Shown: positions 1 through 62,836 of the stretch, in pieces | Numbering within the stretch: the first letter of the stretch is position 1 | Layout of the letters: every line of letters starts with the position of its first letter | Assembly (NCBI GenBank): GCA_024226555.1 | Contig: JAAELO010000496.1 | Span: 1-62,836 of the forward strand | DNA from: Desulfobacterales bacterium | Lineage (GTDB): Bacteria > Desulfobacterota > Desulfobacteria > Desulfobacterales > JAAELO01 | DNA: 62,836 nt | Direction: 5' to 3' | Translations under genes and position numbers: made by a program | The notes under the pieces: model-generated | Databases searched by the model: none | What the model saw: only the letters and a program-made list of their open reading frames with translations | Told to the model about the DNA's origin: nothing

Positions 1-86
1 TCTTCTAAGTAACACTTTTTATATATTATGTGTTATTAGGCAGTTAGGTTCCAGATTATCTATTCTGGAGGAGTCGCTAATAACTG
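1..86. repeat. Left arm of an 86-bp inverted repeat
   Basis: Positions 1-86 are the reverse complement of 21633-21718 with a single mismatch at position 56. The arm contains a short CCAGA/TCTGG hairpin and then GGAGTCGCTAATAACTG, which looks like an altered end of the miniature element that follows. Because the match starts at base 1, the repeat probably continues outside the window, so its full length is unknown. Confidence 0.9.
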
Positions 87-198
87 CCTTTTGATCGAAC
101 TACAGCGTTGTTCGTAAACTATAACTGTTTAAAAATTAGCCCGTTACATTTTTCTCACCCTTGTATTTCAAACAAAATATTAGATATTAGAGGTTCCC
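70..198. mobile_element. Miniature inverted-repeat element, altered left end
   Basis: The right end TATTAGAGGTTCCC and internal landmarks (an ACTGTTT..AGCCCGTTA block and CCTTGTATTTCA) match the ~128-bp family. The left end reads GGAGTCGCTAATAACTG in place of GGGAATCTCTAATAACTG, a change shared with the copy ending at 21718. There is no coding capacity. Confidence 0.75.
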
Positions 199-248
199 TT
201 ATATAAAAAAAATATGTAGTTTATATTTTTATATGCCTCTTTAAGTAT

Positions 249-464
249 GTAAAATTAGAAGAAAGACGAGTAAAGCTTAGAAGGTCAAAAAGTTTATCGC
301 CGAAGATAAAAACAAGATTATCAAGATACAAGAAAGGAAAAAAGAAACATGAGGAGTTACTGGAGTCAGAAAGTTATAGAGATAATATTAATGATCGTAG
401 TTGGAACTGCAATAATACGAATGATATAAAATCAGGGTTTGACTTTAATTTACCTTCATGATTA
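249..464 (+). pseudogene. Possible 3' remnant of a basic protein
   Basis: A Lys/Arg-rich open frame of about 70 codons runs from just after the element at 70-198 to a TGA near 464 and has no usable start codon. The composition (RRSKSLSPK, RYKKGKKKHEE) looks more like a coding tail than random AT-rich DNA. I do not recognise a family. It may be the 3' end of a gene cut by the element or by the rearrangement at the inverted repeat. Confidence 0.25.
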
Positions 465-540
465 ATATTAAAGAATACATTAATTTTTATTCAAATCAAT
501 CCTTTCTACCCAGTTGTTTTTTGAAATTAACAGATCAACT

Positions 541-1281
541 ATGGAAATATATCAAAAAATAAGTATATTGATACTTTGTCTGTTTATTTTTTATGAATCG
601 ACCCATGCCATTGATAAAAAAGTCATAATAGCGACCAGTGAATACATTCCATATTATGGGGAGAAGATGAAGAACAGGGGCTTCATAACTGAGGTTGTTA
701 TTGAAGCTTTCAGAAGAGGTGGATATAAGGCCCAGATAGATTTTTACCCATGGAAGCGGTCTTTGATAACAACTAAAAATGGTAATAATGATGCAATTTA
801 CACAATATGGAAGAACAGGGAGAGAGGGAAATGGTTTCTTTTTTCAACTCCACTACTTGCAAATAAACTTGTTTTCTATAAAAAAAAGAATAGAAACATA
901 ATTCTCTCTGGTTACAAAGATCTTGGTAACCACAAGATAGGCATTGTACGAGGATACAAATATCCTGATATTTCCAATAAGATAGAGACATTTCATAAAA
1001 TTGAAGCTGTTGATGATTATAAGAATCTGTTCAATTTATCCAGGGATCTGATAGATATTATAATCATAGATAAAATTCAGGCAAAATACATAATAAAGGA
1101 ACATTCATTTTCAAACAAGTTTATTCCTGCAAGCCCTGTGCTTGAAACAGTAAATCAGTATTTAGCTGTTTCAAAAAAGGCTGAAAATGCTTTTTTAAAA
1201 CTAAATGCTTTTAATAAAGGCTTAAAAACCATGAGAAAGGATGGCACATTTAAAAAAATAAAGAAACTTCATGGTTTTTGA
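541..1281 (+). CDS. Periplasmic solute-binding protein, SBP_bac_3 type
   Basis: About 246 residues. The ATG at 541 gives a clean signal peptide (MEIYQKISILILCLFIFYES, then THA before the mature start), so it is preferred over an in-frame start 27 bases upstream. The mature part has the family pattern: a first strand with ATSEYIPYY, a GFITEVVIEAF segment, and FYPWKRSL, which resembles the PW-R patch of orphan family-3 binding proteins. No permease or ATPase gene lies nearby, so it may feed a remote transporter or act as a sensor; the ligand cannot be told from sequence. Two further members of the family occur at 58.3 and 61.4 kb. Confidence 0.8.
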   Translation: MEIYQKISILILCLFIFYESTHAIDKKVIIATSEYIPYYGEKMKNRGFITEVVIEAFRRGGYKAQIDFYPWKRSLITTKNGNNDAIYTIWKNRERGKWFLFSTPLLANKLVFYKKKNRNIILSGYKDLGNHKIGIVRGYKYPDISNKIETFHKIEAVDDYKNLFNLSRDLIDIIIIDKIQAKYIIKEHSFSNKFIPASPVLETVNQYLAVSKKAENAFLKLNAFNKGLKTMRKDGTFKKIKKLHGF

Positions 1282-1320
1282 CTAATCAAAATTTTATAGT
1301 GTTTTATTTCCAACAGTTAT

Positions 1321-2220
1321 CTACAAACCATAGACCTGTTTTGGAGCAAGAAATTCATCAAATCTGTCTAACAAAGCTGTTCGGGCTGTATAGCAAAGAT
1401 GACAAGCATCCACAAATTCATTTTCAATTTTAAGGTCATATTTTCTTACAAGTTCAGCAGGTCCTCCACTAAGTATTGGTCCTGCAATTGGGTGTTTTGT
1501 TGCATTATATTCTTTTGCAATTTTTGAAAATGGAGTTTTAGAACAATTTCCCATACTTATTCCCTGGCACATATGAAGATTACCATATGCATCCACATGG
1601 ACACGCTTAGGATTTTCAAGTTCCTCATAGGGACACTCGTTAAACTCCTCCCAACTTCTTTTGGGGAGGTCAGCAGCAAACTTTTCAACAGCACGTCCAC
1701 GAATTTTGATGCCTCCACTTATTTCAGGCGCACCTTTTTTATGGTCCTTATCCTCATGCTCCTTAATCTCAGGTTTTTCCTTACACAGGCTGTATGTTGG
1801 AATGTTAAGTTTTTCTGCTGCGATAAGTGCAATCTCTGCAGGAGTTTCCTTAGAATCTCCATAGTGTAAAGAATCATTACTAACACTGAGGTCTGATATT
1901 CCGAGATCTGAAAGAGGCGTAAGCCAAACCATTGCATCATCTGGATCTGTAGCCCAGTATCCATTTGAAACAATTCCGGCATTAAACCCCATCTCTTTTG
2001 AAAGTTTTATGGCTTCAATCATAACAGGATAAAACAGGAACGGTTCTCCACCTTCAAAATAGACATTGTCGATAGTTCCAAGTTCTTTCGCTTCTTTTAA
2101 GATGGATTTAATCTGTTCAATTGTCATTGTCCCTTTTGCATAGGGGCCACTAAAAAGAAAGCAATGGTCACATTCCATATTACAGGCATAACTGAGTAAG
2201 AAGTGAATTCCGTTTAACAT
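1321..2220 (-). CDS. Radical SAM enzyme with extra C-terminal cysteines
   Basis: 299 residues. The N-terminus carries the radical SAM cluster motif CNMECDHC (Cys13, Cys17, Cys20), followed by FEGGEPFLF, matching the GGEP motif that contacts SAM. The C-terminal third has more cysteines (NECPYEEL, LHMCQGISMGNC, ACHLCYTAR), which suggests a SPASM or twitch-like auxiliary cluster region. Such enzymes modify peptides or cofactors; the substrate here is unknown. The gene starts 12 bases after the barrel gene stop and is probably the last gene of the exporter/LolA/barrel operon, so a role in maturing or modifying an exported envelope component is possible but is only inferred. Confidence 0.85.
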   Translation of the reverse strand: MLNGIHFLLSYACNMECDHCFLFSGPYAKGTMTIEQIKSILKEAKELGTIDNVYFEGGEPFLFYPVMIEAIKLSKEMGFNAGIVSNGYWATDPDDAMVWLTPLSDLGISDLSVSNDSLHYGDSKETPAEIALIAAEKLNIPTYSLCKEKPEIKEHEDKDHKKGAPEISGGIKIRGRAVEKFAADLPKRSWEEFNECPYEELENPKRVHVDAYGNLHMCQGISMGNCSKTPFSKIAKEYNATKHPIAGPILSGGPAELVRKYDLKIENEFVDACHLCYTARTALLDRFDEFLAPKQVYGL

Positions 2221-2232
2221 TGCATACCTCCA

Positions 2233-3621
2233 CTAAAAAAAATATTTCAGTTCAACTCCAACTCTATCCTCATCTTTGTAGTTCCAGAGATAACTATCCT
2301 CATCCCTTATATCAAAATAAGTATAATCGATTGTAAAGTTAATGTCATCTGTGAAGTCATATTTAACAGAAACTTTATGAAAAAAGTTATTCTCATGGAA
2401 CTGGTAGTAGAGTACATATTCAGTATTAAGAGTTTCATTTAAAAACTTTTTACCAAGCAGATAATAAAAATGTGTACTGCTTTCTTTGGAACCATAAACA
2501 TCACCCTGATAATCAAATATATGCCTGTTGGAAAATTCAAAGTTCATTGAATATTTGCCGTTGGCATCAAACTCTATGGCTAAAGCACTATCAAAAACAT
2601 CTTTTGAATTTTCTATAAACCTGCTGCTACTATCCTGCCCCTGAAGAGGGAAGTCTTTTTTTAATGAACCATCAAATTTGATAAGATAATTACTGAAGGC
2701 ATAGCTTGCGCCAATCCCATAAAATCCGTACCTGTCATAAACTTTTTTATATGTTGTTCCGGACTGGTGCTCAAGAATCGTACTGTTCTGATAAAAAGAA
2801 CCTGCCATTAAGGAAAAATCGAATTTCCCAAAAATCTTCTTCCATTTAAATCCGACTTCATTATTAGAAAAATCTGTCTTATCATCCAAAATGGATATGC
2901 TTCCTAAAGACCTGTAATATCTTGTGTCAATTTCGGGTGTTTCACTTAGAAATGGTTTATACGTTACAAAAAGTAAAATATCACCATAATCTGAATAGAT
3001 ATCAAGGGAGGTCATGTATTGCCCAAGCCTTGAGTCTTCTAACTCTATAAACATAAACTCTGAAAGATCTCTGGGTGAAACAACATCATTTACTATGTCT
3101 CCATCTGTTTCACCCCATACAACCACTTGTTTTCCCGCTTTAATTGTAAAATTTTCAAAACCAGCCGCAATATAAAACTCTCTAATGCCTGCATCTGTTT
3201 GTGAACCTTCATCTTCAGCTTCTGAAATATGATCATTTCCAAAGTATAAAAAACCTTTTCCATCAAATTTAATGAGAAAAATATCCGATAGAGATTTATC
3301 AAATTCACACCTTAAAGATGCTCTATCCATAATTGTTGTATCAGGATCGGAAGTTCCATATGAAAAACTGTATGAAAGAGTAAATCTAAAATTCTTAAAA
3401 AAGTCTGATTTGCCCTTTTCTTTGATTTTGTCTGATTCATTACTTTTTTCATTATTATTTACATCTTCTTCATCCTCTTCGATATCCTCATCATCAAAAC
3501 TATCTTCAGAATCAAATGAGGATTCAACATCTGTATCATCATCAAAAGAGGATTGAGCAAGTGCAACCTGGCAGCAAAAAATAAAAGTCAGTAGCATCAA
3601 TATCCGGAGTATCTTTCTCAT
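2233..3621 (-). CDS. Outer-membrane beta-barrel protein with acidic N-terminal stretch
   Basis: 462 residues. There is a signal peptide (MRKILRILMLLTFIFCCQVA, then LAQ), then about 45 residues of almost only Asp, Glu and Ser, then a long region of alternating aromatic and polar strands ending in ELKYFF, with the terminal Phe typical of BAM-assembled barrels. Large barrels of this kind often sit beside RND/MMPL and LolA-like genes in delta-type proteobacteria. It lies 12 bases downstream of the LolA-like gene. The acidic stretch could bind cations or act as a periplasmic plug. No catalytic motif was seen; a porin or an exit channel for the exporter are the main options. Confidence 0.75.
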   Translation of the reverse strand: MRKILRILMLLTFIFCCQVALAQSSFDDDTDVESSFDSEDSFDDEDIEEDEEDVNNNEKSNESDKIKEKGKSDFFKNFRFTLSYSFSYGTSDPDTTIMDRASLRCEFDKSLSDIFLIKFDGKGFLYFGNDHISEAEDEGSQTDAGIREFYIAAGFENFTIKAGKQVVVWGETDGDIVNDVVSPRDLSEFMFIELEDSRLGQYMTSLDIYSDYGDILLFVTYKPFLSETPEIDTRYYRSLGSISILDDKTDFSNNEVGFKWKKIFGKFDFSLMAGSFYQNSTILEHQSGTTYKKVYDRYGFYGIGASYAFSNYLIKFDGSLKKDFPLQGQDSSSRFIENSKDVFDSALAIEFDANGKYSMNFEFSNRHIFDYQGDVYGSKESSTHFYYLLGKKFLNETLNTEYVLYYQFHENNFFHKVSVKYDFTDDINFTIDYTYFDIRDEDSYLWNYKDEDRVGVELKYFF

Positions 3622-3633
3622 TATATGTCTATC

Positions 3634-4485
3634 CTATTGATACTTCTTTAAATTTCTGGTTCTAAAGCCCTTATCTGTAAGGGTTCTTTGCGTTAGGAAC
3701 TTATCTTCAACCTTTGAATTTATCCTTATATTGTTATAGACCATATTGGTTACCCTTCTTGTTTCTATGTTATTTGCAACTATTTTTCCAACAACAAAGA
3801 TACCATTTATCTTTTTTATATTTTTAAAATATATCTTCTTAACTTTTTTACCATTCCTGTTAAAAAGAATAGCTTTAAGATCCATAAACCTCTCTTTATC
3901 AACCCATATCATAGTCTTGCTATAGTTACTCTTTCTTGCTCTTTTAGGAAGTGGAACAGATTGGATTACCCAGCAATCTCTTTTCCTGTATTTCTCACTC
4001 CCAAGTATTTTGTATTTATATTCATCTATATTTATGGATTCCATATCTTCATAGCTAAGCTCAGAACCGAAGAAGCTACCTGTTTTTGGTTCATCATCAT
4101 TACCTGAAACTATTCTTTTTATTTTGCCCATGGCTGAAAGGTATAACCACTGGTCAGTTTCCCTGTTTGGGTCATCCCAGTCATATTGCAGAAAACCTAT
4201 CCCTTTCTCACTCTGAGGTTTTAAAATGATAGATACTGATTTATGATCTTTTCCCTTTGGACCATAATCCTTCAAAACTGTATCCATCATCTTAACTCTT
4301 GGTTTCTCAGCCGGTGCCATTTTCTTGCCCTTTTTCACATATCTGAACGTTGTCAGGGTGACTCTTGAGATCATAGTATCACCATTATCCCTATCATCAA
4401 CCTTTTGCATAATCTCTCTTGCTGTTTCTGCATAAGTTAAAGAACTTACAAAAATCATAGTTACTAAAATCAATAATTTTTTCAT
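3634..4485 (-). CDS. Outer-membrane lipoprotein-sorting (LolA-like) protein
   Basis: 283 residues with a signal peptide (MKKLLILVTMIFVSSLTYA) followed by ETAREIMQKVDDRDNGDT, the usual opening of the LolA-like family found beside RND exporters. The remaining sequence is strand-rich, with repeated pieces such as DQWLYLSAMGKIKRI, WVIQSVPLPK and MIWVDKERFMDLKA that fit a half-barrel lipid carrier. The gene lies 2 bases after the exporter gene and 12 bases before the barrel gene. By analogy it should carry a lipid or other hydrophobic cargo across the periplasm between the two; the cargo is unknown. Confidence 0.85.
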   Translation of the reverse strand: MKKLLILVTMIFVSSLTYAETAREIMQKVDDRDNGDTMISRVTLTTFRYVKKGKKMAPAEKPRVKMMDTVLKDYGPKGKDHKSVSIILKPQSEKGIGFLQYDWDDPNRETDQWLYLSAMGKIKRIVSGNDDEPKTGSFFGSELSYEDMESINIDEYKYKILGSEKYRKRDCWVIQSVPLPKRARKSNYSKTMIWVDKERFMDLKAILFNRNGKKVKKIYFKNIKKINGIFVVGKIVANNIETRRVTNMVYNNIRINSKVEDKFLTQRTLTDKGFRTRNLKKYQ

Positions 4486-4487
4486 TT

Positions 4488-7022
4488 TTATATCGCCCTG
4501 TTTTCATTAAGTTTTAAAGACATATCCTGACTGGTTTCAAAATCCAGATTACATAGTTTACATAGAGCAGGCAACAGATATATATCTGCGATAAAAGCCG
4601 TCATAATAGCTATTGCTGAAAATATTCCAAAATGACTTAGTCCATTATGAAATGATAGAACAAACATGGAAAAGCCTGCAGATAAAATTATTGAAGTAAA
4701 AAATATTGCCTGACCGGCTTCTCTTATTGAGCTTATTGCAGCTTTTTTAATATCTTTTGACTTCTGAACTTCAAGTTTAAAGTGTGTGAGAAAATGGATA
4801 GTATCATCTACGGCAAGTCCGATTATGACAGGAGCAATTAACAGGGTATCTACGTCAAGGGGAATACCGCAAAATCCCATAATCCCAAAAGTCGTCAGTA
4901 TTGGAAACACATTTGGAATAATTGCAATTGCTCCTGCTTTATAGTTACCAAGGACAACAAGGAGTATTATTGAAATTACGATAAGAGTTAAACCAAAGCT
5001 CTTTATCTGGGACCAGCTTATATAATCCAGCAAGATTGCGATCATAGCAGCATTACCAGTGAGTTTTATCTCCATATCAGGATAGTTTTTTTCAAGATCC
5101 TTAAAGTCCAGATCTATATAATTTTGAACTTTACTCTTAAAATCTTTAGCTTCAATCGAAGTTATGTTTTTAGAATTAATGCCAACCCTGCCTTGGCTGT
5201 AATCATCTGTTATCAGACGTCTTCTGTCTGTAGGATTTGCATTATCAAACAAAAAAAGGACATTTGACAGGACTCCTTTGTCTTCAGGTATTTTGTAAAA
5301 GGTTTGATCATTATTATTTAAAGCTTTATACGACTCCTTTGTAACATTAACCATAGACATGGTTGTAACTACTTTTGTTTTGGGAAGATCCTTAATATAC
5401 TTCTGAAGTTTATCAATCTTAAGAAGAACTTTTGGATCTTTAAAGGCGTTCTCTTTTTTAAGATCAACCAGAATTTCCATGTTACCGGTTCCACCCATGT
5501 ACTGATCAACAAGATCATATGCTTTTCTTATGGGAAGATCCTCTTTCATTATTGATATATTATCGGAATCGACCTTAAGATTCATTAAACCAATGAAGAA
5601 AATTATTCCAAATACTGCAAAAATAACAACAACTTTGAGGGGATTGTTCACACCAGTATTTTCTGCTTTTCTTATTAGTTTTTGGGCAAAATGGTTTTTC
5701 CCTTCCATACCTTTTTTAGGAACAGGGTTCCATAGATCAAGCATCAGAGGCATTAAAAAAACAGTAAAAATGAAAGCTATAATCACACCAATTGCTGAGA
5801 AAATACCGAAAACACTTATTGGTTGTATTGGCACAAAAAGCAGCGAAACAAGACCAACAGCGGTTGTAAAACTTGTCAGAAAACAGGCAAGCCCTGATTT
5901 TTTCATAACAGCTCTTAATGCTTCTTTATGTTCATAATTCTTCTCTCTAAAGAACAGGTAGCCGGACATGATATGCACAGAATCTGCAACCCCCACAGAC
6001 AGGACCAGAAAAATTATTATCTGTAACATCATGGACATTACTACACCACTCCAGCCTGCTATTCCAACAACCCAGACAATAGTTGTAACAATTAATACAA
6101 TAGGCCAAAGAACAGCGCTAAGTGATCTAAACAATATAAAAAGCATGGCAACGATCAATATCAGTACCAGACCCATTATTTTTCCTAAATCCTGAATTAA
6201 TAATTTTTGAAAGAAATCCATTATTACAGGAGTTCCCACAGGATAGAATGATAAAACATCTCTATACTTATCTAAAATGGTATTTATATCTTTAACTAAA
6301 AGAGCATATTCAGTGATATCTGATTTTACTAATTCTATATTTGCAATATCTACTGCTTCTGTAAATTCCCCGATCTCTTCCATGGAGTCATCATCATCAA
6401 AAGCACCATCTTTTAATTCTCCATTTTTATCGGTAACCTGTTTTGCATTAAAATCTGTTCTTAGAAGGATACCTCCATACACAGAGTTTTTTGAAAGAAA
6501 AAGATGTGGATAATCAGGATGATTAATAGCTTTTTTACGAAGAGCTTCTCTTTCGCTATTGTTTTTGGGAATTCTGTCACCAATAAAACTTCTTGAGTAA
6601 AGTTTTTCGTTTGATGATTCCATGATCTTTACATTGATCAAAGATTTGATTTCACTGATATGATCCAGATATGACTTTTCGTCTGCCTTTAGTTTTAAGC
6701 GGTAGTTTGCAAAATCTTCATGGAGATTTTTTAAGGCATTAATAGACCTGTCTGAAAAAATATCTCCATCTTTAGCTTTATAGACGATATAAACATATTC
6801 ATCCCCACCAAATATTTTTTTAAACTTCTCATACTCTACCTTTACCGGATCTCCATCTTTGTAGAAAGAATCCATTCTGTTATCAATAACAACACGGTCC
6901 ATACCATAACCAAGAAAAACCGTTATTAAAACAAAAGCAGAAATAACAGCTATTTTATTTCTTCTAAGTTTTTCAGGTAATCCTTCAAAAAAACTATTTA
7001 GTTTTGTTACAAATCCTTCCAT
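4488..7022 (-). CDS. RND/MMPL-family exporter
   Basis: 844 residues, near the usual size of single-chain MMPL/HpnN-type exporters. One N-terminal membrane helix (IAVISAFVLITVFLGYGM) is followed by a periplasmic loop of roughly 230 residues, a block of about five helices with VLSVGVADSVHIMSGY, a second periplasmic loop, and a second helix block with IGLAVDDTIHFLTHF. The GVADS and GLAVDDT acidic sites are the proton-relay positions of the superfamily. It overlaps the upstream small gene by 29 bases and abuts the LolA-like gene, so the three are co-expressed. The likely role is moving a lipid or hydrophobic molecule out of the inner membrane. Confidence 0.92.
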   Translation of the reverse strand: MEGFVTKLNSFFEGLPEKLRRNKIAVISAFVLITVFLGYGMDRVVIDNRMDSFYKDGDPVKVEYEKFKKIFGGDEYVYIVYKAKDGDIFSDRSINALKNLHEDFANYRLKLKADEKSYLDHISEIKSLINVKIMESSNEKLYSRSFIGDRIPKNNSEREALRKKAINHPDYPHLFLSKNSVYGGILLRTDFNAKQVTDKNGELKDGAFDDDDSMEEIGEFTEAVDIANIELVKSDITEYALLVKDINTILDKYRDVLSFYPVGTPVIMDFFQKLLIQDLGKIMGLVLILIVAMLFILFRSLSAVLWPIVLIVTTIVWVVGIAGWSGVVMSMMLQIIIFLVLSVGVADSVHIMSGYLFFREKNYEHKEALRAVMKKSGLACFLTSFTTAVGLVSLLFVPIQPISVFGIFSAIGVIIAFIFTVFLMPLMLDLWNPVPKKGMEGKNHFAQKLIRKAENTGVNNPLKVVVIFAVFGIIFFIGLMNLKVDSDNISIMKEDLPIRKAYDLVDQYMGGTGNMEILVDLKKENAFKDPKVLLKIDKLQKYIKDLPKTKVVTTMSMVNVTKESYKALNNNDQTFYKIPEDKGVLSNVLFLFDNANPTDRRRLITDDYSQGRVGINSKNITSIEAKDFKSKVQNYIDLDFKDLEKNYPDMEIKLTGNAAMIAILLDYISWSQIKSFGLTLIVISIILLVVLGNYKAGAIAIIPNVFPILTTFGIMGFCGIPLDVDTLLIAPVIIGLAVDDTIHFLTHFKLEVQKSKDIKKAAISSIREAGQAIFFTSIILSAGFSMFVLSFHNGLSHFGIFSAIAIMTAFIADIYLLPALCKLCNLDFETSQDMSLKLNENRAI

Positions 7023-7248
7023 TATCCCTCTCCAATCGATTTAATTTTATCAAGCTGAATCCTAAATCTCTCATCTTACTAATTAAACCATAGAGTTCTG
7101 TCTGGTCAGTTATAAAACCTTCAAAAACTGTAACAGGATTCATCTTTGAATCATAGGTAAAATCCAGAGAGAAACCTTGAAAATAGTTCTCCCACCTTTT
7201 TTCCAGATGCCCTTCTATGGTTAATTGATATTTTTGAGATTCTGTCAT
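6994..7248 (-). CDS. Small conserved protein of unknown function
   Basis: 84 residues from the internal ATG at 7248 (MTESQKYQLTIEGHLEKRW). An in-frame start 42 bases upstream would add a poorly conserved-looking tail. The pattern of IEGHLEKRW, a strand pair, then FEGFITDQTELYGLISKMRDL and GFSLIKLNRLE matches a widespread family of about 80-residue soluble proteins of unknown function. The stop lies inside the exporter gene (29-base overlap), so translation is probably coupled. A regulatory or assembly role for the exporter operon is possible, but nothing in the sequence shows it. Confidence 0.7.
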   Translation of the reverse strand: MTESQKYQLTIEGHLEKRWENYFQGFSLDFTYDSKMNPVTVFEGFITDQTELYGLISKMRDLGFSLIKLNRLERDNGRICNKTK

Positions 7249-7321
7249 GATTAAACTATAAAAGATGGTGGTTGAAATAACACCATCCAAAAGGATGGTT
7301 ATGAAAATTATTTTTTATTCA

Positions 7322-7482
7322 GGGAATCTCTAATAATTGGAATTTTTGATGAAATTCAACGCTTATAAAAGCTTTAGTTTTATAAAATCTCTGCATAAAA
7401 AAAATAACGAGACGAATTTACTACAGTTTTTTTTGGGTAATAACGACGTATTTCGCAAAAAGAGCAGTTATTAGAGGTTCCC
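7322..7482. mobile_element. Miniature inverted-repeat element, long (~161 bp) form
   Basis: It runs from GGGAATCTCTAATAA to TTATTAGAGGTTCCC and contains the extra ~33-bp internal block with a TTATAAAA...TTTTATAA inverted repeat that marks the long subtype. It lies just upstream of the exporter operon. The flanking 4-mers (TTCA and TAAA) do not match, so the target duplication has decayed or was lost. Confidence 0.85.
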
Positions 7483-7607
7483 TAAAATCCAGGTTGCACA
7501 TTGATAGGTTTTCAGTCTTAATGATTTTCATCGTTTTTTTATGACAATTTATACGTTTTCATTCAAGGCCTTTGGTAATGAACTTTGTGGATTTTAAAAG
7601 AAATAAA

Positions 7608-7628
7608 TGTAGGTCAGTTCGACCTACA
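7608..7628 (-). terminator. Hairpin terminator after the ArsR gene
   Basis: TGTAGGTC and GACCTACA form a perfect 8-bp stem with a 5-base loop. Read on the minus strand it is followed by a T-rich run, which fits a Rho-independent terminator for the ArsR gene that ends at 7715. The rest of 7484-7714 shows no gene. Confidence 0.55.
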
Positions 7629-7714
7629 CTCAAGGTTTTGAATATTTCAATCATTGAGAAACGAAAGATTACGGAAATTATAACATTAAAACCACTGTTT
7701 AAGTCACTTCAAAG

Positions 7715-8089
7715 TTAGATCTCTTTATCTACTGGACAGCACTCAGGCATACATTCCCTGATTTTTCCAAGAATGGACTCAAGTTTGGAAATAAATGCTT
7801 CACCGTTGATTTCATAAAGTTTATGACGTGTTATCTTCTCACAATCTAATATGTCAACGTCAAACATAAATTGAAGGTGCCTTGAGATGACGGAACGATC
7901 CTGGGGAAGATCTTCAGAAATCGCTGCTATATCAGATTTTCCGTTTAATATGAGAAATTTAAGAATCTGGACACGTACTGGTTCGCTCAGGGCTTTAAAA
8001 AACCTGGAATCAAGTGTATCAACCAGTTCATCAACGGATTGAGATGGTGTTTTCGATAATATTGCATTCATACATGCACAATGATGCAT
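7715..8089 (-). CDS. ArsR-family winged-helix repressor, cysteine-rich
   Basis: 124 residues. The winged-helix core shows FFKALSEPVRVQILKFL and then the recognition-helix region DRSVISRHLQFM, typical of ArsR/SmtB repressors. Cysteines lie at both ends (HHCACM at the N-terminus, CMPECCP at the C-terminus), which could bind a soft metal or arsenite. No resistance gene is adjacent; the nearest plus-strand gene is the CoA-transferase 600 bases away. An inverted repeat overlapping its own start suggests autoregulation. The ATG at 8089 is taken as start; an in-frame ATG at 8071 would drop the N-terminal cysteines. Confidence 0.85.
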   Translation of the reverse strand: MHHCACMNAILSKTPSQSVDELVDTLDSRFFKALSEPVRVQILKFLILNGKSDIAAISEDLPQDRSVISRHLQFMFDVDILDCEKITRHKLYEINGEAFISKLESILGKIRECMPECCPVDKEI

Positions 8090-8094
8090 GCAAT
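8061..8094. promoter_or_regulatory. Candidate ArsR operator
   Basis: ATTGCAT (8061-8067) and ATGCAAT (8088-8094) form an inverted repeat around two GCATG-like direct repeats, right at the start of the ArsR gene. This is where an autoregulatory site is expected. The overlap with the first codons could also mean that the true start is downstream. Confidence 0.4.
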
Positions 8095-8685
8095 TAAAAT
8101 TGTCAACATATATTTCAAAACAGAATTTTCAAATTTTTATAGATCGTTAAAAATTGCCGTTTCTGTAGTTTATCAATTGTCTGTGTTAATTGAAACAGAA
8201 AATATAATGCGTATACAAATGCAATGTATTACATAAACTAAATGTATTTTATTTATGGTTTTGTTTTCCTTATATTGAAAAAAAGCAGGAACACCACTTT
8301 TATTTTAATTGTTTGATCATAATAAAATTCAATTGAAATCTTTAAATAGCTTGCTTGCAAGTCAAAAGTACAAGGTAAACCTGATTACTCCTTTGAACAG
8401 CGTAGTATAGAGGTGGTAGGCAATACCCCTTTGCTATATCTAATATTATCAATCGTATATGGTGGTTGGTCTCAAAAAACTATACATTTCAACATCTTGA
8501 CATTGTTTTTTTTAAAGTTTATAGCTCCCTTGAAAAAATCGGGTAATAATATGTTATAATTGTATTTTGGTTACTATGGAATCATCGGAGAACTCATATT
8601 TGCAATATAGGTTCAACGGTAAAAAATAGAACTGCTAGGGTTTCCCTAGAACTTTTTAATATTTTTTTACAGGAGTTAGTTAATT
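8095..8685 (+). promoter_or_regulatory. Long leader region upstream of the CoA-transferase
   Basis: No gene is evident in these ~590 bases. A TTGAAA (8530) and TATAAT (8555) pair with a 19-base spacer is a possible promoter. A short hairpin, CTAGGG-TTT-CCCTAG (8635-8649), is followed by a T-rich run and then the ribosome site ACAGGAG, so a leader attenuator is conceivable. No known riboswitch was recognised. Confidence 0.35.
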
Positions 8686-10032
8686 ATGAGTTACGATGTG
8701 CAGTATGGACAAAAGTTGATTTCCGGCGAAAAAGCCGCAGGGCTGGTTAAATCAGGGGACAGGATGCTTTATGCCGGATTTCTCCTGGAACCGGTCTTTA
8801 TAGATGGACTGATCGCTAAGCGTGTCGAAAAGAAAGAGCTAACGGATGTCGAACTTCTGAGTATGTGTTATCCTGGCTTTTGCATGGCAGCCGCTGCAGA
8901 TCCTAAGGCGGAGCACATTAGATACACAAATGCTTTTTTCAGCCCCGGGGACCGAATTTTACATGAAATGGGTACTTGTAGCCATGTACCAAGTTTATTC
9001 AGTGAGATTCCTTCATATTTTGATTTTAACGAACCTTTTGATATTTTGTATTTACGAACTGCACCCATAGATGCAAATGGATTTTTCAATTTTGGTATTG
9101 CAACTACTTTTATCCGTAGATTGATTGATAACTCTAAGAAAGTTGTTATTGAAACTAATGATACCATGCCCTATTGCCTTGGAGGTTTGGGTGAAAATGT
9201 CCACATTTCAGAAGTTGATTATGTCGTTGAATCTGACAATGCTCAAATTCTTGTAACAACCCCTGCACCTGCAAATGATACCGAAAAGATAATTGCAGAT
9301 ATTTTGCTCAAAGAGATTAATGATGGAGCCTGTCTTCAGCTTGGAATCGGAGGAATGCCTAATGCTCTTGGAGCATTAATTGCTAAATCAGGACTTAAAG
9401 ATCTGGGAATTCACACTGAGATGATAGTTGATTCCATTGTGGATATGTATGAAGCTGGTTGCATCACTAACCAGAAAAAAAATATTTACAAGGGAAAGAT
9501 AGCTTATACTTTCGGTTTTGGAACTCAGAAACTCTATGATTTTGTAAATATGAATCCGGCTTGTGCATCCTATCCGGTTGATTTGATAAATAATCCAGGT
9601 ATCATTTCACAAATTGATAATTTTATCTCTATCAATAATGCCATCGAAACAGATCTATATGGACAGGTATCTTCTGAATCAAAAGGATTTAAGCAGATTT
9701 CCGGATCTGGTGGTCAATGGGATTTTGTTCATGGTGCATATCACTCTAAAGGTGGTAAATCCTTTATTTGCATGACATCAACATACGATGACAAAGAAGG
9801 TAAGACTCATTCCAGAATCGTACCTTACTTCACACCAGGAACACCTGTTACTGTAACTCGTACAATGACTCAATATGTTGTTACTGAGTTCGGTATTGCT
9901 CAATTGAAAGGTAAATCAACCTGGGAAAGAGCTGAAGCACTTATCGACATTGCACATCCTGATTTCCAGGACGAGCTTGTTAAAAAGGCTGAAGAGATGA
10001 ACATTTGGAGACCTACCAATAAAAAGGATTAA
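8686..10032 (+). CDS. Acetyl-CoA hydrolase/transferase family CoA-transferase
   Basis: 448 residues, the normal size for class I CoA-transferases of the 4-hydroxybutyrate/butyrate:acetate type. GIGGMPNAL (about 221-228) is the glycine loop, and GIHTEM places the likely catalytic glutamate at residue 245, where it would form the glutamyl-CoA thioester. [11 protein letters not shown] and the C-terminal [19 protein letters not shown] are further family landmarks. It should exchange CoA between acyl-CoA and a carboxylate in anaerobic acyl metabolism. A good ribosome site (AGGAG) sits 12 bases before the ATG. It is monocistronic with a long leader; the substrate is not fixed by sequence. Confidence 0.9.
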
Positions 10033-10037
10033 TACTA

Positions 10038-10204
10038 GGGAATCTCTAATAAATAGTATTTTTATTGAAATACAAGGCTGAGAAATAAATAACGAGCCGT
10101 TTTTTACTACAGTTTTTTATTTTGACGATACTCTGTTGTTTTGTTTTTATTTCTTTTAAAACAACTTAAGTAGTTCGATAAAAAGACAGTTATTATAGAT
10201 TTCC
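10038..10204. mobile_element. Miniature element, degenerate right end
   Basis: The left end GGGAATCTCTAATAA and the internal GAAATACAAGGCTGAGAAA and CGAGCCG blocks are typical. The right end reads TTATTATAGATTTCC and is decayed. It starts six bases after the CoA-transferase stop codon, so it is in the 3' untranslated region of that gene. Confidence 0.7.
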
Positions 10205-10206
10205 AG

Positions 10207-10365
10207 TCTTCCTTGTAATTGATAATATTCCAAATCTATAAATAAATCAGTGGGTGAGTATTTCCCACTGATTGTTTTTTTGATGATTTCATTTCTTTGC
10301 TTTAACCTTAAAATCTTCCACAAGTTTTTGATCCACTCATTCAAATGACAATTATTTCCATCTCT
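10207..10365 (-). pseudogene. Possible gene fragment next to an element
   Basis: An open minus-strand stretch of about 50 codons (LNEWIKNLWKILRLKQRNEI, then SPTDLFIDLEYYQLQG) reads into the degenerate element at 10204. It has coding-like composition but no clear start and no recognisable family. It may be the surviving 5' part of a gene cut by the element. Confidence 0.2.
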
Positions 10366-10426
10366 TTTTTTTCTTTCAATAGGTTGTAAATAAAGTTATC
10401 CTACGGCAGTAAAATAATAATTATAA

Positions 10427-10441
10427 GGGGATCTCTAATAA
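10427..10441 (+). repeat. Lone element end 19 bases upstream of a gene
   Basis: GGGGATCTCTAATAAG matches a left element end, but no element body follows; the TPR gene begins at 10460. The same arrangement recurs at 18603, 44162 and 60407. Confidence 0.6.
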
Positions 10442-10459
10442 GCTACCAGGAATGAATCA

Positions 10460-11401
10460 ATGGGCGAATTACATCAAGTAATCCAGATAAAGCCATATGT
10501 TGTTACAAATGGTGCTTTTATAAAGGTGAAATCTTACAAAGAATTCATTAAGATATATGAGAGCTTTGTAAAAAGAGATGACTCTCCATTCAATTTGAAT
10601 ACCTATATTGAATATCCACAACAGTATATTGAAGAGAAAGAGGATTATGGAAGAGACCTAAGGCTTAATCTTGAGACCAAAACTTCGTATTTATATATTC
10701 GAAGCGGAATGAAGGATGGATTTGCAAACAACTTCAACGACCTTTTAAAAGAAATATCAGCATACATTGAAGATTCTTTTTTCTTTGTTATTTGGGATAA
10801 TCTGATCTATGAATACCGAATAGAAAATGAAACCTTTTCTGTAAATAAGAGTGAAGATGATAGATATAATTTCATCAACTACTTTGAAAAAAACTTCCCA
10901 AATGAAAAGGGAAATCTCTGCGAACTTATTCTTGAAGATGTTCTCGATCTGAAAGGATCATATTCCTATTATGTCCGCGAGTATGGCGAAATAGGAGACT
11001 GGATCATTGAAGAGGAGTTTCAGGAAGCACTTGATCAAATAGAAAAAGTCAAAGCATTAGGTTATAATACCCCTGAGATCAATCATCTCAAGGGTTGGTT
11101 ACACAATCAACTTGGAAACCCGAAAAAAGCAATTTCCATTTTAAACAAAAGTATTGACTCTTTAAAGAGATATGAGAAAATTTATGCAGAATACCTTCTG
11201 GATCTTTCTGAATGCTACATAAAAATACAAAATCATGCCGAAGCAAAAGATCAGCTAAATTATATCTTAAAGACAGATTTTTTGACTAAACGCGATCTTG
11301 CCTATATCTATTACCTTAAAGCAAAAGTTGTCACCGGAAATGAGAGAGAATTTTTTATGAAAATGGCGAAAGAGTTAAATCCATTTAATGAATATAAATG
11401 A
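10460..11401 (+). CDS. TPR-containing protein of unknown function
   Basis: 313 residues, no signal peptide. The first ~150 residues have mixed strands and helices with many aromatic residues (SYLYIRSG, FFFVIWDNLIYEY) and no family I recognise. From about residue 185 there are TPR-like helical pairs: EEFQEALDQIEKVKALG, then INHLKGWLHNQLGNPKKAIS, then YLLDLSECYIKIQNHAEAKD. It is probably a scaffold or a protein-interaction module. It stands alone between a lone element end and a full element that begins 17 bases after its stop. Only a weak ribosome site is visible. Confidence 0.6.
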   Translation: MGELHQVIQIKPYVVTNGAFIKVKSYKEFIKIYESFVKRDDSPFNLNTYIEYPQQYIEEKEDYGRDLRLNLETKTSYLYIRSGMKDGFANNFNDLLKEISAYIEDSFFFVIWDNLIYEYRIENETFSVNKSEDDRYNFINYFEKNFPNEKGNLCELILEDVLDLKGSYSYYVREYGEIGDWIIEEEFQEALDQIEKVKALGYNTPEINHLKGWLHNQLGNPKKAISILNKSIDSLKRYEKIYAEYLLDLSECYIKIQNHAEAKDQLNYILKTDFLTKRDLAYIYYLKAKVVTGNEREFFMKMAKELNPFNEYK

Positions 11402-11417
11402 AAGTATAAAACCTTAA

Positions 11418-11545
11418 GGGAATCTCTAATAACCTCTCTTTTGGCGAAATATATTGTTATTTCCAAAAAAACTGTAATAAAATCGGCTCGTTAATTTTTG
11501 AAATGCCTTGTATTTCATCCAAAATTTTAATTATTAGAGGTTCCC
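11418..11545. mobile_element. Miniature element, short (~128 bp) form, with TTAA duplication
   Basis: It has perfect-type ends GGGAATCTCTAATAAC and TTATTAGAGGTTCCC, with TTAA immediately on both sides (11414-11417 and 11546-11549). The two halves can pair over about 37 bases with mismatches. There is no reading frame, and the duplication indicates transposition by an enzyme supplied in trans. Confidence 0.92.
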
Positions 11546-11571
11546 TTAAGACAAACTTTTGAAAAATTTGA

Positions 11572-12207
11572 CAAACAGTTCGTGGGGGAGGTGCTGGCAG
11601 GCTAATGCTCAAAGGCGTAAGAGTTCCTGAACGTTTTGCATTAAATGGAATAAATGGTGGAGCAGCAGTTTTTAAGCATATGATGATACCTGAACGACTT
11701 GGAACATCGGCTATGACCATAGGTGCTGTAAGACCTGCCCTTGAAATAGCAACGCGCTACTCTTCAAAGCGTAAAGCTTTTGGCCAGCCAATAATGAATT
11801 TTCAGGCAGTTGGTTTCAATGTTGCTGATTCAGTAATGCTTCTTGATAACGCAAGATCTCTTGTTTACAGTACTTGTCTTGCAATAGATTCCGGGAATGC
11901 AACACCTGGAAGAATAAGACGTATGATTTCCCAGTCAAAAAAATATGTTAGTGAGGCTGCATGGGATGTGGCAAATAAATGTATGCAGGTCGTTGGAGGT
12001 ATTGGATATACAAATGTTTATCCTCTTGAAAGGATTCTTCGTGATATTCGTCTATCAATGATATGGGTTGGAACAAATGAGATTATGCAACTTATCATAC
12101 AGATGGAGTGGTATAAGGAGTTTTTTAAGACAGTTAAGGGCGATGTTAGAGATGTGGAGCTGGATTCACCTAATGCAGATCAAACTGATGAAAAAGTATA
12201 CGAATAA
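11572..12207 (+). pseudogene. 5'-truncated acyl-CoA dehydrogenase
   Basis: Only the C-terminal ~200 residues of a ~380-400 residue acyl-CoA dehydrogenase remain. Visible are [16 protein letters not shown], the helical bundle start with [17 protein letters not shown], the [17 protein letters not shown] segment and the [12 protein letters not shown]/CoA-binding end. The N-terminal and beta domains with the acyl and flavin sites are missing; the open frame begins after a TGA at 11569. The nearby element has an intact target duplication, so it did not cause the truncation. An in-frame ATG at 11605 could still allow expression, but an active enzyme is unlikely. Confidence 0.85.
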
Positions 12208-12221
12208 TTTAGATGTTAAAA

Positions 12222-12265
12222 AACCACTTTACACTGGATGTAGGAGGGGGTCGTGTAAAGTGGTT
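12222..12265. terminator. Strong hairpin between convergent genes
   Basis: AACCACTTTACAC and GTGTAAAGTGGTT form a perfect 13-bp stem with an 18-base loop. On the minus strand it is followed by TTTTTT, so it should terminate the DUF4259-like gene, and it may also stop plus-strand transcription from the dehydrogenase remnant. Confidence 0.75.
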
Positions 12266-12321
12266 CAGGGCTTTTCTTATTATTTATAAAGCTAAAACTT
12301 AAATAAGCGGCTCAAAAGATC

Positions 12322-12699
12322 CTAATAATCAGGATTAGAATTTAATAAAATTTCGAGTCTTCCAATCTGTTTTTCAACAGAACTGATAATTTCAGGGTCA
12401 TTATCCCAAAGTTCTAAAAAGTCCATATCCTTATCATCTGAATTTGTGTCGATCATTGCTTTTAAAATTTCAAGGGCTTTTTTAATGTGTCCATCAAGTT
12501 TATCTAACTCTCCCGGCCATATATATGAAATACCCAAAACCTCAAGTAGATATGCAGCAGCTCTTACCTCATCATAATTGTCGTGTTTGTATTTCAATGC
12601 TCTTTCTATTTTAGAGTCTATGCTCATTCCTTCAAAAGCTAATGAAAACCAGTCCGCTGCACTATCATTATCCCAGGGGTTTACATCCCATGCGCCCAT
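12322..12699 (-). CDS. DUF4259-like protein
   Basis: 125 residues. The opening MGAWDVNPWDNDSAADWF matches the DUF4259 signature (MGAW...NDxAxD), with the helical remainder (AAAYLLEVLG, LWDNDPEIISSVEKQIGRLE) of usual length. The function is unknown; members are small soluble proteins, often near toxin-immunity or stress genes. The ribosome site AAGGAG lies about 12 bases upstream. It is transcribed alone, with the hairpin at 12222-12265 downstream. Confidence 0.75.
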   Translation of the reverse strand: MGAWDVNPWDNDSAADWFSLAFEGMSIDSKIERALKYKHDNYDEVRAAAYLLEVLGISYIWPGELDKLDGHIKKALEILKAMIDTNSDDKDMDFLELWDNDPEIISSVEKQIGRLEILLNSNPDY

Positions 12700-12785
12700 T
12701 TTTTTATTCTCCTTAAATGTTTAGAAAATATTTTAAGCTTATTTTTAACACAATCATATGAACCAGTTCACAATTCTAAAAAATT

Positions 12786-13862
12786 TTAATGGGCATGTTT
12801 TGATGGTAGAAAAGTTCTTCCAATCAAAAGAAGTAATAAAATTGATGAACCTATTGCTATTATGCCAAACTCTTCATGGTGGATTCCCTGTACCCATGAA
12901 GAAATGCTTATTCCAAGATATCCATAGAGATAGTTTACTGCAATACCAAGAACAAAGGATATAACTATAATAACAAAAAGATAGATTGCAGTTGCTTTTT
13001 TACCGATAATTTTTGAAACTACTGTTAATGAAGCAACGTTTGTAGCAGGCCCTGCCATTAAAAATACTAAGGCAGCTCCAGGAGATATACCTTTTAATGC
13101 AAGGGCTGCTGCAATTGGAGTTGAAGCTGTTGCACAAACATAAAGAGGAATAGCAATTGCAAGCATAATAATCATAGATAGATACTCATTTCCAAAGTAT
13201 TTACTAACTATTTCCGGTGATAGAAATACCGATATTAAACCAGCAAGTATAATACCTATGATAAACCATTTTCCTATATCGTTTAAAAGTTCACCAAAGG
13301 CAAAGTTCATTCCGCTTTTAAATTTTCCCTTAAAACTGTTGTCATCTGCCTGAGCATGTCCTCCACAACAAGAATCTGTACATCCTCCTGTATCCTGAGC
13401 CATTGGAAATGGGCTCTGTGGTTTTTGCTCATCATCTTCAAATTTTGAAGAAAAAGATACTGAAATACCAGCAGCTATTGCAGTTACAAATGCAGAGACC
13501 GGCCGTATAATAGTCATGACGGGGTCTAATAGAGCATAAGTAACAGCTATAGAATCCACGCCTGTTTCTGGTGTTGATATTAGAAATGATGTAACAGCTC
13601 CTTTGCCAGCTCCCTGTTCTTTTAAGCCGGCAGCAGCTGGAACTACACCGCAGCTACAAAGAGGTATTGGAACACCCATTGCTGATGCTTTGACAATACT
13701 TTTAATTCCATTTCCACCCAGATGTGTAGATACAAAATCCTTTGGTAAAAAAGCTTTTAGAAGTCCTGCAACAAAAAAACCTAAAAGAACATATGGTGAC
13801 GATTCAAGTAAAATCCCCCAGACTGCTAACACAACTTTATAAACTTCCCCTAAAATATCCAT
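12786..13862 (-). CDS. Permease of the DUF318 / SO_0444 Cu/Zn efflux type
   Basis: 358 residues, about eight to ten membrane helices. Key blocks are VPIPLCSCGVVPAA (with the CSC pair), FLISTPETGVDSI and, in the second half, YVCATASTPIAAALALKGI and LMAGPATNVASL. The two halves repeat as in the ArsP-like permease family. The central cytosolic loop holds GGCTDSCCGGHAQ, a Cys/His-rich patch that fits metal delivery, and the C-terminus ends in HAH. Together with the ArsR gene 63 bases upstream this is a metal or metalloid efflux unit. Copper, zinc or organo-arsenic are the likely substrates; sequence does not decide. Confidence 0.88.
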   Translation of the reverse strand: MDILGEVYKVVLAVWGILLESSPYVLLGFFVAGLLKAFLPKDFVSTHLGGNGIKSIVKASAMGVPIPLCSCGVVPAAAGLKEQGAGKGAVTSFLISTPETGVDSIAVTYALLDPVMTIIRPVSAFVTAIAAGISVSFSSKFEDDEQKPQSPFPMAQDTGGCTDSCCGGHAQADDNSFKGKFKSGMNFAFGELLNDIGKWFIIGIILAGLISVFLSPEIVSKYFGNEYLSMIIMLAIAIPLYVCATASTPIAAALALKGISPGAALVFLMAGPATNVASLTVVSKIIGKKATAIYLFVIIVISFVLGIAVNYLYGYLGISISSWVQGIHHEEFGIIAIGSSILLLLLIGRTFLPSKHAH

Positions 13863-13888
13863 TAAAACCTCAATTATGTATATATTAT

Positions 13889-13910
13889 CATATGATTAAT
13901 TATTCATATG
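13889..13910. promoter_or_regulatory. Candidate ArsR/SmtB operator before the permease
   Basis: CATATGA (13889-13895) and TCATATG (13904-13910) form a perfect 7-bp inverted repeat between the repressor stop and the permease start, on the minus strand. The ATATGA/TCATAT form is typical of SmtB/ArsR operators. Confidence 0.65.
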
Positions 13911-13925
13911 TAAATGAAATTTTTT

Positions 13926-14285
13926 TTATTCACTCACATGCTCTAATCCAAGACTCACAAGATTGTAAATATGCTCGTCATCCAAACTGTAATAAACGTT
14001 CTTGCCCTCTTTTCTGTTTTTTACAATTTTAGCTGCCCTTAAAACCCTTAATTGATGGGAAACAGCAGATTGATTCATCTTAAGAATTGCTGTAATATCA
14101 CATACACAAAGTTCAGAATGATATAATGCATTAATTATCCTGATTCTTGTGTGATCTCCAAGTGTTTTGAAAAGAGATGCTAAATCATGATGGGTTGCAT
14201 TCTCCATCATCTTTTCATTCACCTCTTCAACAATTGAAGCGTTTATACAAAGTTCCTGACATGTATCGTTTTTATCTTGTTCCAT
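13926..14285 (-). CDS. ArsR/SmtB-family metal sensor
   Basis: 119 residues. The core FKTLGDHTRIRIINALYHSE is followed by LCVCDI, the metal-site motif in helix alpha-3 known from CadC and ArsR, and by QSAVSHQLRVLRAAKIV, the recognition helix. The C-terminal helix DDEHIYNLVSLGLEHV has the Asp/His spacing of the SmtB alpha-5 zinc site. It thus carries both the Cys site and a possible alpha-5 site. It precedes the permease gene by 63 bases and should repress it and itself. N-terminal cysteines (DTCQELC) may also bind metal. Confidence 0.92.
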   Translation of the reverse strand: MEQDKNDTCQELCINASIVEEVNEKMMENATHHDLASLFKTLGDHTRIRIINALYHSELCVCDITAILKMNQSAVSHQLRVLRAAKIVKNRKEGKNVYYSLDDEHIYNLVSLGLEHVSE

Positions 14286-14300
14286 TTAAAATTTCCCTTT

Positions 14301-14329
14301 TAACACATGAACACATGCTCATATGTTAG
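14301..14329. promoter_or_regulatory. Candidate autoregulatory operator of the ArsR gene
   Basis: Two ACACATG direct repeats, the second facing an inverted ATATGT, lie 16-45 bases upstream of the repressor start. The match to the operator at 13889-13910 is partial. The rest of 14330-14529 shows no gene. Confidence 0.45.
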
Positions 14330-14529
14330 CATTGTAATTTTATAAGTCAAGTCTTAAATAAAAAAATAACGATCTTCTAATTTTTTATGGAGTCTTTCAA
14401 TATTTTAGATTCTCATACAGCCTGCATCTTGAGTAAAAAAGAAGTTGTTTCTTTATTTTTTAAGTGCGCTTCCAAAAAAAGTCCAATTTTTACGTGCGCC
14501 TTGTTATTTGCCAAAAGAGTAGAACCCTA

Positions 14530-15312
14530 TTAAACCCCTTTAAAATTAGCTTCTCTTCTTTCAATGAAGGATTGAATTCCCTCTTTAAAATCTTCACTTT
14601 TCATTATTGGCAAAAGATCAGGAAGAAGTCTTTCTATCGCAGCTTTATCTCCCTTTGACTTTGTAAGTCTTGCAGAAGCAAGGGTTGCCTGAACTCCTAA
14701 TGGTGCCATTTTTGATATAGTTGTAGCTATCTCCATAGCTTTATCTTTCTGACTTCCCGGTTTGGTGAGTTCCTGAACCAACCCAACACGATATGCTTCA
14801 TCTGCAGTAATCTCATCAGCTGTTAAAAGATATCGCATTGCATTACCCCATCCAATCTCCTGAATCATTCTAACTGTTGCACCGCCAACAGGGTAAATCC
14901 CTCTTTTGATCTCAAGCTGGCTAAAAATAGTATCTTTTGATGCAACCCTTATATCAGTTGCAAGTATTAGTTCAATTCCAATGGTGTAACATAGACCTTG
15001 AACCGCAACAACCACAGGTTTTTTGAGTCTGTTATCTTCATCAAGTCCGAGTGGATCAATTGAACCAGCAGGAAGGTCAGGAAATCGTCCTTCACTGAAT
15101 AGTGGAGCCCATTCTGTAAGATCAAGACCTCCTGTGAAATGATCCCCCTCAGCATAGAGAAGGCCGCAGCGAAGATCAGGGTTCTCATTCAGTTCACCAT
15201 AGGCAAGTGCTATGTCACCATACATATTAAGATCAAATGCATTTCGCTTTTCAGGCCTGTTTATGCCTATCATTTGAACATTGTTTTCTGTATAAACATT
15301 TATCTTACTCAT
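14530..15312 (-). CDS. Enoyl-CoA hydratase/isomerase (crotonase) family protein
   Basis: 260 residues, the standard length. The oxyanion-hole segments are visible as EGDHFTGGLDL and VVAVQGLCYTIGIEL. Of the two glutamate positions used by hydratases, one may be present in FSQLEIKRGIYPVGGA and the other is not clear, so the reaction could be hydration, isomerisation or hydrolysis. The C-terminal IERREANFKG is the usual family end. The ribosome site is GGGGG before the ATG. No beta-oxidation operon surrounds it; the next gene, 18 bases upstream, is a LysE exporter. Confidence 0.88.
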   Translation of the reverse strand: MSKINVYTENNVQMIGINRPEKRNAFDLNMYGDIALAYGELNENPDLRCGLLYAEGDHFTGGLDLTEWAPLFSEGRFPDLPAGSIDPLGLDEDNRLKKPVVVAVQGLCYTIGIELILATDIRVASKDTIFSQLEIKRGIYPVGGATVRMIQEIGWGNAMRYLLTADEITADEAYRVGLVQELTKPGSQKDKAMEIATTISKMAPLGVQATLASARLTKSKGDKAAIERLLPDLLPIMKSEDFKEGIQSFIERREANFKGV

Positions 15313-15330
15313 AATTAACCCCCTTTTTAT

Positions 15331-15951
15331 TTAATTATTTCTCTTTACCAGTGAAAGGCCAATACCAAAAAGGATAAGAATTCCACCTGAAATCTGTTCA
15401 AAATATTTTTTAATACTGTCTGTTTTAAACAATCGCCTTGCTTTATCGCCTGCATATGCATATAAAATCTCAATTACAGAAGAAATAATAAGAAAACTGC
15501 CACAAAGTATTAAAACCTGTGAACCAATTGGTTCGCTACTATTTATAAATTGAGGGAAAAAAGCTCCCGCAAAAAGTAAACCCTTCGGATTTGTCACTGA
15601 AACCAGAAAACCTTTTACAAATAAGCTATTATTTTCGATTTCATCTTTTGAACTACTGCTTTTATTAATTGATGAGGTTATTTGAGTGACACCAAGGTAG
15701 ATGAGATAGCAAACTCCAATCCATTTAATCACTGTAAACAGCGAGGAGAAAAATGCAAGCAATGTTGCAAGGCCTGATAATGATATTAAAAATTGTAGCG
15801 AACTTCCTGCTTTAATTCCCAGTATAGTTAACACGCTCTTTTTAAAACCATATTTAACACTATCATTTGTTATCAAAATAATGTTTGGGCCTGGAGTCCC
15901 AACTATAATAACAACTGAAAGTAAATATGCCATTATGAGATCAAAATCCAT
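15331..15951 (-). CDS. LysE/RhtB-family amino-acid exporter
   Basis: About 206 residues with six predicted membrane helices. The opening LSVVIIVGTPGPNIILITND, with the GPN motif, followed by YGFKKSVLTILGIKAGS is diagnostic, and VTNPKGLLFAGAFFPQF is the second conserved block. It probably exports an amino acid or derivative. The ATG at 15951 has AGGAG seven bases upstream and is preferred over the TTG at 15957. It may share a transcript with the crotonase gene downstream. Confidence 0.9.
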   Translation of the reverse strand: MDFDLIMAYLLSVVIIVGTPGPNIILITNDSVKYGFKKSVLTILGIKAGSSLQFLISLSGLATLLAFFSSLFTVIKWIGVCYLIYLGVTQITSSINKSSSSKDEIENNSLFVKGFLVSVTNPKGLLFAGAFFPQFINSSEPIGSQVLILCGSFLIISSVIEILYAYAGDKARRLFKTDSIKKYFEQISGGILILFGIGLSLVKRNN

Positions 15952-16041
15952 AAACAACTCCTGGTGAATTTTTAAATCTGAATAATACTTTTCTATTTAA
16001 GTGTTGTCAAGTGGGGTTATTGAGAAATTTTGTCGCTATAA

Positions 16042-16066
16042 AAAAGGGGACCAGAGACACCCTTTT
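16042..16066. repeat. Short AAAAGGG/CCCTTTT hairpin
   Basis: A 7-bp stem around an 11-base loop with the sequence GGGACCAGAGACACCC. It resembles in style the short GGGACxxxCACC palindromes scattered in many genomes. It lies next to the small minus-strand frame at 16088 and could terminate it. Confidence 0.4.
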
Positions 16067-16087
16067 AGAAATTTTTAACTTATAAGA

Positions 16088-16246
16088 TTATATTTCAACT
16101 GGGATATCTAATCCTAAACCAATGCATTCTCCATCAATCAGGCAGGAATTTACACCTTCTGGTTCAATAAAGGTTTTTAAGTGACGTTTATTGTTATTAA
16201 GGTCAACAACCCATGTTTTATTAACTGAATCAAAGCTAACAGCCAT
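16088..16246 (-). CDS. Small hypothetical protein (52 residues)
   Basis: A compact frame with coding-like composition: MAVSFDSVNKTWVVDLNNNK, then FIEPEGVNSCLIDGECIGLG and LDIPVEI. It has two cysteines and a repeated Gly/Asp-rich end, but no family I can name. There is no strong ribosome site, which lowers confidence. It sits alone between the LysE gene and the GNAT gene; the rest of 15958-16471 contains no other feature apart from the hairpin at 16042. Confidence 0.4.
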   Translation of the reverse strand: MAVSFDSVNKTWVVDLNNNKRHLKTFIEPEGVNSCLIDGECIGLGLDIPVEI

Positions 16247-16471
16247 CTTTTACGCATTTAATATCCGGGAACAGTGAATTTTTTTTTGACATACATCTTT
16301 GTTTCGTAACATTTTAACTACCACTTTATAAAAAACATTATTAATCTTGACCTATTTTATCATATATAAGAAGATACCTAATTTCAGTGAATATAGATGC
16401 AATATTAAACATTACAATATCTTAGTCTTAACTAACATATTTTCAAATATCAAATTATAAAGGTGCTGTTT

Positions 16472-16960
16472 ATGGAAAAAGTAAGAACCTATTATCTTGA
16501 AATATTAAATTCAAATGAACTTCATTTTAAGGATAATAAAAATAAAGGGTTCAAGGTAGATGAGTGTGTTATAAAGCAATATCAATACAACCGTTTTCTT
16601 TATAAACTTGTTGGTGAAAACTGGAAGTGGGAGGATAATAACTCCTGGTCAGATGAGACCTGGAAAAAATATGCCGAGTCTGATGATCTTAGAACTTTTG
16701 TTGGATATTTTTCTGGAACACCAGCAGGGTACTACGAACTTCAGAAAAAAGAAGATGATGTTCAAATTGCATATTTCGGTTTAGCAGAGAAATTTATTAG
16801 TAAAGGTCTTGGTGGCTTTTTTCTAAGTCATGCTATAGATAATGCATTCAAATGGGGTGGAAAAAGAGTTTGGGTTCATACATGTACACTTGATCACCCA
16901 AATTCATTAAATAACTATCTCGCAAGGGGAATGAATATTTATAAGGAAGAGGTGAGTTAA
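16472..16960 (+). CDS. GNAT-family N-acetyltransferase
   Basis: About 162 residues from the ATG at 16472, which has AAAGG upstream. The C-terminal half shows the acetyl-CoA fold: GYYELQKKEDDVQIAYFGL (beta-4), KFISKGLGGFFLSHAID, with a G-LGG pyrophosphate loop, and KRVWVHTCTLDHPNSLNNYL, followed by an RGM beta-7 region. The N-terminal ~60 residues carry an aromatic-rich segment (ENWKWEDNNSWSDETW). The acceptor substrate is unknown, and the protein ends soon after beta-7, slightly short for the family. Confidence 0.8.
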   Translation: MEKVRTYYLEILNSNELHFKDNKNKGFKVDECVIKQYQYNRFLYKLVGENWKWEDNNSWSDETWKKYAESDDLRTFVGYFSGTPAGYYELQKKEDDVQIAYFGLAEKFISKGLGGFFLSHAIDNAFKWGGKRVWVHTCTLDHPNSLNNYLARGMNIYKEEVS

Positions 16961-16992
16961 TCCTAAATAGTCCTATTATGTAATAGATAAAT

Positions 16993-17010
16993 GGGAGCCT
17001 CTAATAATTG
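16993..17010 (+). repeat. Lone element end
   Basis: GGGAGCCTCTAATAATTG matches a left element end. The body is absent; 43 bases later another, nearly complete element starts. Confidence 0.55.
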
Positions 17011-17052
17011 CAACTCAAACAAAATTCACAGCTATTAAAGTTACCAGTAATA

Positions 17053-17174
17053 GGGAACCCCTAATAACTGATCTTTTTGCGTAATACAGATATAACAAAA
17101 ATAAAACTGTAGTAAAATCAACCCATTGTTTTTTTCTCAGCCTTGTATTTCATATTTAGCAAAAAGAAATTCTG
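17053..17174. mobile_element. Miniature element with degraded right end
   Basis: The left end GGGAACCCCTAATAACTG, the block AAAACTGTAGTAAAATCAACCC and CCTTGTATTTCAT are family-typical. The right end has decayed to AAATTCTGATAGG. Its body is closest to the copy at 41672-41800. Confidence 0.7.
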
Positions 17175-17345
17175 ATAGGTTTATCGCCATACTTTTCCCT
17201 AATATACTTTTACTGGAATATATCGGTAAGATTTGCATCTGAATAATTAAACGTATTATTCATAATAGAGTTGATTCTGTGTATTGTCAATAGATTACGA
17301 GTTTGGTAGAAGGTGCTAAATACTGTTTGGAAACTTATTTTTTAA

Positions 17346-17391
17346 GGGAATCTCTAATAACTCCCCTTTTGCAAAATACAGTGTTATTTCT
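17346..17391 (+). mobile_element. Left-half remnant of a miniature element
   Basis: GGGAATCTCTAATAACTCCC followed by TTTTGCAAAATACAGTGTTATTTC matches the left ~45 bases of the short form and then stops. The break lies next to the small minus-strand frame ending at 17421. Confidence 0.6.
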
Positions 17392-17420
17392 AATTTTTTA
17401 TGAGACTGTTAAATACTGAT

Positions 17421-17591
17421 TTACGATTTCAATAGCGGGGTTTGCAGGGGATAGTAATTGTCAGAAACCTTCTGAATTACTCCCCCTGATTCTTTAATAT
17501 ATTTTTTTAAACTTCGATCGCAATGAGCTGATCCAACAATTTTAATGGCTCTAACACGTACAAGGATGATACACGCTATTGATAAAACCAT
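17421..17591 (-). CDS. Small hypothetical membrane protein, start uncertain
   Basis: 56 residues from an ATG at 17591. The N-terminus is one hydrophobic helix (MVLSIACIILVRVRAIKIV), followed by HCDRSLKKYIKESGGVIQ and a polar tail. The open frame continues upstream (VKIKVLIISLI), so the hydrophobic helix is probably longer and the true start codon may be lost or non-standard. I do not recognise a family. A half element lies just downstream. Confidence 0.35.
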   Translation of the reverse strand: MVLSIACIILVRVRAIKIVGSAHCDRSLKKYIKESGGVIQKVSDNYYPLQTPLLKS

Positions 17592-17675
17592 AATCAAGCT
17601 GATTATCAGAACTTTTATCTTAACTTCTCCAGAGTAGTAAGAAAGGCTCGTTATAATAAATTTTTTATAAGTTTT

Positions 17676-17978
17676 CTATATATCGTAATCCACAACTTTT
17701 CGTTCTGATACCACTGAACCAAGAAAAACAGCAGCTTTTTGATGCTCAGGATGTTTTATATAGATTTCACAATCACCTTTACTGTCAAATTCTGAATAAA
17801 GAACAATATCATAAGAGTTTTCAGAACAACTAACATCAAAACCTATCTCAATATGTTTAATCTCTTTTATCTGTACCTTGAGTGCTTCAATAATATTCCT
17901 GACCTTAACTGCATTTTCCTCTTTTGTTGCTCCATTTGCTTCTTCTTTCAACTTCCACATAACTATATGCTTAAACAT
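17676..17978 (-). CDS. Dabb-domain (stress-responsive alpha/beta barrel) protein
   Basis: 100 residues, the full length of a single Dabb domain. MFKHIVMWKLKEEA, a long helix with VKVRNIIEALKV, IKHIEIGFDV, YDIVLYSEFDS and YIKHPEHQKAAVFL with a conserved HPxH are all in order. Such dimeric alpha/beta proteins occur as small enzymes or stress proteins; the role here is unknown. It follows the 18000-18392 gene by 21 bases, so the two are probably co-transcribed. Confidence 0.9.
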   Translation of the reverse strand: MFKHIVMWKLKEEANGATKEENAVKVRNIIEALKVQIKEIKHIEIGFDVSCSENSYDIVLYSEFDSKGDCEIYIKHPEHQKAAVFLGSVVSERKVVDYDI

Positions 17979-17999
17979 TTTATACTAATCCTATATAAA

Positions 18000-18392
18000 T
18001 TAATTTTTCTCTTCACTTAATATATCTGTATTTTTGTAATCTGTTGTATATTCTTTAATAGAGCATTTTTCTGCTGCTTTAAATGCTGTTTCAAATCCAT
18101 CAAAACCCAATGAATCATTATATTTTAACCAGCCATTTGCTATTTCAAAAACCTTACGGGCTATCTCAATATCATCTGAAGCCAGAGCAAACTCAAAAGC
18201 CTTTAGTATTGAATCACTTCCTAATTTTGTAGTTTTCCAACTATCAAATTCATTGAAAATTCTATCCAGTAAAGTAACAACTCTGAAACCCTCTTCAAAG
18301 TTTTCATTTAATCTGTTAGCCCCGATTAAATCACTTAAAATGCTGGCTTTGTCCAACAATTTGCCTGTAGACCCTCTTAACTCCTCAGTCAT
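18000..18392 (-). CDS. Conserved hypothetical helical protein
   Basis: 130 residues, all-helical by composition and without a signal peptide. Segments such as KLLDKASILSDLIGANRLNE, ILKAFEFALASDD and IARKVFEIANGWLKYNDSLG suggest a helical repeat. I cannot assign a family. It precedes the Dabb gene in the same direction. Confidence 0.6.
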   Translation of the reverse strand: MTEELRGSTGKLLDKASILSDLIGANRLNENFEEGFRVVTLLDRIFNEFDSWKTTKLGSDSILKAFEFALASDDIEIARKVFEIANGWLKYNDSLGFDGFETAFKAAEKCSIKEYTTDYKNTDILSEEKN

Positions 18393-18496
18393 AAAAGTCT
18401 CCTATGTTTTTTTGCATTTATTATACTGAAAGTTTTTATTATTGCAATAACAATGATGTTTTTTCCCACAAAATTAGATATTTATGGGTACCAGTT

Positions 18497-18600
18497 TTAT
18501 TTGATCTTCAGAGAAGAAGATATCTTTGTTGCTTTGTTTACTGCATCTAAATTTTGTTCTAAACGATTTTGCAGCTTTACGTTGTCTTTACGGTTTATTA
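18497..18600 (-). pseudogene. 3' gene remnant abutting a lone element end
   Basis: A minus-strand open stretch (NRKDNVKLQNRLEQNLDAV, then NKATKISSSLKIK and a stop) begins directly at the element end at 18603. It has helical, coding-like composition and looks like the last ~33 codons of a gene whose rest is gone. Confidence 0.3.
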
Positions 18601-18602
18601 AA

Positions 18603-18617
18603 GGGAACCTCTAATAT
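18603..18617 (+). repeat. Lone element end upstream of a secreted nucleosidase gene
   Basis: GGGAACCTCTAATATA lies 62 bases before the ATG at 18679, in the same orientation as the ends at 10427, 44162 and 60407. Confidence 0.6.
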
Positions 18618-18678
18618 ATAATGCATACACATGAAAAGCTGAAGTTTTTATTTATACTTTATAAGGAGAAATTAAAAT

Positions 18679-19332
18679 ATGAAAATTAATAAATTAATGG
18701 CACTTATATTTTTCTTAATATCTCCGGTACTCATTAATGCCGGAGAAATAACACCCCAAAAATATATTATTGTTGTTGCTATGAAATCTGAAATAGCAGC
18801 TTCCGGTATAGATAAATACGCTCCTGTTATTTATACTGGTCTTGGAAAAGTAAATGCAGCCATAAAACTATATGAAGCTATTCTTGATTACAAACCAGAG
18901 TTAGTAATTAATTACGGAACAGCAGGTGCTGTAAAAAAAGGAGTTAGTGGGCTTTTTCATGTTGAAACTTTTGTACAGAGGGATATGGATGTGCGTGCTT
19001 TAGGATTTAAGCGAGGAGTTACCCCTTTTTCAAATAGAAAGTTACCAAAAATTAAAGGTATCGTTTTAGGAACAGGAGATTCTTTTGTAACAAATACAAA
19101 AAAGCAACTGGAAGGTTTAACAGTTCGTATTGACCTTGTTGATATGGAAGGATACGCTTTAAAGGAAGTTGCTGATCACATGAAAATTCAATTTAAATGC
19201 TATAAAAATGTATCTGATTCCGCAGATTCCAAAGCTAAAGATGATTGGGAAAAGAATATTATAAAAGGCGCAAAGTTATTTAAAAAAGTTCTGAATGAAA
19301 AATATGGAGTGTCAAAACTGAAATGGAATTGA
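18679..19332 (+). CDS. MTA/SAH-nucleosidase-like protein with a signal peptide
   Basis: 217 residues. The fold and catalytic pattern of 5'-methylthioadenosine/S-adenosylhomocysteine nucleosidases is clear: AMKSE (Glu38, like Glu12 of the E. coli enzyme), INYGTAGAV, VDMEGYAL (Glu157, the ribose-binding Glu) and SDSAD (Asp183, the general acid). Unusually, the chain starts with a cleavable signal peptide (MKINKLMALIFFLISPVLIN, then AGE), so the product should be periplasmic. It would cleave purine nucleosides outside the cytoplasm, for example in salvage. The ribosome site is AAGGAG. The gene stands alone. Confidence 0.85.
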   Translation: MKINKLMALIFFLISPVLINAGEITPQKYIIVVAMKSEIAASGIDKYAPVIYTGLGKVNAAIKLYEAILDYKPELVINYGTAGAVKKGVSGLFHVETFVQRDMDVRALGFKRGVTPFSNRKLPKIKGIVLGTGDSFVTNTKKQLEGLTVRIDLVDMEGYALKEVADHMKIQFKCYKNVSDSADSKAKDDWEKNIIKGAKLFKKVLNEKYGVSKLKWN

Positions 19333-19385
19333 CCCAGATTTGACAAATAATTCTGTCAAATCTGATAAGGGGAGAAGATGATTTA

Positions 19386-19889
19386 TTAATACTCCATCTC
19401 TTGCTCTGAATAATCTCGTGGAGGTCTTCTCCTATTATTGTTTCTATTTCTGTTCCGGGGATATCTATGCTTTTTTGAAATTTCGCAATAGGCTTTCCAT
19501 TGTTCATTTGTCAAAATTTTTCTGGTTCGATCCAATGAATCAAATTTTACCATCTCCACATTGGTTTTAAGATCCATTATCTGCTTTATCTGAACTTTTA
19601 CAACTTCAGCATTAAATTCTCTGTTTTTTACAGTTTGTTTTTTGGTGATCTCAATAACGGATATATCAGCTTTAATTCGAACTATTTTCCTTTTTTGATC
19701 AGCTTTAATAACTTGTAACTTGAATTTTTGCTCATCTGTTAAATCCAAAGATTCCAGTTCTAATTCTCTCGTTGTACTTTGATTATCTCTGCTATTAAAA
19801 CGATCACGACCAAAATCCGGTTTCTGTGCAAAAACAGCAGTGGTCATAAAAATTAAAGCGAAAATAACATAAATTTTAGTCTTTCCCAT
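19386..19889 (-). CDS. Spy/CpxP-like periplasmic protein with LTxxQ motifs
   Basis: 167 residues with a signal peptide (MGKTKIYVIFALIFMTTAVF, then AQ). Two LTxxQ motifs, LDLTDEQKFKLQ and KILTNEQWKAY, flank a helical region rich in Lys and Glu, as in Spy/CpxP envelope chaperones. The C-terminus is an Arg/Asn/Pro-rich tail (NRNRNNNRRRPPRDY). It probably binds unfolded proteins or metal during envelope stress. The gene is convergent with the nucleosidase gene and is flanked upstream by a degenerate element end near 19918. Confidence 0.8.
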   Translation of the reverse strand: MGKTKIYVIFALIFMTTAVFAQKPDFGRDRFNSRDNQSTTRELELESLDLTDEQKFKLQVIKADQKRKIVRIKADISVIEITKKQTVKNREFNAEVVKVQIKQIMDLKTNVEMVKFDSLDRTRKILTNEQWKAYCEISKKHRYPRNRNRNNNRRRPPRDYSEQEMEY

Positions 19890-20077
19890 TTATATGTCTC
19901 CTCATTTTGGTTATTCTTGGGAACCTCTGATCAAGGGAAGTTATTCGAGATTTCCTATTATTTTTCCTAAAAAACAATTAAACATATAATTGTGCAGTAA
20001 AAATGGATGAAATGTGCAAACTGATGGATGGGATAAAAAACCAATAACATGAAAAAGAAAAGATCAATAGTGTTAAT

Positions 20078-20105
20078 GGGGCCGAAAAAACAGTCTTTTC
20101 GGCCC
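20078..20105. terminator. Strong GC-rich hairpin terminator
   Basis: GGGCCGAAAA and TTTTCGGCCC pair perfectly over 10 bp around a short loop. It sits 31 bases past the stop of the minus-strand ARPP-1-like gene. The remainder of 19890-20136 contains only a degenerate element end (GGGAACCTCTGATCAAGG, 19920). Confidence 0.8.
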
Positions 20106-20136
20106 TGTTGATTTTGTGAAAACAATTAAAACGATT

Positions 20137-21183
20137 TTACTTTTTTATGATATTTCGATGAACAGGCTGTTTGCTTTTTGATTCATCATCATAAGTATCA
20201 AATAACACATTTTTGTCACTCTCATGGGTTATAATTTTTGTCCCCTGCCCAACCTTTTTTTCACTCTTTTTACCATTTAGTGCATCTTTCAAGCTTAGTT
20301 CAATGTCTTTCAGCTTAGCCTTTGGAGAGTTCTTCCCTTTTTCCCTGGCAGCAATCGCCTCAACAACGCTTGCCTTAAGCAGCTTGGGCCAAAGTTTTTT
20401 AAACAACTTACCAGAACCATAAATATCAGAGCTATTGAATTCTCCGTTTATGGCAAAAGCATATCCAACAGTGTTTTTGTATTTAGTAATTATTGGATAT
20501 AGCTCTTTCATATACTCACTAACCACCTTCTTTAGTTCCTTGTTCTCAAGTGTCAACTGCAAGCTGCTTTCCGATCTTCGTGATTTAACATTTCTACCAA
20601 TTTTCTGTTTCAGGTTTTTCTGAGTACTGGCCACCTCTTTCCAAACTTCATTTTGTGATTTTCGGGACTTTGCTGCCAGCTTTAATTTTTTAGAACTAAG
20701 CCTGTCATTTGAACTTGAGAATTTATTAACTGCTTCAGTGCCTCTGTTTGTCCATCGCCCTTTCTCAACGCAAAATGCACTTAACGAAATTTTACCCGAT
20801 TTAGGTCGTATAACTATATCAATAGAGATAGCACGATCCTGTTTTCCACCTTTTACAATGTCACCCAACTGAATGTAGATATGCTTATCAGAGGAGAGAT
20901 TTTCAATGCTGAGATTATTAACATTGCTTGTTTCATGAAGTACAGCTACTTTTGTATCCAATGCTTCTTTTAGTGTTATAAACTCTTTTGCTGAAAAAGA
21001 ATCCTTACCTTGAATCAGGAAAATTGAAAGATTTTCATGGGCATATGGCCCTGATATTTGAAAGCCGTTTAAATCATTTTTGCTTTCAGATTTGTCACCA
21101 GCTATGGTGAGAGTCGTTAAAAAGACACCACACATCATAGCAAAGACTAAAACAAATAATTTTTTGCTAATTCTTAATTTCAT
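20137..21183 (-). CDS. ARPP-1-like domain protein, secreted
   Basis: 348 residues from the ATG at 21183, which has AGGAG upstream; an upstream in-frame start would add 12 residues without a ribosome site. The signal peptide is MKLRISKKLFVLVFAMMCGV followed by more hydrophobic residues. The domain core (ISGPYAHENLSIFLIQGKD, ETSNVNNLSIENLSSDK, IQLGDIVKGGKQDRAI, then CVEKGRW) matches the ARPP-1 family, whose biochemical role is unknown. The C-terminal half (residues 230-348) is Lys-rich. It is transcribed alone and ends at a strong hairpin. Confidence 0.7.
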   Translation of the reverse strand: MKLRISKKLFVLVFAMMCGVFLTTLTIAGDKSESKNDLNGFQISGPYAHENLSIFLIQGKDSFSAKEFITLKEALDTKVAVLHETSNVNNLSIENLSSDKHIYIQLGDIVKGGKQDRAISIDIVIRPKSGKISLSAFCVEKGRWTNRGTEAVNKFSSSNDRLSSKKLKLAAKSRKSQNEVWKEVASTQKNLKQKIGRNVKSRRSESSLQLTLENKELKKVVSEYMKELYPIITKYKNTVGYAFAINGEFNSSDIYGSGKLFKKLWPKLLKASVVEAIAAREKGKNSPKAKLKDIELSLKDALNGKKSEKKVGQGTKIITHESDKNVLFDTYDDESKSKQPVHRNIIKK

Positions 21184-21234
21184 CAAAATACTCCTCAATA
21201 TTTGTTGGGTAAAATTCATTTATAGGAATTTATA

Positions 21235-21396
21235 GGGAACCTCTAAAAATTAGAAATTTTATTGAAATACAAAGTTTATAAAAGCTTTAGTTTTATAAAA
21301 CATCTGATGAGAAATAAATAAAGAGGCGATTTTACAACAGTTTTTTATTTCGAATAACACAGTATTTCGGTCAAAGATCAGTTTTTAGAGGTTCCC
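21235..21396. mobile_element. Miniature element, long (~162 bp) form
   Basis: GGGAACCTCTAAAAATTAG to TTTTTAGAGGTTCCC, with the internal TTATAAAA...TTTTATAA block of the long subtype. It starts 51 bases upstream of the ARPP-1-like start. Its right end merges with a second copy. Confidence 0.85.
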
Positions 21397-21474
21397 TCTA
21401 ATAATTAGAATTTTGATTTTAAAATAGACTTGGGCCAAAATATGTAAGTCAAAAGTCAATTATTAGGGGTTCCT
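21391..21474. mobile_element. Second, deleted element abutting the previous one
   Basis: CCCTCTAATAATTAGAATTT continues directly from the right end of the copy at 21235-21396, and TTATTAGGGGTTCC closes it at 21474. The internal part is mostly missing. The tandem arrangement suggests insertion into, or recombination between, copies. Confidence 0.6.
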
Positions 21475-21589
21475 TATCAAGCAAAACCATTAATGAATTT
21501 AAACACAGGAAGGGAAATGTGTTGTAATAAGGGGGTAAAAATGTTGTAAAATAGATGTAAAAAACAGTATTTTTGAAACTAAAGGTCAA

Positions 21590-21718
21590 TAACAAAGTCT
21601 CTTTGAAAAAAAAGAACTGTTTCGGAAAAGATCAGTTATTAGCGACTCCTCCAGAATAGATACTCTGGAACCTAACTGCCTAATAACACATAATATATAA
21701 AAAGTGTTACTTAGAAGA
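21590..21718. mobile_element. Miniature element remnant joined to the right arm of the 86-bp inverted repeat
   Basis: CTGTTTCGGAAAAGATCAGT is the right-hand part of an element body. In place of TTATTAGAGGTTCCC the sequence continues TTATTAGCGACTCC and into the arm at 21633-21718, which is the reverse complement of 86-1. The region 21475-21589 shows no feature. Confidence 0.7.
21633..21718. repeat. Right arm of the 86-bp inverted repeat
   Basis: Reverse complement of 1-86 with one difference. Together the arms bracket about 21.5 kb and could support inversion of that segment. Confidence 0.9.
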
Positions 21719-21728
21719 GATTCACTCT

Positions 21729-21742
21729 AGGGTATCTCTAAT
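21729..21742. repeat. Lone degenerate element end
   Basis: GGGTATCTCTAATTGG resembles a left element end. It overlaps the stop region of the minus-strand TPR gene at 21738. Confidence 0.4.
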
Positions 21743-22169
21743 TGGTTCCTTTACTTAATTTCGAAATACGCTCTTTAATATCCTTTCTAAAATAAGCATC
21801 CTTTGTTAATGGATATGCTTTTTTATAGATAGCAATTGCTTCTGAGTTTTTTTTCTGTTTTTCTTTTAGCTTCCCATAATGGTATAAGACTTTAAAAGAA
21901 TTAGCATCCAGAGAAAGTGCTTTGGCAAGAAAAAAATCACAAAGATTATTCAGCTCATTTGTCAGACAAAACTCACCTAACCGGAAGTTAACTTCCATTT
22001 TATTCTTCAATATGGGTAGAAGTTTTGAAATTTCATTATTGAATTCCCTGACTTTACCAATTTTTTTATAACCCACCGCTGCAATGATATGTGCCATTGG
22101 ATGATCTGGAACAGCTTCAATTGCAATTCCAGCTATGCCTATTGAAGTAATAAATCTTTTTTCCTTCAA
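21738..22169 (-). CDS. TPR-like protein lacking a normal start codon
   Basis: About 143 residues from a TTG at 22169. The frame is open and coding-like further upstream (NEVQLATQLLKEKR), but no ATG or GTG is present before the in-frame stop. An ATGA overlap with the metallophosphoesterase stop (GAATGAAG) reads into a TAG after four codons; one extra base there would join it to this frame. Helical pairs such as LGEFCLTNELNNLCDFFLAK and YHYGKLKEKQKKNSEAIAIY are TPR-like. It is probably a co-transcribed partner of the upstream gene, and a single-base deletion may have damaged its start. Confidence 0.55.
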   Translation of the reverse strand: MKEKRFITSIGIAGIAIEAVPDHPMAHIIAAVGYKKIGKVREFNNEISKLLPILKNKMEVNFRLGEFCLTNELNNLCDFFLAKALSLDANSFKVLYHYGKLKEKQKKNSEAIAIYKKAYPLTKDAYFRKDIKERISKLSKGTN

Positions 22170-22191
22170 TAGCTGTGTTGCTAATTGAACT

Positions 22192-23040
22192 TCATTCTGA
22201 AGGTATTAACCTGTAATCCACATCGTTCCCATTTACTATCACATTGAAAAAGTGGTTAAACCCACCCTCTTCAATGGTTCCTGCAAGTGGCGCACCTGAC
22301 CCCCCTGCAATAATCTGGCTCAATCCGTTTGTTACAGAGTAATTGTAAACATGGACATGTCCTGTGAATACCATATTAACATTGTATTTTTTGAAAAGAT
22401 CTGCCAGTTCATCTCTTTTCTCAGGAAACTTGTTCATTGAGTCAGTCAAATGCTTTATTTTTGGATATAATGGTCTGTGAAGCAGAACAAAGATATTTTT
22501 ATCAGCAGCCTTTTTAAGATCCTCTTTTAACCAGGCAAACTGTTTACCAGTAATTATGGCTTTTTCGTTCTCTAATTCGCTGCAGAGAACAATGAAATGG
22601 CTGTTTCCTGCATCAACTGAGTAGTATAACGTATCTGTTTCTTTATTTTTATATCTTGAATGGAAGACTTTACGGACCTCTTTTGTATATCCTGAATGGT
22701 TTCCCATCGTGATATAGAGGGGTATATTCTTTGCTCGTATTGGTGCTGTTACCTTTTCAAAGTCATTAAATTCTTCTTCAGCCTTTTTTTTATCATGGGC
22801 ATCATAACCTAAAATCATGTCTCCTGTATTCAGGATAAGTACAGGGTTTAATCTAACAGCATATTCAACAACCTTGTAATAAATGTATGGCTGCTCTGGT
22901 CTGAAAATATTAGCAGGCCTGTTATCGCCCATTACCACAAAGTTAAATAACTCTCCATTCTTAGAAATCCCCTTCGGCAGAGCCTGACATCCGGAGACAA
23001 AAGTTGTGAATAAACATGCAATAATCAATAACCTTTTCAT
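22192..23040 (-). CDS. Metallophosphoesterase lipoprotein
   Basis: 282 residues. A lipoprotein signal with lipobox FVSGC (Cys18) precedes a complete calcineurin-like phosphoesterase: VVMGDNRP, ILNTGDMI, ITMGNHSG, VLLHRPLYP and FTGHVHVYNY give the D, D-GD, GNH, H and GHxH metal ligands. An AGGSGAPL segment near the end resembles purple-acid-phosphatase-like members. It would hydrolyse phosphate esters in the periplasm while anchored to a membrane. The TPR-like gene follows with overlapping or adjacent coding sequence. Confidence 0.92.
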   Translation of the reverse strand: MKRLLIIACLFTTFVSGCQALPKGISKNGELFNFVVMGDNRPANIFRPEQPYIYYKVVEYAVRLNPVLILNTGDMILGYDAHDKKKAEEEFNDFEKVTAPIRAKNIPLYITMGNHSGYTKEVRKVFHSRYKNKETDTLYYSVDAGNSHFIVLCSELENEKAIITGKQFAWLKEDLKKAADKNIFVLLHRPLYPKIKHLTDSMNKFPEKRDELADLFKKYNVNMVFTGHVHVYNYSVTNGLSQIIAGGSGAPLAGTIEEGGFNHFFNVIVNGNDVDYRLIPSE

Positions 23041-23142
23041 AGATTCTCCTATTGATGTTGATAGGTAAGTCTTTAAAAATAAGTATTAGGGCAAAAAACG
23101 AAAACTCTCTTTAGATTACTTTATAACAAACTTTTTTTAAAA

Positions 23143-24399
23143 TTAAGCATTAACTTCTCTAATTTTTTCCAACATATCAATCGAGACTTTACCATTTACA
23201 CCGGTGGGGAATTTACTTATAAAATAAAAGTTAGAAGGAAATGGTTCAGAATATTTATTTTCATATGATTTCCTCAGCCCAATCAGATCTAATTCATCTC
23301 CTTCGATATAAGATATAAGGGAACCACCTTTTAAACTTTTATCATTCTCTTTGAAGTGACATATTATTTGACAAGAGCTTATTAGATTTTTTAAGTTATT
23401 CTCAACCTTATCTAAAGAGAATCTTTTACCACCATACTTAAAAATTCTGTCGTTACGACCTTTATAAATAAACTTACTTTTATTAATTAGATTTAGGTCA
23501 TCAGCAAGAGGTACCCAGGTTTTACCAATAAATTCAGACATGATCATTGTCTCATCTTCGGAAGACTTTTTCAGTCGAACTCCCTTTAGAGTTTTGAAAG
23601 GATTATCTTTTTCAATAATACGATAACCAATCCCTCCTGTTTCAGTGCTGCCATAAAGTTCGTAGAAATCTGTGTCTTTGTATTCAAGCAAAAGTTTCTC
23701 CCGCTTTGATCCAAAATTTGCACTGGAACTTACTACAGAATCTATTTTGTTTTTTGTTAACAGATTTTCTACTAAGGGCCACATGGCAGGTACTGATACT
23801 AATAGTTTTATGTCATTGCTAATTTCATCCATATTAAATAATCCACCTATTGGTTTGGCAAAGGTTACAGATGCTCCACTAAGAACTGAAAGTAAAAAGC
23901 CGTGTAAAAAACCATATATATGAAAAGGAGAAACAAGACTTAATATTTGATCATAGGGTTTGATTTTATATAGATCGCGTAATACTAAAGCTTCAGATAA
24001 TAATTGAAACCAGTGTTTTTCAATTTGTTTAGCATTGCCTGTTGAGCCGGATGTTAAAAAACAAAGACAAACTCCTTTTTTTATAAAATATGAGTCTTCA
24101 GGTATGTTTTCAGATATCGATTCATCAAGCATGGTTTTTATATCAAGTTTTCCAGGGTCCCACAAACATGCTGTTTTATTAATCTCTGGTGCTAAAACCG
24201 GAACTAATCCTGCAAGCAATGACGCACCTATAGCTATAAGTCCTTCAATATTTGAGTGAATTAAAGGTAGTATTTTATCGTTTTGAGAAAAAGTGTCAGG
24301 GATTTTTAAAGATAATATATAACAAAGCTTTAAGTATTCATCCCAACTTATGCTAATGTTATTTTCAGATAATTGAGAACCACTCAGTTCATTAAACAA
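23143..24399 (-). CDS. AMP-forming acyl/aryl ligase of the polyene cluster
   Basis: 418 residues, shorter than typical acyl-CoA ligases but usual for ligases in aryl-polyene clusters. CFLTSGSTGNAKQIEKH is the ATP/AMP P-loop, FYELYGSTETGGIGYR the A5 region, and YKGRNDRIFKYGGKRFSLDK the hinge with GxR. It should activate an aryl acid such as a cinnamic or hydroxybenzoic acid for transfer to an acyl carrier protein. It is the last gene of the 17-gene operon, overlapping the lipoprotein gene by 16 bases. The lysine of the C-terminal A10 motif is probably in FPTGVNGKVSID. Confidence 0.85.
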   Translation of the reverse strand: MFNELSGSQLSENNISISWDEYLKLCYILSLKIPDTFSQNDKILPLIHSNIEGLIAIGASLLAGLVPVLAPEINKTACLWDPGKLDIKTMLDESISENIPEDSYFIKKGVCLCFLTSGSTGNAKQIEKHWFQLLSEALVLRDLYKIKPYDQILSLVSPFHIYGFLHGFLLSVLSGASVTFAKPIGGLFNMDEISNDIKLLVSVPAMWPLVENLLTKNKIDSVVSSSANFGSKREKLLLEYKDTDFYELYGSTETGGIGYRIIEKDNPFKTLKGVRLKKSSEDETMIMSEFIGKTWVPLADDLNLINKSKFIYKGRNDRIFKYGGKRFSLDKVENNLKNLISSCQIICHFKENDKSLKGGSLISYIEGDELDLIGLRKSYENKYSEPFPSNFYFISKFPTGVNGKVSIDMLEKIREVNA

Positions 24400-24899
24400 T
24401 CTAACTCCTCCGTAAAGATCTGAATTAAAATACCAGGGGCTTTAGTCCAACGAATCTCAATTTTTTTTGGAAAAAGACAACCGGAAAAATCCTTAAACTC
24501 TGTGAATTTTATTTGCTCTTCTGAATCTCTATTCTGGTTGTAAACATAAAATATTAAATGGAATAGTTTATCTTCAGGAAGTGGTAACTCCTTTGGCTTT
24601 TTAATATGCCATTTAATATTTTCTTTTTTATCTCTCATTCTATAACTTAGAATTGGTGTAAGCATTATTGAATCCAGAAAAACAACTCTATCTTCGCTTT
24701 TAGAGCGTTGAAGCTGGGCCATCATAATAAATTCTTTATTGTTATTTACAACTTTTACTTTCTGATAGGCATAGAAATTTTTGGGGAACAGATATGTTGA
24801 ATCTGTTTTTTTATTCTTAAAAGAACAACCAATTGGAGTAATCATTAAAGCGATGACTAAAGTTTTAATAATGATATTCATTGTTTTATATGCTTTCAA
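24384..24899 (-). CDS. DUF3261-type lipoprotein of the polyene cluster
   Basis: 171 residues with a lipoprotein signal whose lipobox is ITPIGC (Cys25). The rest is strand-rich (FYAYQKVKVVNNNKEFIMMA, then VVFLDSIMLTPILSYRM), as in the small DUF3261 lipoproteins that accompany aryl-polyene exporters. The start is probably the TTG at 24899, which has CAGGAG ten bases before it; an ATG lies 18 bases downstream. It is encoded between exporter and ligase and probably helps place the polyene lipid in the outer membrane. Confidence 0.75.
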   Translation of the reverse strand: MKAYKTMNIIIKTLVIALMITPIGCSFKNKKTDSTYLFPKNFYAYQKVKVVNNNKEFIMMAQLQRSKSEDRVVFLDSIMLTPILSYRMRDKKENIKWHIKKPKELPLPEDKLFHLIFYVYNQNRDSEEQIKFTEFKDFSGCLFPKKIEIRWTKAPGILIQIFTEELDCLMN

Positions 24900-24906
24900 C
24901 TTAATT

Positions 24907-26994
24907 CTACTCCTGGGGAATATTTGTGAACAAACAGGTTATTAAAGAACTTGTTGCACCAATAACAACGACCAAACCTAAATGCTTTAGAACAGGATGT
25001 TGGGCCAGAACCAATACCCCAAATGAGAAAATTGTACTTAAACCTGTTAAAAGAATTTTACTTTGCTCACTCTTTCCAAAGTTGGATGATACTGCAAGCG
25101 CAGGATAATCGAGTGCAACTGCAATTACTAAGGAAAGGCCCACAATATGGATGAAATTAATATTTTGCCCGATATAATTAAAGTACAAAGTAAGAATCAT
25201 AAGGCTGACTGCAAGAGGTGCAAAAATATATGCAATTTTCATAATTTTTCTTTGAAGTGGTATGATATATAGCATCATTATAACCAACCCTATCATAAAC
25301 AGGTTAAATATGTTGTTTTGGATAGAAGTCAAAAGAGTATCATAATAAAATTTAGGGTTAACAGGATAACCTTTATCGATTCCCTGATTCTCAATCATAT
25401 TGTTTGAAGGATAATAAAGATAACTATCCTGACCATGTTTAAAGAACCAGGGCAAAGTTGATACTTCATTACAAAGTGAAAGATAATCAAAACCTGTCAT
25501 TGGTTTTAGCTCATTAACCCATTTTGAACTTAGATAATCAGGATTAATACCAATTTTTACAAGTTTTTTTGAAAGTTTCTCAAGCATTTCAGGGTACTCT
25601 TTGTTCAGGTACTTTATAGTTTTTTTCTGGGTTTCAATTGTTTTATAAAATTTTAGTGGATGAAACCCCTTTGTAAGTTTCTCCTTTTTAAGCATTTCAA
25701 AAGTCATAAGAGGTTCGTTTTCAATTTTAACAGAATAGATATGACCAAGTGACATCGCTTCAAGTTTCTTTGAAAAAATATCTGCATTTTTCTGTAGAGT
25801 GGATGAATTAAATTGAAAATCTTTAATATTGGTTTTCATTGAAGGAATTGGAACCATAAGAAAAAATATAATAACACCAACCCAGAAAGTCGCCATTACT
25901 CCAGGTTTAATCTGAAACTTTTGAATATTAAAGGTTCTGTATTGAACCTTTGATAAGTGGTCCTGATATATTAACAGGAATATAATAAATCCTACCATCC
26001 CACCTATGGATACGAGAGCTATCTGTTTTAAAATTATACTTTTTCCAAAAAGAAGTATAATAAATCCAATTAGTGTCGTTCCAATTGCTGATCCAAGACC
26101 TACTAAAGATTTTAAGCGATCTTTTTTTCCAATACCTGACAGGTGTATAAGATATTCATTGTTGAACCCAACAAAAGTAGAAGTAAAAGCAAGAACAATC
26201 GCATAGAAAGATGGATAGAATATTCGCACTACTGAAAGACCTGATGCATAGGAAACAAATGTTCCAACAATAAGAAAAAGAATTAAGTAATAATTCCTGC
26301 ATAGCAGCCCAAATATCAGAAGGTTCAGTGGAATAGATATCCATAGACAAAATGGGATATCATCCCTTACAGACCTGTAGTTTTCATATGCAAAAAAATC
26401 ACTTCCAAGAAATGTTATCTCTTTCTGATCCATAAGATAATCATATACTTTTCCAACTGATTCGAAATGCAATGCTCCAACTCTTTCAAAAACAACAATA
26501 TTGGATCTGTTATTTGTTTTTACACCTTTAAATTTTGAAAAGGTTTCTCTTTTCAACGAGAACGGATCGATCAGATAATTCTCAACTAATCCGGAGCTTC
26601 CAGGTAAATTAATATATTTTTTTATTGTCTCAAATGATTGTTCCACTCTCTCATCAGTAAGAATTTTTTCTAAATCATCTTTTGATGTTAATGATGTAAT
26701 AACATTAAGTGGAATTTTGTTGAACTTTTGATGGTCAATGAAAGGAACTCTTTTATACCTGTTATCTGTAAAAATTTTATCTAACAGATTAATATCAATT
26801 TTAGAACCTGACGGGATCTCCACATAAACTCTGCTGCTGAAAAAAGAGCTCTTCTGGTAATTATCAAATACTGCTTTTCTGGTTTTGTCTGATTCTACAA
26901 GAGATGATATTATATCCTCTTCAAGTTTCATCCCATTTGTTGCAACAAATGTTAATGCTGTGGTTAGTATTATAACAATAATTGCACGAATCAT
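24907..26994 (-). CDS. MMPL-family exporter of the polyene cluster
   Basis: 695 residues, shorter than the 844-residue exporter at 4.5 kb. An N-terminal helix (IRAIIVIILTTALTFVATNG) is followed by a periplasmic domain, helices with VRIFYPSFYAIVLAFTSTFV and a GLGSAIGTTLIGFIILLFG block, a second periplasmic domain, and helices with GLSLVIAVALDYPALAVS. It ends abruptly after ITCLFTNIPQE. The acidic relay residue in ALDY is kept, whereas the matching position in the first half reads FVGFNNEYLIH. The adjacent LolA-like and lipoprotein genes imply transport of the acylated or glycosylated polyene to the outer membrane. Confidence 0.88.
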   Translation of the reverse strand: MIRAIIVIILTTALTFVATNGMKLEEDIISSLVESDKTRKAVFDNYQKSSFFSSRVYVEIPSGSKIDINLLDKIFTDNRYKRVPFIDHQKFNKIPLNVITSLTSKDDLEKILTDERVEQSFETIKKYINLPGSSGLVENYLIDPFSLKRETFSKFKGVKTNNRSNIVVFERVGALHFESVGKVYDYLMDQKEITFLGSDFFAYENYRSVRDDIPFCLWISIPLNLLIFGLLCRNYYLILFLIVGTFVSYASGLSVVRIFYPSFYAIVLAFTSTFVGFNNEYLIHLSGIGKKDRLKSLVGLGSAIGTTLIGFIILLFGKSIILKQIALVSIGGMVGFIIFLLIYQDHLSKVQYRTFNIQKFQIKPGVMATFWVGVIIFFLMVPIPSMKTNIKDFQFNSSTLQKNADIFSKKLEAMSLGHIYSVKIENEPLMTFEMLKKEKLTKGFHPLKFYKTIETQKKTIKYLNKEYPEMLEKLSKKLVKIGINPDYLSSKWVNELKPMTGFDYLSLCNEVSTLPWFFKHGQDSYLYYPSNNMIENQGIDKGYPVNPKFYYDTLLTSIQNNIFNLFMIGLVIMMLYIIPLQRKIMKIAYIFAPLAVSLMILTLYFNYIGQNINFIHIVGLSLVIAVALDYPALAVSSNFGKSEQSKILLTGLSTIFSFGVLVLAQHPVLKHLGLVVVIGATSSLITCLFTNIPQE

Positions 26995-27010
26995 TTATAC
27001 CTGAGCCTTC

Positions 27011-27619
27011 TTATTTCAGTTTGTTTAATTGAATATCAAGAACTTTAAGTGTGATCTCTTCATTTTTTGTCTGGAACTCAATTTTGTTAAATTTATATGA
27101 ATTGTCAAAATAAATTTTAAAATATTTCATAGGTGATCGATCGGGATTCTCTTTTGGTATTGCTGAAAGAATATTGTTCTTTAAATTAACATGGAAATTC
27201 TTTTCAATAACTTCAAGCTTACCTCCCATAATCGACAGAATAAACTGTATTATATTGTCTGTAGTAGTATTACTCATTTGAGGTAAGGATATATATTCTC
27301 CTGTTTTCTGATCAAGAACTTTTATTTTTTTATCTTTAATTATCAGACCTGGTTGTTTGCTCCCACTTTGTCTCCACTCGATATAGTTTGGCCGATAATT
27401 CATGTGTATTATCGATTTAACAGGCCTTATAAACAGTTTACTTTTTTTAATCTGCTTAAATTTTACTTTGATACTTTCAATGCTCTGATAGTAGGAGATA
27501 ATAGATTTTTTTGTTAGCTCTGAGGCAGAACATTCAGCATTATTATAGAAAGATATACAAAGAAATAAAATACAAAAATAAAAGGTCAGACTTATTTTTA
27601 TTAGTTTTTCTTTATTCAT
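27011..27619 (-). CDS. LolA-like periplasmic carrier of the polyene cluster
   Basis: 202 residues. It has a signal-like hydrophobic N-terminus (MNKEKLIKISLTFYFCILFL) and then SYYQSIESIKVKFKQIKKSK, the first helix and strand of LolA. Strands with PNYIEWRQSGSKQPGLIIKD and KIKVLDQKTGEY follow. It belongs to the LolA-like family next to MMPL exporters in aryl-polyene clusters. It overlaps the thioesterase gene by 8 bases and lies 16 bases before the exporter gene. It would carry a hydrophobic cargo through the periplasm. Confidence 0.82.
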   Translation of the reverse strand: MNKEKLIKISLTFYFCILFLCISFYNNAECSASELTKKSIISYYQSIESIKVKFKQIKKSKLFIRPVKSIIHMNYRPNYIEWRQSGSKQPGLIIKDKKIKVLDQKTGEYISLPQMSNTTTDNIIQFILSIMGGKLEVIEKNFHVNLKNNILSAIPKENPDRSPMKYFKIYFDNSYKFNKIEFQTKNEEITLKVLDIQLNKLK

Positions 27620-28031
27620 TTTTAAATCCCATCTGAAATCTTGTTAATATCTCTTCGGGTACATTGAAAGAGGGTTTTAAAGTTTCAATTTCCAGATAAA
27701 TCTGTCTTGTTTTCCCGGTTACATGGATCTCTTGCAATGGTGAACTGATTTTATAATCAATATCTAAACTGGGGTATTCAAATTCAGATACTTTAGCTTC
27801 AATATTTATAAGAGTTCCATAGGGCGTTGACTGTCTATACTTTGCATTACAATCAATTATTGGCATAGCATAACCAAGATCTCTCAACTGTGTCCAGTCA
27901 AGTTCAAATTTTTGCATAAGTTTGGTTCTGGCCATCTCAAAATACTTAAAATAATGTCCATGCCAGACAATTTCCATAATATCAATGTCATGGAATGGAA
28001 TCTCATGTGTTACGCTTGCTGATACGCTCAT
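27612..28031 (-). CDS. Hotdog thioesterase (4HBT/YbgC-like) of the polyene cluster
   Basis: 139 residues, a single hotdog domain. HDIDIMEIVWHGHYFKYFEM contains the Asp and the helix start typical of 4-hydroxybenzoyl-CoA-thioesterase-like enzymes, but the usual D-x-x-G-H-V-N site is changed here to DIMEIVWHGHY. It should release or proof-read acyl chains on the carrier protein. It begins 2 bases after the ammonia-lyase stop. Confidence 0.85.
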   Translation of the reverse strand: MSVSASVTHEIPFHDIDIMEIVWHGHYFKYFEMARTKLMQKFELDWTQLRDLGYAMPIIDCNAKYRQSTPYGTLINIEAKVSEFEYPSLDIDYKISSPLQEIHVTGKTRQIYLEIETLKPSFNVPEEILTRFQMGFKNE

Positions 28032-28033
28032 AA

Positions 28034-29563
28034 TTAAATACCCTTTTCAACAAAAAGAAAGTTAACCATATCTTTAATATCCTGATCCATCGGCCGATCT
28101 TCTATTACAGGTTTGTAAACACCAGATAAACTATCCAATAACTCTTTTAATTCAGGACTGAAATCAAACTCTATATTAGATTCCTTAGAAACATAGTAAG
28201 CCTGAAGCAATCCCATTGTGTTTATAGCTGCGCATTGCTCTGACATCACAAGCTGATCTCTGAAATCTCTCGCAGCAATTGTACCCATACTAACAACATC
28301 CTGATTATTTTTTTCTGTACTTCTTGATAGAACAGCGGCTGAAAAAGAGTTTTTTATCACTTCAGTTGTTAGAGCTGAAACTGTTATTTGCATAGCTTTA
28401 TAGCCATGGTTTATAAGCTGGTTATCCCCCAATGAAGGAGCTGTAAGATTTTCAGTCAACCAGCTTACCTGGGTACACTCCATTAAGTAAGCCATCTGAC
28501 GATCAATCAGGTTTGTTACTGTCCCCATGGCAGTTTTCAGATTATCCATAACATGGGCTATGTGACCACCAAAAAAATGTCCTCCATTAAGAACCATTCC
28601 CTCTTTATCAAGAACAACAGGATTGTCATTTGTTGAATTGATCTCGATATTCACAACTTTACCTGCCCACTCGATAGAATCAATTAAGACACCTAACACC
28701 TGTGGTGTACAACGAATTGAGTATTTATCCTGAATTGCCCCAACCTTTGCTGGTAAATCAACTTTATCTTTTTTCAACAACCCTCTTATCATTGATGCTG
28801 CTTCAATTTGACCAGGATGGGGTTTTCTTAAATGCAGTTCCTCAGCAAATGGAGAATGACTGCTTTCAAATAGTTCAACCATGAGAGCAGTATTGAAAGC
28901 TACTATTTTAGCAAGTTGTTTAGCCCTTATGATAGTCAAAGAAGCGATAGCTGTCATCACGGATGTTCCGTTCATAACAGAAAGAGCTTCTTTCTCTTTA
29001 AATATGTATGGTTTGATTTTAAGTTTCTCTAACACGTCAGATGCTTTGCAAACTTTTCCTTCATAATAAACATCACGCCTCCCCGAAAGAGCTGCAGCGA
29101 TGTATGAGAGTGGAGTTAGATCACCACTTGCTCCAACTGAACCCTGTGCTGGAATACATGGAATAATTCTGTTTTTTATGAAACAGTCAAAGCTTTCAAG
29201 TAGTTCAAAACTTATACCACTACTTCCCTGTGCCAGTGAAACCAATCTAACTAATAAACTGGCTGCGCATTCCTCTTCACTTAAAATGGGCCCAACTCCG
29301 CATCCATGGAATTCTATCAGGTTTTTCTGTAAATCCATACTCTTTTGAGTATCAAATCTATTTGTAGAAGATCCTCCAAAACCTGTTGTCACACCATAAA
29401 TTGGACAATCTTCAGAAATCAGATCCATAAAATACTTGTGATTACTCTCTATTGAGGATTTATAAGCATCATCCTTTGAGAGATTATACTCTGACTGTTT
29501 ATTGCAAGCAAATTCAGCTATATCATCTATATCCATCTGATTAAAACTTGAAATTTCTACCAT
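28034..29563 (-). CDS. Aromatic amino-acid ammonia lyase (MIO enzyme)
   Basis: 509 residues, close to bacterial HAL/TAL length. The MIO-forming triad is Ala145-Ser146-Gly147 in GSVGASGDLTPLSYIAA, and Tyr56 in PIYGVTTGFG is the mobile-loop catalytic tyrosine. ENNQDVVSMG and NDNPVVLDKEGMVLNGGHFF are further active-site segments. The substrate-selectivity pair, in NLIEFHGCGVG, reads Phe85-His86, which is neither the Ser-His of histidine lyases nor the His-Leu or Phe-Leu of classical TAL and PAL. In this operon it most likely makes a cinnamic or coumaric acid starter for the polyene. It has a tight 4-base gap from the glycosyltransferase gene. Confidence 0.92.
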   Translation of the reverse strand: MVEISSFNQMDIDDIAEFACNKQSEYNLSKDDAYKSSIESNHKYFMDLISEDCPIYGVTTGFGGSSTNRFDTQKSMDLQKNLIEFHGCGVGPILSEEECAASLLVRLVSLAQGSSGISFELLESFDCFIKNRIIPCIPAQGSVGASGDLTPLSYIAAALSGRRDVYYEGKVCKASDVLEKLKIKPYIFKEKEALSVMNGTSVMTAIASLTIIRAKQLAKIVAFNTALMVELFESSHSPFAEELHLRKPHPGQIEAASMIRGLLKKDKVDLPAKVGAIQDKYSIRCTPQVLGVLIDSIEWAGKVVNIEINSTNDNPVVLDKEGMVLNGGHFFGGHIAHVMDNLKTAMGTVTNLIDRQMAYLMECTQVSWLTENLTAPSLGDNQLINHGYKAMQITVSALTTEVIKNSFSAAVLSRSTEKNNQDVVSMGTIAARDFRDQLVMSEQCAAINTMGLLQAYYVSKESNIEFDFSPELKELLDSLSGVYKPVIEDRPMDQDIKDMVNFLFVEKGI

Positions 29564-29567
29564 AAAA

Positions 29568-31199
29568 CTATTCCTGTCTCTTCCAAAAAGGATAAAAGTT
29601 AAACCAATTATATGGTTTTTTCCTAACCCATTTTTCTAAATTATTTTTATATAATTGAGATAACTCAATTGCACTTCTGTTTTCAACACCATCCCACAGT
29701 TCGATAACTTTTAACTCATATGGAGAGTGTGGCAGAGGTCCTTTTTTGCAACATGAAAACTGATATACATTTTTTTTGAAAATTCGCGCTATTTCAAAAG
29801 GTGCTAATGAAAATGTCGCTTCTTCACCAAGAAAATTCATATCTATTGTTTTATCATTTATGCCGGCCCTATCAGCTAAAAAGCATACGCATCCACCATC
29901 ATCGATAAAATTTTTGATATCAAAAACAACCTCCATTGCATCCCTTGAAGAATCTATTATTTTTAATTCCTTATTGTTTAGCAGACCTACTTTACCCTGA
30001 AAAATGGGAGTATTTCCCAGGTCAACAACCAGTGCTATTGAAAGTTCCGTTTGGGCTAAACCCAGTCCACAAAAAAACCAGTCTCCGTAATGGGCACCTA
30101 TTAAAATTGACCCACCTTTCAGGTCATCTTCCATTGATCTGACTTCATCTTTAACGCTTAATACTTTACTTCCCCATTCAGGATCATTTATTGTAGCCAT
30201 TCTATCTATAAGAGAACAGCCAAAATACCAGAAATTTTTGAAGCCTGTAAATATGCCATGGTTCTTATTTCCAAGGTTCTTATATAGCTCCTTTAAGCCA
30301 AGTCTTGCAATTTTTCCAGTAAAAAAGTAAAAAAGCAGTGGGAATAAGGCGATGAGGTAGCTAATCTTTTGACCTCCATACTTCATAAAAAAGTGGAGTA
30401 TATGGCTTCCTTTTCGCTCGTCAGCCTGTTTGAAATGGCCTGAGTAAATTATACCAAAACTTATAATATATAATATTCTTATGGTGCAGAGTTTTGTATG
30501 TATAATACTAAGTAGAAAATTATCTTTTATTTTATTAAAATGACTGACTCTAAGGTGTCGAGGAGGATAGAACACTTCAACATCGGAACTAATAACAGGC
30601 GTTCCTTCCCAGTTAGATCTTGTAAGTATTTCTATCTCAAAATCATAACGATTGCATGTGAGTTTTTCAAAAGGTATTTTTAAAACAGGATAAGCTCTGA
30701 AACCTGATTGAGTATCCTTTAATTTTAATCCTGTTTCCATAAAAACCCAAAAATTTGAGAATGAATTACCCAACAGGGTTTGATTCGGAATATCTCCCGA
30801 AGATTGTGATGAAAATTTTCTGGCACCGATTATTATGCTATCAGGGTTTTTTTGAACTGAGCGAATGAGAACAGTCAACTCTTCTGCAATATGTTGTCCA
30901 TCTGCATCGAAGGTTATTATGGTTTTGAAATTATTTTCTTTTGCAAAGTGTAATGATGATTTTATTGCAGAACCTTTACCTGAATTACTCCCATGATTTA
31001 TTATAAACTTTGGCTTAGCTTTTTTTATATTATGAGGGGTTTGATCTATTGACCCGTCATTTACAACAAGGATATTATCAGTAAATTTTTTACAATCATT
31101 TATAACGTTCTGAATCGTCTCTTCGTTATTATAGGTTGGTATAACAACAAGAACGTTCAAATTATTAAACAACTCATTTATTTCAGTAATATTATCCAT
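29568..31199 (-). CDS. Glycosyltransferase-2 fused to an LpxL-like acyltransferase
   Basis: 543 residues in two parts. Residues ~15-240 are a GT-A glycosyltransferase: VVIPTYNNEETIQNVI, VVNDGSIDQT and TFDADGQHI, giving the DxD-like metal site. From ~285 the chain has a membrane-associated segment and a lauroyl-acyltransferase domain with LIGAHYGDWFFCGLGL (His and Asp of HxxxxD type) and VCFLADRAGIND. This same fusion is a hallmark of aryl-polyene clusters, where it probably glycosylates and acylates the lipid anchor. It sits between the methyltransferase and the ammonia lyase. Confidence 0.9.
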   Translation of the reverse strand: MDNITEINELFNNLNVLVVIPTYNNEETIQNVINDCKKFTDNILVVNDGSIDQTPHNIKKAKPKFIINHGSNSGKGSAIKSSLHFAKENNFKTIITFDADGQHIAEELTVLIRSVQKNPDSIIIGARKFSSQSSGDIPNQTLLGNSFSNFWVFMETGLKLKDTQSGFRAYPVLKIPFEKLTCNRYDFEIEILTRSNWEGTPVISSDVEVFYPPRHLRVSHFNKIKDNFLLSIIHTKLCTIRILYIISFGIIYSGHFKQADERKGSHILHFFMKYGGQKISYLIALFPLLFYFFTGKIARLGLKELYKNLGNKNHGIFTGFKNFWYFGCSLIDRMATINDPEWGSKVLSVKDEVRSMEDDLKGGSILIGAHYGDWFFCGLGLAQTELSIALVVDLGNTPIFQGKVGLLNNKELKIIDSSRDAMEVVFDIKNFIDDGGCVCFLADRAGINDKTIDMNFLGEEATFSLAPFEIARIFKKNVYQFSCCKKGPLPHSPYELKVIELWDGVENRSAIELSQLYKNNLEKWVRKKPYNWFNFYPFWKRQE

Positions 31200-31202
31200 T
31201 AA

Positions 31203-32273
31203 TTACTTCATTTTACAGGAGAAAAGAGAGTGAAATCCACCAACACCATCATCAATTTTTGTAACTTCAAAACCTGATTCTTCGATATATGAAATCAATT
31301 TATCAGATTGAAACATCTTACTATTGCCATTGGCCATGCATGTGAAATAAAGTGATGTTTGTGCCAGTGAAAAAGATGCTGCTTCATAAGCCTGACGGTC
31401 AATACAGGTTTCCATAATAAAGATCTCACCACCAGGATTCAATATATCTTTTGCTAACCCTAATATATCTTTAACCTGATCTTTTGAAAAACAATCCAGA
31501 AACTGACTCATCCAGACAACATCGGCTCTTTCGTCAGTTTTTAATTTAATATCGAGAAAATCTATCCCCATAAAGTTTATTTTGTCTGAGTAATCATCAG
31601 CAGCAAAATTTTTCTTTGCCTTTTCCAATTGAGAGATATGATCAAATATGGTTACAGAAGAGTTGTTTGCATAATTCAGACATTTTTTAGCGAATCTGCC
31701 GGTATTTCCACCAAAATCGAATATCTTCAGAGGATTGTTTTTAAATACTATGGGAAGTATTTCATCAAAAGCGAGATCTGAGTAATAATGATCAAACTCA
31801 TACCAGCTCTTCTGCGTTTCTTTGGGTAAAGTAGTTAACCCCTCATATATAGTGTTCCATTTACCAAAAAAATCAAGACCTGAAGGACGTTCAGATACAA
31901 TAGATGATTCAAGATTTTTTAATCCTTCATAGCAGACATCCTGAGTAAAATTCATATTTACTTTTGTCATCTCATCTGAATTGATAAAATATCCTACTTT
32001 TGACAGGGAGTAATGATCATCTTCAAATAATATCAGACCAATTGATACGCCAGCTTCCAACATAACTGAAAGGGAATACTCTGAAAGTGACAACTTATCC
32101 ATTAGCTCCTGAAAAGTTAAACCTTTATCAAGGGCTGGATTTAAGATTTCCAGTACCTTAAGATCCCTTAAGGCTTTAGATACCTGAAAAACAAATGGAG
32201 CAAATGCTATTTTTTGAGCCTCATATTGAGCTTCAATTACAGACATATTTGAATATTTATCATTTTTTTTCAT
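31203..32273 (-). CDS. SAM-dependent methyltransferase of the polyene cluster
   Basis: 356 residues. An N-terminal helical/winged-helix dimerisation part (FQVSKALRDLKVLEILNPAL) is followed by the Rossmann core with KIFDFGGNTGRFAKKCLNYA as SAM motif I, VTIFDHISQLEKAKKNF as the acidic loop and DERADVVWMSQFLDCFSKDQ. This is the layout of class I O-methyltransferases acting on small aromatic molecules. It may methylate the aryl head group. It abuts the acyltransferase-hotdog gene with no gap. Confidence 0.87.
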   Translation of the reverse strand: MKKNDKYSNMSVIEAQYEAQKIAFAPFVFQVSKALRDLKVLEILNPALDKGLTFQELMDKLSLSEYSLSVMLEAGVSIGLILFEDDHYSLSKVGYFINSDEMTKVNMNFTQDVCYEGLKNLESSIVSERPSGLDFFGKWNTIYEGLTTLPKETQKSWYEFDHYYSDLAFDEILPIVFKNNPLKIFDFGGNTGRFAKKCLNYANNSSVTIFDHISQLEKAKKNFAADDYSDKINFMGIDFLDIKLKTDERADVVWMSQFLDCFSKDQVKDILGLAKDILNPGGEIFIMETCIDRQAYEAASFSLAQTSLYFTCMANGNSKMFQSDKLISYIEESGFEVTKIDDGVGGFHSLFSCKMK

Positions 32274-33413
32274 TTAATCACTCTCCGAATAGTAAAATTT
32301 TCCTTTTGAACAAACTGATTCACCATTAGTAATTTCCCAGTGGGCAAATCCCTTTTGTTTTAGATTTATGGTAATATCAATACTGGTATCCGGAAGTATT
32401 TTATCTAAAAACTTTACACGGGACAGTTTTGTAACAACTATTTCATACCCCAGATGTTCTGAGATTAACTGATTAATTATTTCGATCTGACTAATCCCGG
32501 GCAATATTGGAAATTCTGTGAAATGGCCATCCAGATGAACGTGATTCTTAGTTATTATTGTGGTAGCCTTAATTCCATTTTTATCTTTTGAACAAATTTT
32601 AATATCATTTTCACTACTATATGCCTGTTTGTGCCAGGCTAAAGAAAGTTCAGATTTAGATGTATTAATCATTTTCTCTTGAAATTCACACATTAGTTTT
32701 TTTTCACTCTCTTTTTTACTGGCTTTTGGGATTTTCAGTGGTGGTAAAAAGAACATTCGATAATGAACACAACTTAAGTCGTACCTGAACATTCTTTTAT
32801 TAATAAAAGGCCTGTTAGTAGTTAAAAAAACAGGAACAATTGGTATATTGGTTTCAACTGAAATTCTGAATACACCCCTTTGTAACTTCTGAAGTAGTCC
32901 ATTTGTTGACCTTGTTCCCTCAGGGAAGATCACTACTTTTTTACCGGCCCTAAGCAGTTGTTTTACTTTACCATAGGCACTTATGACACTTGCCGGGTTA
33001 TTTTTATTTACAGGGATATAACCACAGGATTTTATTATGGGAAGTAGTAGTGGATTTCTTACAAATTTAACATTTACAAGGGTGTAACAATCTGGAACAG
33101 AAGCTAAAATCGTGACTATATCAAACATCGAGATATGATTACATGCAAATAGCTGCCCACCTTTTAGCCCACCCAAATCTTCATATCGAATATCGATAAA
33201 ACGAAAAAATCTGGTATAAATCAGAACAAATCTGAATGCATACAAATTAATTATATGACATATTTTTAGATACCTTTTTTTACTTCCAAGGGACAAAACA
33301 AAAATAAGTGGCATAAAGATTAAATAAAAAATACTCATAAAAACAAATATTGAAAAGCAAAAGCAATGCTTTAAAACATAGGTAGTTTTTAAAAAAATAT
33401 TATCTTCTTTCAT
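32274..33413 (-). CDS. Lysophospholipid-type acyltransferase fused to a hotdog dehydratase domain
   Basis: 379 residues. Two hydrophobic segments precede a PlsC-like acyltransferase with NHISMFD (His93, Asp98) and FPEGTRS (164-170). From ~275 a separate hotdog domain starts, with HLDGHFTEFPILPGISQIEI (His297), the pattern of ApeI/FabZ-like dehydratases, and SRVKFLDKILPD. In characterised ape clusters I know these functions from separate genes, so one chain here joins acyl transfer with dehydration or acyl-chain handling. The gene overlaps its upstream neighbour by 14 bases. Confidence 0.85.
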   Translation of the reverse strand: MKEDNIFLKTTYVLKHCFCFSIFVFMSIFYLIFMPLIFVLSLGSKKRYLKICHIINLYAFRFVLIYTRFFRFIDIRYEDLGGLKGGQLFACNHISMFDIVTILASVPDCYTLVNVKFVRNPLLLPIIKSCGYIPVNKNNPASVISAYGKVKQLLRAGKKVVIFPEGTRSTNGLLQKLQRGVFRISVETNIPIVPVFLTTNRPFINKRMFRYDLSCVHYRMFFLPPLKIPKASKKESEKKLMCEFQEKMINTSKSELSLAWHKQAYSSENDIKICSKDKNGIKATTIITKNHVHLDGHFTEFPILPGISQIEIINQLISEHLGYEIVVTKLSRVKFLDKILPDTSIDITINLKQKGFAHWEITNGESVCSKGKFYYSESD

Positions 33414-33933
33414 AGATTAATCCTCCACCAACTGTTGTGATGAACATTAGAACTAAAAATATATATGAAAGAAATCCTGAATATAGAAGCCATATCTTAA
33501 GTGGAAAAGCAAAAAGTAAAATAAAGAAAATAAAAGAGTTTACAGAAAGACCAACTATCCATAATACACTGGCTTTATGTAGATATTTTTGTTTTTCAGG
33601 TGTTATTTTAACAAACCTTGATGAATAGAATTCAAGAGCTGAGATCTCTTTTCTCTGACAAGTAATAAAAAAAGCCAGAACAGTTGTGGACATGAGAAAA
33701 GGATAGAGCCTAACAAGGTTATCAGGTTCTACAAAAGAAACAGCTATTGTTGAAAAAAACAAAAGGGTTCCTGTCATCCAGAATCTCTTTCTTTGATTAA
33801 AAAGCATATATAGCATAGCTGCAAATAGTAATACATATTTACAATATGCTGGTGCATGGTACTTTTCAAAACCGTAGATCATAAAAGGAAAAACAATAAA
33901 AAAAAGCCCGAAAATTTTTTTAACGCTTTTCAT
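33400..33933 (-). CDS. COG4648-like small membrane protein
   Basis: About 177 residues from the ATG at 33933; an upstream in-frame ATG at 33960 would overlap the ACP gene more deeply. Five or so hydrophobic segments are seen (KKIFGLFFIVFPFMIYGFEK, YCKYVLLFAAMLYMLF, LLFFSTIAVSFVEP and others). Proteins of this type occur regularly in aryl-polyene clusters between the carrier protein and the acyltransferase; their role is unknown. The start is overlapped by a perfect palindrome (33932-33949). Confidence 0.75.
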   Translation of the reverse strand: MKSVKKIFGLFFIVFPFMIYGFEKYHAPAYCKYVLLFAAMLYMLFNQRKRFWMTGTLLFFSTIAVSFVEPDNLVRLYPFLMSTTVLAFFITCQRKEISALEFYSSRFVKITPEKQKYLHKASVLWIVGLSVNSFIFFILLFAFPLKIWLLYSGFLSYIFLVLMFITTVGGGLIYERR

Positions 33934-34183
33934 GGTATAAGTATACCATTTCGTATACATCTTTCATTGTTCTGATTCCTTGAACCTCTTCATTTTCAGG
34001 TTTGAAACCGAACTCTTTCTGAAAAGCAATAATTAGATCTATCGCATCAAGACTATCTAAATCAAGGTCTTCATAAAGTCTTGATTCGGGCTTCAACTCA
34101 TCAGGTGAAAGTTCAAAAAGATCACGCATGATTTCATTTGTTTTAACTACAATTTTTTCCTGTAACTCAACTGAAATTTCCAT
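33920..34183 (-). CDS. Acyl carrier protein 2 of the polyene cluster
   Basis: 87 residues. DLDLDSLDAIDLIIAFQKEF has the phosphopantetheine-attachment serine at residue 44. The flanking helices (VELQEKIVVKTNEIMRDLF and TMKDVYEMVYLYHEKR) complete a four-helix carrier. It lies one base downstream of the FabF-like ketosynthase gene, so it is probably the partner of that enzyme. No phosphopantetheinyl transferase gene is in the window. Confidence 0.92.
   Translation of the reverse strand: MEISVELQEKIVVKTNEIMRDLFELSPDELKPESRLYEDLDLDSLDAIDLIIAFQKEFGFKPENEEVQGIRTMKDVYEMVYLYHEKR
33932..33949. promoter_or_regulatory. Palindrome at the ACP/membrane-protein junction
   Basis: ATGGTATA and TATACCAT form a perfect 8-bp stem with a 2-base centre over the start of the membrane-protein gene and the end of the ACP gene. 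A messenger hairpin here could couple translation of the two genes. It may also be chance within AT-rich code. Confidence 0.35.
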
Positions 34184-34184
34184 T

Positions 34185-35408
34185 TTAAAACCTCGATATC
34201 ACTAATGATGCATTAATTCCACCAAAAGCAAAACTATTTTTTAATATATGTTTAATCTTATGTTCCCTACATTCTCCTTTTACATAATCCAGATCACCGC
34301 AATCAGGATCAGGATTTTCAAGGTTTAAAGTTGGGACAAGTTTCTGATCACGTAACATTGCTATACAACCTGCTGTCTCTAAAACGCCGCAAGCTCCCAT
34401 GGTATGACCGATATTGCCTTTCAATGAGCTTACAGGAGTGTTATTTCCAAAGATATTTTCAATAGCTTTTGATTCTGCAATATCACCAATTAGTGTTGCA
34501 GTGCCGTGTGCATTAATATAGTCGATGTCAGATGGAGTAAGATCAGCATCTCTTAATGCACCTTTCATACAGTTGTTAAGTCCTGTTTCTGATGGGTTTG
34601 TCATATGAACTCCATCATTATTGGTATAATATCCAACAACTTCACCATAGATTATAGCACCACGGTTTATTGCATTTTCCATATCTTCAAGGATTATAGT
34701 TCCTGCTCCTTCACTAATAACAGTGCCGTCGCGATTCTCATCAAATGGTCTCGGTGATAGATGGGGTTTATCATTATATTTTGTAGATGTTGATCTCAAT
34801 GTATCGAAAACAGACGCCACTGAAACATGAAGTTCTTCAGCTCCCCCACAAACCGCTACATCAAGACGCCCCTCTTTAATGGCTTGATAACCAAATCCAA
34901 TTCCCTGTGTACTGGCAGCACATGCAGTACAACTCGCCATTGTAGGGCCTGGTATTTTAAAGGCTGTTCCTATATTTGCTGCGCATGTATGGGACATTAT
35001 CTTTAAGAAAGTTGTGGACATAACCCCTTTTGTTACGTTTCCATCAACAGTCGAACCGAAAAAATCCTGTATTGCACTTGTTCCACCCATTGTTGATCCA
35101 TAGGATATTCCGGTTCTTTCGTTTTCAATAAGTTCTTTTGATAAAGATGCATCATCAAAAGCCATTTTGGTTGCTGTTACAGCAAGTTGAGCTACCCTGC
35201 TCATTGAACGACGTTCTTTTCTTGGGATGTTTTTCTCTGAGAAATCCTTTACAGATCCTCTAAGATGGGTTTCCAGACCAAAAGGCACCCAATCTGTATC
35301 AGATTCTATTCCGGATTTTCCCTTGTATAAATTTATTATAAAATCTTCAAACGTATTTCCTAAAGGAGAAAGTAAACCCACTCCGGTTATAACTACCCTG
35401 CGACTCAT
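34185..35408 (-). CDS. FabF-like beta-ketoacyl-ACP synthase of the polyene cluster
   Basis: 407 residues with the complete Cys-His-His triad: Cys163 in MASCTACAASTQG, His301 in NAHGTATLIGD and His335 in SLKGNIGHTMGACG. It is full length for KAS II. By analogy with known aryl-polyene pathways it may start or extend the chain as a homodimer, separately from the ketosynthase/chain-length-factor pair encoded upstream. It overlaps the ketoreductase stop by 4 bases. Confidence 0.93.
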   Translation of the reverse strand: MSRRVVITGVGLLSPLGNTFEDFIINLYKGKSGIESDTDWVPFGLETHLRGSVKDFSEKNIPRKERRSMSRVAQLAVTATKMAFDDASLSKELIENERTGISYGSTMGGTSAIQDFFGSTVDGNVTKGVMSTTFLKIMSHTCAANIGTAFKIPGPTMASCTACAASTQGIGFGYQAIKEGRLDVAVCGGAEELHVSVASVFDTLRSTSTKYNDKPHLSPRPFDENRDGTVISEGAGTIILEDMENAINRGAIIYGEVVGYYTNNDGVHMTNPSETGLNNCMKGALRDADLTPSDIDYINAHGTATLIGDIAESKAIENIFGNNTPVSSLKGNIGHTMGACGVLETAGCIAMLRDQKLVPTLNLENPDPDCGDLDYVKGECREHKIKHILKNSFAFGGINASLVISRF

Positions 35409-36124
35409 GAGTAAAGTCCCCCGTTAACCTGAATTACAGTCCCATTGATGTAGGATGCATCATCTGACGCCAAAAAACCAACAACTCCCGCAACTTCAGA
35501 AGGTTTTCCAGCTCTTCCAACAGGTACCATCTCTTTTATATTTATGTGCTCAAGATCTTTTGTCATTTGCGTGTCAATAAACCCCGGACTAACAGAGTTT
35601 ACCAGAATTCCTTTACGGGCAACCTCTTTTGAAAGAGCTTTTGTAGCCGCAATGACAGCTCCTTTTGCTGCTGAATAATTAACCTGCCCTCGGTTACCCA
35701 TCTCTCCTGAAACACTTGAAATTGTAATTATACGTCCCCATCTGTTACTTATCATGTGAGGAAGGCATGCCTGGTTAAGATAAAAAAATGAGTTTAAACT
35801 TATTTGAATAATATCATCCCACTGATTTTCTGACATAAAATAGAATGCTGTATCACTCATTGCTCCTGCGTTATGAATTAAAATATCAAAACCAGTATCA
35901 TCTGTAAAAATTTCTGAAATTTTACTTTTTATATCATCAATATCTAAAAGATTCATACAGATTGCAGAAATTTTGTTTTGACCAGATAGCTCATCCACAA
36001 GATTATTAGCTTCTTCACTTCCACTGTTATACGTAAAAGTGATCTCGTAATCATTATGAAGTTTACGAACTATAGCCTCTCCAATGCCTCTGTTTCCGCC
36101 TGTTATCAGTGCTCTTTTGATAAT
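35405..36124 (-). CDS. FabG-like 3-ketoacyl-ACP reductase with apparent ATT start
   Basis: About 239 residues, normal for FabG. RALITGGNRGIGEAI is the NADPH-binding turn, ITISSVSGEMGNRGQVNYSA supplies the Ser and Tyr, with Lys in YSAAKGA, and INGTVIQVNGGLYS is the family end. Starting at the first internal ATG (35998) would remove the cofactor site. The full frame has no ATG, GTG or TTG upstream of the glycine motif; the best start is ATT at 36124, with GGAGAG just upstream inside the dehydratase gene (19-base overlap). It reduces the beta-keto group in each polyene cycle. Confidence 0.85.
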   Translation of the reverse strand: MIKRALITGGNRGIGEAIVRKLHNDYEITFTYNSGSEEANNLVDELSGQNKISAICMNLLDIDDIKSKISEIFTDDTGFDILIHNAGAMSDTAFYFMSENQWDDIIQISLNSFFYLNQACLPHMISNRWGRIITISSVSGEMGNRGQVNYSAAKGAVIAATKALSKEVARKGILVNSVSPGFIDTQMTKDLEHINIKEMVPVGRAGKPSEVAGVVGFLASDDASYINGTVIQVNGGLYS

Positions 36125-36549
36125 AACTCTCCTTCTTCAATTAAAAACTTCATAGAAGCTTCGGATATTAGAGTATCTCCGGACATAACTTTGCAGGAGT
36201 AAACTCCAATTGGAAAAAGATCCATCTCCATTGTTGCAATAATATTAATTTTATCACCAGGTTTTAGTTTCATGGATTCAAATAACTCATAAGAATCAAT
36301 AGAAATTAAATAACCCATCTGGGGTTTATCATTTGCATTAGTTTGCTTCTGGTGGAAAGCTGCAACCGCTTGAGCCATCATTTCAATTGACCAATATGTT
36401 TTGAACAAACTATTTTTATCCCAATATGGTTTATTGATATCCAGAGTTAAACCAATTGTTGCTTTATTCTGATCAAAATCGATAGATATATAATTATCGA
36501 TTAGCTTCATAAAGCCACTGTGAGGAATATAATTTTTAACAGATTCCAT
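36106..36549 (-). CDS. ApeP-like hotdog dehydratase of the polyene cluster
   Basis: 147 residues. YIPHSGFMKLIDNYISID has the catalytic-type His, and TYWSIEMMAQAVAAFHQ gives the hotdog helix with Glu. This matches the small beta-hydroxyacyl-ACP dehydratases of aryl-polyene and xanthomonadin clusters. With the hotdog domain fused to the acyltransferase it may form the pair of dehydratase subunits expected for polyene assembly. It lies 9 bases downstream of the chain-length-factor gene. Confidence 0.87.
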   Translation of the reverse strand: MESVKNYIPHSGFMKLIDNYISIDFDQNKATIGLTLDINKPYWDKNSLFKTYWSIEMMAQAVAAFHQKQTNANDKPQMGYLISIDSYELFESMKLKPGDKINIIATMEMDLFPIGVYSCKVMSGDTLISEASMKFLIEEGELLSKEH

Positions 36550-36558
36550 ATTTAATTC

Positions 36559-37314
36559 CTAATTATGCTCAAAGTCCCATTTTGATAGAAACCCGTCTGA
36601 ACTATTTGATAATGCAAATCTTGTATAATTTTCAAAGTGGTTATCCAAATCAAGGTATAACGCTTTGTCAGGATCCTTACTTTCTATAAAAACCTCTTTT
36701 GACAAAGTATCAATTTTTTTAATCTTATCCAATAGATCGGGACTCTGTTTAATCTTTTCAAGATTACAAACAGGTTCATTACCAATTATTTTATCATTAC
36801 CCAGAACTATTATCTCAGCTTTAGCTATGATATCTCCCTTTGGCCATATATATTCATTAGCATTGATTATTATAACAAATGGGGCTAAACCAAACTCAAC
36901 ATTTTTAGCTCCAAAATAAAGGGCATTGTCCACAGATAAATATCCTTTGGACATTGTTAGACTTCTGTTATGAAGCCCAAGAACCAATGCAATATATCCA
37001 GCAGTGGCATTATCCACAGAGTGCTGGAATGCTGTGGGAGATACAGGAAACAGATCATTTGAAACATCTTTAACTGTATTATAGATCGCTTCTATTTCTC
37101 CAAAAGCACTTGTGAAAACAATAGGGATATTGCAATCGCTTTTCAACAATTCAAACAGGTCAGGTCTTTTTTCCTGAAGTTCAAGACAAAGTTTAATACA
37201 TGTTTTTTGCATTATACCCATGCGTCTTGCAAGTTTAAATGAAAGATCTATCTCATTTATATTTTTTACACTTAGTTTTTTGTAATATACAACCGCGACC
37301 ATATTTTTACTCAT
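36559..37314 (-). CDS. Beta-ketoacyl synthase chain-length-factor-like protein
   Basis: 251 residues, a short ketosynthase-like chain lacking the active-site cysteine. PTAFQHSVDNATAGYIALVL is the signature of the chain-length-factor family, in which the nucleophile position is not Cys, followed by NRSLTMSKGYLSVDNAL. It ends after residue 251 without the second half of a ketosynthase. It overlaps the upstream ketosynthase gene by 8 bases, which fits a heterodimer with that enzyme. Confidence 0.85.
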   Translation of the reverse strand: MSKNMVAVVYYKKLSVKNINEIDLSFKLARRMGIMQKTCIKLCLELQEKRPDLFELLKSDCNIPIVFTSAFGEIEAIYNTVKDVSNDLFPVSPTAFQHSVDNATAGYIALVLGLHNRSLTMSKGYLSVDNALYFGAKNVEFGLAPFVIIINANEYIWPKGDIIAKAEIIVLGNDKIIGNEPVCNLEKIKQSPDLLDKIKKIDTLSKEVFIESKDPDKALYLDLDNHFENYTRFALSNSSDGFLSKWDFEHN

Positions 37315-38464
37315 TAAAACCTTTGGAAGATGTTAATAACAAAGATGCATTACTTCCACCAAAACCAAAAGAGTTACTAAGTGCAACTGGTTTATCACTA
37401 TTTATACTCATTTTTTTTTCTTTTAATATTTCTGTATGGAGATTTTGATCATCTAAAGCCTTAAGGGTTAGAACAGCCTCCAGAGCACCAGCACCAGCTA
37501 AACAATGGCCAGTGTACTGCTTCGTTGTATAATAGGGGATATTCTCAAACATATTATCTATTGATAATCTTTCTGCCTTGTCGTTTGGTATTGTGCCTGT
37601 TCCATGGGCGTTAATGAATCGTACATCACTTGATTTATACGAACTATTATCAAGGGCCATTTTCATTGTAAATTCCATACCTTTACCATTTGGTTCAGGG
37701 TGTGTTGGATGATATCCTTCACTACTAACACCATAACCTACTATATGACCTATTGGTTCATGACCATTTTCGTCTGCCTCAATAACTATTACAGCTCCAC
37801 CCTCGGCAAGATTAATACCATTTCTGTTTTTATGAAAAGGATTGCAAAGATCATTATCCAGAACCTGCAAGGAATCAAAACCACAAATTGTTACAGTGTT
37901 TAAAAGATCAAACCCACCTGCAATACAGGCTTTTAACATTCCTGATTTAACGGCTAAGTAAGCTTCGCCAATTGCTATTGCACCAGAAGAACAAGCAGTT
38001 GAAACAGCAGTTGAAAAACCTTCAATTGGAAAGCGACTGGCAATCTCTTCAATCAATTTACCTGTTTGCATCATCTTGCTTGCAAAATTAAAAATACTGG
38101 GGTTATCTTTACTGGTATTATAAGATTTGAAGGTTTCTTCTATACCATATGTGGTGGAACCAATTATCAAGCCTATTTCAGATGGCTGATATCGGTCGAA
38201 AAGCCTTGTTTGTTCCTGAAGGTCTTCAATCCAGTGGCTTATAATGTGGTTAACGGATTTATCACATGCAGATTCAGAAGGTTTATCAAGACCAAAACTT
38301 TCAAAATTCATTTCACCAAGAGGAGATTTTGTCCATTTTTTAAATCTATGATTAAATGTCTGACCACGTTCTTTTCTATAAAGTTTAGTTATTATTTCAT
38401 CAATATTTGAACCAAGGCAACAAGAAGCTGAGACCCCAGTAATTTTTGTTCTTTTTGGTAACAT
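37307..38464 (-). CDS. Ketosynthase of the polyene cluster (partner of the chain-length factor)
   Basis: 385 residues with a complete triad: Cys158 in VSTACSSGAIAIGE, His287 in NAHGTGTIPND and His320 in YTGHCLAGAGALEA. The last motif deviates from the usual GHTLGAAG but keeps the histidine. It would elongate the aryl polyene with malonyl units on the carrier protein. It is the second gene of the operon, 18 bases after the first ACP gene. Confidence 0.93.
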   Translation of the reverse strand: MLPKRTKITGVSASCCLGSNIDEIITKLYRKERGQTFNHRFKKWTKSPLGEMNFESFGLDKPSESACDKSVNHIISHWIEDLQEQTRLFDRYQPSEIGLIIGSTTYGIEETFKSYNTSKDNPSIFNFASKMMQTGKLIEEIASRFPIEGFSTAVSTACSSGAIAIGEAYLAVKSGMLKACIAGGFDLLNTVTICGFDSLQVLDNDLCNPFHKNRNGINLAEGGAVIVIEADENGHEPIGHIVGYGVSSEGYHPTHPEPNGKGMEFTMKMALDNSSYKSSDVRFINAHGTGTIPNDKAERLSIDNMFENIPYYTTKQYTGHCLAGAGALEAVLTLKALDDQNLHTEILKEKKMSINSDKPVALSNSFGFGGSNASLLLTSSKGFNE

Positions 38465-38482
38465 AGAACTTTCAATTCCTGG

Positions 38483-38746
38483 TTAGTTTTGCACAACTTC
38501 AATAGATTCAACTATTGTATTAACATTTTGTAATATCTTACGGCCCTTTTCATCATTTTTGATTTTAAGTCCATACTTTCTGTCTAACATTACAACCAAT
38601 TCCAAAAGATCTATGGAATCAAGTCCAAGGCCGTCTGAAAAAAGAGGCATTTCATCCTCGACCTCATCCACTGTTATCTCTGGTTGATTCAGAATTTGAA
38701 CGATCAACTCTTTTACTTCATTTTCTACAACACTACGCACAGTCAT
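38483..38746 (-). CDS. Acyl carrier protein 1, first gene of the polyene operon
   Basis: 87 residues. GLGLDSIDLLELVVMLDRKY places the phosphopantetheine serine at residue 44. The chain otherwise differs strongly from the second ACP (34.0 kb), suggesting separate jobs such as starter and chain carriers. It starts the 15.6-kb operon; all following genes are spaced by less than 20 bases or overlap. The only upstream DNA before a mobile element is 64 bases. Confidence 0.92.
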   Translation of the reverse strand: MTVRSVVENEVKELIVQILNQPEITVDEVEDEMPLFSDGLGLDSIDLLELVVMLDRKYGLKIKNDEKGRKILQNVNTIVESIEVVQN

Positions 38747-38810
38747 TAAATAAAAAACCTTTCATTTTAATGACCCATTTTGTTAATGGGGTAATTTATA
38801 ATTCTATTGA
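38747..38810 (-). promoter_or_regulatory. Leader of the polyene operon
   Basis: These 64 bases separate the first ACP gene from a miniature element. A CCCATT/AATGGG hairpin (38774-38790) lies within, and a T-rich/A-rich stretch ATTATAAAT near the element edge could be a -10 region on the minus strand. A promoter partly inside the element cannot be excluded. Confidence 0.4.
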
Positions 38811-38937
38811 GGGAATCTCAAATAACTGCTCTTTTGGTAAAATACTTTGTTATTTCCAAAAAACTGTAATAAAATCGGCTCGTTATTTTTTGAAATGCCT
38901 TGTATTTTATCCAAAATTCTAATTATTAGAGGCTCCC
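38811..38937. mobile_element. Miniature element with TTGA duplication, at the polyene promoter
   Basis: Short form, with ends GGGAATCTCAAATAACTG and TTATTAGAGGCTCCC. TTGA is present immediately on both sides (38807-38810 and 38938-38941). It is the only sizeable DNA between the polyene operon and the next gene. Confidence 0.92.
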
Positions 38938-38961
38938 TTGAGCAAATCCCAATAAAAATAT

Positions 38962-39363
38962 CTATTTAGAACTATTTCGAGCTAAAGCTTGATTTATACT
39001 TGCATAAAGTTTTTCAAGCCACATGTTATATTTCTTATGTATTATTTTTCCATTATATTTCATATTTTTACTGGAAATATAAGTGAATTTAAGTGTCTCA
39101 TTCGTGTATGATATTTTTACTCTAACTTCATGGGACCTTACAATTAACAGGGCTTCATACTCACTTCCCTCTCCAACTTTTAAATTCCATCCACGATCAG
39201 CACAACCTTGTCGTATGGCTTTTTGTACATCAACTTCTGAATTTGCATAAAGATTAAAGGACAGATCTTTCTTAAAAGTATTTGTTGTAAAACAACCTGT
39301 TAAAATCATTGTCGAAGATAAAAAAAGAAAAACTATAATTAAGTTTTTTTTAACATTGTTCAC
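38962..39363 (-). CDS. Small lipoprotein of unknown function
   Basis: 133 residues with a lipoprotein signal (MNNVKKNLIIVFLFLSSTMI, lipobox LTGC at Cys24). The mature part begins FTTNTFKKDLSFNLYANSEV and holds AIRQGCADRGWNLKVGEGSE, then strand-rich ALLIVRSHEVRVKISYTNE. I recognise no named family; similar small lipoproteins with a RGW motif occur in many proteobacteria. It is separated from the polyene operon by the element. The following 39364-39785 region has no evident gene and is very AT-rich. Confidence 0.7.
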   Translation of the reverse strand: MNNVKKNLIIVFLFLSSTMILTGCFTTNTFKKDLSFNLYANSEVDVQKAIRQGCADRGWNLKVGEGSEYEALLIVRSHEVRVKISYTNETLKFTYISSKNMKYNGKIIHKKYNMWLEKLYASINQALARNSSK

Positions 39364-39785
39364 TACAAATATCCTTTCAATGTAAATTTTTTATTAAAAA
39401 TATAAAATTTTTATTTATAAATACAAGTCATTAAAAGATTTTGCAAGTTAATTGTATTTTAGATTTAATATACAATATAGATTATTTATCTGATAACTTG
39501 TATATAAACTTATTTAAATATAATTCGATTTTCTTTTTTAAGAGAGTTACAATTGTTTCCATAAAATATTTCACTCCGTCAAATGTGGCAATGATACCAT
39601 ATTTGGCGTTTACATTATCAAATATGATGAGCTAAATTACCATCTGCATCTTAAGTATTTGATATGGCTACATAACAGTGAATGGCATATTAATTGAAAT
39701 GCCCTGTTGTATCACAAATAAGGTATTAAAAGTATTTTTAGTATAAGCTGAAGGTTTAAACTTTTTATTTTAGGAGGTTAGCTAA

Positions 39786-41573
39786 ATGCAGTTTGTAGAT
39801 TTTTCAAGTGCCCATGGAATGTTAAAAAGTACGGTTGACAGTTACCCTGATAGAACAGCCTATTCCTGGTTTGTAGAACCAGGAGTGACAGAATCTGTTA
39901 ATTGGCGTGAGTTTTATGATCAGGTAATCGAGGTTGCGAAAAGTCTTATCGCACTCGGAATAAAGAAAGATGATAAAGTTAATATAATCAGTTATTCATG
40001 TTATAGATGGGCGCTTTCAGATTTGGGAATTACAACTGCAGGAGGTTGTACAGTAGGGATTTATCAATCAAATCTTCCAAAGGATTGTCAGTATATTATA
40101 GATCATTGTGATGCGGTCGCTATATTTGCCGAGGATCAGGTTCAACTTGATAAACTTTTTGAAATAAAATCTGAAATTCCTGATGTTAAAAAGGTTATAC
40201 TTTTAAATGGTGACCATGATGATGATTGGGTTCTTTCCTATGAAGATTTTATTAAACTTGGGAAAAGTCTACCAGATGAAGAGGTTGAATCACGTGTTGC
40301 TGATACTAAAAGTACAGATACTGCAGCTATTGTTTATACATCCGGTACAACAGGAGTTCCAAAGGGAAGTGTATTAACTCACGATAATATTACTTTTACA
40401 GCCCAATCTGTAAAATTATCCGGTGAATTTCAGGATGGCGATAAAACCTTTCTTTTTCTACCACTTGCTCATATTTTTGCAAAATCGGTAATGTATTCAT
40501 CTATAATCGCAGCAGTTCCGCTAACTTTTGCAAGGAAAATTGAAACTGTTGTTGAAGATATCGCTGTTGCAAAACCTAACTGGTTTGCGAGTGTCCCAAG
40601 AATTTATGAAAAAATATATTCAAAAATCCTTGGAGGAGCCGAGTCTAAAGGTGGTTTGGCTTTAAAAATATTCAGGTGGGCGGTCAATGTTGGTGAGAAA
40701 GTCAGTGATATTAAATTAAGTAAAAAACCTGTTCCATTGCCTCTGAAAATCAAATATGCGGTAGCAACGAAACTTGTTTTTTCAAAAGTTCAGAACGCTC
40801 TTGGGGGAAATGTGAGATGGTGCATTAGTGGTGCAGCTCCATTAAATCCTTCGATTGCGAAATTCTTCCATGCTGCAGGTATTCTAATCCTTGAAGGTAT
40901 TGGTATGACAGAAAATACTTCCTTTACCAATATTAACAGATATGACAACTATCGTTTTGGATGGGTAGGCCAAACTGGTCCTGGCATTGAACAGAAGATA
41001 GCAGATGATGGTGAGGTTATGTTTCGCGGTAGAAATGTGATGAAGGAGTATTACAAAAACCCGGAAGCAACTGAGAGAACATTCGCTGAAGATGGATGGC
41101 TTTATACTGGAGACATTGGAGAGATTGATGATGAGGGTTTTTTAAAAATAACAGACAGAAAGAAGCATATAATAATAACAGCTGGTGGTAAAAATATAGC
41201 ACCGTCTGTCATTGAAGGAGTTATGACAACTTCAAAATATATAGGACAGGTCTGTATAATAGGTGATAGAAGAAAATACCTTTCAGCTCTGGTAACTCTG
41301 GAAAAAGAGAATATTGAAGATTATGCTAAAAAGAACAATATTCAGTACAACGATTATGATGAATTAAATGTTAACCCTGAAATAGTCGATCTTATTACCA
41401 AAGAGGTTCAATCAAGAAATAAAGAGTTCGCCTCTTTTGAAACAATAAAAAAGATATCCATTGTTCCAGAGTGGACTATTGAGAATAGTTGCATGACACC
41501 TTCAATGAAAATTAAAAAGAATGTTATAATTGAAGAATATGATGAAAAAATTGGTGAGATGTATCCTGAATAA
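39786..41573 (+). CDS. Long-chain acyl-CoA synthetase (AMP-forming)
   Basis: 595 residues, the size of FadD15-type long-chain ligases. IVYTSGTTGVPKGSVLTHDN is the ATP/AMP motif, LEGIGMTENTSFTNIN the A5 region and DGWLYTGDIGEIDDEGFLKI the A7-A8 hinge with DRKKHIIITAGGKNI. It activates fatty acids with ATP and CoA. A strong ribosome site (GGAGG) precedes the ATG. It is read away from the polyene operon but could supply activated fatty acids to it; the link is only positional. It is followed by a Rho-independent terminator. Confidence 0.93.
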   Translation: MQFVDFSSAHGMLKSTVDSYPDRTAYSWFVEPGVTESVNWREFYDQVIEVAKSLIALGIKKDDKVNIISYSCYRWALSDLGITTAGGCTVGIYQSNLPKDCQYIIDHCDAVAIFAEDQVQLDKLFEIKSEIPDVKKVILLNGDHDDDWVLSYEDFIKLGKSLPDEEVESRVADTKSTDTAAIVYTSGTTGVPKGSVLTHDNITFTAQSVKLSGEFQDGDKTFLFLPLAHIFAKSVMYSSIIAAVPLTFARKIETVVEDIAVAKPNWFASVPRIYEKIYSKILGGAESKGGLALKIFRWAVNVGEKVSDIKLSKKPVPLPLKIKYAVATKLVFSKVQNALGGNVRWCISGAAPLNPSIAKFFHAAGILILEGIGMTENTSFTNINRYDNYRFGWVGQTGPGIEQKIADDGEVMFRGRNVMKEYYKNPEATERTFAEDGWLYTGDIGEIDDEGFLKITDRKKHIIITAGGKNIAPSVIEGVMTTSKYIGQVCIIGDRRKYLSALVTLEKENIEDYAKKNNIQYNDYDELNVNPEIVDLITKEVQSRNKEFASFETIKKISIVPEWTIENSCMTPSMKIKKNVIIEEYDEKIGEMYPE

Positions 41574-41613
41574 CTTGGTATAAAGCTCCCATATTAAGTC
41601 CGATAGAAATTAG

Positions 41614-41651
41614 GATGCGCTTTTTTTATTGATTAAGCGCATCTTTTTTTT
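41614..41651 (+). terminator. Rho-independent terminator of the acyl-CoA synthetase gene
   Basis: GATGCGCTT and AAGCGCATC form a 9-bp stem, immediately followed by eight T residues, 41 bases after the stop codon. Confidence 0.88.
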
Positions 41652-41671
41652 TATAATATTTAAATGACTAT

Positions 41672-41800
41672 GGGAAGCCTCTAATAACTGATCTTTTTGC
41701 GAAACACAGATATAACAAAAATAAAACTGTAGTAAAATCAACCCGTTGTTTTTTGTTATGCCTTGTTTTTCATCAAAAATTCTAATTATTAGAGATTCCC
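41672..41800. mobile_element. Miniature element, short form
   Basis: Ends GGGAAGCCTCTAATAACTG and TTATTAGAGATTCCC, 129 bp. The flanks share TAT on both sides. It is followed directly by a second, diverged copy. Confidence 0.85.
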
Positions 41801-41967
41801 TATAGTAATTAGAATTATGATTGAAATACAGATCATAGTTTTATAAACCTCAGATGAAAAAAAACAACGAATCGATTCGTTTATAAAAAAGCTTTAACTT
41901 TATAAACATACAACAGTTCTTTTTTTTGTAGAACGTGGTAGTTCGGTCAAAAAAAGGTTAGATTCCC
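41801..41967. mobile_element. Diverged long-form element in tandem
   Basis: It begins TAATTAGAATTATGATTGAA and ends GGTTAGATTCCC, with internal TTATAAA...TTTATAAA segments of the long subtype. The outer end on the left is missing because it abuts the previous copy. The tandem resembles the pair at 21235-21474. The remaining DNA to 42086 holds no gene. Confidence 0.65.
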
Positions 41968-42086
41968 TTTAGATAATTATAAAAAATCCATTTACTTTAT
42001 AAATTAAATACCTGTCTTGAAAAAATAATATTGATCATGTAATCAGTTTTGTTGTTTTTAATATTTTAAAAAGAAAGATTAAAAAA

Positions 42087-42425
42087 GTGAAGCTATTTAT
42101 TGTTACAAGGTGGGGAAATCCATACGAAGAAGATGGGCCGGACGGAAAAGATACTAATTTTTTGATTAGAGCACTTTCAATCCAGGATGCCGGTCAAATT
42201 GCCGACCAGATGCTTATTACCATGACTAATAAAGTATCAGGAAACAGACCTGTAAAAGGATATGCACAATTCGGAACTGAAATCGGAGTTGATAAATTTT
42301 CCAAAAAGAAGGGTATTGTTCATGGTCCATGGATAGAATCTATCATTGTTGATAGTACTAAAAAATATCCATTATGGCATCGCGATGATGTTGAAGATGA
42401 TTGGAAAGCCTCTGAAGAGGATTAA
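42087..42425 (+). CDS. Hypothetical protein with GTG start
   Basis: 112 residues from a GTG. MKLFIVTRWGNPYEEDGPDG is followed by TNFLIRALSIQDAGQIADQ, a strand with PVKGYAQFGTEIG, and a charged end (HRDDVEDDWKASEED). It is soluble, without a signal. I do not recognise the family, but the even mix of conserved-looking Gly, Trp and Asp argues for a real gene. It is monocistronic. Confidence 0.6.
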   Translation: MKLFIVTRWGNPYEEDGPDGKDTNFLIRALSIQDAGQIADQMLITMTNKVSGNRPVKGYAQFGTEIGVDKFSKKKGIVHGPWIESIIVDSTKKYPLWHRDDVEDDWKASEED

Positions 42426-42550
42426 CTTTATTATTTCGAGAAAATGAAGGAACTGCAGTTTTTTAACATCAATTTATATTTTTAATATTGATTTTTACCC
42501 TGTTGTAAAGGTAAAAAAGATTTGGTGAAAAAACTCAAGGGGTCTTTCAG

Positions 42551-43201
42551 ATGATTAATAAAGAGCAGCATTTCGAAAAAATGAGAGAAGATATGGTGAA
42601 TAGTCAGCTTGCACCATATGGAATTAATGACCCAAAAGTTTTAAAAGCTATGGGAACAGTCCCAAGGCATCTTTTTGTTGAAGAGGCTTTGATGGACCAG
42701 GCCTATGGTGACTTCCCCCTTCCAATTGGTGAGCAACAAACAATCTCACAACCAAGAATTGTAGCTGAGATGACTCAGGCCCTTAAAATAGACAAAAATT
42801 CAAGAGTTCTTGAGATCGGAACTGGTTCCGGTTATCAGGCTGCCATATTATCCCGGATAGCATACAAGGTATATACTATTGAGAGAATTAATTCCCTTTA
42901 TGTTAATGCAAGAAAGTTATTTGATAAATTAAAATACCATAACATAGTTACGAAATATACTGATGGGACAATTGGTTGGAATGAGGAAAGTCCTTTTGAT
43001 GCGATAATTGTAACTGCTGGTGCTCCTAAAATTCCTGATGAACTAATCAATCAACTGAAAGATGGTGGTAAGATGGTAATTCCTGTGGGTGATAAGAGAA
43101 CCCAGAACCTTCTTTTACTTGAGAAAAATGGAAGTTCTGTCAATGAAAGGAACCTTGGGGCTTGCAGATTTGTAAATCTTATCGGTAAAGATGGGTGGTA
43201 A
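42551..43201 (+). CDS. pcm: Protein-L-isoaspartate O-methyltransferase
   Basis: 216 residues, the standard length. RHLFVEEALMDQAYGDFPLP and GEQQTISQPRIVAEMTQAL form the substrate-site region, VLEIGTGSGYQAAILSRI is the SAM motif, and IIVTAGAPKIPDELINQL the post-motif strand. It methylates isoaspartyl residues so that damaged proteins can be repaired. The ribosome site is AAGGGG. It is monocistronic and convergent with the CheW gene. Confidence 0.95.
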   Translation: MINKEQHFEKMREDMVNSQLAPYGINDPKVLKAMGTVPRHLFVEEALMDQAYGDFPLPIGEQQTISQPRIVAEMTQALKIDKNSRVLEIGTGSGYQAAILSRIAYKVYTIERINSLYVNARKLFDKLKYHNIVTKYTDGTIGWNEESPFDAIIVTAGAPKIPDELINQLKDGGKMVIPVGDKRTQNLLLLEKNGSSVNERNLGACRFVNLIGKDGW

Positions 43202-43326
43202 TTAATCCAGTTTTTACAACCTGGTATTGAAGCACGTTTTTGAAACTGATCCTTATTCTGCTTTTCAGTTAAAACACCATTTATTTTAAATGTCATAAAA
43301 TCAGAGAGCTTTTCTATTTATATATT

Positions 43327-43965
43327 TCAATTTTCATTTGAAAAAATACTTTCAACATCAAGAAGTATATTTATACCTTCTTCAAGTTTTGCTATACCAA
43401 GTATATATTCTATATCAACAGTAGCTTCACCAAAAGAAGGTGTTGTACTGATTTGTGCATCATTTATACTGACAACGTTTGAAACTCTGTCAACGATAAA
43501 ACCTATTGGAATTATACCACCTTTTTCATGAGCATCTATGTAATAATCACATTTCCTGCAAGCTTCGATTTTTGAGTGAAATGTCCCTTGTATTTCATTT
43601 CTGCAGAATGTACCGGATGTTTTCCAGCATTGACGATCTAGACTTTCATATGAAGGACAATCCACTTTGTCACATTTTTTTTGCTCATTACAGAATGGAA
43701 AATCAGTGTTTGAGACTTCTACTATAATTATGCATGAATCTTCACTGTTATCATTTATACCAAATTTAGCCTTAAGATCCATTACGGGAATAACTTTGTC
43801 TCTAAGATTTATAACACCTTTTGCATAATAGGGAAGTTGAGGCATTGATGTAATAGGCATAATTCCAATAATTTCACGGATTTTGAGCACACTAATACCA
43901 TAAGCTTCATCTTTTAATTCAAATGTCAGATATTTCCCACTAACATCTATTTTTGGTTTATCCAT
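43327..43965 (-). CDS. CheW-like protein with an inserted cysteine-rich (2CW-like) domain
   Basis: 212 residues. The first half is a normal CheW fold start: YLTFELKDEAYGISVLKIRE and PYYAKGVINLRDKVIPVMDL. Between the two CheW sub-domains, residues 92-139 hold seven cysteines in the pattern C-x5-C-x4-CP-x-Y, CW, C, C-x2-C (for example VDCPSYES, RQCWKTSGTFC, ACRKCDYY). This pattern resembles the 2CW-type domain seen in some chemoreceptors. The fold then resumes with IIPIGFIVDRVSNVV. The insertion could bind a metal or Fe-S cluster and make coupling redox-sensitive. No other chemotaxis gene is nearby. Confidence 0.88.
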   Translation of the reverse strand: MDKPKIDVSGKYLTFELKDEAYGISVLKIREIIGIMPITSMPQLPYYAKGVINLRDKVIPVMDLKAKFGINDNSEDSCIIIVEVSNTDFPFCNEQKKCDKVDCPSYESLDRQCWKTSGTFCRNEIQGTFHSKIEACRKCDYYIDAHEKGGIIPIGFIVDRVSNVVSINDAQISTTPSFGEATVDIEYILGIAKLEEGINILLDVESIFSNEN

Positions 43966-44161
43966 GTTTCACCTCTTCTATGTTAATGATACTATAATAT
44001 GAATATGAAATGAGTTTGAAAATGAGTAGGGTATATATTAAAGAATTATAAGATAATTTGGTAATTAATTAAAGATATTTCACCCGAGCATCTAGTATAT
44101 TTAGAAAATACTAATAATTTTTGAGATTCCTTTTATATCATTTTTTTTAAAACTCTCTTTA

Positions 44162-44176
44162 GGGAATCTCTAATAA
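44162..44176 (+). repeat. Lone element end upstream of rtcB
   Basis: GGGAATCTCTAATAA lies 32 bases before the rtcB ATG and has no matching body or right end. The interval 43966-44161 shows no gene. Confidence 0.65.
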
Positions 44177-44207
44177 AACAAATATCACTATTAAATGGAG
44201 TAATACC

Positions 44208-45719
44208 ATGACAGCCGATTCACGCTTAAATCGCATAGATAAAAATAAAATCAATATAACAAACCCATATAATTTAGACCTTACATTATTTGCCAACAAA
44301 GATGTTCCTGTTGACTCTTCATCAGTAGATGAACTGATAGATCTTCTTAAAATAAAAGAAACAATCAAAATTTTTGATGATATTTCCGGGAATCCTGAAA
44401 TAATTAATGTTGCCCTTACACCCGATTTTCACAAGGGAAAAGGAGTTCCCGTTGGAACTGTTCTTACAACAAAAGGATTTTTCATCCCCCAGGCAATAGG
44501 AAATGATGTGAACTGTGGTATGCGTTTGCATACAACATCTCTTACAAAAGACCAGATAAAAGGAGACCTTGATGGTCTTGAAAAAAATTTCAGGCATATC
44601 TTTTTCGAGGGCGGCCGTAACATACCCATGTCCAGGGTTCAAAGGGAAGCTCTGTTTAGGAATGGCATAACAGGACTACTTGATACCACTTCAGGTTTTA
44701 ATGAGGGATTATGGTCACTGTTCCATGATTTGAACATAGAAAGAGAGCTTAATAACATCTCCCAAAAAGGAAGCTTGAAAGCAGACTCCACCTATGGACT
44801 GGATGAATTTTTAGGACCGGAAGATCGAATAACAAGGGATGGCCAGATAGGAAGCATTGGTGGGGGTAACCATTTTGTAGAGTTGCAGTATGTTAAAAAT
44901 ATTGTTGATGGACAAATCGCTCATGCCTGGGGTCTTAAAAAAGGAATGGTTGTGGTAATGATTCATACAGGATCGTTAGCTATCGGTCATCTGAGTGGAA
45001 ATCTCTTTAAAGATATTGTAAGAAGGAACTATCCTAATTTGAAATATCCTTCAAACGGTGTATTTCCTTTAATGTGCAGTGATGAAAACAGAGAAGATCT
45101 GAATTTGTTCTGGGATAGTTTGTCAAATGCAGGAAATTTTGCATTTGCAAACAGAATGTTTCTATCAATTATGGCTCTTGAATCTTTGCAAAGAAAATTT
45201 GGAAGTATTGATTTTAATCTGCTGTATGATGCTCCCCACAACTTTGTATGGAAAAAGGATGTGGATGGAGAAACCACTTTTGTACACAGGAAAGGAGCAT
45301 GTCCGGCAGGAGGTCTGATCGATATGAAAAATACTCCTTTTGAATATTATGGGGAACCTGTTATAGTTCCGGGTTCAATGGGGGCGAGTAGTTATCTTTT
45401 GGCTGGTTTGGGAAATAGCGAGTCTGAATGCAGTGCAAGCCATGGTGCCGGTAGAGTCCTATCAAGGGGTAAGGCTCTAAATGCCGATGAAAAGGAGTTT
45501 AAAAAGTTTCTGGAGAACTTTAGAGTTGTGACTCCGGTTGATCTTCGAAGACAGGACATAAAATTAAGAAAAGATATTGTAAAACAAACGCTCTCTGATA
45601 TAAAAAAGGAAGCACCTTTTGCATATAAAGGAATCACTCCGGTTATTGAAACTCTGGCTGGTTCCGGTATTGCAAACCCTGTGGTAGAATTAGAGCCATT
45701 AATGACAATTAAAGGATAA
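44208..45719 (+). CDS. rtcB: RtcB-family RNA ligase
   Basis: 503 residues. The metal site and guanylylation motifs are all present: GNDVNCGMRLHTT (Asp100, Cys103), IGGGNHFVELQ (His222), MIHTGS (His253), DAPHNF (His344) and CSASHGAGRVLSR (His412), the histidine expected to form the GMP adduct. PDFHKGKGVPVGTVL also matches. It seals 2',3'-cyclic phosphate RNA ends with 5'-OH ends using GTP. GGAG precedes the ATG. It begins a plus-strand operon with an Fe-S protein and a MetF-like protein. No archease or rtcA gene is present here. Confidence 0.95.
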   Translation: MTADSRLNRIDKNKINITNPYNLDLTLFANKDVPVDSSSVDELIDLLKIKETIKIFDDISGNPEIINVALTPDFHKGKGVPVGTVLTTKGFFIPQAIGNDVNCGMRLHTTSLTKDQIKGDLDGLEKNFRHIFFEGGRNIPMSRVQREALFRNGITGLLDTTSGFNEGLWSLFHDLNIERELNNISQKGSLKADSTYGLDEFLGPEDRITRDGQIGSIGGGNHFVELQYVKNIVDGQIAHAWGLKKGMVVVMIHTGSLAIGHLSGNLFKDIVRRNYPNLKYPSNGVFPLMCSDENREDLNLFWDSLSNAGNFAFANRMFLSIMALESLQRKFGSIDFNLLYDAPHNFVWKKDVDGETTFVHRKGACPAGGLIDMKNTPFEYYGEPVIVPGSMGASSYLLAGLGNSESECSASHGAGRVLSRGKALNADEKEFKKFLENFRVVTPVDLRRQDIKLRKDIVKQTLSDIKKEAPFAYKGITPVIETLAGSGIANPVVELEPLMTIKG

Positions 45720-45725
45720 AATAAA

Positions 45726-46283
45726 ATGCAGATTTCATTTCATAAAATACAAAGATGCTCTGAATGTGGTGAACAGGGGCAGTTTGTTAAAAACATTACG
45801 GTTAAGCATATAGTAAAAAAAGATATTTCAAAAGATCTTAACGATGAAGATTTTCATCTATGCAGGAATCCATCCTGCATAGTTGGTTATTATAATACCG
45901 ACACCAACGTCATCGTTAATAAAGATGATTTCAAAAGACCCATTTGGATAAAAGAGGGATCAGATCCTGTAATAGCTTGTTACTGCGGGAATATTAAAGA
46001 GGATGATGTTATAAAGGCAGTTATTGAAACAGATCTTACTGAGCTTCAACCAATAATGATATATCTCCATGGAAGTATTGGTGATAAGTGTCAGGTCACA
46101 AACCCGACAGGGCACTGCTGTACAGCCTTTTTTAAAGAGACTATTGCAAAAGGTCTGACAATAAAAGAGACATTAAAAGAGTATGGCGATTTGAAGATTG
46201 ATTCGAAAGAGGTTCCAAAAGAAGTTTATGATAAACTTAAAGAGTTGGAAAAAGCTAAAGAGGCAAAATTAAAGACTATATAG
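45726..46283 (+). CDS. CopZ-like (2Fe-2S)/zinc cysteine protein
   Basis: 185 residues. RCSECGEQGQFVKNITVKHI, FHLCRNPSCIVGYYNTDT and IACYCGNIKEDDVIKAVIE follow the cysteine order of the N-terminal domain of CopZ-like Fe-S proteins, and a further GDKCQVTNPTGHCCTAF is a likely cluster ligand set. The C-terminus is a charged helix. Such proteins pass metal or electrons, but the partner here is unknown. It lies 6 bases after rtcB and 12 before the MetF-like gene. Confidence 0.8.
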   Translation: MQISFHKIQRCSECGEQGQFVKNITVKHIVKKDISKDLNDEDFHLCRNPSCIVGYYNTDTNVIVNKDDFKRPIWIKEGSDPVIACYCGNIKEDDVIKAVIETDLTELQPIMIYLHGSIGDKCQVTNPTGHCCTAFFKETIAKGLTIKETLKEYGDLKIDSKEVPKEVYDKLKELEKAKEAKLKTI

Positions 46284-46295
46284 GGAGCATAAAAA

Positions 46296-47147
46296 ATGGG
46301 CTTAATGGATAAACTTGGTAAATCATTCGTTATCACAACAGAGCTTGGACCAGTTAAAGGTGTTATGGTTGATGCATCTCTTGATAAGGCAAAGAACTAT
46401 CTCACACTTGATGGAATAAACATTCATGATTGTCCCATGGGAAATCTAAGAATAAATACAATATCTATGGGGTCTTTAGTTCAAAATAAACTTGGAACAT
46501 GCGCTATTCCACACTTTACCTGTAGAGATAGAAGTCTTTTGGGAACCCAGGCTGATCTTCTGGGAGCACATACATTAGGCCTCAGGCATATTCTTGTAAC
46601 CACTGGTGATCCACCAAAGCATGGACCATATCCATCAAAAGCTGTTTTCGATTACAACACATTTGACCTTATTAAGCTTATCAAAAAAATGAATGATGGG
46701 CTTGATTATAACGGGAAAGAGTTTGGTGGAAAAACGGAGTTTAATATCGCTTGTACTGCTATGCCCACAGCCCGTGATTTAGATCGCGAGCTTGAACGCA
46801 TGTCAAAGAAGATTAAAGCTGGTGCAGACTTTTTTCAGACCCAGGTAGTGTATGATGTTGAAAAAGCAATTACTTTTGGAAAAGAGGCAAAAAAAATTGG
46901 AAAACCTGTTCTTATGGGAATCATGCCACTTAAAAGTGTAAAAATGGCAAAATATATGCAGGAAAAAGTTGATGGGATAGATGTTCCTGAAGAGATTATT
47001 GCCCGTATGGAAGATGGTGAATCCGGAATAGATATCGTTTGCGATGTAATAAGAGATATCAAAGATTATATAGATGGAATCCACATCATGGCTTTAGGCG
47101 ATATTGAGGGAACAAATAAGATAATCGAATATACTCGCAGTTTGTAA
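46296..47147 (+). CDS. Methylenetetrahydrofolate reductase family protein
   Basis: 283 residues, a TIM barrel of MetF type. FVITTELGPVKG is the beta-1 region with the Glu, IPHFTCRDRSLLGTQADLLG matches the folate/FAD strand, HILVTTGDPPKHG is the conserved GDxP loop, FNIACTAMPTARDLDRELER the next block, and DFFQTQVVYDVEKA the FxxTQ motif. MetF makes methyl-tetrahydrofolate for methionine or, in anaerobes, acetyl-CoA pathway C1 flow. Its operon with RtcB and an Fe-S protein is unusual. The ribosome site is GGGAG. Confidence 0.88.
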   Translation: MGLMDKLGKSFVITTELGPVKGVMVDASLDKAKNYLTLDGINIHDCPMGNLRINTISMGSLVQNKLGTCAIPHFTCRDRSLLGTQADLLGAHTLGLRHILVTTGDPPKHGPYPSKAVFDYNTFDLIKLIKKMNDGLDYNGKEFGGKTEFNIACTAMPTARDLDRELERMSKKIKAGADFFQTQVVYDVEKAITFGKEAKKIGKPVLMGIMPLKSVKMAKYMQEKVDGIDVPEEIIARMEDGESGIDIVCDVIRDIKDYIDGIHIMALGDIEGTNKIIEYTRSL

Positions 47148-47162
47148 TACTTTTAAGATATA

Positions 47163-47186
47163 GGTGCGTTTGACTTCAGGCGCACC
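47163..47186 (+). terminator. Weak hairpin after the metF-like gene
   Basis: GGTGCG and CGCACC pair around a 12-base loop 15 bases past the stop. There is no T-tract, so termination is uncertain. 47187-47397 shows no gene. Confidence 0.4.
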
Positions 47187-47397
47187 ATTACAAAATAATA
47201 TGCTCTATTTAAATTATAAAAAGAGAAAACCTCTTTATTTCATACTAAAAAAGTTTTTTTGGCTCAGATCAAAACTATAGGAAAAATTTTCAAAATGTGA
47301 ACCAGTTCCTTTTGTAAAAAAAATATTGTGCTAAAATTCAATTCTGTGTTTTTTTAAAAGAAGATCTAAAGTGTTTTTACAAAAAGAGGACAAATAG

Positions 47398-47676
47398 ATG
47401 AAAAACAGAACTTACTGGCTTTATAGTATTATAATCAGCGGATTAATATTCACAGTATGCTTAAACATTCGAAATTCATATTTTGAATTCTGTACTACTA
47501 AAGCATATGGTTTTCCATTTCCGTGGAAAATCGATTATTGTATCTGTGAAGGTGGGAAAACGGTCCTCTCAAAAGGAGCTGTTATTGGAAATGCTACAGT
47601 ATTCATCGTTTTATCCCTTATTTTAGTATGGATAATTAATAAACTACTAAAAGAGAAAAAATCCATAAATTCATAA
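47398..47676 (+). CDS. Small two-helix membrane protein
   Basis: 92 residues. An N-terminal helix (YWLYSIIISGLIFTVCLNI) and a C-terminal one (ATVFIVLSLILVWIINKLL) flank a periplasmic or cytosolic loop with CTTKAYGFPFPWKIDYCICE, which contains three cysteines. AGAGG lies about ten bases upstream of the ATG. No family is recognised. It is followed 59 bases later by the ankyrin gene and may be in one unit with it. Confidence 0.6.
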   Translation: MKNRTYWLYSIIISGLIFTVCLNIRNSYFEFCTTKAYGFPFPWKIDYCICEGGKTVLSKGAVIGNATVFIVLSLILVWIINKLLKEKKSINS

Positions 47677-47735
47677 CATTACTCTGGGGAATAGCAAATT
47701 ATTAAAGCCTTATAAAAACAATAGAGGTGGAAAAG

Positions 47736-49373
47736 ATGAAAAGAGATTTAAATAAGGAAGAAGAGGAACAACATAAGCAATATAAAAATGGTATTTTGCA
47801 TATTTCCGCTAAAAACGGAGATTTAGAAGCAACTCTTTCATCTATACAGAAAAAAATAAGCGTAAACAGGAAGAATAAATTCGGACAAACACCATTACAT
47901 TATGCTGTGCTTTATGGGACATACGAAATAGTTGATGCTTTAATTAATGCAGGTGCAGAAATTGATACGATTGATGAATTTAACCACACTCCTCTTATAT
48001 TAAGGTTACAGGATTATCTTTACCAATGTGACTATATTGATGAATACCCTTTAAAAATACTGAAAAAAGAAGATGCTGAAAAAATTGCTTTGCTTCTGAT
48101 TGAAAAGGGAGCTGATTTAACAATACAAGATGAAAATGGTGATTCATTACTACTCCATGCTTCAAGAATTGGATACTTAAGAGTTGTAAAAAAGCTGGTT
48201 GAGAAAGGTATGGATGTTAATAAAAAATCCGATAGTAAATTAATATTGGATGAAGCTCTATCCAATGAACACTCTGATGTGGCTGATTTTTTGATAGATA
48301 GTGGTGCAAAACCTGGAAGAAGGAGCATATTTTATGCAGTTCAGAACAATAGAGCTCTGGTTGAGAGAATGTTGGAAAAAGGACTTAAGTTGAATGCAAA
48401 CTTTGGAGGAGATACACTTTTACACAGAGCTTCCTTTTATCGGGTTCCTGATGTTGTGGAACTTCTTTTATCTCATAATCTGCTGGTTGATAAAAAAAAT
48501 GATGATGGTAAAACCCCGTTGTATAATGCAGTTGAAATAAAGGAAGAGACTGAAGATGAATTAAAAATAGTAAAACTACTTGTAGAGGCCGGGGCAGATA
48601 TACACGCCAGAAGAGAAATGTATAGAGCAGAATCTCCATTTGAGCTTGCATATAAAAATGAACTTGAAAAAACTGTTGAGTATTTTAAAGAGAAAACTTC
48701 AATGACAATTGATGATATGTTTGCATTAAGAAAGTCATTTTTAGAAGATGCTTTTTTTAAACAGATTATTAATGAACCTGGTTATCATGCACAATCGTTT
48801 ATAAATTCATGCAATATCGACATAAATGCAAAAAATGCTGATGGTAAAACCCCTCTGCATATAGCTGTGGGAAAAAAAGATAACGATTTAATTGAAACAC
48901 TTATTTTGAGCGGTGCAGACCCTTCAATTAAAAACTCAGAGGGTCAAACCGCAATAGAACTTGCTAATGTACTAGATGATAATTCCCTGTCTTATTATAT
49001 CAAATGTAAACCCAATCTTCTCACAAAAGATTTAAAATCCGTTGTATCATTACTTCAACCTGGAGCAACACCTGATAAAATTGCAGATGCTGCTAAAATA
49101 CTTAAAAAGAATAAAAAGCTTTGGCAGGCAATATCTTCCCGGGAAATAAATTTGTTATCCCATGGTCAAAGTCAGGATATCAGACAATTAGGATCTGAAA
49201 TCGGGAAAAACAAGAACAGGCAGGTTACACAAAGATGTGACAGTTGCGGCCGGGATACTTTAAAACTAAAAGGAAGTAAACATATTAGTGGAAGTCCCTC
49301 CACACCAGCATATGAAGCTGAGTACAAATGCGATTGTTTGTCCTGTGGTTCTTATGTTACATTTACGTTTTAA
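47736..49373 (+). CDS. Ankyrin-repeat protein with C-terminal zinc-ribbon-like end
   Basis: 545 residues from the ATG at 47736, which has AGGTGG upstream. About ten ankyrin repeats are spread through residues 20-430, with consensus pieces such as GQTPLHYAVLYGTYEIVDAL, GDSLLLHASRIGYLRVVKKL and GKTPLHIAVGKKDNDLIETL. The last ~45 residues contain RCDSCGRDTLKLKG and CDCLSCGSYVTFTF, a C-x2-C ... C-x-C-x2-C pattern like a small zinc ribbon. It is probably a protein-binding scaffold. Bacterial ankyrin proteins can be effectors, but no secretion signal is seen. Confidence 0.85.
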   Translation: MKRDLNKEEEEQHKQYKNGILHISAKNGDLEATLSSIQKKISVNRKNKFGQTPLHYAVLYGTYEIVDALINAGAEIDTIDEFNHTPLILRLQDYLYQCDYIDEYPLKILKKEDAEKIALLLIEKGADLTIQDENGDSLLLHASRIGYLRVVKKLVEKGMDVNKKSDSKLILDEALSNEHSDVADFLIDSGAKPGRRSIFYAVQNNRALVERMLEKGLKLNANFGGDTLLHRASFYRVPDVVELLLSHNLLVDKKNDDGKTPLYNAVEIKEETEDELKIVKLLVEAGADIHARREMYRAESPFELAYKNELEKTVEYFKEKTSMTIDDMFALRKSFLEDAFFKQIINEPGYHAQSFINSCNIDINAKNADGKTPLHIAVGKKDNDLIETLILSGADPSIKNSEGQTAIELANVLDDNSLSYYIKCKPNLLTKDLKSVVSLLQPGATPDKIADAAKILKKNKKLWQAISSREINLLSHGQSQDIRQLGSEIGKNKNRQVTQRCDSCGRDTLKLKGSKHISGSPSTPAYEAEYKCDCLSCGSYVTFTF

Positions 49374-49412
49374 AGGCTCTGAAGAAGTTTATTTTTTTGT
49401 CTTGTATTTAAA

Positions 49413-49540
49413 GGGAATCTCTAATAATTAGAATTTTTGATGAAATAAAAGGCTGAGAAAAAAACAATGGGTTGATTTTACTACAGTTGTTTTTTTGAAA
49501 AAGCAGTATTTCGCAAAAAGATCAGTTATTAGAGGTTCCC
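49413..49540. mobile_element. Miniature element, short form
   Basis: Ends GGGAATCTCTAATAATTAG and TTATTAGAGGTTCCC, 128 bp, located between the ankyrin gene and the nucleotidase gene. The internal landmarks GAAATAAAAGGCTGAG and TTTCGCAAAAAGATCAG are intact. The flanking 4-mers TAAA and TAAT do not match. Confidence 0.88.
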
Positions 49541-49633
49541 TAATAATTGAAGCATAGTAAAAGTGTTCGTTTTGCCTCAAAAGGTTTTTAATATTTTATT
49601 ATCCTGCTTAATTACAGTTAGGTTTTTAATTAA

Positions 49634-50080
49634 ATGAAAAGTAAAATTATATATATTGATATGGATGATGTTTTATGTGACTACCAATCGGGTTACAAAT
49701 ATTATAAATTAAAATATCCGGATATTAAATTTCCACAAAGTATAAAGGGGTTTTTCAATGATTTAGCTCCTGTCAAAAATGGCGTTGCGACAGTGAATAA
49801 AATGATATCATCAGAAAAGTATAATCCATACATTTTGACAGCTCCATCCACACGCAATCCCCACTCTTATATGGAAAAACGAATCTGGATAGAAAGCCAT
49901 TTTGATTACAATTTCACTAAGAAATTAATAATTTGTCCAAACAAGGGACTTTTGAAGGGTGATATATTAATCGATGATATTGTTGCTGGAAAGGGCCAGG
50001 AGAGTTTTGAAGGAGACCTTATTCACTTCGGCAGTCCGGAATTTCCAGATTGGAGCTCAGTAAGTAAAATACTATTTTAA
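49634..50080 (+). CDS. 5'(3')-deoxyribonucleotidase-like HAD phosphatase
   Basis: 148 residues. KIIYIDMDDVLCDYQSGY contains the DxDDV nucleophile motif of the NT5C family, PYILTAPSTRNPHSYMEKR is motif II with the Thr/Ser, and LLKGDILIDDIVAGKGQ gives the motif III/IV acidic pair. It dephosphorylates (deoxy)nucleoside monophosphates. The next gene encodes a MazG-like pyrophosphohydrolase 16 bases downstream, so the two probably act together on the nucleotide pool. Confidence 0.9.
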   Translation: MKSKIIYIDMDDVLCDYQSGYKYYKLKYPDIKFPQSIKGFFNDLAPVKNGVATVNKMISSEKYNPYILTAPSTRNPHSYMEKRIWIESHFDYNFTKKLIICPNKGLLKGDILIDDIVAGKGQESFEGDLIHFGSPEFPDWSSVSKILF

Positions 50081-50096
50081 CCAAAGGTGTTCTTTT

Positions 50097-50444
50097 TTGA
50101 AAAAAGAAAAAATTGATGAATTAACAGTAAAAGGTTATCAGGGTTTGGTGGATAAGTGGATAAAAACCTTAGGTGTGCGTTACTTTAGTGAATTGACAAA
50201 TCTTGGCATTCTTATGGAGGAAGTTGGGGAAGTTGCACGGCTTATGACAAGGACCTATGGAGATCAGAGTTTTAAACCGGGAGACGATTCATCAGATCTG
50301 GCGGATGAATTAGCAGATGTACTTTTTGTAGTTACTTGCATTGCGAATCAGACTGGAGTAGATCTGACTCAGGCAATCAAGAAAAACTTTGAGAAGAAGA
50401 CACTAAGGGATAAGGATCGTCATAAAAACAATCCAAAGCTTTAG
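50097..50444 (+). CDS. MazG-like nucleotide pyrophosphohydrolase
   Basis: 115 residues from a TTG at 50097, with AAAGG upstream. GILMEEVGEVARLMTR has the EExxE metal motif and SSDLADELADVLFVVTCIA the ExxD motif of all-alpha NTP pyrophosphohydrolases. The family hydrolyses NTPs or dNTPs to monophosphates. With the upstream nucleotidase it could degrade non-standard or excess nucleotides fully to nucleosides. Confidence 0.9.
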   Translation: MKKEKIDELTVKGYQGLVDKWIKTLGVRYFSELTNLGILMEEVGEVARLMTRTYGDQSFKPGDDSSDLADELADVLFVVTCIANQTGVDLTQAIKKNFEKKTLRDKDRHKNNPKL

Positions 50445-50467
50445 GAAACCAAAGTTCTTAAAATTTA

Positions 50468-50859
50468 TTATACATTTCCTCGTTTTATCTCCAGTGCCAA
50501 AGCAACAGCTTCATAATCACCTTTTTTGAGCCTTGGAATTGAGGCTTCAAATTTTATCGCATCACCTTTTTTCTTTGACCATATAATATTTCTGAAAGTT
50601 CCATCTACATGTGTTTGAGGTAGATCTTCAAGTCCTATAATTGAAGGGCAGGTAGGGAAAAAAAATCTTCAGAATCAGCACCTATTGTCCAGTCAAAATT
50701 CCTTATAAGAGTGATTAACTGGCAAAGAGTTTTCTTGGAATCTGGTTTACGAAGAAATGCTATATCTTCCAACATCTCTTTTTCTTTGAGCATCATAAAA
50801 GCCACTGGAAATGATCAAAGTTTTAAAAGTTGTTCGAGACGTCTGACTTTTTTTCCCAT
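50468..50859 (-). pseudogene. Decayed DUF169-like gene
   Basis: Pieces in two frames add up to a DUF169-like N-terminal part: MGKKVRRLEQLLKL, a TGA, then FPVAFMMLKEKEMLEDIAFL, CQLITLIRNFDWTIGADSED, and after a frameshift at a run of eight T CPSIIGLEDLPQTHVDGTF and IPRLKKGDYEAVALALE. The order PVAV-like, CQ, W, ED, CP, YEAV fits that family. The C-terminus is also missing. It starts just downstream of the PHP remnant in the same direction, so the two were probably an operon that is now non-functional. Confidence 0.6.
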
Positions 50860-50880
50860 ACATTTTTTTTCATTTTTCCC

Positions 50881-51770
50881 TCATATTTTAACTGCTTCAC
50901 ATCTTTTCTCTTTAATGGCAGTAATCAGGTCTGTTTCATCAAAGATCTCAGCATGGAATTTTGTAGCATATTTTCAAACCTCTACAGTTTCATGTACATT
51001 CGCTACCACCTGTAATTGGAAGGTTAAGAATACCGGTAACCTCACTTGCAAAATTGTTCTCTTTCAATGTTACTTTTCCATTTAGGACTTCCACTCCATC
51101 AACATATTTGAAAAGTTCTCTTTCAGAAGCGTTATCAACTGTAAGACCGATGTCATCTGTACTGAATGCAAGAAAACCTCTAAATGGGTGAGCAGCAATT
51201 ATTACCCCACCACCTCGGGTTTACTTTATCACGTAAAACAGGAAGTTCAATGATACCCTTAATATCCTCATAAAAACCAAATACGAGCATATCCCCCTTG
51301 TCAGTAGTAATCTCATTACCTCTCAGGATTAGAAAATTATGGGAATCTCTAATAATTAGAATTTTGGATGAAATACAAGGCATTTCAAAAAATAACGAGC
51401 CGATTTTATTACAGTTATTTTTGGAAATAACATAGTATTTCGCCAAAAGAGAGGTTATTAGAGATTCCCTTATGTTTATCTCTAAGCTTTTTAATATCTT
51501 TCTCAGACCAGAGAAAATTATGATCGGTTATACAAATGCCATCAAGACCTATATTTTTTGCTTCAACAATAACATTATTAATTTCAGCCCTGCTACAGGG
51601 ATAGGCCTCTTTAGTATGCACATGAATATCAATTATAGTTTCTTTATTTCCATTTTTGGAAGTATTGTTTTTATTAGCTTTATTTTTTGAACATTTTGAT
51701 GTTCTCTTACTCTTTGTTTTTTCTTTTTGAAGTTTGATTGATATTAAAGCCTCTTTTACTGCATAGTAAC
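50881..51770 (-). pseudogene. PHP-domain phosphoesterase gene broken by an element and frameshifts
   Basis: The frame starts with a Lys-rich stretch and IIDIHVHTKEAYPCSRAEIN (the HxH metal motif), then LDGICITDHNFLWSEKDIKK. At 51470 it is interrupted by a miniature element. Beyond it, NFLILRGNEITTDKGDMLVF continues, then after a one-base shift near 51215 GGGVIIAAHPFRGFLAFSTD, and after another lesion near 51010 HETVEV-stop-KYATKFHAE. Removing the element plus one TTAT copy joins the first two parts in frame. Its upstream end runs into half of another element at 51771-51843, so the start is also lost. Confidence 0.85.
51341..51469. mobile_element. Miniature element inside the PHP gene, TTAT duplication
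   Basis: Short form, 129 bp, with perfect ends GGGAATCTCTAATAATTAG and TTATTAGAGATTCCC. TTAT flanks both sides (51337-51340 and 51470-51473). It is the clearest case of insertion in the window because the host frame is recoverable. Confidence 0.95.
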
Positions 51771-51843
51771 ACTGTAATATAATCGGCTCGTTATTTTCAG
51801 AAATGCCTTGTATTTCATCAAATATTAATTAATAGAGGTTCCC
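51771..51843. mobile_element. Right-half remnant of an element upstream of the PHP remnant
   Basis: CTGTAATATAATCGGCTCG through CTTGTATTTCATCAAAT to AATTAATAGAGGTTCCC matches the right ~73 bases of the short form. The left half is replaced by PHP coding sequence, so a deletion joined the element interior to the gene. Confidence 0.75.
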
Positions 51844-51866
51844 TAAAAGTAGTTTTGTAAAAAAAA

Positions 51867-52322
51867 TCACAAAATTTTCGTCATAAAAACACTGTGGTTA
51901 TCGATATTATAATCTGCAAAAGGTTTGCAATTTGAAAAACCAAAATCGGTATAGAGAATACGTGCTGCCTCGAATGTTTCAGTTGAACCTGTTTCCAGAC
52001 TTAATCTCTTGTATCCACGACTTTCAGCTTCTAAAAGAATATGTTTTAGGAGTTTTTTAGCAACACCTTTTCGAAGGTGTTTCGAAGATGTTCGCATGGA
52101 TTTGATCTCTGCATGCACAGGATCGATCTCTTTAAGAGCACAACAACCGAGCAACTCGTCATTTTCCCATCCAGTCCAGAACGTTATCTCAGGTTTTCTC
52201 AAAGATTTTACATCAAGAGCATGCATACTTTCTGCAGGAGAATTTTCAGCCATTCCATGGAGATGTTCTTCAAGAAGTCGAAATACTTTTATTTTTTTTA
52301 AATCATCAATTATTATTTTCAT
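51867..52322 (-). CDS. GNAT-family N-acetyltransferase
   Basis: About 151 residues from the ATG at 52322, with TGGAAC upstream. ITFWTGWENDELLGCCALKE (beta-3/4), AEIKSMRTSSKHLRKGVAKK with the RxxGxA-type acetyl-CoA loop, and GYKRLSLETGSTETFEAARI with LYTDFGFSNC give a full GNAT fold. It resembles the YiiD/PaiA-like amino-acid acetyltransferase group in the SLETGS segment. It is monocistronic; a half element lies just past its stop. Confidence 0.9.
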   Translation of the reverse strand: MKIIIDDLKKIKVFRLLEEHLHGMAENSPAESMHALDVKSLRKPEITFWTGWENDELLGCCALKEIDPVHAEIKSMRTSSKHLRKGVAKKLLKHILLEAESRGYKRLSLETGSTETFEAARILYTDFGFSNCKPFADYNIDNHSVFMTKIL

Positions 52323-52525
52323 TTGTTCCAAAATATTATATAATTTAGATCAATTTGCTATTTCTTGAAATAATTAACATAATACCAATGGAATAGCTAT
52401 TCAAATAGATTAAAGTTTCTGAATTATATCTAAATTTACTACACTCATTTTCAACTTTTTTCTTTGCCTATTTATTAAAATAAGTTAACATAATTTTATT
52501 TTAGATTTATCATAGCAGGAGTTTT

Positions 52526-53014
52526 ATGAAAAAAATCCTTGTCAGTAGTTGTCTACTTAGCGAGAAAGTTCGTTATAATGGAAAGATAATATATCTTGAA
52601 ATTCCGTTATTAAGGCTTTGGAAGGAAAGAGATATAATCGTACCCTTCTGCCCTGAAGTTGAAGCTGGCCTTCCTGTCCCAAGACCCCCATGTGAAATAT
52701 GCGGAGGAAATGGTAAAGATGTCCTTCAAAGTAAAGCAAGGGTTATAGATAAAAATGGTGATGATCTTACCGATCAATTTATTAAGGGTGCCGAGATGGC
52801 AGTAAAAGTAATAAAGGATCAGGATGTTGTTGCTGCAGTACTTAAAAATGGAAGCCCATCCTGTGGTAGTTCATATATATATGACGGTACTTTTGAAGAC
52901 AGGAAAATAAGAGGTAAAGGAGTTACAACAACCATGCTTGAGCAAAACAATATAAAAGTATTCAATGAAAACGAAACCTTCTTTGCTCAAAAATTTATTC
53001 TAACTATCAGATAG
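52526..53014 (+). CDS. DUF523 family protein
   Basis: 162 residues. KKILVSSCLLSEKVRYNGK, FCPEVEAGLPVPRPPCEI and LKNGSPSCGSSYIYDGTF carry the conserved cysteines (SCLL, CPE, PPCE and PSCG) of DUF523, a widespread family probably binding a metal or Fe-S cluster. RGKGVTTTMLEQNNIKVF is the usual end. It has a good ribosome site (CAGGAG). The gene stands alone. Function is not established. Confidence 0.92.
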   Translation: MKKILVSSCLLSEKVRYNGKIIYLEIPLLRLWKERDIIVPFCPEVEAGLPVPRPPCEICGGNGKDVLQSKARVIDKNGDDLTDQFIKGAEMAVKVIKDQDVVAAVLKNGSPSCGSSYIYDGTFEDRKIRGKGVTTTMLEQNNIKVFNENETFFAQKFILTIR

Positions 53015-53191
53015 TTTCAATTAAGATCCAAAGAGAATCATTTTATCATTCAGATATATCAATTCACAATGTTTAGATTTGCTTCAGTCCGTAAAAATAC
53101 CTATAACTATTCTTAATTAATACCGGGAAAAAGATTTTTTGCTGAAGTAATTCACAAAAATGAAAATTCCCATACCGGGTTTTAATTGATA

Positions 53192-53262
53192 GTGGGGTTA
53201 GGATAAATAGTCATTTATTACCGAAATGGGGCGGCTTTAATGACTATTTTGATTAATCCCAC
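53192..53262. repeat. Long imperfect hairpin downstream of the DUF523 gene
   Basis: 53192-53215 and 53239-53262 pair over 24 positions with only three mismatches and two G-U pairs, around a 23-base loop with CGAAATGGGGCGGC. It has no T-tract and is not part of the miniature family. No gene lies in 53015-53350; this is the main structure there. Confidence 0.6.
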
Positions 53263-53303
53263 ACCCTCTCTATAAACCACCTAAAAAAAGCATTCTAAAG
53301 AAA

Positions 53304-53325
53304 ATTCCAATAATTAGAGATTCCC
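53304..53325. repeat. Right-end remnant of a miniature element
   Basis: TCCAATAATTAGAGATTCCC is the right end only, 26 bases from the stop of the minus-strand aldo/keto reductase gene. Confidence 0.6.
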
Positions 53326-53350
53326 TTTTGTTTGTTTTGATCGAATTATT

Positions 53351-54556
53351 CTACACCTTTCTTTTCTTTCGGGACATCACCTTCTTTATAATCCAAAGCA
53401 GAGGTTTTGTAAAAATACCCTCCATATCTTTTTCTACATCTTCAAGCAGATCCTGAATGGGAAGGCTCTGGGGACACTCTTCTTCACATTGACCACATTT
53501 TGTACACTCCGAAGCAAATGCTGGTTTACCTGTGAAAATACCTCCCAACATTCCCAGATAAAACATTTTAGCACTTTTGTCCTTAAATGCATGTCTTGAG
53601 TTGTAGTATTCAAAGCATCCCGGAATGTTTACACCTGATGGGCATGGCATACAATACTGACAGGAAGTGCAACCCACTTTCATAACAGATCTGAAAGTAT
53701 TCGCTGCTTCCCTAACGAGTTTTACTTCCGAATCCGGCATTGAGGATGGTTCAGAACTGTTTGCTATATCAACGTTTTCATCTATTTGTTTTTCATCATT
53801 CATGCCTGATAGTATAGTTGTAACTTCAGGATGATTCCAGATCCACCTTAAAGCCCAATCAACAGGTGTTCTTTTTTTGTCTGATTTTGCCCAGACTTTC
53901 TGAACGGCAGGAGGAGGGCTTTGAGCCAGATTTCCACCTCTAAGAGGCTCCATAATAATTACTGCAAGATCTTTTGATGCAGCATATTTCAGGCCTTTTT
54001 TCCCGGCCTGATTTTTGGTGTCGAGAAAGTTGTATTGAATCTGGCAAAATGTCCAGTCATAGTCATCTACAACCTGAGTGAAATCATCTGCAAGTCCGTG
54101 ATAAGAAAATCCTGCATTAAGAATCTTTCCCGATGCAAGGGACCTGTCCAGAAAATCAAGAACACCATTGTTTTTTGCTATTTCCCATGTGATACCATTT
54201 AGATTATGGATGAGGTAGTAGTCTATTCTGTCTGTTCTTAGCTTGTCAAGCTGCTCTGATAAAGCCTTTTCCATTTCTGCAACTGAGTTTGTTGACCAGT
54301 GGGGAAGTTTTGTGGCAATTTTAACTTTATCCCTATAGCCATTTTTTGATAGAACTTTTCCAAGAAATGGCTCACTTTTGCCATTGTGATATGGAACAGC
54401 AGTATCCAGATAGTTCACACCCTTATCTATTGAATAAAGAATCTGCTTTTCAGCGAGCTTTTCATTGATCTGAGCTACTCTTGTTGGAAGTCTCATCGCG
54501 CCAAAACCAAGGATTGATAGTTTATCACCATTTTTAGGAACTTCTCTGTACAGCAT
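53351..54556 (-). CDS. Aldo/keto reductase with two C-terminal 4Fe-4S motifs
   Basis: 401 residues from the ATG at 54556, with GAGGTG upstream. The reductase barrel has ILGFGAMRLPT, VNYLDTAVPYHNGKSE (Asp and Tyr), IATKLPHWS (Lys) and DYYLIHNLNG (His). The C-terminus adds VGCTSCQYCMPCPSGVNIPG and SECTKCGQCEEECPQSLPI, two ferredoxin-type cysteine sets. This fusion is common in anaerobes and probably couples carbonyl reduction to ferredoxin-like electrons. A partial element lies directly upstream. Confidence 0.93.
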   Translation of the reverse strand: MLYREVPKNGDKLSILGFGAMRLPTRVAQINEKLAEKQILYSIDKGVNYLDTAVPYHNGKSEPFLGKVLSKNGYRDKVKIATKLPHWSTNSVAEMEKALSEQLDKLRTDRIDYYLIHNLNGITWEIAKNNGVLDFLDRSLASGKILNAGFSYHGLADDFTQVVDDYDWTFCQIQYNFLDTKNQAGKKGLKYAASKDLAVIIMEPLRGGNLAQSPPPAVQKVWAKSDKKRTPVDWALRWIWNHPEVTTILSGMNDEKQIDENVDIANSSEPSSMPDSEVKLVREAANTFRSVMKVGCTSCQYCMPCPSGVNIPGCFEYYNSRHAFKDKSAKMFYLGMLGGIFTGKPAFASECTKCGQCEEECPQSLPIQDLLEDVEKDMEGIFTKPLLWIIKKVMSRKKRKV

Positions 54557-54609
54557 AACACCTCTCAATATGAATTATTTATGATAGGAAATTTACACAT
54601 GGTAACTGA

Positions 54610-54695
54610 AACAACTTTACCGAGCCGATTTCTCTACAGTTCTTTTTTTTGAAGAACGCATTATTTCGGTCAAAGGGCAGTTATTAGAGATTCCC
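54610..54695. mobile_element. Partial element between the reductase and the M48 gene
   Basis: CGAGCCGATTTCTCTACAG, TATTTCGGTCAAAGGGCAG and TTATTAGAGATTCCC match the right ~85 bases of an element. The last C of its end is the first base, on the plus strand, of the stop codon of the M48 peptidase gene, so the element supplies the 3' end of that gene. Confidence 0.75.
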
Positions 54696-56461
54696 TATAT
54701 ACGAATCTGTTTTGCAACCCTTTCAAACTTTTCGAGTTGCTTTTTATAATAGGTTTCATTTCCGGAAAGTTTTAGAGAAATTTTACTTGCATCAACAGCT
54801 TCATTATACATCTTGTTTCTAAAGAATGCTTCTGCAAGTGTATCCATAATCTCCTTGCTTTGTTTAAGAGTTGAAGCCCTTTCTGCAAGTTCCAGAGCTT
54901 TTTGAAAATCTAAAAAACGTTCCTCCTCGCAAGTGAGATAAAGCCAGGCAAGATTATTCAGAGCATGTGTATTTGTTGGCGCAGCTTCTATGACTTTCCA
55001 GTAGGATTTAACTGTTCTTACATAATTTCCGTTTCTATAATAAAAATCTCCAAGAGCACTCGCAATTTGAACCTCATTACCAGTTATTAAATTATCTGTT
55101 AAAATATACTGCTTATATAGAGCTGAATGATTGAAAGTTGTTAAATTGTATATATTGAATCCAAATAAAACAAAAAAAACAAGAATATATGAAACAACTA
55201 TTTTTTTAACCTTTTTATTATGTTTCTCTATTAGAGATCTGTCCTGATCTACACTTCTCAAAAAGTCTATTCTCTCTTTAATGCTGAAGTGGTGCCAGTT
55301 TGGTTTATCTTCGGGTTGTTTATTGATGGAGGTTATTTTTTGAAATGTCTGAATAATTGGTTCTGCAGATTTAAAAACTGTCAGGACAAAAGCATCAGCC
55401 TGTCTCTCAAAATTTCTCATGATATAGCCAAAGAAAAATCTGAAATATAGTCCAAATGAAAGAACCATAATGACAACAACAATTTCAGCATTATTTATTT
55501 TGAATAATCCTATTAAAGGTTCCATGATCAAATTTATTATCAGAAAAAAACCGGATAGAAAGAACAGATACAGCGCAAGGTGCCAGTGTTTAACATGACC
55601 AATCTCATGGGCCATTACAGATTCCAGTTCTTCATTTGTGAGATATTTAATTAGTGCAGGTGTAACAAGGAGATATCTGAACCTTCCAAATACACCCATC
55701 ACGCCTGCGGTTATGATATGTCCTCCAAAAAAAGGCCAGATAAGAATCTCTTTATATTTCACTTTTTTTTTAATACATATCTTTTCGATGATATCTCTTG
55801 CTTCCCCTTTTTCAAGAGGGGAACATCCCCAGATTTTCTGAACCAGGAAAGGACCATAGGTTAGAACACAGATAAAGGTTATAATACTGTATGAAATCTG
55901 CCCTAATAAAGAGTTAAAAAAAATTTTTATAGTATCAAATGGCAGTGAATTAATAATATCCATTGGCAGGAATATTAAGATCCATGTAACTAAAATAACT
56001 GCAGGAAACGATAGGTTTGATTTAACATAGTCCTTAGCAGGAATATTGACTGAAAAAATTTTCTTCTGAGAATTGTTTTCAACTGCCCATAGAAAAGCCA
56101 GCATCAAAATAAAAATCGATAGAAAGATAGTTGCTGTAGCTGTTGGAAATGTTTTAAAAAAAAGAAGCTGATTTAAGTGATATGAAGCATTGAAATAGTT
56201 AACCATCCCCCCAAAAAAAATAATGGCAGAGATTGCTAAAATCACTTTGATTCTTCCAAATAACAGTTCAGATTTATGGTAACTTTTTGATCTTAAAAAC
56301 CTTTCAAGTACACGAAATGAAATAAGTACCAAAAGGACATACAGAATCAGGACCAATGTTGAGCCAAATAAGCTGTCAGAAAACGAAAAATTAGATTTTG
56401 ATTCAGATAATGTGGCATAAGTTAAGAGTGCGAGTATGAAGTAGAGATAGTTTGCAAACAT
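54695..56461 (-). CDS. M48-family zinc metalloprotease with C-terminal TPRs
   Basis: 588 residues. About six N-terminal and middle membrane segments surround the catalytic motif MAHEIGHVKHWH (His285, Glu286, His289). FERQADAFVLTVF supplies the third zinc ligand region. From ~470, TPR-like repeats follow (LGDFYYRNGNYVRTVKSYWK, ALNNLAWLYLTCEEERF). This layout fits HtpX/BepA-like envelope quality-control proteases. The C-terminus stops exactly at a mobile-element end, so it may be shortened by a few residues. Confidence 0.9.
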   Translation of the reverse strand: MFANYLYFILALLTYATLSESKSNFSFSDSLFGSTLVLILYVLLVLISFRVLERFLRSKSYHKSELLFGRIKVILAISAIIFFGGMVNYFNASYHLNQLLFFKTFPTATATIFLSIFILMLAFLWAVENNSQKKIFSVNIPAKDYVKSNLSFPAVILVTWILIFLPMDIINSLPFDTIKIFFNSLLGQISYSIITFICVLTYGPFLVQKIWGCSPLEKGEARDIIEKICIKKKVKYKEILIWPFFGGHIITAGVMGVFGRFRYLLVTPALIKYLTNEELESVMAHEIGHVKHWHLALYLFFLSGFFLIINLIMEPLIGLFKINNAEIVVVIMVLSFGLYFRFFFGYIMRNFERQADAFVLTVFKSAEPIIQTFQKITSINKQPEDKPNWHHFSIKERIDFLRSVDQDRSLIEKHNKKVKKIVVSYILVFFVLFGFNIYNLTTFNHSALYKQYILTDNLITGNEVQIASALGDFYYRNGNYVRTVKSYWKVIEAAPTNTHALNNLAWLYLTCEEERFLDFQKALELAERASTLKQSKEIMDTLAEAFFRNKMYNEAVDASKISLKLSGNETYYKKQLEKFERVAKQIRI

Positions 56462-56503
56462 AAAAAATTCCAGTTTAGTTCAGTTATAAGGTTGAAATTA
56501 TGT

Positions 56504-56642
56504 CCAGAACTTCTAATAATTAGAATTTTGATTGAAATACAGATTATAAAAGCTCTGTTTTTAGATAAAATAACCAACGTTTTACAGGTTACTTTTCTCG
56601 AAAAACGATGTAGTTCGGTCAAAAGGCTGTTATTAGAGGTTC
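56504..56642. mobile_element. Degenerate long-form element upstream of the M48 gene
   Basis: CCAGAACTTCTAATAATTAG opens and TTATTAGAGGTTCT closes it. The internal TTATAAAAGCTCTGTTTTTAG corresponds to the long-subtype block. It lies 43 bases upstream of the peptidase start. The interval to 56795 has no other feature. Confidence 0.65.
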
Positions 56643-56795
56643 TTATATGATATTATATCGTATTTATTTTATTTTTGACACTTAATTAAAAGTGCTAATA
56701 TTATAAAACTAATTATAAAAATATGTTTATCAATCATTTAAATAGATATTACACAGGATAATATCTATTTAGACAATAAGGAAGTTAAAGTTATT

Positions 56796-57104
56796 ATGAA
56801 ATTTTATCAGGTTTTTATTGAAGGAAGCAACTTTTTATTAAAAAGTGGAAATGATTCAGGACTAAAACAGGGATTTAAAACAATCCGTTTAATGAATGCT
56901 GAAAATGAAGAAAAGGCAGAGAAACTTGCTATAGAACTTATTAGAGAAGAGCAATTTTTAAAAAGATCTGTTTTAAATAAAAAGGAAGATCCTCCTCTGT
57001 TGTATGTTAATCAGGTTACTGAAATAGAAAAAAAGGATTTTAACCCCCTTGCTGAGGCAATACAATTTTTCCCTGAACTGGATGGAGATGTTGATGAATA
57101 TTGA
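56796..57104 (+). CDS. Small hypothetical protein upstream of the FMN oxidase
   Basis: 102 residues, soluble. MKFYQVFIEGSNFLLKSG is followed by GFKTIRLMNAENEEKAEKLA and a charged helix. The pattern of a short strand and helix with TIRLMNAENEEKAEKLA resembles small proteins found in many anaerobic genomes without assigned function. It overlaps the FMN oxidase gene by 11 bases, so the two are probably co-translated. Confidence 0.55.
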   Translation: MKFYQVFIEGSNFLLKSGNDSGLKQGFKTIRLMNAENEEKAEKLAIELIREEQFLKRSVLNKKEDPPLLYVNQVTEIEKKDFNPLAEAIQFFPELDGDVDEY

Positions 57105-58104
57105 AATTAGAGATAAAGCAAGAGAATTGATGAAAGGTTTTTGCAGAGTTTGTCCTGAATGTAATGGTAAAGTTTGTAAAAATGAAGTCCCGGGTATGGG
57201 TGGAGTAGGTTCAGCACAGTCTTTCATCTCAAACATTGAATCTCTTGCATCTGTAAAGTTCAATATGCGTGTTTTACACGATTGTACAGATCCTTCAACT
57301 GAAACTAACCTTTTTGGCAGAAAATTTGATTTGCCACTTCTTGCAGCTCCCATTGGTGGTGTTTCTTTTAATATGGGTGGTCAAAGAAGCGAAGAGGAAT
57401 ACATTAATGCTGTTCTTTCAGGATGTGTTCAGGGAGGAATTTTAGGATGTACAGGTGATGGTGTTCCCCCTGTAATTCATGAGTCTGCTTTTTTTGCTTT
57501 GAAAGAGTTAAAAGGTGAAGGAGTTCCTTTCATTAAACCCTGGGAAGATGCTGAGCTGTTTGAGAAGCTTGATAAAGCAGTTGCAACTGGTGTAAAGGTT
57601 GTTGGAATAGACGTGGATGCTGCAGGGCTTGTAACTTTGAAGCTTATGGGTAGACCTGTCACTCCAAAACCTCTTGAAGAACTTAAGGATATAATTTCAA
57701 AATACCCTGTGGATTTTATAATAAAGGGTGTAATGACTGAAACAGATGCTAAAATTGCAATTGATGCAGGAGCATCTGCAATTGTTGTATCAAACCATGG
57801 TGGAAGGGTTTTAGATCATACTCCAGGTGCCGCAGAGGTTCTACCTGCAATCTCAAAAGCTGTTAATAAACAAATCACAGTACTTGCTGATGGTGGTATA
57901 AGAACAGGTGGTGATATTGTTAAAATGCTTGCCCTTGGTGCAGATGGAGTAATGATAGGAAGGCCCTTTTCTGTTGCAGCCATAGGTGGTTTAAGAGAAG
58001 GTGTTGCAGGTTATATTGAAACTTTAAAATCTCAAATGATTGCCACAATGGTTCTTACAGGTTGCAAAGATGTAGCAGCCATTGATGAATCAATCCTATT
58101 TTAG
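57094..58104 (+). CDS. FMN-dependent alpha-hydroxy-acid oxidase/dehydrogenase
   Basis: 336 residues from the ATG at 57094, which has GGAG upstream. The N-terminus holds FCRVCPECNGKVCKNE, a four-cysteine patch typical of a clostridial/anaerobe branch of this family. The FMN barrel is clear: FDLPLLAAPIGG, AIVVSNHGGRVLDHTPGAAE (the catalytic His in NHGGR) and LADGGIRTGGDIVKMLALGA, then VMIGRPF. It would oxidise lactate or a similar 2-hydroxy acid. It overlaps the small gene upstream. Confidence 0.88.
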   Translation: MNIEIRDKARELMKGFCRVCPECNGKVCKNEVPGMGGVGSAQSFISNIESLASVKFNMRVLHDCTDPSTETNLFGRKFDLPLLAAPIGGVSFNMGGQRSEEEYINAVLSGCVQGGILGCTGDGVPPVIHESAFFALKELKGEGVPFIKPWEDAELFEKLDKAVATGVKVVGIDVDAAGLVTLKLMGRPVTPKPLEELKDIISKYPVDFIIKGVMTETDAKIAIDAGASAIVVSNHGGRVLDHTPGAAEVLPAISKAVNKQITVLADGGIRTGGDIVKMLALGADGVMIGRPFSVAAIGGLREGVAGYIETLKSQMIATMVLTGCKDVAAIDESILF

Positions 58105-58114
58105 AAGTATGCTA

Positions 58115-58137
58115 AAAGGGATGCCATGCATCCCTTT
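58115..58137 (+). terminator. Hairpin after the FMN oxidase gene
   Basis: AAAGGGATG and CATCCCTTT pair perfectly (9 bp) around a 5-base loop, 10 bases past the stop codon. The T-tract is only TTT. 58138-58342 contains no gene. Confidence 0.65.
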
Positions 58138-58342
58138 AAGAATAAAAATTATATGCTCTTTTATTCCACAGACGTTTATCTGATCTCTGAGCTATAAGAT
58201 GTATAAAAGTGGTGAGATTCAAGAAATTGCCAATAAATATGTCAAATAAGGTTCTGATTTTATGTTTAGATTAATATTGTTTGTATTCTGATAACGCTAT
58301 AACAGTAGTGTAATTTAAATATCGGTAATAAAGGAGAAGGTT

Positions 58343-59206
58343 ATGAAACGTAGTTTCTGTATTACTATTATGTTACTCCTTTGTTGGAACTTCTCTTATT
58401 CTAAAGGGTTAGTGGTTAGGCATATTCGCCCTGAACAAAAACAAGATCAACGTAATCTCTATTATTTTGATGTGCTACGTTTAGCCCTTGATAAAACAAT
58501 CGATACAGATGGGCCTTATAAATTTAAAATGGCCAAAAGTGCAATGCTACAGAGACGTTCAATTGAAAGCCTGGCAACAGGCCAGCTAATTGATGTAATG
58601 TGGACAATGACTTCAAAGAAAAGGGAAGAAAGACTCTTGCCGATTCGCATTCCTATATTAAAAGGATTGCTGGGTCACAGAGTTTTTATCATTAGAAAAC
58701 AGGATAAGGAAAAATTTGCTTTAATCAACACTCTGGAAGATCTGAAAAAACTTACAGCTGGTCAGGGACATGACTGGCCTGACACTGTAATTCTAAAAGC
58801 TAATGGTTTAAAGGTTATGGCTGGGTCAAATTATGATGGACTATTTCACATGTTGCAACACGGACGATTTGATTACTTTCCACGTGGAGTCAACGAACCC
58901 TGGGCAGAGATACGACTACACAAGAATAAAGGTCTGATTGTAGAAACAACCCTTCTTCTTGAATATCCTGCACCTTTATATTTCTTTGTGAATAAGCAAA
59001 ATTTAAAACTTGCTGATAGAATAGAGAGGGGATTGCGTCTTGCAATTCAGGATAATTCTTTTGACCGATTGTTTCGTAATCATCCTGCAAACAAGGAAAT
59101 TTTTGATTTGGCAAATATGAAAAACAGGAAGATATTTAAACTTAAAAATCCACTTCTTCCGCCTGAAACGCCCCTTAAAGAAAGAGCTTTATGGTATACT
59201 CCTTAG
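58343..59206 (+). CDS. Periplasmic SBP_bac_3-like protein
   Basis: 287 residues with a signal peptide (MKRSFCITIMLLLCWNFSYS). The N-terminal region VVRHIRPEQKQDQRNLYYFD and QRRSIESLATGQLIDVMWTM, then LPIRIPILKGLLGHRVFIIR resembles diverged family-3 binding proteins without the usual ligand-site Arg/Asp pattern. A strong ribosome site (AAGGAGAAGG) is present. It may be a sensor-type binding protein; no transporter gene is near. Confidence 0.7.
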   Translation: MKRSFCITIMLLLCWNFSYSKGLVVRHIRPEQKQDQRNLYYFDVLRLALDKTIDTDGPYKFKMAKSAMLQRRSIESLATGQLIDVMWTMTSKKREERLLPIRIPILKGLLGHRVFIIRKQDKEKFALINTLEDLKKLTAGQGHDWPDTVILKANGLKVMAGSNYDGLFHMLQHGRFDYFPRGVNEPWAEIRLHKNKGLIVETTLLLEYPAPLYFFVNKQNLKLADRIERGLRLAIQDNSFDRLFRNHPANKEIFDLANMKNRKIFKLKNPLLPPETPLKERALWYTP

Positions 59207-59430
59207 GAAATTTAAGGAAAAACAGTATAAAATCCCACGAATAAGAACAAATGGGCTCAACTAACATTTATTTCAGAGTTCTCAGATCATTTTTTGTAGA
59301 ATCAGGTAATACTCTTCAATCTCCACCACTTTAGTTTCGAATATGACCTAATTCATTTTAATTTTCTAATAAATATGGTTAAAATAGCAAAGTTATATTT
59401 ATTAACAATTCTGAGGTGAGTACGGTTAAA

Positions 59431-60360
59431 ATGAAAAAACTGATATTTATATTAGTTCTACTCCTGTCTGGCTGCAGTAATCCAAAACCAGTTACTCTTG
59501 ATTATCCATCGAAACCACAGAACTTAAAAAAACATGTTGAAGCTCTTGTACATGATGATGAATTTAGAAATTTTCAGAATTTAAATGAGTTGAATCGGGT
59601 TGCAGGTTACATTAAATCAGAAATTGAGAAGAATGGTTTTAATTGTTACTACCAGAAATATATAGTTAATAATCGTGAATACAAAAATGTTGTTTGTTCA
59701 ATGGGTGAAAAGAGAGAAAAACAGATAGTAACAGGTGCACATTATGATGTCTGTGGAGATCAGGAAGGGGCTGATGACAACGCTTCCGGTGTTGCAGGTT
59801 TAATAGAACTTTCCAGAGTACTTAATGAGAACCGAAAATCCTTAAAAATCGGAGTTGAGTTAGTAGCATATACTTTGGAAGAACCTCCATTTTTCAGAAC
59901 CTCAAACATGGGTAGCTATATACACGCCAAGAGTTTAGCCGACAAAAAAAAAGATATTGAAGGAATGATTGCCCTTGAAATGATCGGTTATTTTTCAAAT
60001 GAAGAGATTCAAAGATATCCAACAGGACTGTCTCTGTTTTATCCGGATGAAGCAGACTTTATTGCCTCAGTTGGAAACCTCGGCTCAAGATGGCTATGTA
60101 TTTTATATGAAGATGCCATGGAAAACAATACAGATTTGGAAGTTGAAAAACTGATAGCTCCCGGCTTTATGCCAGGAGTAGACTTTTCAGATCATCTGAA
60201 TTACTGGAAGTTTGGGTATGATGCCATGATGATAACCGATACAGCGTTTTTTAGAAATAGTAATTATCATAAACCAACTGATAGCATCGACACTTTAAAT
60301 TTCGATAATATGGCCAAGGTTGTTGATGGTTTGGCGATTATGCTTTTAAATATTGATTAG
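59431..60360 (+). CDS. M28-family aminopeptidase lipoprotein
   Basis: 309 residues from the ATG at 59431, which gives a clean lipoprotein signal (MKKLIFILVLLLSGC). TGAHYDVCGDQEGADDNASG provides the zinc-ligand His and Asp and the ADDNASG motif, ELVAYTLEEPPFF the catalytic Glu and Glu ligand, LEMIGYFS a further Glu, and DFSDHLNYWKFGYDAMMITD the last His. It is a complete M28 peptidase for periplasmic peptide trimming. It is followed 126 bases later by the L,D-transpeptidase gene. Confidence 0.92.
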   Translation: MKKLIFILVLLLSGCSNPKPVTLDYPSKPQNLKKHVEALVHDDEFRNFQNLNELNRVAGYIKSEIEKNGFNCYYQKYIVNNREYKNVVCSMGEKREKQIVTGAHYDVCGDQEGADDNASGVAGLIELSRVLNENRKSLKIGVELVAYTLEEPPFFRTSNMGSYIHAKSLADKKKDIEGMIALEMIGYFSNEEIQRYPTGLSLFYPDEADFIASVGNLGSRWLCILYEDAMENNTDLEVEKLIAPGFMPGVDFSDHLNYWKFGYDAMMITDTAFFRNSNYHKPTDSIDTLNFDNMAKVVDGLAIMLLNID

Positions 60361-60406
60361 CAAGGTTGTATTTCAAATTTATTCAGGAGAATTGTTACTG
60401 ATTAAA

Positions 60407-60421
60407 GGGAGCCTCTAATAA
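60407..60421 (+). repeat. Lone element end upstream of the L,D-transpeptidase gene
   Basis: GGGAGCCTCTAATAATAC occurs 66 bases before the start at 60487, oriented like the ends at 10427, 18603 and 44162. Confidence 0.6.
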
Positions 60422-60486
60422 TACAAATTAAAGAATAGAAGTATTTGATTATTCAGTTTAGTGTCAAACAATAAAAAGGGGTTCTT

Positions 60487-61221
60487 TTGAATATTATGAA
60501 GAATATTATTTTTAACAGTGCAGTTATGAGGACTTTTCTATCTTTAGTACTAATTTTTTTTCTGTTTTATGGATGCGGGTCAGACTACCGAAAAGAGAAG
60601 ATTCCACCACTTACACCTGAATCTGAGATTGAGATCAAAGCAATATATTCTGAATCTAAACTCTCTGGAAAATTAAAATATAACATTTTCAGACGTGCAG
60701 TAGCAGGCCAGAAGAATATTAAACTGAAAAACAGAGAGATTCTTACTATAATTGATTTTACAAAATCATCTTCTAAAAAACGTATATTTGTCATTGATTT
60801 AAAAAAGAGAAAAGTATTGTTTATAACTTTTGTAGCACATGGAAGGAATTCCGGTGGAAAATTTGCAAAAGTATTTTCAAACAAAAGAAACTCAAAGATG
60901 AGTAGTTTAGGTTTTTATATTACTTCTGAAACTTATAACGGTAAACATGGATATTCTCTTCGTTTGGACGGCATCGAAAAAAATATAAATAATCTTGCAA
61001 GAAAAAGAGCAATTGTTATTCATGGAGCTTCTTATGCAAATTATGAGTTCATTAAAAAAATTGGTAGACTCGGAAGAAGCTGGGGGTGTCCTGCTTTACC
61101 TTTAAAACTTTCAAAACAGATTATCGATACAATCAAAGAGGGAAGTTGTTTATACATCCATGGGAATGATAAATTATATTCTGAAGAATCATTTTATGTT
61201 GAAAAAAAGATCAAATCATGA
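60487..61221 (+). CDS. Murein L,D-transpeptidase-like lipoprotein
   Basis: 244 residues from a TTG at 60487 with GGGG upstream; an ATG nine bases later is also possible. The lipobox is FLFYGC (Cys30). The catalytic region resembles the YkuD-like L,D-transpeptidases: RIFVIDLKKRKVLFITFVAH, GFYITSETYNGKHGYSL, then AIVIHGASY (His179) and SWGCPALPL with Cys201 as the nucleophile. It would cross-link or trim peptidoglycan. The catalytic residues are all kept. Confidence 0.9.
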   Translation: MNIMKNIIFNSAVMRTFLSLVLIFFLFYGCGSDYRKEKIPPLTPESEIEIKAIYSESKLSGKLKYNIFRRAVAGQKNIKLKNREILTIIDFTKSSSKKRIFVIDLKKRKVLFITFVAHGRNSGGKFAKVFSNKRNSKMSSLGFYITSETYNGKHGYSLRLDGIEKNINNLARKRAIVIHGASYANYEFIKKIGRLGRSWGCPALPLKLSKQIIDTIKEGSCLYIHGNDKLYSEESFYVEKKIKS

Positions 61222-61382
61222 TTTTACCGTTTTTTTATCTTAACCAAAATAACCTTTCTCTTTGAAAAGATGTCATCGTCTTTAACCTCATTAATCTTGT
61301 CTTTTGGAGTTTGTTCTAATATACTTGAATCATTATTCTTTTCAGAATTTTTCGTCTTAAATTAAATATCAAGGAGCTAAGC

Positions 61383-62177
61383 ATGAAAAGTTTCAAACAA
61401 CAAATCCAATATTTTTCTATTATTCTCTTTGTATTTAGTCTGTTGTTGTTTATCTATCTACCGTCAGCAATAGCTAAAACCTCATATTCTATGGGTTGGG
61501 AACCATGGTCACCATATCAGTATAAAAATACCCAGGGAAAAATAACAGGTCTGGACATTGAACTCGTGACAGAAATCATGAAAAACGTCAAATTTTCGGT
61601 AACATACAAAGAAAGGCCATGGAAACGCCTGTTGTATGAAGTCGAAAAGGGAAAAACGGATCTGATCGGCGGCGCATCTAAAACACCTGAGCGAAAAGTA
61701 TATGCCCATTTTACAGCCCCTTATCGAACCGAATCAGTTGTTCTATATATTCGTAAAGGTGAAGCTAATAATTACAAATCATTCAAAAAGCTGGGGCAGC
61801 TTTCCAACATAAAATTTAAAGTGGGTGTGGTCAATGGATATTACTATGGTAAGAACTATGCTAAATTAATCAAAAATTCTAAATTTAAAGCCAATGTTAA
61901 ACCGACACGTGCCGATGAACTTAACATTAAAAAACTTGTTGGGGGTAGGCTTGACGGTTTTTTAATGGATCCGGTTGCGGCCACTGCAAAACTTAAAAAG
62001 CTGAAATTCCTGAGTAAAGTAGAAATTCATCCGATCCTTATATACTCTGACAATATTTATGTCATGTTCAGTAAAAAATCCACAAGTCTAAATATTGTTA
62101 AGATCTTCAATAAAAGCTTGAAAGACCTTAAAAAAAGGGGCAAATATGATCAAATTATAAGGAAATATATTAAGTAA
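61383..62177 (+). CDS. Periplasmic solute-binding protein, SBP_bac_3 type
   Basis: 264 residues. Signal MKSFKQQIQYFSIILFVFSL is followed by more hydrophobic residues to AIAK. SMGWEPWSPYQYKNTQGKIT, GLDIELVTEIMKN, YKERPWKRLLYEVEKGKTDL and GGASKTPERKVYAHFTAPYR match amino-acid binding proteins, with the PWKR patch as in the protein at 541. AAGGAG precedes the ATG. No transporter genes are adjacent. Confidence 0.88.
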   Translation: MKSFKQQIQYFSIILFVFSLLLFIYLPSAIAKTSYSMGWEPWSPYQYKNTQGKITGLDIELVTEIMKNVKFSVTYKERPWKRLLYEVEKGKTDLIGGASKTPERKVYAHFTAPYRTESVVLYIRKGEANNYKSFKKLGQLSNIKFKVGVVNGYYYGKNYAKLIKNSKFKANVKPTRADELNIKKLVGGRLDGFLMDPVAATAKLKKLKFLSKVEIHPILIYSDNIYVMFSKKSTSLNIVKIFNKSLKDLKKRGKYDQIIRKYIK

Positions 62178-62225
62178 TATTTTTTACGATTGGCCTTTTG
62201 ATTAATTGCTTCGTTATGTTTCAAA

Positions 62226-62268
62226 TTTTCCCCCTCGAGATATAAAACCATATTCCTGTGGGGGAAAA
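62226..62268. repeat. Hairpin repeat A, copy 1
   Basis: TTTTCCCCC and GGGGGAAAA pair around a loop containing ATATAAAACCATATTCCTG. The surrounding ~80 bases (CCTTTTGATTAATTGCTTCG upstream) also resemble copy 2 at 62753. The loop is identical in the two copies while the stems differ. Confidence 0.75.
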
Positions 62269-62428
62269 CTCTTGCAAGCAGAGATTTTGTAAAACTAAAA
62301 GCTTTTATAAACGTTGCTATTAAAACAAAATTCCGAATCATAAAAACGTGGTCTAATAAAGCTTGTTGGATTACCAAAAAATAGTTATTAAATTTCTTAT
62401 TTAAATAATACTCAAAAAACCTCAACTG

Positions 62429-62470
62429 GTCGTCATTCCAGAATCGAACTAAAAACTTGTTTTTAGCTCG
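62429..62470. repeat. Hairpin repeat B, copy 1
   Basis: GTCATTCCAGAATCGAACT opens, and CGAACTAAAAA pairs with TTTTTAGCTCG around CTTG with one mismatch. This resembles the common intergenic GTCATTCC...GGAATCCAG palindromes. An antisense reading frame over this region is judged non-coding. Confidence 0.6.
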
Positions 62471-62550
62471 GTGAGGCTGTGTCATAAATCAATTTCTCTT
62501 CTTTAGAGTGAAAATATTTTGTAATTTGATCTTTGGAAATATTAGCGCCA

Positions 62551-62603
62551 ATGGTTGTCATTCCAGAACCTGATTAAAGCTTGCTCTTAATCAGGTATCA
62601 GGA
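62551..62603. repeat. Hairpin repeat B, copy 2
   Basis: GTCATTCCAGAACCTGATTA ... TAATCAGGTATCAGGAATCC: ACCTGATTA and TAATCAGGT pair perfectly around AAGCTTGCTCT. The outer CATTCC/GGAATC part repeats copy 1 and the stem again differs. Confidence 0.65.
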
Positions 62604-62752
62604 ATCCAGAGGTTTTGTGCTCAATCATTTAGTAATACTTAAAAACCCTGAGGACTTAGACTTTTTTAAATGCTCATAGGCCCTTTCCCCTTGAGTAGTA
62701 GCTTCTTTTATGATTGTCCTTTTGATTAATTTCTTCGTTTTTCTTCAAATTA

Positions 62753-62791
62753 TATATCTCGAAATATAAAACCATATTCCTGCGAGATATA
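62753..62791. repeat. Hairpin repeat A, copy 2
   Basis: TATATCTCG and CGAGATATA pair around AAATATAAAACCATATTCCTG. The 19-base loop core is identical to copy 1, but the stem is entirely different and still complementary. The trailing ATTAAAACAAAAATCCTGCTC also matches copy 1 downstream and runs off the window. Confidence 0.75.
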
Positions 62792-62836
62792 ATTTTCAAA
62801 AACCTTGAAATTAAAACAAAAATCCTGCTCATAAAA

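Follow-up and report, generated by a model that had tools for sequence, protein, structure and literature searches.

Gene content and organization

We found that the window, the whole stretch of 62,836 nucleotides of Desulfobacterales DNA analyzed here, contains a run of 17 open reading frames (ORFs), all on the minus strand, between positions 23143 and 38746 (Table 1). Distances between neighbors are -41 to +18 bases. An earlier reading made from the letters alone (the sequence-only reading) had correctly described a same-strand run with overlaps or gaps of under 20 bases, and the 17 ORFs that it named or implied are all present on the minus strand. The genes on its list are real, but the list lacked the seventeenth ORF, which encodes a membrane protein (ApeG-like in Table 1). 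Likewise, the range that it gave holds as a run, but it stopped short of an eighteenth gene, 215 bases upstream, that encodes an ApeA-like lipoprotein. This gene is very probably the first gene of the predicted operon. The order of transcription is A-E-O-C-P-Q-R-F-G-DI-B-J-lyase-K-L-M-N-H, and each of the 18 frames is uninterrupted.

Table 1. Predicted genes of the cluster in order of transcription, with supporting matches (percent identity, E value or bit score).
Feature	Position	Strand	Evidence
ApeA-like lipoprotein, 133 aa, lipobox LTGC	38962..39363	-	BLASTP: Moellerella 32%, 5e-16; Enterobacter 28%, 7e-10
ApeE, ACP (starter-loading by homology)	38483..38746	-	PF00550; CFT073 ApeE 39%, 5e-15, reciprocal best
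ApeO, elongating ketosynthase	37307..38464	-	PF00109/PF02801; CFT073 ApeO 32%, 5e-51, reciprocal best
ApeC, half-size chain-length factor	36559..37314	-	PF13723 36 bits (cut-off 25); CFT073 2e-5, reciprocal best
ApeP, hotdog dehydratase subunit	36106..36549	-	PF22817 27.9 bits (cut-off 27); Moellerella ApeP 28%, 3e-12
ApeQ, ketoreductase	35405..36124	-	PF13561 1e-52; CFT073 ApeQ 39%, 4e-53, reciprocal best
ApeR, second ketosynthase	34185..35408	-	CFT073 ApeR 44%, 2e-123; NF006587 464.8 bits (cut-off 470)
ApeF, ACP (malonyl-carrying by homology)	33920..34183	-	NF003757 76.4 bits (cut-off 65); CFT073 47%, 6e-22
ApeG-like membrane protein, COG4648 type, 186 aa	33400..33960	-	CFT073 ApeG 20%; Acinetobacter ApeG 2e-7
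ApeD-ApeI fusion	32274..33413	-	PF01553 79.8 bits; PF07977 23.6 bits (cut-off 23)
ApeB / FlxJ-type SAM methyltransferase	31203..32273	-	NF053543 447.8 bits (cut-off 560); CFT073 ApeB 44%, 3e-109
ApeJ, glycosyltransferase family 2 + LpxL-type acyltransferase	29568..31199	-	PF00535, PF03279; CFT073 ApeJ 26% over 557 columns, 1e-51
Aromatic amino acid ammonia lyase, tyrosine/phenylalanine type	28034..29563	-	PF00221 459 bits; MIO motif ASG
ApeK, thioesterase	27612..28031	-	PF13279 52.5 bits; CFT073 ApeK 36%, 7e-29
ApeL, LolA-like periplasmic carrier	27011..27619	-	NF053544 LolA2_flexi 38.8 bits, 6e-10 (cut-off 125)
ApeM, MMPL/RND-type exporter	24907..26994	-	TIGR03480 1.5e-6
Lipoprotein in ApeN (DUF3261) position	24384..24899	-	position, size and lipobox only
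ApeH, AMP-dependent aryl-acid ligase	23143..24399	-	PF00501; CFT073 ApeH 25%, 6e-16

We compared the operon's 18 proteins to ApeA-R of Escherichia coli CFT073 by BLASTP. Reciprocal best matches were found for 15 of 18, with pairwise identities of 20-47% where BLASTP aligned. For ApeI, the count uses only the ApeI part of the fusion; the best CFT073 match of the whole fusion protein is ApeD. Outside the reciprocal set, ApeM has a one-way match, ApeP is recognized through Pfam and Moellerella, and ApeN through position, size and lipobox only. ApeO with ApeC, ApeR, the ApeI/ApeP pair, ApeQ, two ACPs, ApeH, ApeD and ApeJ are all represented. Based on the reciprocal matches and the support for ApeM, ApeP and ApeN, we conclude that this is, as judged from its predicted proteins, an aryl-polyene (APE) biosynthetic cluster with a near-complete to complete gene set, a divergent form of a known type of cluster. 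A one-strand run whose proteins nearly all match one characterized cluster is no chance arrangement. The proposal of the sequence-only reading is upheld here: an operon of the aryl-polyene type that carries an ammonia lyase of its own, two acyltransferases and a set of export genes.

Promoter-like sites were not above shuffled sequences in two tests (9 vs a mean of 8.1, and 1 vs 5.0). Three terminator-like sites were found upstream (0.2 in shuffles); all are on the plus strand, so they do not oppose the direction in which the operon is read. Elsewhere, the genome has two PPTase-family matches, which are candidates for activating the ACPs.

The polyene assembly core

By inspection, ApeO has the active-site Cys and both His in place. 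The active-site Cys is absent from ApeC, for which profile comparison with ApeC gave 95% probability. The score of ApeR against NF006587 falls just below the model cut-off, and in a tree ApeR clustered with its counterparts from other APE clusters (support 0.999), separate from the Bacteroidota (flexirubin-type) rows. ApeO of the window grouped with 20 Bacteroidota-type rows (support 0.972), in a tree where each locus has several ketosynthases and the picked rows may be paralogs. For ApeP, BLASTP gave no significant match to its CFT073 counterpart, and its PF22817 score is only 0.9 bits over the cut-off.

The listed start of ApeQ is a GTG at 35998, and no ATG, GTG or TTG yields the full N-terminus. 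A TGA marks the upstream limit of the frame, and from there to the KRALITGG motif the only candidate start codons are GTT, ATT and ATC, with GGAG just upstream. The likely explanation is therefore an ATT or ATC start or an error in the assembly.

Supply of the starter

Like other APE-cluster lyases, the one here carries FHGCG at motif 1 and Gln at motif 2, and it grouped with them in a tree (clade support 1.0). According to PMC3992019, tyrosine and phenylalanine lyases have Gln at motif 2, and histidine lyases have Glu there and SH at motif 1. The second lyase of the genome, on another contig (L183), has Glu and SH at these places and is histidine lyase-like. On residues and tree, we reject the reading of the operon lyase as a histidine lyase. 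By these predictions it is of the tyrosine/phenylalanine type, with motifs that do not separate tyrosine from phenylalanine.

We found no match to ubiC (chorismate lyase) in the genome; the E. coli control was positive, and the metagenome-assembled genome is 98% complete, so the gene may be missing from the assembly. A genome search for the chorismatase family PF21168 was without a match, as were its controls, so that its outcome carries no weight, and no XanB2-type chorismatase family is among the families listed for the operon's genes. Because the lyase is of the tyrosine/phenylalanine type and ubiC was not found, the starter is probably coumarate. ApeH, the predicted ligase for the starter, has the motifs TSGSTG and YGSTETG and the C-terminal Lys.

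The ApeD-ApeI fusion, ApeJ and ApeB

The sequence-only reading had counted two hotdog dehydratases. One is ApeP; the other is an ApeI domain that forms a single protein with the acyltransferase ApeD. The fusion consists of a PlsC-type acyltransferase (approximately residues 1-245) followed by the ApeI hotdog dehydratase subunit (approximately 256-379). The two parts match CFT073 ApeD (9e-15) and ApeI (4e-7), the match to the ApeI-like family PF22818 is below cut-off (E 0.014), and the active-site motifs HX4D and GHF are kept on inspection. In a profile test, none of 39 ApeD-like ORFs in 124 loci had this fusion. The test detected the known ApeH-ApeI fusion of Acinetobacter as a positive control, which an earlier BLAST test had missed. 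No ApeD-ApeI fusion is described in the opening results and discussion text of the E. coli APE study (PMC8253772), which a search of open-licence literature returned. An AlphaFold model of the fusion from the single sequence had a mean pLDDT of 37.8, too low to be of use.

The ApeJ acyltransferase has Phe in its HX4E motif, in place of the Glu that is kept in 65 of the 69 rows of a motif count. This step may therefore not work as in E. coli. The change, like the apeA gene, was overlooked by the sequence-only reading. Searching the genome sample with ApeJ gave mostly matches to the glycosyltransferase half; beyond the window's own genome, only a match in a genome of the same phylum (G274) spans both halves.

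In a tree the methyltransferase (ApeB) fell with a Bacteroidota-type group (support 0.788). Among 58 genomes, including the window's own, 39 had a match at E <= 0.001, the best outside the own genome being weak (8e-11, 23%). At E <= 1e-40, the FlxJ family was found only in the window's genome among 297 genomes of the phylum, its own included.

Lipoproteins and transport proteins

The ApeA-like protein and CFT073 ApeA are reciprocal best matches (27%, 8e-10). The match of the ApeG-like protein to CFT073 ApeG is weak but reciprocal (1e-4 one way, 0.006 the other), and the protein has no Pfam match. ApeL is a weak reciprocal best match of CFT073 ApeL (0.002; profile comparison, 30% probability). 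CFT073 ApeM finds the exporter at 3e-4, and in the reverse search ApeM comes third (E 7.8); profile comparison gave 85% probability. For the protein in the ApeN position, profile comparison with ApeN gave 0.1% probability, there was no pairwise match to CFT073, and a single-sequence AlphaFold model had a mean pLDDT of 34.9, likewise too low to be of use.

Comparison to other clusters

In the comparison to the CFT073 cluster (PMC8253772), each of its 18 genes has a counterpart (for ApeN, only by position), and the lyase is extra here. Both clusters have a fused glycosyltransferase-acyltransferase ApeJ, lie on one strand with overlapping genes, and contain no Dar genes. In contrast, the CFT073 genes run in order from A to R and those here are rearranged, ApeD and ApeI are fused here, and the ApeJ motif Glu is replaced by Phe.

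The APE clusters of Acinetobacter baumannii and Pseudoalteromonas likewise have a lyase between the J functions and ApeK, in a common run J-lyase-K-L-M followed by N. Their lyases are 39-40% identical to the one here and have the same FHGCG and NQD motifs. These clusters differ in having J as two genes, a FAD oxidoreductase between M and N, and no annotated methyltransferase, and ApeI of Acinetobacter is fused to ApeH and not to ApeD (PMC8041823), as our profile test also found. The APE cluster of G274 has D, E, F, G, H, I, a fused J, K, M, O, Q and R, but in an E. coli-like order and with D and I separate. In the 30 kb examined there, no match to ApeA, ApeB, the lyase, ApeC, ApeL, ApeN or ApeP was over threshold.

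Flexirubin clusters (Chitinophaga and Flavobacterium; FlxA, FlxJ) share a tyrosine ammonia-lyase, an FlxJ-like methyltransferase (the one here scores under the FlxJ model cut-off), LolA2 and a type II polyketide core. They differ in that the lyases of Bacteroidota rows have RSH at motif 1, the glycosyltransferase and acyltransferase are separate ORFs, and dialkylresorcinol genes are present; DarB was not found in the genome here. Xanthomonadin clusters (Xanthomonas, Lysobacter and Azoarcus), compared here through the text of PMC3949708, share the aryl-polyene chemistry and conserve a glycosyltransferase, an acyltransferase, LolA and an exporter. In them a XanB2-type chorismatase makes the starter, and the term "ammonia lyase" is absent from the main text of that paper.

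The sequence-only reading had named five features as making the cluster a distinct variant. Gene order and the acyltransferase-hotdog fusion do set it apart, the latter unseen elsewhere in the sample. The other three do not: the MIO lyase lies in the same place in Pseudoalteromonas and Acinetobacter and occurs as FlxA in flexirubin clusters, which rules it out as a mark of novelty; the glycosyltransferase-acyltransferase fusion is already in E. coli ApeJ; and DarA/DarB are missing from the E. coli cluster too. The distinguishing features are the gene order, the ApeD-ApeI fusion and the Glu-to-Phe change in HX4E of the ApeJ acyltransferase.

Proposed pathway and alternatives

Based on gene content, homology to the characterized cluster, and active-site motifs that are intact where inspected except in the ApeJ acyltransferase, it is very likely that the predicted operon directs the synthesis of an aryl-polyene lipid and its export to the outer membrane, following the route of the E. 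coli and Xenorhabdus APE clusters. We take the gene functions from those of the CFT073 Ape proteins, as given in PMC8253772. The lyase would deaminate tyrosine (or phenylalanine) to 4-coumarate (or cinnamate), and ApeH would adenylate the aryl acid and load it onto ApeE. ApeO-ApeC, with help from ApeR, would condense the starter with malonyl units on ApeF. ApeQ would reduce each keto group and ApeI/ApeP would dehydrate the product, giving a conjugated polyene, the aryl ring of which would be methylated by ApeB. ApeK may edit or release the chain, and ApeD and ApeJ would join it to its lipid anchor. Transport of the lipid to the outer membrane would fall to ApeG, L, M, N and A; the sequence-only reading had also proposed this location, which is supported as probable. 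The pigment would be yellow and probably an antioxidant, quenching reactive oxygen in the outer membrane.

Several observations sit less easily with this pathway. ApeN is without sequence support, the ApeM match is one-way, those of ApeL and ApeG are weak, and the ApeJ Glu is absent. In addition, the methyltransferase and ApeO trees place the window near Bacteroidota-type rows.

We considered whether the cluster could be of the flexirubin type, with the polyene acid esterified to a dialkylresorcinol made by unlinked DarA/DarB, the arrangement of arcuflavin in Azoarcus. The methyltransferase comes closest to Bacteroidota proteins and the FlxJ model, although it scores under the model cut-off and is also 44% identical to E. 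coli ApeB. Flexirubin synthesis likewise reaches coumarate through a lyase (PMC3992019), and unlinked Dar genes do occur in Azoarcus (PMC3949708). However, the lyase scored 329 bits against the FlxA-type tyrosine lyase model (cut-off 700) and differs in motif and clade, and ApeR lies outside the flexirubin groups. DarB gave 8 matches in the whole genome, none over cut-off (best 47.8 bits vs 550); weak matches were also found in 9 of 14 control genomes, none over cut-off. The DarA family is absent from the matches listed for the proteins of the operon (for the ketoreductase, the best 25 of 228), and the enterobacterial APE clusters in the comparison have ApeA and the fused ApeJ as well. Model scores, trees and the DarB search led us to reject flexirubin membership, which we regard as very improbable.

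A starter of 4-hydroxybenzoate as in E. coli, with the lyase serving something else, would fit with ApeH being homologous to the 4-hydroxybenzoate-loading enzyme. It would also fit with the E. coli cluster functioning without a lyase (PMC8253772; none in the sequence record) and with the Moellerella cluster, where none is annotated. The result for ubiC speaks against this starter, and the lyase gene is embedded in the operon, with 4 and 2 bases separating it from its neighbors; we consider this starter improbable. It is also quite improbable, slightly more so, that the cluster is decaying, with a dead ApeJ acyltransferase, an abnormal ketoreductase start and an ApeI that became joined to ApeD when a stop codon was lost. 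The Glu-to-Phe change, the ATT/ATC start and the fusion could each be read in this way, but every frame is open throughout and the other inspected motifs are intact.

Within the APE pathway, the joining of ApeI to ApeD would hold the ApeI/ApeP dehydratase at the membrane acyltransferase to which the finished chain passes. One speculative and rather unlikely extension is that the fusion couples assembly and hand-over to the anchor at one membrane site, that ApeJ, without its acid, either leaves attachment to ApeD alone or uses another mechanism, and that the anchor is unlike that of E. coli and Xenorhabdus.

Implications

The biology of the pathway is itself already known. The operon contributes a further APE cluster, from a lineage whose family-level group had no other member among the 58 genomes sampled. 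According to PMC8253772, the anchor of the APE chain was not yet established in the 2021 work on E. coli, and the structure of the APE lipid of Xenorhabdus was by then a very recent result. The ApeD-ApeI protein is a natural fusion and suggests which APE proteins sit together, that is, ApeI/ApeP with ApeD. The replacement of Glu by Phe in ApeJ amounts to a natural experiment on attachment of the chain.

A tightly spaced operon of the aryl-polyene kind

We found that the operon belongs to a known type of cluster, that for aryl polyenes (APE), and diverges from the described members. The sequence-only reading had described a tight, same-strand operon of 17 genes, and this was confirmed: 17 ORFs are separated from their neighbours by -41 to +18 bases (Table). 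Another gene, 215 bases upstream of that range, encodes a 133-aa lipoprotein with matches to the ApeA proteins of Moellerella, Enterobacter and E. coli, and is probably a further member of the operon. The next gene upstream is divergent, so the operon promoter would fall between the two; a consensus scan for promoter sites upstream of the operon gave nothing above shuffles. G+C content is flat at 31-36% over positions 1-60000, indicating that the operon is not set apart by composition.

Table. Coordinates of features in the window and, where stated, in other loci
Feature	Coordinates	Strand	Description
Operon of 17 ORFs	23143-38746	minus	range of the sequence-only reading
ApeA-like lipoprotein gene	38962-39363		probable operon member
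Promoter interval	39364-39785		predicted from the gene layout
Acyl-CoA synthetase-like gene	39786	divergent from operon	named from sequence
Hairpin	38774-38790		small; between ApeA and ApeE; terminator-like only in plus-strand reading
Ketoreductase start	36119-36124		frame opens after TGA; start choices only GTT, ATT, ATC; GGAG a few bases upstream; putative rare ATT/ATC start or assembly error
Export-like set	2233-7022	minus	putative; 844-aa MMPL/RND-like, 283-aa periplasmic-protein-like and 462-aa outer-membrane-like proteins
200-aa ORF	11605-12207		resembles only the C-terminal part of acyl-CoA dehydrogenase; possibly a fragment
ARPP-1 domain (PF20208) protein	20137-21219		190.6 bits; downstream of the metallophosphoesterase gene, same strand
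Metallophosphoesterase gene	22192-23040		
Acyltransferase relative, locus L025	19070-19966		HX4E Glu replaced by Ala
Acyltransferase relative, locus L077	2888-3781		HX4E Glu replaced by Gln
Glycosyltransferase match, genome G003, contig C22	19614-20450		five in-frame stops; adjoins an APE-like cluster; perhaps a pseudogene or frame effect

Core enzymes were assigned by Pfam and NCBIfam, and we compared the operon proteins directly with the experimentally characterised APE cluster of E. coli CFT073, using the roles given in Table 1 of PMC8253772. Fifteen of the 18 CFT073 Ape proteins (A, B, C, D, E, F, G, H, I, J, K, L, O, Q and R) had reciprocal best matches. For ApeI, the match was counted on its own part of a fusion whose best match as a whole is ApeD. 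Strong matches were those of ApeF (47% identity), ApeR and ApeB (44% each), ApeQ and ApeE (39% each), ApeK (36%), ApeO (32%) and ApeJ (26% across its full length). Those of ApeG and ApeL were weak, reaching 1e-4 and 0.002, respectively, in whichever direction scored better. CFT073 ApeM found the window exporter at 3e-4, and in reverse ApeM ranked third (E 7.8); profile comparison of the two gave 85%. ApeP had no pairwise match to CFT073 ApeP. It scored 0.9 bits over the Pfam ApeP-like cut-off and matched Moellerella ApeP at 3e-12. ApeN was assigned by position, size and lipobox only; profile comparison with ApeN gave 0.1% probability and the predicted structure was uninformative.

The genes are transcribed in the order A-E-O-C-P-Q-R-F-G-DI-B-J-lyase-K-L-M-N-H (DI, the ApeD-ApeI fusion), in contrast to A to R in E. 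coli. The run J-lyase-K-L-M, then N, is common to the window, Acinetobacter and Pseudoalteromonas. By eye, none of the relatives' locus architectures inspected, many of them incomplete, had the window's gene order.

An ApeD-ApeI fusion and an altered ApeJ motif

In the window, ApeI is joined to ApeD as the C-terminal portion of a single protein. In A. baumannii, the fusion partner of ApeI is instead ApeH, and ApeI and ApeP together form a one-site heterodimeric dehydratase, as described in PMC8041823. We ran an ApeI profile of seven sequences, including the window's, on 124 loci, a few of which overlap each other and many of which end at contig ends. The profile recovered the known ApeH-ApeI fusion (7.9e-16), the sole ORF there longer than 250 residues to carry an ApeI domain (E <0.001). 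None of the 39 ApeD-like ORFs in these loci had an ApeI tail, five of them having tails of at least 80 residues. In the class of a Spongiibacteraceae MAG (G678), 50 of 274 genomes had an ApeD-type match, and among the matches listed none extended past query residue 250. From the fusion alone we infer that the dehydratase would be tethered to ApeD.

The acyltransferase family to which half of ApeJ belongs has HX4(D/E) as its catalytic motif. This half has HYGDWF in the window versus HxGxxE in relatives. The Glu is present in 65 of 69 aligned rows, which include the window and hold one gene two times (L084 and L185). The residue is Phe in the window, and Ala, Gln and Asp in one further row each. 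L025 and L077 also lack the Glu, so the window is not alone in this rare loss. The other active-site motifs inspected by eye, a set without those of the ketoreductase and exporter, were intact.

The ammonia lyase and the starter unit

The sequence-only reading was upheld in calling the operon APE-type and in taking its gene order and acyltransferase-hotdog fusion as differences. It had also counted the lyase as a mark of novelty, which did not hold: Pseudoalteromonas THAF3 and Acinetobacter baumannii VB31459 have an aromatic lyase gene in the same position, preceded by the genes for the glycosyltransferase and acyltransferase and followed by that for the thioesterase.

We aligned 57 lyase rows, including the window (three of 59 homologs were dropped as too short, here and in the tree). 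Motif 1 of the window lyase, FHGCG, is shared with Pseudoalteromonas, Acinetobacter, a Spirochaetaceae MAG and 8 of 12 loci from the same order, and motif 2 has Gln. According to PMC3992019, motif 2 has Glu in HAL and Gln in TAL/PAL; the motif 1 rule there does not separate tyrosine from phenylalanine, and the flexirubin lyase, FlxA, itself deviates from it. The genome's second lyase (L183, on another contig), our internal control, is HAL-like, with SH and Glu. The window lyase fell in a clade of 17 rows (support 1.0) with two gammaproteobacterial APE, two Spirochaetaceae (one gene, read twice) and 12 same-order rows; Bacteroidota-type and HAL rows lay outside. No match to ubiC was found in the genome (98% completeness), and the E. 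coli control was positive. Based on the motifs, the clade and the lack of a ubiC match, the best reading is a lyase-made starter, probably 4-coumarate; the E. coli starter is 4-hydroxybenzoate (PMC8253772). The proposed route is modelled on two pathways described in PMC8253772, that of Xenorhabdus, which was reconstituted, and that of E. coli, which was tested by deletions; its lyase step is taken from flexirubin, as described in PMC3992019.

APE or flexirubin

Trees of single proteins did not place the window uniformly ("Bacteroidota-type" being the default label for every locus not otherwise named). ApeR grouped with six gammaproteobacterial, one same-phylum and three same-order rows (support 0.999; two of 68 homologs dropped as too short), apart from Bacteroidota-type rows. 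ApeQ grouped with APE rows at a support of only 0.292. ApeO grouped with 20 Bacteroidota-type rows (0.972), which can mix paralogs since each locus contributed a single ketosynthase ORF, and the methyltransferase with 29 (0.788). ApeJ fell in a mixed clade including six such rows (0.998; 41 of 71 homologs dropped as too short). In a profile search of genome contigs with a five-sequence methyltransferase alignment, the best 80 of at least 573 confirmed relatives were mostly from Bacteroidota (42-50% identity). Among 297 genomes sampled in the phylum, a methyltransferase of FlxJ (flexirubin) type was detected in one, that of the window. No gene in the whole genome exceeded the cut-off for DarB, a dialkylresorcinol gene of flexirubin; there were eight weak matches. 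By these comparisons we file the cluster as APE, with a methyltransferase that appears nearest the FlxJ side.

At one contig end (G000:C754; L160, L218, L219), the genome carries a second PPTase-family match, ~600 bases away from a probably KAS III-like gene that matches the DarB model weakly. The pair may point to a further locus for a lipid or polyketide.

Related clusters in the phylum

Polyene clusters of this sort were noted in Proteobacteria, Bacteroidetes and one spirochaete in PMC3949708. Relatives of ApeR (41-47% identity) occurred in 15 of the other 296 phylum genomes. The regions examined, from 12 of those 15 and the same-phylum genome G274 (13 in total; G100 and G261 were left out), all carried more operon-matching genes, from two (L200) to eleven besides ApeR (G274). 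Such clusters are thus not rare in the phylum; none of the 13 regions had the ApeD-ApeI fusion.

Families f35 and f60 of the same order have clusters of different build. At L055, L056, L058, L061 and L062, all from same-order genomes, differently built clusters combine ketosynthases and a glycosyltransferase with an APE-type lyase; MMPL-like ORFs of 1033-1045 aa are present at L056, L061 and L062.

In our view, the variant offers two small features worth a test.
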